From assembly GCA_025399215.1 (NCBI GenBank), contig MU621282.1, positions 1 through 33,441 of the forward strand: a stretch of 33,441 nt of DNA, given 5' to 3'. The position numbers and the translations under genes were made by a program. The DNA is from Globomyces pollinis-pini. Lineage: Eukaryota; Chytridiomycota; Chytridiomycetes; Rhizophydiales; Globomycetaceae. This document shows positions 1 through 33,441 of the stretch, piece by piece. Within the stretch, counting starts at the first letter, position 1, and each line of letters begins with the position of its first letter. The notes below the pieces were generated by a model. That model ran no database searches, had not been told where the DNA came from, and saw only the letters and a list, made by a program, of their open reading frames with translations.

Positions 1-144
1 AATACTGGTAAATGTGCTGGAAACGTTATTGCCTTACAAAGAGATGGTGGATGTGGATTCGGAAATGCTCAACCAAATGCAAATGCTGCCAAAGCATCTG
101 GAGCTGCAAGTGCTGTAGTCGCTGAATTTGAAGCTGGATTATAA
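1..144 (+). CDS. 3' end of an unrecognised protein gene (partial)
   Basis: An open frame enters from the left edge in frame 1 and ends at a TAA at 142-144, giving 47 residues. The fragment has two Cys in short Gly-rich contexts (GKCAGN and GGCGFG), then an Ala/Asn-rich stretch and the end EFEAGL. An AATAAA lies 13 bases after the stop. The codon use is even and protein-like. The Cys/Gly spacing suggests a small extracellular or disulphide-bonded domain, but this is only a guess. I do not recognise the family, and the start is outside the window. Confidence 0.6.
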   Translation, partial: NTGKCAGNVIALQRDGGCGFGNAQPNANAAKASGAASAVVAEFEAGL

Positions 145-156
145 ATTATTATGTTG

Positions 157-162
157 AATAAA
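157..162 (+). terminator. poly(A) signal AATAAA of the left-edge gene
   Basis: AATAAA lies 13 bases after the TAA of the left-edge gene. The same hexamer follows the stop within 5-30 bases in several other plus-strand genes of this window, so it appears to be the usual 3' end signal here. Confidence 0.45.
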
Positions 163-353
163 ATATCATATGTAAATCATTTTCGGTTTATCTTTCACAC
201 ATATCTAAGCTGAGTACACTGGAATATTTTCCCAGATCAATAGAAAGTCCACCTTTGTCTTTTTCACACTTAAAAGTGTTTTCTTTTGGTAAAATAGATG
301 GGCATGTGAGAGAGTAGTTTCAAGTGTGATCAGGCTTATTGGTAATCAAAGTC

Positions 354-360
354 TTTATAA
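354..360 (+). promoter_or_regulatory. TATA-like box before the F-box/ankyrin gene
   Basis: TTTATAA sits 37 bases upstream of the ATG at 397 in the short gap after the left-edge gene. The position suits a core promoter. The support is weak because the surroundings are AT-rich. Confidence 0.25.
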
Positions 361-396
361 GAATCTAAATAACTTCAATCATTTGAACGTAAAAAT

Positions 397-1500
397 ATGG
401 ACTTATCTCGACTACCTTTCGAAGTACTGCAGATGTTGACCAGCCATTTATCCCAAAAGGATTATCAATTGCTACGCCAGTCAAGTCGATTAATTGTTCT
501 ACCTATTGTTCAGCAACCTACATGGGAAGCATACACTCAATCCTGTGAAGATATTAGATATTACTTTAGATCTGATACTATTCTAATGAAAATGCCGTTA
601 CTCATGACTCCAAAAGTGGAATTCATCACTAATGATAGACTACTGACATTAATGACACATCATCAGTTTCAATTAGTTTACAAAATACTGTTGAAATCAA
701 TCAAAAACCTTGATTTAACAACAAAGCAGTCATTGTTTACTTTTGTTGCTAGAGTTGGACACATTGCCATCACTGATTTGCTTTTGGCTGATACTACCAT
801 TGATTTATCGTTTTCTGAAAATATCTTGCTTTTGGAATCCTGTAAATTTGGAAACAACTATTTGTCAAGAAAACTTCTTGAATATTCGGAAATTGATCCT
901 TCCATCAATCACAACAACATAATTCAAAAAGCATCCCTAAATGATCAAACTGAAGCAGTAAAGACACTATTAATGCATCCTCGAGTAAATCCAAACGAAC
1001 TTGAATCAGAATTTTTTGAAAGTCTGGTCTATGTTGGGGCATCTGAGTGTTTGAATGTACTCTTGAACGATTCACGCATTAATCCAAATATGAACTCTGG
1101 AATTCTATTACGTCTATCAGCACGGTTAGGACAGTTGAATTGTGTCAACAAATTATTAAATAATTCTCGAATCAACCCTAATCTTATGATTGGATTCAAC
1201 AATTTATCAGCATTTGGAATTGCGATAGAGCATGATGAAATTGAATGTGTGAAACTATTTCTAGCCTGTGATCGAGTGAACCTAAATCTTGGAAAATCAC
1301 CTTTGATGATTGCAGTTTCCCGTGGTTATGCAGAATGCTTGAAAATCCTATTGGATAGTCCAGGTATTGATGTGGAAAAATATGGGACAAAGGTAGTCGC
1401 CGCTGCTCAAAAGAAAAGTCAACAAAATGTCTTACAAGTTTTGTTTGATCACCCACGAACCCAGGGTTTATTTAAATTGGAGCATGATCCTATGCGTTAG
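397..1500 (+). CDS. F-box-like and ankyrin-repeat protein
   Basis: A single uninterrupted frame of 367 residues. Residues 4-32 (LPFEVLQMLTSHLSQKDYQ, then LRQSSR) fit an F-box: the LP..V...hh..L pattern and the following helix. Residues about 110-350 form at least six degenerate ankyrin repeats, seen as a recurring [VL]xxLLxxxRhxPN pattern (for example VKTLLMHPRVNPN, LNVLLNDSRINPN and VNKLLNNSRINPN). Known F-box/ankyrin proteins act as substrate receptors of SCF ubiquitin ligases, with the F-box binding Skp1 and the ankyrins binding the target. That role is inferred here; no target can be named. It is one of the few intron-free genes in the window. AATAAA follows the stop by about 22 bases. 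Confidence 0.8.
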   Translation: MDLSRLPFEVLQMLTSHLSQKDYQLLRQSSRLIVLPIVQQPTWEAYTQSCEDIRYYFRSDTILMKMPLLMTPKVEFITNDRLLTLMTHHQFQLVYKILLKSIKNLDLTTKQSLFTFVARVGHIAITDLLLADTTIDLSFSENILLLESCKFGNNYLSRKLLEYSEIDPSINHNNIIQKASLNDQTEAVKTLLMHPRVNPNELESEFFESLVYVGASECLNVLLNDSRINPNMNSGILLRLSARLGQLNCVNKLLNNSRINPNLMIGFNNLSAFGIAIEHDEIECVKLFLACDRVNLNLGKSPLMIAVSRGYAECLKILLDSPGIDVEKYGTKVVAAAQKKSQQNVLQVLFDHPRTQGLFKLEHDPMR

Positions 1501-2339
1501 TTACTCTCAACCAATGTACAAAATAAAAATCTTTACGATGTAATTCAACAAGGTGGTTCTCTTTTTTTTTTTCATGGTGCTCATTTGAAACAGGCCCTTG
1601 TACAAAACATGTTGAGGTTATTTTGAGTTGGATGGAAAAATGATAGTAACTTGCATCGCTAAGTTCCGAGTTGGTTCATATGGATGTGTTTTCGATCCAG
1701 AACTAGTACATTGCGGGGTGTTAATCTACCAAACCCAATAGATTTTCGGTGCAACAAAATAGAATTAGTAAACAGGACTGCCTCATTTCAATTGGATATT
1801 CATTTCAAAATTGAAAGTATCAATATTAATTGTTGGACAAATCCACTGACTGAGATTCTGGACAGATACTATTTAAAGGAATCGTGATGTCTACAGTACA
1901 TATTAAATATCAGTTTACGGTTTCTTTTTTTGCCTTATGGCAGAATTCCATGCTGTTCTTTGCAACTATGGCGAATGAAAGTACTGAACTCCTTCATGTG
2001 ATTCTGAATCGGGTAGCGGGTTGCTGCGGTGCCATGATAATCCGAAAACAGAAAGTGGGTTTTGTAATTTAGTATTCTTAGCTGTATTTGAACTATTTAG
2101 GATTATTTATGCTAGTTTATAAATGAGTGGGCCAACAAATGTGAACTTGTTGCAGATAGCCAGAGTAATTTTTAATTAAAATGCTTGACTTTCACAAGAG
2201 AATTTGTGGGACCAAAATCGCCCACCATGCTTGTTACACCAGGGTTGGGTAACATAGTATGGTTAGTGGATCGCGAACATAGATTTATGGTATTTAATGT
2301 ACCACGATCCATTCAAATCCTCAGATATTAAACATAGAA
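1501..2339. other. Gene-poor gap with weak coding scraps
   Basis: These 839 bases lie between the F-box/ankyrin gene and the first S41 peptidase. An AATAAA at 1522-1527 ends the upstream gene. Two short open stretches (1684-1887 and 1884-2072) read as low-quality protein and are not called genes. At about 1661-1714 one frame shows a kinase-like glycine loop followed by a stop (see findings). The last 60 bases before 2340 are the presumed promoter of the S41 gene; no clear TATA box is visible there. Confidence 0.5.
1522..1527 (+). terminator. poly(A) signal AATAAA of the F-box/ankyrin gene
   Basis: AATAAA lies 22 bases after the TAG stop at 1498-1500. Confidence 0.5.
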
Positions 2340-5300
2340 ATGTTCACAAAAGCCATTGGATTAGCATCTCTATTAGCGACCGCAAACGCTCTTTACGAAC
2401 CACCAACATTCGATGACGCTTTGGTTTTTCCATTAAGTGCTGTTAGACAAAACTTGACCTTCATTCCTTTCACTGCCGCTCAAAGAGTTGAAACTGCAAA
2501 AAACATTGTTAATGCCTTCGAAGTTTACGGTAACAGATACACCAAATTGGAAGACTTTGGTGTGGATGCTGCTGCTGAAGTAAAAAAGATTGCTGAGAAG
2601 GCTGCCACTATGACTGATGATGAATTTCACAAAAGCTACTTGAAGTTGTTTGGATCCTTACGTGATGGACAGTAACCTTTTCTAATAACTAATTTTTAGC
2701 ACCGTATATTGGGCTCCAGCTCCATATGGATGTTATCTTTTCTACAATGCTGTCAGTTTCTCAATGATTGACTCCGCTGATCCACTCAAAGATCCAGTAG
2801 TTATTGTATCTGCACCAGTGGCTAGTCGAACTGCCCTTCGATTGAACCCTAAACTTGCTAACTTGAAAGTCGGAGAACGTTTGCTAAAGGTTGATGGCGT
2901 TCCATTCGCCAAATGGGCTGTAGACAATGCTAACTTAAATGGTGGTGCCAACATTCCAGCTATCTACCGTAATGCTTTATCTTCATTCCTTGGTAAATTT
3001 GCCAGTAGCAATCTTCCACCAGCTAAGGATTCGGTCACCTTCACTATTGAAAAGGCTGATAAAACCACCTACGACGTTGAAGCTTTCTACATTACTTTAC
3101 AAGATCAAGTCTGTATGAAAGATACTACTGAATTCTTGAAGAATCCTAATACTCACACTCCTTCCAAATCAGCTACTTCTCTCACTCCTAGAGAAATTTT
3201 GAACAAAGTTGCTGACCTTAAGGATGAAACCCTGCAGTACACTCCTACCTCTGAACCTTCCATTTCATACGCAGTCTATAAGCCTGAAAGTCTCAACATG
3301 GGAATTATCAAATTGGGAAGTTTCAGTACCAGTGTTCCTCCAGAATCTGCTTTCCTTCTTATTAGAGATATTGTTGTTAACAAACTCAGTGAAGTTGATT
3401 CCATCTTGTTCGATCTTAGATTGAATGGTGGTGGTTACCTTGACTTTGCACAATTACTCCCTCAACTTTTCATTCCTGACAATGTTGGTGTTACTGGAAG
3501 AGCTATTGTTACTGATGTCAACTTACGTTTCATGCCAACCCAAGGTGACAAGTATGGTGAAGCTGCCAAAAAGGCACAAAAAGGTGACAAGTATACTTCA
3601 AGTGTTATCTTAAGCCCTACTGAAACCCTTAACACCTATGGTCAATCCTACTTGAAACCAGTTGGTATTTTGAATGATGGTATCTGTTACTCATCCTGTG
3701 ATATTTTCTCTGCCAATTTCCAAGACAACAATGCTGGTTTAGTTTTCGGTGAAGATGGTAAAACTGGTGCTGGTGGTGCAAATGTCATTGATTTCAACAC
3801 TAATGTGGCAAGATATGGTAAAGCTGACTTTACTCCATTACCATTTTTCCAAAAAATGAAATACCCACTTGGTGTTTCTCTCGCTTTTGGACAAGTCGTT
3901 CGTGCAAAGGGCCCAAACACTGGTCGTCTGATTGAAAATGCTGGTGTTGATACTGAAATCATTGTTCGTCCTACTGTTGAAGATCAATTGGCTAATGCAA
4001 GTGATTCCCAATTCACCAAGATCGCCAACAAATTGAAAGAATATGGTGACAAAACAAAAAAGAATGGATTGTACTTCAAGTCTAAAGTTGATTATGCTGT
4101 ACAAGCATATCAAAACAACCCACTTTCTTTGGAAGTTACATCTGCTGGTATTTCAACTCTTTCAGTCACTGGTATCGTTGGATCTCAAGACTCCACCACT
4201 GTCAAAGTTGCTGATATTTCCAAGAAAGTCACTTCTACCTTTGCTGTTGACAATAAGTTACCATTAGGTAACCATGGATTTGGATTTTCTGGATTAGATA
4301 GTACTGGTAAATCCGTGTTAAGCACCAAGAGATTTATCCAAGTTGTCCCTGCTCCTGCTGACTACGTTTCTATTTCATCCACTCCTTTGGATCTCAATTC
4401 TAAATTCGGTGTTTACAATTTGGGTGCCAGTCTGAAGGATGCCAAACTTGGTTGGAACAAGGTTGGTAACACTTACATTGTTGGTGATGGTAAGAAACAT
4501 GTTAGTAACTTGGACACCAAGCTCAAACTTTTCATTAAACCTGCAAAATCAGTCAATATTGAACTTAATGCGATTGTGGATTCTGAAGAAGGTTACGATT
4601 TCTTCAGAGTTGGTTACACTGACAAAGATGGTGAAAAAGATTTGATTACATCAACTGTTGAAGGTAAAACTGTAAACGGTATCAGTGGTAAGAGCAAAGT
4701 CGCCCTCAAAACTTCTTTTGTTCCTAATGGTGCATTTGAATTGTTCATTTACTTCAATTCCGATACTGGTGTGGACGAAGCAGGTGTGACTATCAACTCA
4801 TTATCCTTGACTGGTGTATCTGCTGATGCTGGTTCTGCCACTAGCACCACTACTACTGCTGCATCTACTACTACCGCTGCATCTACTACTGCTGCAGGAA
4901 CTAGCACCGTTGCTCCAACCACTTCCGCTGCGACCGTCTCCGGAACAGCTACTCAATCTACTCGTGTTGGAACTTCCACTGGAGTCGCTACCCAATCCAC
5001 TAATGGAGTTGCCTCTACTTCTGTTACTAATGCTGCCACTGCTACTAATGCTGCTACTAGTACCAACGGTGCTACAGCCACCAATGCTGTTTCTTCCGCT
5101 ACTAATGCTGCTACTGGTTCAGTCTCTGCAACCAAAGCTACCGTACTTCCAACAAATGGTGACAATACCAAGCCAACCGGTACCGATGCCGTTGATTATA
5201 ACACAGTTGACACATCTAGTCCAACCTCAAAGCCATATGGTTCAGCTGACAAGGATGGAAAGGCTCCATATGGAAATGATGCTGCTCCAGCATACAACAA

Positions 5301-5367
5301 CAAGAATGATGCCAAGAAATCTACTTTCGGTGCTATCGGTGCTGTACTTGTTGCATTACTATTGTAA
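2340..5367 (+). CDS. Secreted GPI-anchored S41-family serine peptidase, copy A
   Basis: Exons 2340-2671 and 2700-5367 join to 999 residues across a 28-nt GT-AG intron with an ACTAAT branch-like site. The join gives DGH-TVYW, matching copy B (DEH-TVYY). In order: signal peptide 1-17 (MFTKAIGLASLLATANA), N-terminal domain, a PDZ-like stretch near 165-185 (LKVGERLLKVDGVPF), and the S41 core at about 300-500. The core carries DLRLNGGG and CYSSCD; the likely nucleophile is Ser442, in the position kept in copy B. Then come beta-rich domains, a Thr/Ala/Ser-rich stalk (about 830-945) and a C-terminal hydrophobic tail (FGAIGAVLVALLL) typical of a GPI signal. It probably cleaves extracellular protein at the cell surface. 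Codons are more GC-rich and biased than in neighbouring genes, suggesting strong expression. The S41 call is good; activity and substrate are unknown. Confidence 0.85.
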
Positions 5368-5583
5368 GCTGCTATTAAAATATAAATTTTACTTTCAATT
5401 AAAAGATCATTACGTTGTGAGCATCTGGTTCATTAATATTTATTGGGATGAAGTTAACAAATAGTTACTAGTAAAGTAAAATGTAATTAAGAATTGCAGG
5501 GATTCGAATTGTTCTTCATTTTTTCCCACTTCGCGTCACAAATGTAAATTGAAAAACAATGTCATGAAGACTGGGATAAATTA
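5239..5583 (+). repeat. Segment duplicated at 8668-9024 (S41 gene end and downstream flank)
   Basis: The last 43 codons of S41 copy A and about 215 bases beyond its stop recur at 8668-9024. The coding part and first 35 bases after the stop are nearly identical, with one 3-base deletion in the second copy. The flank is more diverged but clearly alignable, for example CACTTCGCGTCACAAATGTA in both. This records a duplication of the 3' part of copy A and its flank. Confidence 0.85.
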
Positions 5584-5642
5584 AACTAGGGCCAAATAAG
5601 CGGCCCTACTAAAGCTTAATACTTTTTTTCTTATTAAAATCA

Positions 5643-5793
5643 TTAATTTAATTCAGCAGATGAGGTAGTAGGCGTGGGGTTTGGTGTGCAGGATTCTATT
5701 AATAGATTAAAAAGATACCTACACTTAACAACATAGTGAAGAAAGCGGTAAATAATGACAACTTGATCTTGATTGTACGAACGAAGCTACGCC
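5643..5793 (-). pseudogene. Truncated relic of the Crinkler-type gene
   Basis: On the minus strand this matches the last 40 or so codons of the gene at 7449-8516, from LRxYNQDQVVIIYRFLHYVVK to the shared end TSSAELN-stop. Compared with that gene it has in-frame insertions totalling nine residues (eight after VVKC plus one extra Thr near the end) and loses the bases just upstream of the LR codons. Matching stops about eight bases further on, where a TAG stands in frame. All catalytic residues of the domain are missing, so it cannot be functional as an enzyme. The frame is still open, so the loss may be recent. Confidence 0.8.
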
Positions 5794-6200
5794 ATAGCAC
5801 TAGTATAGAAAAGGCACCGGATGATACCGGTTTTCTTAACCACTAAATATTGTCCAAAAATAGCAAGTTATCAGAGAGCAACACAGGTTAAAAACGTTAG
5901 GGTATTGGAATGGATAGCATTTACGTTTGAATTATCAGGCGCATATAGTGCCAAACTAATACCAATGCTTTGAGTATATATAGAGAGCGATGTCCGGAGT
6001 TTTCGATTCGTTCGAGGAAACAAAGCGGTAACGTTTAATACTTCTAGTATATTTTTACTAGAGCTAACAATGAATTGGGGAAAACCAAACTAGGCAAGAA
6101 AATATAAACCAATGGAAGATTATGAAATATTGTATAGAAAACCAGCCTAAGAGAATATCATACACTCAATAAGAAAATCCAATAAACTCTTTTAAATCAG

Positions 6201-6258
6201 AATAACAAGGAATGGATAGTATGATAAGGAATAACAAGGAATGGATAGTATGATAAGG
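6201..6258 (+). repeat. 29-bp perfect tandem duplication
   Basis: The unit at 6201-6229, beginning AATAACAAGGAATGG, is repeated exactly at 6230-6258. It lies just past the stop of the minus-strand retropepsin-like gene, in its 3' flank. It looks like replication slippage. Confidence 0.9.
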
Positions 6259-6264
6259 CTAAGA

Positions 6265-7038
6265 CTATGATGTCCCGAGATACAAGAGACGTGGTTGTAG
6301 GGTCTGCGGTAAATATAAGCCAGAAGAAGTGGGTCCAAGGTTTAAAACACAATGACTTCGCCCAGCTTTAACCAATTTAGCGTACGAGGATTTTGGGCTG
6401 GGCAGCTGATCAATGGGAACCAGATCTCTCTCAGTTAAACCAATACTTTCCATGATTTTTTCCCAATTTAAGAACTTAAACCAGTGTTTCGTAGTGAGAC
6501 CTTCTTTTGCGCAGCTTGTGAAAGTACAACGAACCGCATCTGGGATAATATGAAAACGAATAACTGCATCGAGTCCTAGCACATTTGGCTGGTCTGGGGC
6601 AACTTTGACCAGCAACTTTGAACGCACACCTGCAATTGAAACATCTAACTGTGACAAATAGTTATACTTTTCACTTCCATCCCCGATTTGCGAGATGCCA
6701 ATCAAACTTGAGTGAGATTTCAATCCATAAAGCATAGCCCGATTACTGTTAATTTGCCTGGAATTAACAAAGGTAACTTACGAATAAGACGAACCAGTGT
6801 CAAGGTGAATTAAACTCAACTCTTCATTTTCCCCTAACCCAACCTCCAAGTGAACTTGATTGTCATTGACCACATATAGCTTTCCTGTATTGTTCACAAT
6901 AGCACCCGGAACTTCTGCTTTATTATCCATTAGGTGGTTGTTACTAGAATTAAGTTACTAAGCTTACCTATAAAAGCGAAATGATTTGGTTCTGCTTACT
7001 AACCATTGCCTCTTAAAAGGACGCCAGAATCGGTTCAT
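6265..7038 (-). CDS. Retropepsin-fold aspartic protease-like protein with mitochondrial-type leader
   Basis: Exons 6968-7038, 6782-6943 and 6265-6757 join to 241 residues across two 24-nt introns, both starting GTAAG and ending TTAATTC[TC]AG. Residues 69-76 (IHLDTGSS) carry the Asp-Thr-Gly of aspartic proteases. Residues 100-106 (SQIGDGS) sit where a flap would, and 137-144 (VLGLDAVI) match the hydrophobic-hydrophobic-Gly-x-Asp stretch that closes the retropepsin fold. Only one DTG is present, so the enzyme would work as a dimer, as in retroelement proteases and Ddi1. The N-terminus has many Arg/Lys and no acidic residue for 29 residues, and RFYSNN resembles a mitochondrial cleavage site. There is no reverse transcriptase or gag nearby, so it may be a domesticated retroelement protease. 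Intron 2 could instead end 12 bases later and stay in frame. Confidence 0.65.
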
Positions 7039-7448
7039 GCTTTGGGTGAAATATGGATAAAAAATTTCAACGAGAAACTAAAAAGTAATGAAAATTTGTT
7101 GAATTGATTCTCTATGAATGTAAGCTCCACAACCCATTAATATGAAAAAAGAAAGGAGAAAAGAAACCCCCAAAGTAGAAAGGTATGTTTAAAATGGTAA
7201 AGCACGACTTGGTGTTGGCAATGGAGAATGAAAGTGGATCTAAAGTATTGCTTTACAATGCGGCTCTAAATCTGGTATTTTTTCAAGATAGACTATTGGA
7301 AAAATTAATATTGGGTTAGAGTACAAGTAGAGAGTTCTGACTTGAAAGTATAAAGCCTTATCAAAGAAAGAAAATTTATTAGTCTGTTCAAAAGTACAAA
7401 TATCCACTAAACCATACTTTTGTTAAGGAATAATATTTTTTAAAATCT
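7039..7448. other. Intergenic gap between two minus-strand genes
   Basis: 410 AT-rich bases upstream of the retropepsin-like gene and downstream of the Crinkler-type gene. I see no open frame, RNA gene or repeat that stands out. The right end (about 7434-7448) is alignable with the flank of the Crinkler relic near 5630. Confidence 0.5.
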
Positions 7449-8516
7449 TTAATTTAATTCAGCGGATGAGGTAGGCGTGGGGTTTGGCATACAGGATTCA
7501 TAGCAACACTTAACAACATAGTGAAGAAAACGGTAAATAATGACAACCTGATCTTGATTGTACAAACGAAGGTCCAGAAGAAATTCATTGCTACGCCAAA
7601 GTTTCCCATCTTCATCAATGTGAATAAACTTCCAATGATTTGCATTTGAAAGAACACCCCATACAGCACAATTTGCTTTACCAGCAATTTTTCTGGACTT
7701 GTATAGAGTTGCTGTTTCAGCAACGCACTGCCACAAATCCTCTTCATCCAAACTGCTATTCTTGGCTTCAATGGCAACTAGGTACAATTCACGGGGAGGT
7801 GTGTTATCAAATATATCTATATCATTTCCAAATCCTACAGTGTAGTCTGTTTTGCCAATGAGTTTGCGTTTCTTGGGACCTTTTGATTCAACAGACATTT
7901 CAATTTCAGGAAAAATCCGCAGCATATTATTGAATTCTGATAGAAGGACAATCTCACTAAGAAACAAGTTGAGAAATATACGACGTCCTGCTTGTGTTCG
8001 CATATGGAAAGCCCTTGACACATTCTCATATGCCTGTTGAAATCCAGGAGAGGGAAAAACAGTTTCATCCAGTTCTGAAGTAAATGAAGTCCATAGACGA
8101 TACTTGTAGTTGATGCCAGTAACACTTGCAATCCACTGGGCATTAGCTTCTCCAAACGACTTTGAAGTTTCTTCTGGTTTGTTTTCTTTATCCACTTGTG
8201 CTTGCCAATACTTCTTATCCTTTTCAAGAACAGTGAGTAACTTGACTAATCCTTCCAAGTCAATTTCCTCTTCGTCAGTGAGTTGTCCCTTCTGCTCCTT
8301 TTTCTTGAGTTTAGTTTCCTTGTTTAGCAAGTCTTCAATCTTCTGCTGTACTGCGTCAAGTCTCTTGTAGTTTTCACTGATTTTGGATGGTTGAAGAAAA
8401 CTGAGAAAAGTCAAACATTTACTCATTAATTCAGGGAGAATTCCCATAAGTGATAATCTAGTAAAATTTAAGCTATGATACGGAGTTTGGATCTTGCACA
8501 AAATATAACCCATCAT
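7449..8516 (-). CDS. Crinkler (CRN)-type protein with PD-(D/E)XK nuclease-like domain
   Basis: A 355-residue frame; the start is the first of two adjacent ATGs (8516), since the frame upstream offers only a TTG. Residues about 45-120 are charged and helical, probably coiled coil. From about 125 to 340 the sequence fits the restriction-endonuclease-like domain of Crinkler proteins: Asp224 in GKTDYTVG, Glu250-x-Lys252 in VAIEAKNS, Gln263 in DLWQCVAETA, then VWGVLSNANHWKFIHID. Known CRN proteins are secreted or host-directed effectors of oomycetes, chytrids and Glomeromycotina, and related domains occur more widely in eukaryotes. This copy lacks both a signal peptide and a recognisable LxLFLAK-type N-terminal module. 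It may therefore be intracellular, truncated or lack an unseen first exon. A broken copy lies at 5643-5793. Confidence 0.65.
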   Translation of the reverse strand: MMGYILCKIQTPYHSLNFTRLSLMGILPELMSKCLTFLSFLQPSKISENYKRLDAVQQKIEDLLNKETKLKKKEQKGQLTDEEEIDLEGLVKLLTVLEKDKKYWQAQVDKENKPEETSKSFGEANAQWIASVTGINYKYRLWTSFTSELDETVFPSPGFQQAYENVSRAFHMRTQAGRRIFLNLFLSEIVLLSEFNNMLRIFPEIEMSVESKGPKKRKLIGKTDYTVGFGNDIDIFDNTPPRELYLVAIEAKNSSLDEEDLWQCVAETATLYKSRKIAGKANCAVWGVLSNANHWKFIHIDEDGKLWRSNEFLLDLRLYNQDQVVIIYRFLHYVVKCCYESCMPNPTPTSSAELN

Positions 8517-8667
8517 TTCTGGCAATTAATTCTTATTAGATTGTAAAGATTTATTAGAAACAAAATTGCCAGACTTTTCTGAATCTACTATATATTTGGG
8601 TATGGAACATCACATCAACTTTTGACTTTTTTAGCAGAGATTCCCACTTAAAAAAGTGCTATCATCG

Positions 8668-8793
8668 GGTTCAGCTGACAAGGATGGAAAGGCTCCATAT
8701 GGAAATGTTGCTCCAGCATACAACAACAAGAATGATGCCAAGAAATCTACTTTCGGTGCTATCGGTGCTGTACTTGTTGCATTACTATTGTAA
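8668..8793 (+). pseudogene. In-frame remnant of an S41 peptidase C-terminus
   Basis: 41 codons and a stop, nearly identical to the end of S41 copy A (GSADKDGKAPYGN, then KKSTFGAIGAVLVALLL), with one codon removed. It encodes only the linker and GPI-type tail; the signal peptide and catalytic domain are absent. It resembles copy A far more than the adjacent copy B, so it comes from a late duplication of A or of a lost third copy. Confidence 0.8.
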
Positions 8794-9024
8794 GCTGCTA
8801 TTAAAATATAAATTTTACTTTCGACTAAAAGAATCCATTACTTACATTGCGAGTATCTGGTCCATTGGTCTGTACTTTATTGTTATGTATCACCAAAAAA
8901 ATGGTAGTGAAAAGACTTAAAGATATAATTAAGAATGGCAGTGTGTTCAGATTGGTATCCCACCACTTCGCGTCACAAATGTAAATTAAAGAACAGACAT
9001 GCCATAAAGACTGGTATAAATTCA
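8668..9024 (+). repeat. Second copy of the 5239-5583 segment
   Basis: It aligns with the end of S41 copy A plus flank. Identity is very high to about 8830 and lower beyond, with small insertions. The left break lies at GGTTCAGCTGAC. Confidence 0.85.
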
Positions 9025-9528
9025 TAGATGATGAACTATTATCGGCAGATAAGATTTAGTTTGTGAATATGGTATAATGCTGGGTTAAGTTAAAGAATAT
9101 ATTGTAAAATAAGTGCAAAACATTATTAATCTTAGAACCTTAAAATAAGATGGCACCATGATCTAAGTTGAAAACTGCCTTCAAAGAGTGGAATATCTTT
9201 ATTGTTACACCCGTTCGTTTGTAGTTCCCATTAAAAATTACATGGGTCCATTTTTCTCGAGATCAGAAAGTTTTTTTAAAGAATGAAGAAAGAACCAAAG
9301 AAATTCCCAGTCTAATTTTATGTCAAAGAACTTTATTCTTTCTTATCTTTGGTTAAAGTATTTCTTGGATATTTCCTTTGAAGTGGAAGAAATCCTAGTC
9401 CCTGGTGTGGCTTGCAGACCCTCATTCCACCAACATACTACCAGTGACCTGGGACCTTGCCCTTTACAATAAAATGAAATAATTTTAGAATGGAGAAGTA
9501 TTTAGAATTTGGAAAGATACCGATTTAA

Positions 9529-12513
9529 ATGAAATTAATATTTTGGATTGTTTTGCTCTTGGAAACATATGCAGTGTACACTCCTCCAGCTTTTCTCGAT
9601 GTCGAATTAGGATTCTTAAGTTCTACTCGTAAAAACATATATCCAATCCCTTATACTGCCCAACAACGATCGCAAATAGCAAATTCAGTTCATACTATGT
9701 TTCAACTCTATGGTCATCGTTATGCAAAGATGGAGGATTTCGGGACAGCAATTGATCCTATACCTAGATCTTTGAATCTAACAAAGACTGCAAGTTCAAT
9801 GAAAGACGCTGAATTCCATTCAAGTTTTATCGATCTATTCAAGTCATTACGAGACGAACAGTAATCGATTTCTTATTAACAATTACCCAGCACAGTATAC
9901 TATATGCCTGCTCCTCAAGCATGTTATATCACTACAACGGGACTGGGCTTTTCGTTGACTGGCTTATCAAGTGCAGAAGATCCAGTTGTTGTTGTTAGTA
10001 AATACACCAATAGAGAGAAAGTATTGGAGTTTTCACCACAGGTGTCTCAGGCGAAACTTGGCGACAGACTTTTGATGGTTGATGGAGTTCCATTTAAAAC
10101 CTGGGCAGAGCAAAATAAATGGAAGAATGGTGGAGCAAATCCCTCGGCTGTTATTCGTATTGCGTTGAATGAATTATTTACCAAAACACTTGTATCTGAA
10201 AAGGTTCCTGAAAAGGATTCTATTGTATTTACATTGCAAAAATCTGACAGTACAACCTATAAACTGGAACTACCATGGGTGACGATTGCCGACAAATTCT
10301 GTATTTCAAACGTAGCACCATATTTAAAAAACCCATCCTTACAACCACGATCTTTAATAGTACCCGAGTCAAAAGGTCGAACTTCATTGCAAGACATCAT
10401 CAATACAAATCGACAAGTAATCACTCGCCCTTTAAAGACAATCAATTATCGAGATACTCAAGAACCAAAAATTCAATGGGGTATTTTTAAAAAGAGTGAA
10501 GCAAACTTGGGTGTGTTACGAATCGGTAGTTTTAGTACATATCAATTACCAGAAGCTGCATTATTGATGATTCGAGACATTATATTCAAAAACCTTGCCG
10601 ATACGAATGGATTGCTGATTGACGTCCGTCAGAATACTGGTGGTTTAGTAGATTTGGCACAAATGTTACCACAATTGTTTATTCCAGAAAATGTAGGGAT
10701 AAAAGCAAGAGCCATTGCAAATCCATTAAATAAGAAGTTTATGGTGACTCAAGGTCCACATTGGGCTGAAGCTGCTAATCAAATCAACGATGGCGATTAT
10801 TATACCCCTATCGTAACTATTAATCCCAACAGTACCATCAGAAGATATGGACAAGTTTATCTCAAACCAGTTGGTGTTTTGACTGATGCAATTTGCTATT
10901 CAGCATGCGATATGTTTTCAGCTAATATGCAAGATAACGGTGCTGGAACTATATTTGGAGAAGATGTTGTTACTGGAGCAGGTGGTGGAAACGTGTTAGA
11001 TTACAGTTATATTGCGTCTTTACTACCAAACGATATGCAACCTTTGCCATTTGCTGATAAGCTCGCCTATGCTCCGGCATTGTCTATTGCTTGGGGTCAG
11101 TCGATCCGTATAGGGCCTAACGCTGGTCGAAGAATAGAAGGATTTGGTGTTACATCAGATTACATTGTCAGACCTACTCAATCAGACATTACCGGTCAAA
11201 ACAGTGATACTCAATTTGACCGAATTGCTGATAAGTTGAAAGAAATCGCATTAAAAAAGAAAAATGGAAATTTGGCATTCAAAAGTACATCATCTTACAT
11301 CATTCAAAATTATGTGGACAGTCCAATCAAGTTAGTTGTCAATTCAGTTGGGTTAAAGAAGATATCAGTCAAGGGTTTACATACTACTACTCAAGACACC
11401 AGTGTCACAATTTCAAATTTAATTGAACCTGTAGAGTCAACTTTTATTTTAGAAAACAATTATGAATTGGGAAACTATCAATTTGGATTTACAGCCGTTG
11501 ATGCTATTGGTCGAAGTATTTTGAATACTACCCGGTTATTGCAAGTGGTACTTCCATTAGAATCCTATGTCACTTTACCAAGAACACCTTTGACATTTGA
11601 AAACGCACCGTTTGCTATTTACAATATGGGAAGCTCTTTGGCTGACCCATCAGCTGGCTGGGTGTATAACAAAATCAATCAAGCCTATCAAATTGGTGAT
11701 GGTAAATCATATATCGAATACGTGAATACCAAACTTTCGCTATTCTGTAATGCTGGAACTAGTGTTCACATTGAAATTAAAGGATCTTATCAAACGGAGA
11801 GCCAATTTGATACTTTTAGAATTGTATACATTGATGACTTTGGCTTTCATGATCTATTGCCCAACAATGCTGTAAGTGGACAAGATACATTTGATATCAA
11901 TCGAGATATTATTACAGAAGGTCAATTTGAATTATTTTTTGAATTTATTTCTGATGGTGGTGTAAATGATCGAGGAGTTTTAATCGAAAAGTTTTCGATT
12001 TCAGATGCTAATGGGCCTGTGTTGAATACTTCGTTAAATCCAGTCACTTCAACTACAATCACTCCTACTTCAGTCAGCAATTCTGTATCAAGTTTGATTC
12101 CAACAATCACTACTATTTCAATGTCTACTACTGTTACTGAATCCTCTACTCTTAGTGATTTAACCCTAAATCCATCCGAGACAAGTGTAACGTCAGTAGC
12201 GACGACGTCTACACCTGTCTCTAGCTCATCATCTGCACCACCCCAAACTACTAGTACTAGATATCCCACTATTCTTGATTTTAACTCCCTATCAATCACC
12301 AAAACTGCCACCACTCAAATAGCAACTCTGACAGTTGGTGCTACAGAAAGTAGTACCACCAATATGAATTCAGAAGTTAAACCTCTCGTTGTAGATTTTA
12401 TGAACGTATCACAAAAATATCAGTCGTTTAGCAGGTTAAGCGTTGTTAGCAATATGGGTTTTCAAATATCAAAACCAATGTTAGGATTGTTCATCCTACT
12501 TCTCCAATTGTAG
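9529..12513 (+). CDS. Secreted GPI-anchored S41-family serine peptidase, copy B
   Basis: Exons 9529-9860 and 9891-12513 join to 984 residues across a 30-nt intron at exactly the codon position used in copy A (…DE-H-TVYY). The signal peptide is about 1-16 (MKLIFWIVLLLETYAV). The PDZ-like stretch is near 165-180 (KLGDRLLMVDGVPF). The S41 core has IDVRQNTGG and CYSACD, with the likely nucleophile at Ser448. A Ser/Thr-rich stalk covers about 820-930, and the chain ends in a hydrophobic GPI-type tail (LGLFILLLQL). It aligns along its whole length with copy A but is clearly diverged. Its codons are AT-rich like most of the window, unlike copy A. It probably shares surface localisation but differs in expression or substrate. 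Confidence 0.85.
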
Positions 12514-12516
12514 TTC

Positions 12517-12522
12517 AATAAA
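12517..12522 (+). terminator. poly(A) signal AATAAA of S41 copy B
   Basis: AATAAA lies four bases after the TAG stop of copy B. Confidence 0.45.
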
Positions 12523-12608
12523 TCTTCCCGTATAAATTCTAGAGATATCAAAATTATATTAATCTAAGTCCTTTTCTACACTGAAATAAGTCCATGACAG
12601 CCGATAAA

Positions 12609-13508
12609 TCAGTTTGATTTTTGGGAGGCTTCGGTTGTACTTTGTTGGGTTGAGGTTGTTTTCTTTTCTTGATATGGGTAATGGAAGAAAATCAACTTAT
12701 CAAAGAATGGGAACAAGCATAGGAAAATAACATCAAAGAACATTGACACAAACGCAAAGAAAACACCATACGAGTAAAGTAGATGTTGCGGAGTTTGAAT
12801 CAACTGATAATACTTGATCCGGAAAATAAGGAGAATGCTGGATATTTGTAGAAAGAGATGTCCAGCAACACACAACCAAATAAATACTTTGAATACTCTT
12901 CTTAACCGGTCATAAGCTTTATGACCCATATCTAACTTTTTGAATAAAATCGAGTAACCATTCCAAACTCGAATATTGTCTAATAAAATAATGGTATATA
13001 AGATTCCACAAATCACAGCACCAGTTTGGAACATTTGAACTGTAGTCCAGTTATAGCTATTACAAAAGAACTAAGAATTAATTTAAAATGTGACAGTTAC
13101 ATCCAAGTCTATCAGCGGACCATCAGAAAAACGGGTTTGAAAGTTGATTTGTCTGCAATAGGTAAAATAGGACTGTGTAGTCCAATCGGTAGAATAAATA
13201 GATTCGATAGATTTTAAGTTTTCGGGACTCTCCACCAATCGATAAGAAAAGAAGAAAGTTCCAAAATTATAATCGAATGCTGAATTCAGAGTCTGAATGG
13301 AATGGTATGAAATAACATGATAAATATCTTGTAGGAACAGCAAACAAACGGAAATCAAGAAAGGAATGGAAAACAGGATATGGTAGAAGATGAGTCTTGG
13401 ATAATGAATGGATAACTTTGTCTGTGGTGAAATCGTTTTATGGGTGAACGTTGTCTTCCAAGAAACTTCTGGATTCTCTTCTTCTACAACTCTCTCGGCT
13501 ACTTTCAT
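12609..13508 (-). CDS. Orphan multi-pass membrane protein
   Basis: Exons 13101-13508 and 12609-13070 join to 289 residues across a 30-nt intron (GTAACT...TTCTTAG). The in-frame TAA inside the intron explains why two separate frames appear. About four membrane helices are visible: LIFYHILFSIPFLISVCLLF, MFQTGAVICGILYTIILL, VFKVFIWLCVAGHLFLQISS and a long one starting at LLYSYGVFFAFVSMFF. An extended loop after the first helix holds two Cys that could pair. The N-terminus is acidic and the C-terminal tail (KKTTSTQQSTTEASQKSN) is Ser/Thr-rich, so probably cytosolic. It converges on S41 copy B and diverges from the MFS gene. I do not recognise the family. Confidence 0.7.
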
Positions 13509-14057
13509 GTCAAAAATGTAAAGCGGACAAAAGATTTAAAACCAAGGATTCATAAGAGCCCATTCCCAATTAGGAAAACGCGATTCTCTATCAAACAATT
13601 GTGCAAAGCATGAAACTAAACGTCATTGAAAAATAGTAGCAGGATCAATAAGGATGCTGTCTACTTTCATTTATAATATTAACATTACTTTAGTATCCCA
13701 ATTCCGAATCATGGTGCTTTGAAAAATTCACGGTTTTACCATCAGAGTTATCTTTGTTTTAAAATTTAAGCCAATGGAAAATATCAAATCAATCCTTAAC
13801 AGAATAAGCTATTCCGTAATTTTTTTGGTCGAATATCCAGAAATCAGAATTGTTACGCCGCAAACATACAAAAACGAAGTAAATTCATGATTAATCCTTT
13901 AGATGAAAAGCAGACAGATTTCATAAGCACCAATTGAATGGATATAATTAAATCTTAATAGAAGCAATAACGAAAAAACAAAATCATTAACGAATCGGAA
14001 CCATGTTTAATTTACAGTGATTTATATCTACATAGTGTCTTTTATTCTATCAAAAGC
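13509..14057. other. Divergent intergenic region
   Basis: 549 AT-rich bases between the starts of the membrane protein (minus) and the MFS transporter (plus). It presumably carries both promoters. I see no open frame, strong repeat or RNA gene. Confidence 0.5.
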
Positions 14058-15547
14058 ATGGTAATGCACATTGAATTGTTGGCTAAATCGCGTTTTACAA
14101 TTTTTTATCACTTGAATGAAATGGAAAACCAAATCTATTCAAAAAAATTACAAATCCTTTATTTGTTATCGTCAGTTATACCAGAAGCTATCTTTGAGCA
14201 TATTATTGGTCCATTATACCCTTATATAGTCAGGCATCTCTTACCAAATGAACCAGAAACAAACATTGGATTTTATACTGGACTGTTAGGATCAGCTGTT
14301 AATTTACCTCTTTTAGTAATGAATTTAGTTTGGGGGAAATTCTCTGATATGTATGGACGAAAACCAGTATTAGTGATTGGATTGGTTGGAAGTTGTATTA
14401 TTTCAATATGGTTAGGACTTAGTGAGTCTTATACAGTCACATTATTATCAAGGCTTGCATCTGGTTTATTCTTTTCAAATGCAACAGTAGCAAAAGGAAT
14501 GATTGGAGATATTGTTCGAGATCAAAAAACTAGAACTTGGGGTTATTCAATGTATGGTGCTGTCTATGGAATATCCGGAATAGTTGGGTATTTAATTTAT
14601 TTATCTCATTATTAGACCATTTATTGGTGGTTTCTTATCAAACCCCACAGTACTATATCCAACTGTATTTCCAAAAGAAGGATTCTTTGGACGGTACTTT
14701 CAAAATAATTAAATTTAGATATCCTTATTTATTAACTTGTATTACAGCTGCAATCATATCTGCAATTGGATTATTTATCACAATATTTCTGTTAAAAGAG
14801 AATCATACTGAAATACAACTGGATCAAGAGAATATAGGTTTAATTGATTTAAATCAACAAGAAGATTTGAAAATCACAAATGTACTTGAACAAATAGATT
14901 TAAATGATACTACAATGTCAATCACAATTGAACATATCAATCAAGAATCCAATGAATTTGATTTTAAAAGTTGGAAAACATTATCACCAATCTTTTTATA
15001 TTGTACACTTACTTTAACAAATCAAATTTACTTTACTTCATTAACATTATTTTTTTCTGCTCCAACTTCACATTTTGGATTAGGAATGTCATCAAAACAA
15101 ACTGCATTATCATTTACTTTTTTATCAATCAGTTCAATATCTGTACAACTTTATTTTTTTAAACCTTTAATGGCTTATTTTGGATCTTGTAAGAAATCTT
15201 ATCAAGCAGCTTTAATTTGTATTTTACCAATGCAATTAGCTATTTTATTTTTACCATTATTATCTAGTCATTTACAATTGATTGGAATTGCAATGATGAT
15301 GTCATTAGGTGGAATGGCAGAAAGTTTAGGTTATCTTAGTGTCATGATGTTAATTACTGAATCTCAACATCCAGATAATCTTGGTTTGACTCATGGTTAT
15401 GCTAGTACTCTGGCAGCATTGGCTAAAACTTTTGGACCTGGTTTAAGTGGTTTTATGTGGCAATATGGTGTTAGAATTGGTTGGCCATGGTTAGTATTTT
15501 TTATGGCTTCAAGTGTAGCTCTTATTGGGATTATAGCTGCAGATTAA
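14058..15547 (+). CDS. Major facilitator transporter, DHA1/ZIFL-like
   Basis: Exons 14058-14587, 14616-14693 and 14719-15547 join to 478 residues across introns of 28 and 25 nt. The splicing is confirmed by conserved sequence across the joins: GIVG-PFIGGFLSNP and FFGR-YPYLL. The protein has the 12-helix plan. MFS motif A is WGKFSDMYGRKPVL between helices 2 and 3, SRLASGLF marks helix 4, and the central loop is acidic and disordered (NHTEIQLDQ to NEFDFKSW). The sequence resembles the fungal and plant DHA1 proteins related to zinc-induced facilitator, which export small molecules or metal chelators by proton antiport. The substrate here is unknown. The real start may be the later ATG of MENQIYSKK, since the first 22 residues look poorly conserved. 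Confidence 0.85.
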
Positions 15548-15656
15548 CTACACATCCGTTCTAATATGAAAAATACCATTCAGAACTGTTTTTTAAAATA
15601 TAGACATATTAAATTTTACAATTATGTTTTGTATATAGGTTAAAATCATGTAAATA

Positions 15657-18600
15657 TTAAAGATATAAACTATTAGCAAAAATAATATCTCGCTTAATCG
15701 ATTTGATACCATCAACGAATTTGGTTTCCATTTCAGTATTACCGATAGCTTTGGATGCATTGGCAAGTTGTCTCAATAACTCTTCCAAACGTCTCATCCC
15801 TCTAATAATCTCACCTTCAAATACTTCAGTCATTTTACATATCTGGGAAAATTTAGCACCCTAATATTAATTAATTGTTAATTATTACAAGTGCCCATGC
15901 ATAGACAACTCCCATCAAATCAGGTGGAAAGCTATTCAAATATTCTTCTTCATCAATTTGAATTTTACATTCATTGGCTACTTTAGCAATGCGTTTGGCC
16001 GTTGTTTTTAATGCTTGTAATGGTTTACTAAGTTCAGGTTTTTGAATCGATTCTGCCATTTTAGAAGTCTACAGTAAATAAATAAAATATTACTCGTTCA
16101 CCAAAAGTCAGACATGATAACAAAGCGACAGTTTGTTCAGGTGTTAAATCATTAAAAACACCCTCGAAAATCATTTCAGTAATTAGTAGTTCATCTCCAG
16201 CTGAAATCTCACAAGCAACTCTTCCCTTCACTTCCACTACATCCGATTCAGAAGTATAATTCAAACGCCGCAATAATCTTCTTCGACATTTCAATTCATC
16301 CATCTGTAAAATAGATTCTGCTTGAGTTATCGACTTGTTGATATCTTTGATTTTTGTTTCTAAATCAACCTTGATCTGATATAAATTATATAAATCTGGT
16401 AATTTTGGATCAGAGTAGAGTGGATGTTCAACCTTTCTCTTTTCAAGTACGGAAAGTTTCTAAACCATGAATTAAGCCCAGTACTTACTTGCTGCAAAGA
16501 TTTAAAAGATGCATCGGTAATTCGCATATCTTTGATAGGGTCTAAGAGTGGTATACCAGTTGCATTGAATCTTTTCTGAACTTCTTTTAATACTTTAGAT
16601 AATTGATTTCTTGACTCTGCAGATTTAACTTCGGTTGGAGTCTTGACTCTGACGGTTGATAATCCATCAATGGAAGAGAGGGAGCAACCCACCACAAGCA
16701 TTTCTCCAGATTCATCTTCAGGACAAGGCTCAGGTTTCCCACTTTTAGCTAACCCAGCTTTGCACATCAACAACACATCTAAAACGTATGTTGGCCCTTC
16801 CGTAACCGGCTCAACTTCATTGCCCTTTGATTTTTTAAAGGTTTTTTGGAAATTGATTATAATTCCCCATCCAAATTTCATTTCTTCTCTATCCACTTTC
16901 TTTGGTTCATTAATTTTGACCAATCGTCCAGGTTGTAAAAATGGTAAACAATACGCTGGTGCATTCATCACATCACGTGCATCTTGTTTAAAGGCATCAA
17001 GTTGTGAACAGATTTGATAATAATCTCCTACAGATTCTTCTTGCTCGATCTCTAATTCTTGTAGTCGCTTTTCAAAAATGGCAATATCTGCGACATTAAG
17101 ATGAAATAAATGTACCTTTTGCTAATGCAGGCAATTTAGCGGTATTTTGATATTGGTGGAAACTGTGCTCGAGCATAAATTCTGGTGTAACACCATCAAC
17201 TCTGGATAAATTCAAGATCATTGTATATGTCAAGTGGAAAGCAGAATCTAACGAATCTGATACACCTTTTAACATTCCTTTGGCAACTGTTGGCTCCATC
17301 TGTTGATCAACCATTAAAATAACAATTCCTCTGTCATCAAGACCACGTCTTCCAGCACGTCCAGACATTTGAATATATTCACCACCAGTCAACCAACGTT
17401 GTTCCTTTCCATCGAACTTTCTTGAACTGGTAAAGACGACAGTTTTTGCAGGCCTAGATATTAAATACAAATTGAATGGTACATATTAAGTCCAATAGAG
17501 AAAGTTTCAGTGGCAAATAATACTTTAAGTAAATTTTCTTGAAACATAATCTCAATTACTTCTTTTAAAATTGGTAACAGCCCAGAATGATGGATACCAA
17601 TCCCTCTTTGCAAAAGCGGAAGTAAGTGTTCAATTTGTGGTAATGTTCGATCATCTTCCGAAAGAGATTGAATTGCATTTGTGTAAATAGACTTCACAAG
17701 TTCCTTTTCATCATCTGTATTAAAATCTAATTTTGACAAAAGCAAAGCATTATTTTCACATTCTTTTTTTGAAAACGAAAATACAATAACAGGATGATAA
17801 TTCTTCATATCGATCATTTTAATAATTTTGTACAAGTCTGTAGCGCCTTTTGTTGATTTATCTGGTCTACCTTTCTTTCCTTTGGCCATTTAACAATAAC
17901 TTCAGTACCTTTAACACCATCCTCGTTTGAATCTGTTAATGACCCGACGGCTTTTTGGAAATTGTCTTCTCTAAAGTTTGATTTCTCATCTACCACCAAG
18001 TGAATTCCATCACCATGTTGTGGAAAAAGGTAATGTTGCAGTGGTGTAGGTCTATAATTGGTAAAGACTACGTGGCATGGTTGGTGCTTAATTTTACAAA
18101 TCCATTCTGCAAATTGCATAGCATTAGGAATTGTTGCGGATAAAAACACAAATCGTACTTTGTCTGGTAAAAGAATTAAAGTTTCTTCCCAAACGACCCC
18201 ACGAACTAAAATATTAGTATGGACACAGAATTAAGCTGGAGGAATGCATGTGAACGATTGTAATGTCTATAAGTAATTTACCTTTATCTCTCATGTAATG
18301 AATTTCATCAAAGACGACCCATGACACTTCTCTCATCACTTCACTTCCTCTGTACAGCATTGACCGTAAAATTTCTGTTGTCATTACCAAACAAGTGGCT
18401 TCGGGATTTATTGAAACGTCTCCAGTCATCAAACCAACATCTCCGAATTCGGCCAATAAATCTCTGTATTTTTGATTAGATAACGCCTGAAGTTTAAAAT
18501 TGATGGCAATATATGTACCTTAATAGGACTAGTGTAGATGACTCTCTGTTTCAATTTTAAGGCGGTTGCGATGGCATACTCTGCCACCACTGTCTTACCA

Positions 18601-19031
18601 GCAGAAGTGTGCGCAGACACCAACACAGATTCGTTACGCTCGATGGCGTGAACAGCCATTCTCTGGAACGGATCTAATGTGAAGGGATATGTTCTTGCTG
18701 GATCTTTCGATGGGACATGATTGGCAAGGGGAACATATTCGTAATTAGCTGGAAGGGCCACTTGATGCCTAACTGAATGCTCTACCACCAGTTGTTTTTC
18801 GGGTTGATCTGTAGAATCTTTTAGCAAAGAAGTACTTCCAGTTTGGTATTCTTTAGCGACAATTTGTTCGGTTTCTTCTGTGACTTTAGTGTCCTTATCC
18901 TGGTCGATTGCCCAGTGTGGTTTTTTTGGTTCTCTGATATCATCTGATTGATTTAATCTCTTTCTAACGATAGGTTGGGTGACTTCCTCATCGTCATCAT
19001 CAGAAAACACATCGAACATGGATTGTGACAT
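15657..19031 (-). CDS. MTR4: Exosome-associated DExH RNA helicase MTR4
   Basis: Nine exons: 18519-19031, 18282-18486, 17909-18205, 17483-17879, 17116-17453, 16489-17087, 16094-16459, 15889-16068 and 15657-15860. They join to 1032 residues. Introns are 32, 76, 29, 29, 28, 29, 25 and 28 nt. The N-terminus is acidic (FSDDDDEE). The Ski2-like core has Walker A AHTSAGKT (140-147), DEIH (231-234), SAT (262-264), then GIGIHHSG and [15 protein letters not shown]. The arch/KOW domain follows ([16 protein letters not shown]), then the helical C-terminal domain ending in SLYL, as in yeast Mtr4. Mtr4 feeds nuclear RNA to the exosome, with the TRAMP complex. Oddities: the usual Glu after MRDK is Val (at the 76-nt intron), and intron 3 ends AAAG with a second possible acceptor nine bases on. 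The identification is secure. Confidence 0.95.
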
Positions 19032-20005
19032 TGAATTGAATTTAAAAAAAAAACAAAAAAAAATATGAAAGACAATTTTACATTCACAAATTATATCAAG
19101 AAATACTAGCAATGAGGCCAATTTATTGGAATAATTCAATTATCCGAGACTGGATTTTTAGTATTTTGGACTGGATTTAAATACTTTTCGACAGTTAATT
19201 ACAAAGGAAATGACAATAAAGTAATTCACTTATAATTGAATTTTACTTTCTTGATGATTTACTACGTCCCTGTTACTAATTAGTAACTAAAATTGGCAAT
19301 AATCAGTCCAGACACATATCAAATTGTTTTTTGAGTCCATTCAATGACACACCTTGTTTTTTAAGAATAATTATATCACTTAAATTAATATACTACCTTG
19401 GTGAATACAAATTAAATTGAGAAAATCTTAATTCTAATACTGAAGTTAATCTCTGTTAACTGAACTGATTATTGGTGAAAACTAACAATAATGCTAGTAA
19501 TTTAACCGACTCTCCTGAATTACTAAGCCCAAGTTCCAACACTTACCTAATAAGAGTCAGTAACCGTTTCATGGTTGGGCTTAGAACACACAAGCAAGCA
19601 CGAACGTCATCGAAAGTAAAACTTGAAAATCGTGATGGATTTTTAAGTCCAAGTTTCTTACTTTTTTAACAGTAAGAAACTAAAAAAAAGTTATTTGAAG
19701 TATATTTATATTACCGTCAAATGAAAGTAAATCTGAGTTTAGTGTATCTACCATTATTATTCGCTCATTTTTCTACAACACTTATTAAGCTTTTTGCGTG
19801 TAGGAAAAGCAAATTTGAGATGGCTACCATGCCGCCATTGGCCAGCTTCAAAAAAGTCTACAAGTGCCTCGCGTTGCCTTTTGGATCTTAAACCACGTAG
19901 TGCCTCCGTTGGCTTGTAAATGCCAGTTAGTATTGACGCCCTGAAAAACGTTTTTGTTTCAAGACATTGTCGTATAAATAGGCCGTCCTTAAAAAAAACC
20001 CATAA
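19032..20005. other. Divergent gap between MTR4 and the CH-domain gene
   Basis: 974 bases. The left 750 are AT-rich, with a Ser-rich open stretch at 19472-19669 that lacks an ATG and is not called. From about 19820 to 19945 base composition turns noticeably less AT-rich, and an ATG-less minus-strand frame crosses it (see findings). A TATAAATA precedes the plus-strand gene. No RNA gene fold was identified. Confidence 0.5.
19973..19980 (+). promoter_or_regulatory. TATA box of the CH-domain gene
   Basis: TATAAATA lies 26 bases before the ATG at 20006, in a less AT-rich local context, so chance occurrence is less likely. The very short distance implies a short 5' leader or a start site very near the ATG. 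Confidence 0.35.
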
Positions 20006-21265
20006 ATGTCAATTACTAGCTCAGTGGACGAAGACTTGAAATTGAGAGTAGATGCTAAATATTCATTTGAACGAGAAGTTCAGGCGAAACGATGGCTAGA
20101 AATACTTACAGATATCCCAATGGACAACGACTTTCATACTGCCTTGAAAGATGGTGTAGCTTTATGTAAAGCGGCAAATATTATCATACCAAACAGAACC
20201 CCTATTAAATACTCTACAATGAAAGTCCCGTTCAAGCAAATGGACAATATATCACAGTTTTTGACTGCAGTGACTGAATATGGTTTACTTCCAACCGAAA
20301 TATTTCAAACAGTTGATTTGTTTGAATCAAAGAACTTAATTCAAGTACAACATATAATTTTATTAAACATTTAGGTGATTGATTGTATATTTGCTTTATC
20401 ACGTCATGCTGATAATAATGGATTTGAAGGACCTTCTTTGAATCCAAAAATTCAAAGAAAAAGAAGTCAAGAAAGTCTTCGGTCCATTTCAACCAACAAA
20501 ACTGAGAATATGTCAGTTGTCCCGAACTTACAAGAAGTTAATGACCTCAATGATGACATACAAGAGTCCCCTGATAAACCTGTTGAACACGCTCAGCATC
20601 CATCAGAAGACCATGTTATTGCTGAAGAACCAAACTATTTGGCTGGTCCAAATGAGGAAGTTCTTGAAATATCTCCAATATTAATTCCTGTAAATAATTC
20701 AGATCATAATCTACAAATGAACATGAATATTGGCGCAGAAACTACTAGACCACTTACACCTTCCCCCTTGGCCAAGGAAATCCAAATTTTCGATACAACA
20801 GCCATCACTAAACCTCTTACTCCCTCCCCACTCGCCAAAGAAGTTCAAATAGAAGATATGAATGCATTCGAACCAGAATCTAAAAATCTAGTGGAAAGTG
20901 ATACCACTTCCGTTAACGAAGACCGTCATAGTCATTCTACCATTATCTCTTGGTTAGAAGACCCTATCCCTACCATCGATGACGAAAATCAAAAAGTAGA
21001 GAGAGTCACTACACCCGCACCTGGTCTAAAAATTGATACAGATACGCCGGTGAACGCGAAAATTTCACTATTTTCACCTTCAGATACACCATTGGAAACA
21101 GAAACTCGAGTAGCTGAAAAGTTTTCAAAAATGTCACTCAAGAAATTAGGATACAAGATTCCAATTATCTTTGAAGTGTATGAAGAAGATTCTGATGAAG
21201 AAGGTTTATCAAATACTGCCTGTAGCAGTTCTGATCTTCAAGTCTTTGGTTACAAAAACTTCTGA
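20006..21265 (+). CDS. Calponin-homology protein with long disordered tail
   Basis: Exons 20006-20344 and 20375-21265 join to 409 residues across a 30-nt intron inside the CH domain (NLIQ-VIDCIFALSRHA). Residues about 23-130 are a single type-3 CH domain of the calponin/transgelin kind: AKRWLEILTDIP, FHTALKDGVALCKAAN, FKQMDNISQFLTAV, TVDLFESKNLIQVIDCIFAL. Such domains bind and bundle actin, as in Scp1/transgelin and IQGAP. The remaining 280 residues are acidic and disordered, with repeated TPSPLAKE boxes and other S/T-P sites. The tail is much longer than in fungal transgelin, and no calponin repeat is visible. It is probably a cytoskeletal linker regulated by proline-directed kinases (inference). 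Confidence 0.8.
20741..20862 (+). repeat. Two copies of a TPSPLAKE coding repeat
   Basis: Within the CH-protein tail, TRPLTPSPLAKEIQI and TKPLTPSPLAKEVQI lie about 21 residues apart. The DNA of the two units has diverged at third positions, so the peptide is being kept. TPSP is a candidate proline-directed kinase site. Confidence 0.75.
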
Positions 21266-21275
21266 AATTCGTTGC

Positions 21276-21281
21276 AATAAA
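21276..21281 (+). terminator. poly(A) signal AATAAA of the CH-domain gene
   Basis: AATAAA lies 11 bases after the TGA stop. Confidence 0.45.
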
Positions 21282-21418
21282 AGATTCCCACACTATCTTG
21301 TTTTGTTTATTTGTTTACCGTTAGTTAGTATACAAATCATAGTTTTTCAACAATGACGATTGTTTGAAAGTTGATTATGACTGATAAAAATGTTTTACCA
21401 ATCAGTTGACTTGTCCAT

Positions 21419-24400
21419 ATGGCGAAGAAAGAAGACAAGTCTGTAAATTATTTCAGTTACATTGCCGATGGAGCTGCGTTTATAATAGTATTGACTGGTA
21501 AATATCTCCAACAATTTGTCTAACTATTTAGCGATCGTCTTTATCATTATACAGTCTCAATTATCATCATGGAGAACAACTCCAGAAGTAACCGTGTCAA
21601 AAGTTGTAAATAACGTGTATGAGAAGGAAAATTATGTAGATGTGTCTAAACCAACTTATCCAAAGAATTGGGATTATTCAAATATGTTTGCTGATGAGAA
21701 TGATTCGGAGGAAGAAACTCTTAAAGTACCTGTTGCGCACAAGACCCCACAAGATTCTATTTGGAGCCAATTGAGTCAATTTTTGGCTGATGATGATGAT
21801 GTTGTCGTTGATGATCAATCATCGTCTAATAATAATTACTTTAACTGGGGTAGCTTATTTGTAGACTCTGAAGAACTTGAAGAGAAAGTGCAACCAAAGA
21901 AAGTGGTAAAGACTGAAAGCAAAGGGACCAAATCAAAAGTAGCTAAGAAAGAATCGTTCAAAAACTGGATGAAGAATGTTTTACCAGCAGACCCTGAGGA
22001 ATTGAATTCTCAAGAAGGGCAGTTTGATTGGGATGTCATTATAAACTCATTGCTTGTTACCGATGAAGAAATAGAGCAACCAACTGTAAATAAACAACAA
22101 TCTGTTGAAAAGAAAATGAAGGAAAACATTCAAAGCCTTTTAGAAACTCGACGCACAAAAGACAAAGAATCGCAGAAGTCTATGCGAGCTAAAAGCAAAC
22201 CTGTTTCCTCAGGAATATTTGCTGATGAAGACCTGAATACTCCAATAGATGGTGAAGAACTTGTACATGCAGTTGATTCTGTAAAGTCAACTGTAAAATC
22301 AGCAGTGGAAAAGTTTATGGGTTTGATTCAACAACAACACATTCAAAGCCCAAGTCAAAAGAAACAATCCACCAATCCTTTTAATATTTTTGTAGGCGAA
22401 TCTGAACCTGATTCAAAACGAAATGGGGGAGGTACACTCACTAACGTAATCTAACTCTAGGTGTAAAATCAGATAATAATAATCCATACTCGTACTGGGG
22501 AGATCTGCTAACTGGAATTTTTGCAGATGAAGACCTTGAAGTGGGTTCTAAACAACAATTAAACAAATTGAATGGATACGTAAACAAAGTATATGAAGGT
22601 GAAGATACGGTTGTCTTGCCTTTTGTAAACAGCGTTAAAGATGCATTTACTAATTTTGTGTTTTCTGTTCAAAGTCTAATGGTTGATTCTGATGAAACTG
22701 AAGATGTGACTGATTCAAACCGTATTACTGACAAGAAAGAATCTGTGACAAGAGAAAATGAAAATATGAAGCCTGCTAAACGTAGCGACAATGCTGAAGA
22801 TTCGTTTGATCTTAAAGATGTTGAAAAACTTACCCAAAGAATGCAAGCTTTGTTAGGCGGAGAAAAACTTAAAGACGAACGTAAACCACCAACAAAACAA
22901 ACAGATACAGCTGCCACGCTTCGAGCACTTCTTGAAAATATTCTGGTAGAGGAAGGAAATGAAGATGAAAAGGACGTCAACCATCCCATGAAAAATGTGC
23001 TCAATTCCCTCTTTGTTTCAAACGACGATAGTTTACCCGAAAAGAGAGAGGTATACGAGAAAAAAGGAAATAAAATCAAATTCCCAACCACTGCTGGAGT
23101 AAATTCAAGAAAAATAACTGATTTTCTTTCAAACATCTTGGCCGAAGAAAATGACAACGGTGACGAGATCGATCCCGAGTCTACAGTTGGGAAATTTATG
23201 AACGGGATCTTTCCATCGGAGTCTGAAGCACCTATTACATCTTTCGAGACTCCCAAGTCGACTTTCTATCAATCCGATTCCAATCCATTAGCAGCAAAGT
23301 TAAAAGCTATGGCACCGCATTTTGATTTGGCGAATTTTTTGAAGAATACTTTAGTCGAATCAGATCAAAATGATGAAAATGATTCAGAAAACATTTCTTG
23401 GGACCTCATCAAGAACATTTTTCCTGAAGAGATGAAACAAAAGTCAGAAACGTTCACACAAAAACCAACTGTAGTGAATCCAGGCAAGAAATCAGTTTAT
23501 TCAAATTTACAAAATATGGATATAGAAACTATACTGAATCGTGTCATGGTCCAAGATGATACAGAAGACAACAGTGAATCAGTTAGATTAAACTGGGATT
23601 TAATCAAAACCCTATTCCCTGACGATGAACCCCTTAAAGATAAATCTGCCAAACCAATTCCAGCAAACAATAACAATAAACCAATATCCGATGCCAATCC
23701 ATTGGTAGCAAAGTTAAGGGCTCTGGCACCTCATCTTGATTTGGCAAACTTAATGAAAAGCGCTTTGGTTGAAGGATCAATTCAAGATGGCGATAGCGAA
23801 TCTGAGGAGCAAACTTGGGATTTAATCAAAAACGTTTTTCCTGACGAGACAGTCAAAGAAACTATCGAGTTACCAGCACAGAAACCTGAATCAGTCAAAC
23901 CAGCCAAAAAACAGATTCATCAAAGTTTACAAAATATTGACATAGCTAGTCTATTGAATCGTATTATGGTCGAAGATGATTCAGACGGCGACAATGAATC
24001 CGCCAGTTTAAATTGGGATTTGATCAAAAACTTATTTCCCGACGATCCAGCTAGCGAATCATCTAAATCTAAACCTATCCCAGCAGTTAAATCGATTCTT
24101 AAAACCAATGGCTTAAAAAATAATTGGCAAAAGTTCTTACAACAAATGATGGTCACTGAAGATGATAGTGAACTTGAAGTAAATCTAAAAAACATTGCAA
24201 ACTCAATAACTCCAGAAAGTGATGATCTTGATACTTTGCATACCAAAACCAAGTCAAAAATGGAACGTGGATCTCAAATTACTCCAAGTCTAACCAAAGA
24301 AAGACCAGTAAAAGATGCCCCCGAACTAAAAAGTGCACCGAAAAAAAGTCAATTGGACGGAAAGTTAAAAGATTCGTCTTTAGATCTACTCAATGTATTA

Positions 24401-24997
24401 CAGAATATGTTGGCGGCTAATCCTGATGGTCAAATTGACGATGAATCCACAAACAAAATCTGGAATGATTTGAAATTTCTTTTTCCAAATGAAGTAGAAG
24501 AAGAGAATTTAGCTATCAAACCTCAAAAAAATCAAGAGGAGTTTGTTGAAGTGGAAGCACCATTGAAAGAGGTTAATCCATATTCAGATCTGGCCAACAA
24601 ACTAAGTGGTTTATTGAGTGGATTAAAGGATGTTGGAAGCAATCTTCTAGCAGATGAAGCAGAGGATGAAGACCAAAAGTCGACCATGAATGATTGGGTT
24701 AAACGATTTTTCCCTACTGAAGAGGATGTCCTTGTTGATCAAGGAGCAACCAAGAAGCCAAAATCCGTAGAAAATGACAATAAATCGTCAAGAAAAGCCG
24801 CAAAACCGGGTACGCCAGTTGTAACAAATGGGGAATCGAAGTCATCAAATCAAGGTAAATAATGCCCTAGCTAACAATAAGGGAAACAATTAAACTCCGA
24901 TAAGCGTAATCAAGTTAGGAACATTTTAAATCAAGGAATTGATTTGAGTCATTTGAAGAACACTATTGATAAAGTGTATAACATTATTAGAGCATAA
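21419..24997 (+). CDS. Membrane-anchored acidic protein with many W..LIK.LFPD motifs (unrecognised)
   Basis: Exons 21419-21497, 21532-22431, 22461-24854 and 24882-24997 join to 1162 residues; introns are 34, 29 and 27 nt, the last ending ATAAG. A single hydrophobic helix (about 19-33, AAFIIVLTAIVFIII) follows a short N-terminus with three Lys. The rest is acidic and polar, probably disordered, and is studded with at least twelve short amphipathic motifs. Examples are SWDLIKNIFPEE, NWDLIKTLFPDDE, TWDLIKNVFPDE, NWDLIKNLFPDDP, IWNDLKFLFPNE and NDWVKRFFPTEED. More degenerate forms occur near the N-terminus, such as WSQLSQFLADDDD. Part of the array is a tandem duplication of about 139 codons. I know no family with this plan. 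The regular motifs suggest an array of docking sites on a membrane-tethered scaffold. Confidence 0.75.
23276..24110 (+). repeat. Tandem duplication of about 139 codons inside the W-motif protein
   Basis: Two adjacent units start at NPLAAKLKAMAPHFDLANFLK and NPLVAKLRALAPHLDLANLMK. Each carries one SWDLIK/TWDLIK motif, an LQN[MI]DI box and one NWDLIK motif in the same order. The W residues repeat at 139-140 codon spacing (residues 640 and 779; 705 and 845). DNA identity is moderate, so the duplication is not recent. Confidence 0.8.
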
Positions 24998-25143
24998 GTT
25001 TCCAATGCAATAAACCAATTCAGTCTTACAAGCTGTTTCTTTGTTACGAATAGTTGATGACATTCTATGTGTAATATTCTGTGCATGAGGCGATTTGGGT
25101 ACATAAAGTTTCACGTCCAAGAAGGAATTCTTTCCAAATAATC

Positions 25144-25917
25144 ATGCCAAATGGATTCGATATTTGCTATGTTTTAGCACTAGCCTTCAATAGCTTCCTG
25201 CTGGGGACCATAACTAATAATGGCAAAGTTATATCTAATTTGTTGATTATCTTGCTACTGTGCAACATCTATTACTGTCTCATAAACACCTTTAAAGCAC
25301 TTTCCTTCCAATTCATAACACCTTATTCTACTCTGTGGTTCATATTACAAGCGTGCCTGATAGGAGTAGATGCAATTTCTGGTTTTGCTTTCCAATCGTG
25401 CTACATTCTACGATTGCAGCCGTTTTTTAGGGAAGAGTTTAAGAGGAGATTGCTCTGGATTTGGCTTATATTACCTGTGTTTTATTCAGTCGGCGCAATA
25501 GTTCAACTGGTGAAACTCTTTGATGCATCTACGGACACAAACCTTTCACAAACCTACACATTTTTATATGGTAAAATCATGCTATATTAATCAACAGGAA
25601 ACGCATTATTCGCTGGATTGGATTTTTTCCTCCATTGTCAACTTTGTTGGTTGACCTATTCACTATTAAAGAAGAAAGTAGCATACCGTAAACACATAAG
25701 GAAAACTTTGATCCTTTTCTTACCAAGTATAACAAGTATCTGCTATTTTATAATCACCATCTATTCAATGAATGATCAAAGCTTTGGGGGAGGACCAATC
25801 TACTTATTTTGGTCTTTTGAAACAGCTGCATTCTTGATTGTTAATAATATTATTCAAGTCTACATCACATTCATGGATACGGTGATCAACTACGAAAGTG
25901 ATGATATACCCGTTTAA
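25144..25917 (+). CDS. Orphan seven-helix membrane protein
   Basis: Exons 25144-25570 and 25598-25917 join to 248 residues across a 27-nt intron (GTAAAA...CAACAG). Seven hydrophobic helices can be laid out: FDICYVLALAFNSFLLGTI, VISNLLIILLLCNIYYCLI, LWFILQACLIGVDAISGFAF, LLWIWLILPVFYSVGAIVQL, FLYGNALFAGLDFFLHC, LILFLPSITSICYFIITIY and FWSFETAAFLIVNNIIQVYI. The loops are short and the C-terminus is acidic (NYESDDIPV). The plan is compatible with a small receptor- or opsin-like fold, but there is no retinal Lys context or DRY-type motif, so no function is claimed. The first in-frame ATG was chosen; the frame upstream has only a GTG. Confidence 0.7.
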
Positions 25918-25924
25918 TTATGTA

Positions 25925-25930
25925 AATAAA
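25925..25930 (+). terminator. poly(A) signal AATAAA of the seven-helix gene
   Basis: AATAAA starts eight bases after the TAA stop. Confidence 0.45.
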
Positions 25931-26099
25931 TGCTTCGAATTTGACAATATAACTCTATTTGAATTGCTTAAAAAATTCACAGCAATATGAACATATTGAA
26001 ATAGTGAATTTGGTCTGGGTAACAAGCGTTTTAAGCTCAAAACGCGACTTTTGTTCATTTTTTCTACTATACGTGGTTAACTGTAAAAGATTAGATTGA

Positions 26100-29000
26100 A
26101 TGCGCAAAGTATTCACGGAAATATTTCAAAGAGCTTTAGAAGATACTGGAATAATTGGTTCAACAGACCAATCATCAAACGAAGAAAACCAAGGTAATAT
26201 GCTAAAATAATTAACTCCAAAAGATACTAAATATCCGATTGTTAGCAATTTAAACCAAAGCAAGTTTGTTTCCAATATTACAGGTAAAGATTTCGATTAG
26301 AATACTAAATATCAGAGTCTCTTAGTAAATCCCCAATTACAACTCGCAAAAATTCCACTCATCAAACAACGTCGGTACCAATCAGAAAAAATTCACTACT
26401 ATCTCATCATTTTGATAAAGACTCGTATGCCACATTAAACGAATCTCATGCAGAGAGCTCCAGCCAAAATGTAAATCATATAATGCTAATTTTAGACTGA
26501 TGTGACCAATAACCAGAACAAGTGGAATTTTGATATACTGCCTCCATTCAGCAAGTTGTCCAAGCCAGATTATTATTTATCAAAATCGTCTTCATTTATG
26601 TTTACGCCGTTCAAATCCTTAGATATGCAAGAAAAACGGACCAGCACAACCAGTACAAACCATGAAAAAGGTAATAATGCCATAATAGTCCCTGACCAAG
26701 TAGATGGGCCATTGATGGATCTTGATGATCCAGAAGACTTTGTGTCAAGTAAACTTGGGATAAAACTTGTTGCTGAACCACTTGAAGAATCTAATTTGGA
26801 AACATGCTCCAATGAAGATTGGGTATCAGCTGGTTCGATCGGCAGCCAAGAGCCATTTGATGAAACGGAACTTTCGGATGGACAAAGCGGACAATTAGAA
26901 ACTGAAGCACAAGTCGAATTAGAAAGCGAAGGGGATCAAGAGGAGGAAATAATGGATAAAACTGAAGATGAGGAAATACTCGATAACACTGAAATACTCA
27001 ATAACACCGAAGAGGAGCAAATACTCGATATCACAGATGAAGAGCAAATACTCGATAACACAGATGAGGAGCAAATAATCGACAACACTGAAGAAAAGCT
27101 AGACAATCAAACCTCGTCAGATACAGCTCTAAGTGCAGATGAGACGGCAAATGTTAATGTTATAGAATTGGTTGACGATTCTATTGACCAAGATTGTAGT
27201 GGTAAAGATGATGATGAAAATGAGATAAATATTCAAAAAGGATCAGATACCGAGAATATTTTTGACACAAATAACGACAAAGAAATTGAGGATGAACAAA
27301 ACGCGAGTGAAAATTCATATGAAGGTCAGAGTGAAGAATTAGATGGTTCAGCAAACGGGAGTCAATATGAAGAGAACATTATTGAAAAAGATTTAGAAAT
27401 CAAACGATTAATAGAAGAAAATAATGAATTGAAAGACTCCAAAAGCAATGAAAAAATTTCATTCCAGGTTCTTTTCATTTCATTGACAAATAGAATACAA
27501 TTTTAGATTTGCAAAGACAATTAAACTATACGTTAAATGAGTTAAATACAAAGACTCAAGAGTTTCATTCTACTGAGGCACAACAAGAGCAAAACATGAA
27601 CGAAATAATTCAGGAATACACTGAAAAGATTGATGAAATAGAAAAAAGATTGAATGATTCGGAAATGTTAAAAAATGAATTCAAAACAAAAATGAAATTA
27701 CTGGCAGACGATTTAAAGAAGCAAAACCTTCTTACTAAAGAATTGAACCAACAGCTTGAAGCCGAGAGAACCAAGTCCAATGTATGAAACTGTTTCTAAT
27801 ATCAGGAAACCATTGTCCGATTTCATGAATCAGAATCAGCAAAATCAAAAATAATTCAAGAAAAGAATTCTGTTCATGAAAAATGTATTTCTCTTGAAAA
27901 AGAGCTGTCCAAATTAAAAGCTCACGTAAAATCAAATGATCAGACTATTGAAAAGCTTCAAAGACAAGAATCCAAAACCAGTGATGAGAATGAAGAATTA
28001 AAATCCCAGATAAAGTCGCTTAATATCGATATTGAAGATGCTAATGATACGATAGAAGCACAAAAAGATATCATACTGAAAGAAAAACAATCAAACAAGG
28101 TTTTTTTTTGGATAATATTAAAACTATTAGACGCTAGTCAAGCAAACAAAAGAATTCAGCAAGTTGCTGAAAGAATCAAATAAAGAATTGGAAAAGACTA
28201 CAAGTGAATTGCAAGAGTTAAAATGTAAATATCAGGGAGAGTTGGAATCAAACAAACAATTGGTTGTATCTATCAAAGGATATGAAACAAAACTGAAATC
28301 CAGTGAAAAGACAATTGATGAGAAACAAGCCAAATTTACAATGCTGCAAGAAACTATTGTCAAACTTAAAGCTCAAAAAGACAATTATGAATTAAAACTG
28401 GAAAAAGAAGATAAAAAACAACAGGTAAGAACTATATGTTGATATAAAAGTCTCTAATTGGAAAAATTAAACAACTCAGGGAACATATTGAGGAACGAAA
28501 CGAGATCAACCAACAAAAATCTGATGAAATCGATACCATGACAACTCAATTGAGAGAAAAAGACAATTCACTGGAGCGGAATCAGAAGGAAATAGAGACA
28601 ATAAGAAAAGATTTGGAAAAAATGGAGTTGAAGCTACGAGAAGAAGAAAAATCTCATCTTGTAACCACTCAATAATAACAGTAGACAACCAAAGAAAATT
28701 CTATTGATTTACAAAAGACGTTATCAGGATGTTTAGACGACATAGCAAAACTGGCATCCAGTAATCAAGCATTACAAATCCAATTGGTTGATCAAGAGAA
28801 TAGTATGATGTCACGGGAGAAATGCTTCTCTGATACAATTCAGCAAGCAGAATCCAAGTTAATTGTATCGGAGCATATGAACGTAGAATTAAAAGCAAAG
28901 TTGGAAATTTTGAAGGAAGAAATAAAATTATTAGAGACTGTACAAAAGGAAATGGAATCAAATGGTATGCAAGCCAAAAAAGCTTTTGAAGTAAGTTTGT

Positions 29001-31186
29001 AGAAAATAGTAATTTTTCAAAGGATCTTGAACAGGAAAACATAAAACTCAAAGGGGATTTGGATGAATCCATGAATCAAAACAACATTTTGACCTGCAGT
29101 AATGATTCTCTGCAAACAGTCAATGAGCGAAACGGAAATATTTTTAAAGAAAAAGAAGTCATGTTTTTCAATAGTATTGAACAGGAGAAGTCTAAAAACA
29201 AATCATTGGAGATTTATAATCAAGAATTAGAGAATAAAATTAAGAAATTGGAATTGGAAAATAAAACTCTGAAAGAGGACATGAAACCAATGTATCAATC
29301 TTCACTTGATTTCCAAAACAAAATTCAACAGGAAAAGAATCACTATGAGGTTTGCAATCTTCACTAATGAAAATCCATAGAATAAATTGGTTGATCATCA
29401 TCATACTAAAAAAAGATTATCAGATGCATTGGTGAAGGTATCCATTCTAGAGATTGATAACCAAAACAATAAAACGCTCCACAAAAAACTTGAAAATCAA
29501 TTGATACAACTGGAAACAGACAAAGCTGGTTTGATTGCGAAACTGAATGAGCAACATGCTAATGCCACTAAACTAAAGCGTTTACAAGAGATGGATGAAA
29601 ATTATGAGAGATTATCAAATATCAATATCAACCTAACAAATGATTTGGAGCTGAAACAAAAAGAATGTGACGGAGTGTTTGAACAAAATAAGATATTAAA
29701 AGAACAATTGAAATTCCTTGAAACTTGTAAAAAGGAATTAACCAAAGAAAGATTGAAAAACAGAGAATTATCAGAAACGCTCTCCAAGTTTAAAGTATCA
29801 TACAAAGTGTTATCAGAAGAAATATTACTACGTAATCAAAAACTTCAAGAGCTACAAAAATGTATTGATAGACAAAAGAAGGATTTAGTACGGCAGTCTA
29901 CAGTGGTACATAGACAAAAAGAAATCATAATGGATTTGGTTAATGAAAGTGGAGATGACTTGGAAGTGGGCCAATTGTTGAAAGATAAATCAATGTGTGC
30001 AGAACCATCATCTATTTCAATCACCAACACAAGCAAATCTATTGAAACAGCACCTAACAGGGATGGTAGTGGCCATTCTAATGTACTTTCATGCAACTCC
30101 TTACAAATGGGTCGTAAGCCCATTACGTTCAGTGATTCTGAAATACAGTTGAATTCATTAAATGTGTCTCAAGAGGCAGTGAATGTTTCAGAATCAATAA
30201 CAGACAACAAAATTAAATTGTTGGAAGAGGAGGTTTGTCATCTAAGAAAGCATCTTTTGGCAATATCTAGTGATAAATTTACTGAATTAGAAAAACAAAA
30301 TGAACAGCAAAAAGCTATTATTAATCGCATGGATGAAGTTATCATCGATCTGAAGAAAACATTGGAAAAATTAGAAAAGTCAATGTCAGAATATCCAATA
30401 TTTTTGCTTTCAATGATAAACAAGTTTCAAGTCACCAGAAACACTGGAACTGTGAACAAAATTGGATCGAAAAATTATATCCAAGAACATATAGAATACC
30501 TACAGAACGTTTTAGCTGAATTGATTGATAAGCCAATGATGGTTGGGCAGTTAAAAGATAAACAAATGGACTCATCCCAAACACTAGTACGACACTCCAG
30601 TACGCTGAAAGAATTGGATGAACTTACCGATGATTCTAATCAACTACTTTTACAAGAAAATGAGAGTCTAAAGCGAAAATTGGACAGATTTCAAACAATG
30701 GCAAGAAAAATGAAACACATAATGTCAGAGCCAAATGATAAGCTTGAGAAAAAACTAAACTCAAACAACCAAATTAAGAAGAACTGGAGTATTTTGAGGA
30801 AATCAGTGGATAAAAGTCCTTCTGCACGGGGCGAAGAAGCAAATCATTTCAAGAAATTGGTTGGAGCTTTACTTAATTCTGCGGGTAAACTAAACAACAG
30901 AACCAGTGTCAAATCCAAATTATCAGATTACAATGGTTCTTCATTTCCTATGTTTTTAGACGTTTATGAGAACTTATTGGGCATTGCAAGGGGTGTACAA
31001 GTTGAAACTCGATTAAACAACATCTACCAAGCTATCTATAGACTTATAGGCAAGCTACAGCAGTTAGAGGAATGGAAAGAAAAATCTGAAGTGATTATTG
31101 CTGAAAGAGATGAGTTTGTAATGGGTCAGTTGGCGACTATACAGAAGATCGAGAATCGTATGCGACTCACTGGGAATCCATTATAA
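26100..31186 (+). CDS. Large coiled-coil protein, eleven exons
   Basis: Exons 26100-26193, 26224-26283, 26316-26470, 26496-27467, 27494-27781, 27806-28099, 28131-28424, 28451-28660, 28685-28990, 29023-29349 and 29381-31186 join to 1601 residues. Introns are 30, 32, 25, 26, 24, 31, 26, 24, 32 and 31 nt. Residues 1-240 are Ser/Thr-rich, 240-390 are very acidic with an EEQILDNTD repeat, and about 390-1330 is near-continuous heptad coiled coil (Glu, Lys, Leu, Gln). The C-terminal 200 residues are a more ordered helical region (SFPMFLDVYENLLGIARGVQ). The layout resembles centrosomal/basal-body or golgin-type scaffolds, but no GRIP, PACT or motor domain is visible. Intron 4 could also end 13 bases later, but only the first acceptor keeps the frame. 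Confidence 0.8.
26949..27103 (+). repeat. Acidic 10-11-residue tandem repeat (EEQILDNTD)
   Basis: At least five degenerate coding units run in tandem inside the coiled-coil gene: EEILDNTE, ILNNTEE, EEQILDITD, EEQILDNTD, EEQIIDNTE. The DNA units are close in sequence, so this is a likely site of length variation. Confidence 0.75.
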
Positions 31187-31194
31187 AGAGTAGT

Positions 31195-31200
31195 AATAAA
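31195..31200 (+). terminator. poly(A) signal AATAAA of the coiled-coil gene
   Basis: AATAAA starts nine bases after the TAA stop. Confidence 0.45.
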
Positions 31201-31329
31201 AACCAAAGAAATGCTTAAAAGGTAACACTTGAAATGTTAATTAAGAATGATGGTTTATTACATTATTATTATTATATGGATAGTGATCGTCTGATTTAAA
31301 TGTATACAGTTGAATGCACGAACCTTCAA

Positions 31330-33144
31330 TCACACATCTTGGATTGCTGAACTCTGTAAAATATTCCAATGAAAATTCATATACGGTTGTGGTTGTTGTA
31401 TATGTGGTTGGTTGAATGTGACGTATGTGTCCGTCATGGATTCAGTTCCAGAAAAGTTTATACCCAATAATTTACGAAATTCGCAAGAAACATTCGAAAT
31501 CATTGGATATTGCCAACTATTTTGTTGAACATCATTATAAATAATATTCCGTATAATATGAATTGCCTCCTGTCGATATGGAATATTGATTGGTTCCATA
31601 CTTAATCCTTCCAGAACTTTTCGAGAAATAAATAGAGCACTGATGGAGGTAATTGTTACTTGTATAGAATGCTGAATTGGTATAGCACTCCCTTTTAAAC
31701 TGTGTATATATCCAAGTGCTCTGATAGTTAGTAAGAGTATATCATGTGAAGAGTAGCTGACACCAGGTTCTAAATATTGAAATGAGTATGATTCAGAAAT
31801 TCCATTGCGAATAGCAGTGGTATGCAACATTGCCAAACATGCTAAATGCGTTCTGGTAGGTAATTGACTGATTGGTAGATCAGTATATGGCTTTGCTACT
31901 TGGCATGGTATTCCATTTAGAAATTCATCCAGTGATAAGAATGGTTTAAAAGTGTTTGGAATATCATTGAAAGTATGCAAGCAACTATTATGAAAATTAA
32001 AAACAATGACCAGCAATTCTTTATGCTGGTACATTGTTTTCTGATCCAAATGAAAGTGAATGATATTCCGAACAACTCTAAGGTTCTGCAGATGAGTATC
32101 CAGCATCTTTGGTGTAATTCCGGAACCACTTTCAGTTTTAATCCAATGGGAGTGGTTCATCACTGGATTTGCTTTGTTTATTGAAATAACAGGTGATTCC
32201 AAAATGGGTTTCACAGGTTCGAGCTGTTCTGATTCTAACACACATACAGTACCATTAATTAACGACATCAAAGAGTCCACTTTTAATAGTACTGCCAATA
32301 AGGCATTCAGTTGTAACGTATTCTCACAAGATTTGGGAGGTAATTTTGTTTGAAACGGTACAATTGGTGATTTGTTTGGATATTCGCTTGTAAAATTAAA
32401 TTTCATATTGGAAAACAATTCATACTTTTGAATTGTGATATAACTAAAATCTATACAATAAGTAAGTGTACAATTTTACATAACAATTTATAACCATCAT
32501 CCGAACTTCCACAAGCAAACCAATCCAAAGACTTTAATAGATGTTTATGAATCTGATCACAAACAACATTATAAGATTGTGGAGAATTCAGCATTCCATT
32601 AAAATTAAACTCATCGTAAATATTTCCAAAGTTCATCAATTTTGCAGATTTGAGTATCATGGACGATTGAATTTGTTGATCTTTTTCAGTATCTAAGTTT
32701 AAAACGGTACAATTGAATACATGGTCCAAATCGGTTCGGAATATAATCATCACTGTTGAGGGATTCTTCACTAGAAAATGAAGACCAACTGGTATATGCA
32801 GAGATTTGATTAGAATCGGTAAGGTTGAGATCAGAAGTATTTAAAACATCGTCCAAATCAAGAATTGGTGCATTGAGTGGGTTTACATTTGGAATTGCCT
32901 GTAAATAATTTGGACTGGACTTATTGTAATAATTCGCTCTAATATCAGTGAATCAATAAGAATACAAATTCATAGTGGTTTTATAAACACACGGTGGAAC
33001 ATCGAATCTCTTTGATTTGTTTTTGAATTGGATACAGGAATTACAAGGTAGTTGTCCATCACATTTCTTTTTCCGAGTTCTACAATTCTCTACTCATCAA
33101 CAAATTCAATTCCTACCACATGCTACTTTGATTTTTTGGGACAT
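31330..33144 (-). CDS. Zn2Cys6 binuclear-cluster transcription factor
   Basis: Exons 33117-33144, 32966-33089, 32721-32938, 32480-32692 and 31330-32450 join to 567 residues; introns are 27, 27, 28 and 29 nt. The first join completes the zinc cluster at the N-terminus: Cys9, 12, 19, 25, 28 and 43 in ACENCRTRKKKCDGQLPCNSC...PPC. The basic RTRKKK between Cys12 and Cys19 is the usual DNA-contact stretch. The last spacing (14 residues) is longer than the common six to eight. After it comes a Ser/Asp/Asn-rich region (about 50-125), then a helical region (about 180-500) of the kind that serves as the regulatory middle domain. Fungal Zn2Cys6 proteins bind CGG-containing sites; the target here is unknown. 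The first exon codes for only nine full residues, so it is easily missed. Confidence 0.85.
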
Positions 33145-33441
33145 TGGGAAGAATTTTTTGTGGCAACTGTTCAGGTTCAAGCCATTAAAACAGACCCACC
33201 AACAAACTACGAAATCGTTTTCTAAATGAAAGGGTCCGTCCGTACACCTTCATTTAACCATGTACATAATTAAAGTCATTGGCATTCATCAAAAGAGTTG
33301 GCAGATGGACTTGGCATGTGCCACATTAGGCCTTAAAATTAAGGCGTTCTGGTGTAGTTAAAACTTTTTATTAACTCCTAAACTTCTAGTTATTTCTAAT
33401 AAGCGCGATTTTCAAACAATTATGTGTTTTATTAACAAACC
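33145..33441. other. Upstream region of the Zn2Cys6 gene at the right edge
   Basis: 297 bases with no convincing gene. It presumably holds the promoter of the minus-strand transcription factor. A short hairpin (GCCTTAA, two-base loop, TTAAGGC) lies near 33330-33345; its meaning is unknown. Confidence 0.4.

Follow-up and report, generated by a model that had tools for sequence, protein, structure and literature searches.

Sequence comparisons confirmed that genuine ultrashort introns of the spliceosomal type occur throughout the sampled genome of the chytrid Globomyces pollinis-pini. Very probably these are ordinary U2-type spliceosomal introns that became compressed to near-minimal length across that sample; at ~28 nt they have about half the usual fungal intron length.

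Ultrashort introns in the window

The window is the whole stretch of DNA that was analysed (33,441 nt, contig MU621282.1). Removal of 33 introns left the reading frames of its 11 genes open with no internal stops, while all 11 stop early when unspliced (Table 1). These coding-supported introns span 24-34 nt, plus a single one of 76 nt, with a median of 28 nt. There are three of 24, three of 25, two of 26, four of 27, five of 28, five of 29, four of 30, two of 31, three of 32, one of 34 and one of 76 nt, and GTA donors are present in 30 of the 33. An earlier note on this DNA had reported 34 introns, 33 of 24-34 nt and one of 76 nt, and our independent rebuild arrived at the same counts. Its claim that the frame is restored at every join is correct for 33 of the 34; for the candidate at 6944-6967, upstream of the start codon of gene C, we found no restored frame in the surrounding sequence, and of the four 24-nt introns that the note counted it is the one without coding support. 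A 39-nt alternative 3' end for the gene J intron at 27468-27493 was rejected because it breaks the frame.

Table 1. Introns of the window, with gene spans given at the first intron of each gene.
Gene (span)	Intron	Strand	Length (nt)	Support
S41-like peptidase A (2340-5367)	2672..2699	+	28	frame; Polyrhizophydium P0002 alignment, residue 108, phase 2
gene C (6930-6265)	6758..6781	-	24	frame only
upstream of gene C start codon (candidate)	6944..6967	-	24	GT-AG, branch-like site; no frame support
S41-like peptidase B (9529-12513)	9861..9890	+	30	frame; P0002 alignment, residue 108, phase 2
gene D (13508-12609)	13071..13100	-	30	frame only
MFS transporter (14064-15547)	14588..14615	+	28	frame; within MFS_1 match
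MFS transporter	14694..14718	+	25	frame; within MFS_1 match
MTR4 (19031-15657), SPIK/ALSNQ	18487..18518	-	32	4/4 foreign proteins; JEL0801 MTR4; solved MTR4 chain
MTR4	18206..18281	-	76	4/4 foreign proteins; deposited JEL0801 MTR4
MTR4	17880..17908	-	29	foreign proteins: 2/4 exact, 2/4 shifted; DKSTKG restored
MTR4, splits Met codon of GLNMPAKTVVF	17454..17482	-	29	4/4 foreign proteins; JEL0801 MTR4
MTR4	17088..17115	-	28	4/4 foreign proteins; JEL0801 MTR4
MTR4	16460..16488	-	29	4/4 foreign proteins; JEL0801 MTR4
MTR4	16069..16093	-	25	4/4 foreign proteins; JEL0801 MTR4
MTR4	15861..15888	-	28	4/4 foreign proteins; JEL0801 MTR4
CH-domain protein (20006-21265)	20345..20374	+	30	frame
gene H (21419-24999)	21498..21531	+	34	frame only
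gene H	22432..22460	+	29	frame only
gene H	24855..24881	+	27	frame only
gene I (25144-25917)	25571..25597	+	27	frame only
gene J, coiled coil (26100-31186)	26194..26223	+	30	frame only
gene J	26284..26315	+	32	frame only
gene J	26471..26495	+	25	frame only
gene J, GTT donor	27468..27493	+	26	frame only
gene J	27782..27805	+	24	frame only
gene J, GTT donor	28100..28130	+	31	frame only
gene J	28425..28450	+	26	frame only
gene J	28661..28684	+	24	frame only
gene J	28991..29022	+	32	frame only
gene J, GTT donor	29350..29380	+	31	frame only
zinc-cluster protein (33144-31330), AC/ENC	33090..33116	-	27	C-X2-C-X6-C start restored
zinc-cluster protein	32939..32965	-	27	frame only
zinc-cluster protein	32693..32720	-	28	frame only
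zinc-cluster protein	32451..32479	-	29	frame only

Frame and splice signals alone determined the splice sites assigned in genes C, D, H, I and J and in most of the zinc-cluster gene. For the two S41-like peptidases and MTR4 we used spliced alignment of foreign proteins, constrained solely to GT-AG ends and introns of at least 10 nt, which reproduced the same splice sites in all three genes. The conserved joins singled out in the earlier note were all correct: SPIK/ALSNQ of MTR4 matches a solved MTR4 chain without gaps, FFGR/YPYLL falls inside the MFS_1 match of the spliced transporter (106.8 bits), and AC/ENC creates the C-X2-C-X6-C start of a zinc cluster. Removal of the 29-nt MTR4 intron at 17880..17908 likewise restores DKSTKG, a segment common to chytrids.

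The deposited gene models that we examined use these splice sites, with one exception. In a second isolate, JEL0801, the deposited MTR4 and S41 proteins are joined at the same places (P0001 is spliced at the place of the peptidase B intron), but its MTR4 model misses the intron at 17880..17908. Our hand-spliced U2AF35 is identical to the deposited Globomyces pollinis-pini protein over 263/263 residues, an agreement that spans five introns of 25, 29, 30, 80 and 34 nt.

Intron lengths across the genome sample

Next, we extended the analysis to 233 kb of the 18.5 Mb genome, consisting of the window and of twenty 10-kb stretches drawn from 16 other contigs, using a gene finder with either a length-neutral (flat) prior or a learned length prior. 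Under the flat prior, 50 of 76 GT-AG introns measured 24-35 nt, compared with 1-8 among the 43-55 "introns" obtained with each of six decoy splice-site pairs. Predictions longer than 35 nt numbered 25 of the 76 for GT-AG versus 36-52 in the six decoy runs, and a minority of them may be true. The learned prior yielded 234 introns in 96 gene models, with a median of 29 nt and a 5-95% range of 25-34 nt. With this prior the six decoy pairs returned 45-79 introns; in the three pairs that we re-examined, 76/79, 41/45 and 50/54 of these coincide with a GT-AG intron or lie at most 15 nt from one, indicating that the decoys bridge the same frame breaks. Two preliminary passes were discarded: an early one with few training bases, which gave many long introns and was superseded, and another at lower cost with 156 introns (median 32 nt; 94 of 24-35 nt and 29 of at least 150 nt).

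Genes from other contigs agree with this picture, namely GFAT (seven introns), SF1 (six) and U2AF35 (five, one of them 80 nt). Three homology-supported introns are longer, at 76, 80 and 126 nt, so the splicing machine is not limited to short introns. The claim of ultrashort introns throughout was thus borne out beyond the window: the same size class recurs across the 233 kb, where the typical length matches the ~20-34 nt of the ciliate-like ultrashort class, and the sample median of 29 nt under the learned prior lies well below the 60-100 nt that the earlier note had named as refuting.

Splice signals and in-frame stops

The 234 introns have GT-AG ends, with GTA in 90% and TAG in 82%. The donor profile is strong at +3 (A, 90%) and +4 (A or T, 91%), weak at +5 (G, 20-24%) and weak at +6. 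The A of a YTNAY branch site lies ~9 nt before the end of the intron and ~19 nt after its start. Among 51 introns picked with neither a branch term nor a length prior, 38 carry YTNAY 6-14 nt before their end, compared with a mean of 20.3 and a maximum of 29 in shuffled sequences.

All three-fold introns (lengths divisible by three) detected contain an in-frame stop, 11/11 in the window and 65/65 in the 233 kb sample that includes it. Had stops been lacking in them as often as in the other introns, 10.9 stopless ones should have been detectable; none was observed. This deficit is model-based, since introns of that kind are prone to be read through by the gene finder. At least one genuine stopless three-fold intron, a protein-supported one of 30 nt in U2AF35, points to a depletion and not to a ban. 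A scan of exons for hidden stopless introns gave a weak signal, with 14 three-fold segments versus 2 and 10, and 7, 1 and 3 segments, respectively, when only those with a negative coding score were kept. Stopless three-fold introns look depleted under this model, as in Paramecium, and the suggestion that lengths are not biased against frame-keeping was not supported. TAG ends do not appear to serve as built-in stops: they close 31/34 three-fold phase-0 introns but are also common among the other phase-0 introns (72/89).

Spliceosome components and alternative explanations

The main alternative is a spliceosome specially remodelled for short introns, through altered U1/U6 or through other factors that replace U2AF, as proposed for ciliates. 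The weak +5 G, as if pairing with U1/U6 were relaxed there, and the mere ~19 nt between the 5' splice site and the branch A speak for it, as does the outcome of the searches for U1 and U6. In the draft assembly, which contains runs of N, the Rfam model did not find U1, and neither the Rfam model nor three sequence patterns found U6; the first and third patterns had no match, and the four matches of the second do not look like U6 on inspection. On the other hand, every component recovered looks canonical. U2, U4 and U5 snRNAs score above the cut-offs, U2 carries the canonical GUAGUA branch-pairing sequence, and the U5 loop and U4 look canonical. SF1 retains its helix hairpin, KH domain and zinc knuckles, U2AF65 its RRM pair and C-terminal domain, and the domains of U2AF35 are intact; all three genes are themselves interrupted by such introns. 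The distance of ~9 nt from branch to intron end also resembles the 5-10 nt of yeasts such as Debaryomyces (PMC2483917). We consider a remodelled machine possible but rather unlikely, and the earlier proposal that the spliceosome is adapted to such small introns found no backing in the U2AF, SF1 and U2 components that the note had named for comparison, which are present and ordinary in look.

Recent introner-like insertion of a common element would fit the narrow size range and the 69 internal 10-mers shared among the 234 introns (50 shuffles averaged 35 and peaked at 57). We regard it as very improbable: the commonest shared 10-mer occurs in just 3/234 introns, no near-identical families emerged, and so modest an excess would be expected when AT-rich sequences share a branch motif. 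Moreover, the S41 paralogues A and B have introns at an identical residue and phase whose sequences have diverged, which argues for age and against recent insertion.

That short introns are local to this contig, amid normal fungal lengths elsewhere, might have been suspected from a note made on 33 kb and from the three longer introns, but it is refuted for the sampled 233 kb, where the flat prior gives the same peak and the genes of other contigs concur, and it retains almost no probability. Ciliate eliminated elements are also short, AT-rich and uniform in size, and our case is built on DNA and protein sequences; nevertheless, it is scarcely credible that the segments are DNA-level eliminated elements, translational bypass sites or sequencing or assembly insertions, given their GT-AG ends, a branch motif far above shuffles, the spliceosomal RNAs and factors present, the same joins in JEL0801 and the shared S41 intron position.

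Implications

If the introns are compressed U2-type introns, each would be recognised as a single unit, with the branch and TAG end bound by SF1/U2AF and then U2, and with GTA(A/T) and the last exon bases (AG) read by U1 and then U6. Shrinkage would have taken place mainly between the 5' splice site and the branch. Retained introns would be cleared by nonsense-mediated decay upon a frameshift or an in-frame stop, which could account for the scarcity of stopless three-fold ones.

A further reading, to which we give even chances, is that a free-living, intron-rich fungus independently reached the state of Paramecium. Nearly all of its introns would then be ~28 nt long, with 19 nt from donor to branch and GTA...TAG ends; the +5 G would be relaxed and translatable introns selected against, yet SF1, U2AF65 and U2AF35 would have been retained. 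In that case, it would not be the core U2 machinery that imposes the usual minimum size of fungal introns, and recognition of the 5' splice site would have moved towards GTA and the edge of the exon.

Among the papers searched, we found none remarking on short introns in Globomyces. Four papers that name the species were examined for passages on introns (PMC13391722, PMC11797018, PMC9616733 and PMC9698843): two do not use the word, and no passage states an intron length for Globomyces, although PMC9698843 notes that TPPP genes of its class have an intron in phase 1. Available descriptions place introns of this size in ciliates, nucleomorphs, mikrocytids and microsporidia, several with reduced splicing machinery. 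With introns of ~28 nt, this chytrid makes it possible to study, in a free-living fungus, how near-minimal introns are dealt with by standard splicing machinery. Having ordinary branch-site factors, it could serve as a test system for the minimum fungal intron, the donor-to-branch limit and whether decay of retained transcripts shapes short introns. Annotation is affected as well: a pipeline with a 30-nt minimum intron would miss 162/234 of the sampled introns, and one deposited MTR4 model is already wrong at such an intron.

Comparison with known short-intron systems

The earlier note named ciliates and nucleomorphs as precedents and omitted microsporidia and mikrocytids. In Paramecium >95% of introns measure 20-34 nt, with GTA/TAG ends and a deficiency of translatable three-fold introns (PMC11334263); the medians of P. 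tetraurelia and P. bursaria are 25 and 24 nt (PMC12862383). Globomyces, from another eukaryotic group, shares the size class and the ends, and its model-based stopless deficit may be a further likeness. It differs in that stop-bearing three-fold introns are common (65/234) and in its strong +3 (A, 90%) and +4 donor positions, whereas P. bursaria donors are described as having no +3 to +6 consensus (PMC12862383). Stentor coeruleus introns, of 15-16 nt, are likewise reported with a GUA start and a canonical U2 GUAGUA but no strong branch consensus (PMC9505925), unlike the clear YTNAY in the 28-29 nt introns of Globomyces.

Encephalitozoon cuniculi introns (22-76 nt, GT-AG; PMC3629993) have a CTAAYTT branch (PMC2483917) and resemble those of Globomyces in length, ends and branch. 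However, that species lives as an intracellular parasite and its spliceosome is strongly reduced (30 ORFs; PMC3629993), whereas Globomyces has 234 introns in 96 gene models within 233 kb and possesses SF1 as well as both subunits of U2AF. Chlorarachniophyte nucleomorph (18-21 nt) and mikrocytid (16-17 nt) introns also form a narrow, very short class (PMC10245619), but belong to relict or parasite genomes; those of Globomyces, which has a genome of 18.5 Mb, are longer and vary more in size. Among fungi, GT-AG ends are common to all, but the introns of Cryptococcus neoformans, which average 56 nt and are reported to include the top share of short (60-100 nt) and ultra-short (<60 nt) introns among the fungi compared in PMC11913375, and those of Blastocladiella emersonii, of 55-333 nt with a CTAAC-like branch (PMC2773782), are longer than those of Globomyces.

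Results

Removing 33 introns left open frames from start to stop in all 11 genes rebuilt in the window (33,441 bases of an 18.5 Mb draft genome spread over 459 contigs), and in unspliced form each of the 11 ran into early stops. These introns measure 24-34 nt apart from one of 76 nt, with a median of 28 nt, and 30 of the 33 begin with GTA. Taken with one further candidate that is without support from the frame (Table), our reconstruction agrees with the counts of the earlier note. We also observed two repeats in the window. The 3' end of the S41-like peptidase gene A has a 98% identical downstream copy that lacks the remainder of the gene, and a second pair of stretches is 80-93% alike, one of which forms the 3' end of a gene without introns and the other of which may be its decayed copy.

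Table. Coordinates of introns and repeated stretches
Feature	Location	Strand	Remark
S41 paralogue A intron	window 2672-2699		residue 108, phase 2
S41 paralogue B intron	window 9861-9890		residue 108, phase 2
MTR4 intron	window 17880-17908	minus	exact with 2 of 4 foreign proteins, shifted with 2
34th candidate	window 6944-6967		5' of gene C start codon
S41 gene A 3' end	window 5279-5406		
Copy of S41 gene A 3' end	window 8705-8832		
Possible decayed copy	window 5657-5786		
3' end of intronless gene	window 7460-7571		
Intronless gene	window 7449-8516		
U2AF65 intron, 126 nt	L029:1378-1503		one of the rarer longer introns
U2AF35 intron, 80 nt	L035:1426-1505	minus	one of the rarer longer introns

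Next to the reading frames, we aligned foreign proteins to the DNA of four genes, imposing only GT-AG and leaving intron length free from 10 nt. For the MTR4 gene, seven of the eight introns were identical with all four proteins used (Spizellomyces, Batrachochytrium, Lichtheimia and Boothiomyces), and for U2AF35 all five (25, 29, 30, 80 and 34 nt) were identical with each of the three proteins aligned. The hand-spliced U2AF35 equals the deposited Globomyces pollinis-pini protein BC833DRAFT_583768 (100% over 263/263 residues), on which basis we assign the genome to this species or a very near relative. GFAT spliced at seven introns of 25-34 nt aligned with human GFAT from end to end, and spliced MTR4 matched a solved chain of MTR4 between residue 51 and the end, near which the displayed alignment stops. 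In the foreign-protein alignments the two S41 paralogues have an intron in common in position and phase but diverged in sequence, so either introns of this size are older than the duplication or both copies lost length in parallel. For peptidase B, the top database match comes from Globomyces sp. JEL0801; it departs from the window at a few residues, so JEL0801 probably represents a different isolate or allele. The MTR4 protein deposited for JEL0801 has the same joins at seven junctions; at the eighth it misreads a 29-nt intron and loses a DKSTKG segment present in the three other chytrid proteins aligned.

We extended the analysis to a sample made of the window and 20 segments, each 10 kb long, drawn from 16 other contigs, and trained on it a gene finder whose length prior was flat between 12 and 300 nt and so favoured no length in that range. 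With simple donor and acceptor terms, 50 of 76 GT-AG introns fell at 24-35 nt, against just 1-8 of 43-55 for six decoy site pairs, while above 35 nt the decoys gave 36-52 introns and GT-AG 25; adding a branch term brought the GT-AG figure to 76 of 109. A length prior learned from this result yielded 96 gene models, 70 of them intron-bearing, with a total of 234 introns of 20-45 nt (1.9 per kb of coding sequence), together with 14 predicted introns above 45 nt that are mostly candidates. Under this prior the six decoy pairs returned 45-79 introns versus 236 for GT-AG, and in the three pairs re-examined 76/79, 41/45 and 50/54 of them coincided with a GT-AG intron or fell next to one, which indicates that decoys bridge the same breaks.

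The 234 introns have a GC content of 26% and start with GTA (210) or GTT (24), with weak +5 and +6 positions (G at +5 in 20%); the preceding exon edge carries A at -2 in 56% and G at -1 in 53%, and TAG is the acceptor in 192. Among 51 introns picked without a branch term or length prior, 38 contain a YTNAY motif whose A sits 6-14 nt before the end, compared with a mean of 20.3 and a maximum of 29 in 1000 shuffles. The branch A, whose placement is a model call, was scored in 217 introns, with median distances of 9 nt to the end and 19 nt to the start, the tail of this distribution probably including misplacements; in 199 of the 217 no other AG lies between that A and the acceptor.

Intron length is a multiple of three in 11 of the 33 window introns and 65 of the 234 in the sample. 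The earlier note had held lengths to be unbiased against frame-keeping, a view these introns do not bear out: every one of them (11/11 and 65/65) has an in-frame stop, against 101 of the 169 sample introns of other lengths. Since the gene finder tends to read three-fold introns without a stop as coding, we calibrated it on stopless introns of other lengths, a quarter of which score higher as intron than as coding; on this model-based estimate 10.9 stopless three-fold introns were predicted to be detected versus 0 seen (Poisson 2e-5). A scan for intron-like segments within exons, at a score threshold reached by 156 of the 234 introns, gave 14 of three-fold length versus 2 and 10 in the other classes. 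Calibration and scan together suggest a several-fold depletion of stopless three-fold introns, as a lead and not a proof, and depletion rather than absence because the homology-supported 30-nt intron of U2AF35 is both stopless and three-fold.

Finally, we searched for the splicing machinery. U2, U5 and U4 snRNAs scored over the Rfam cut-offs, with GUGUAGUAUCUGUUC retained in U2 and the CGCCUUUUACUAAA loop in U5. SF1 is itself interrupted by six introns of 25-31 nt, in the KH GPRG loop, both zinc knuckles and other places, and its spliced product has matches to the family models for SF1-HH, KH and zinc knuckle and to a solved SF1. U2AF35 matches its solved relatives, as do the domains of U2AF65, whose gene model covers the protein apart from its N-terminal part. 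Both U2AF subunit genes hold one longer intron, possibly regulatory, as MTR4 does (76 nt). The Rfam models matched no U1 or U6 snRNA, nor did patterns find U6; true absence does not follow, because this draft contains N runs and the same family searches matched no control genome. The U6 gene is interrupted by an intron in some fungi, and here it may be missing from the draft or so interrupted.

Discussion

The simplest account of these sequences is a standard U2-type spliceosome working on introns shrunk chiefly between donor and branch; nothing here shows a remodelled one. Deposited Globomyces gene models (S41, MTR4, U2AF35) already contain introns of this class, though our search, in the portions of the literature it covered, returned no paper on them. 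In the fungi compared, introns average 56 nt in Cryptococcus (PMC11913375), span 55-333 nt in Blastocladiella (PMC2773782) and average 92 nt in fungal U3 genes; against these, the introns of Globomyces, a chytrid genus of the order Rhizophydiales, have at most about half the usual length. In contrast, they nearly equal those of Paramecium in length (PMC12862383, PMC11334263), where the pattern suggested here, a deficit of stopless three-fold introns, is explained by nonsense-mediated decay (PMC11334263).
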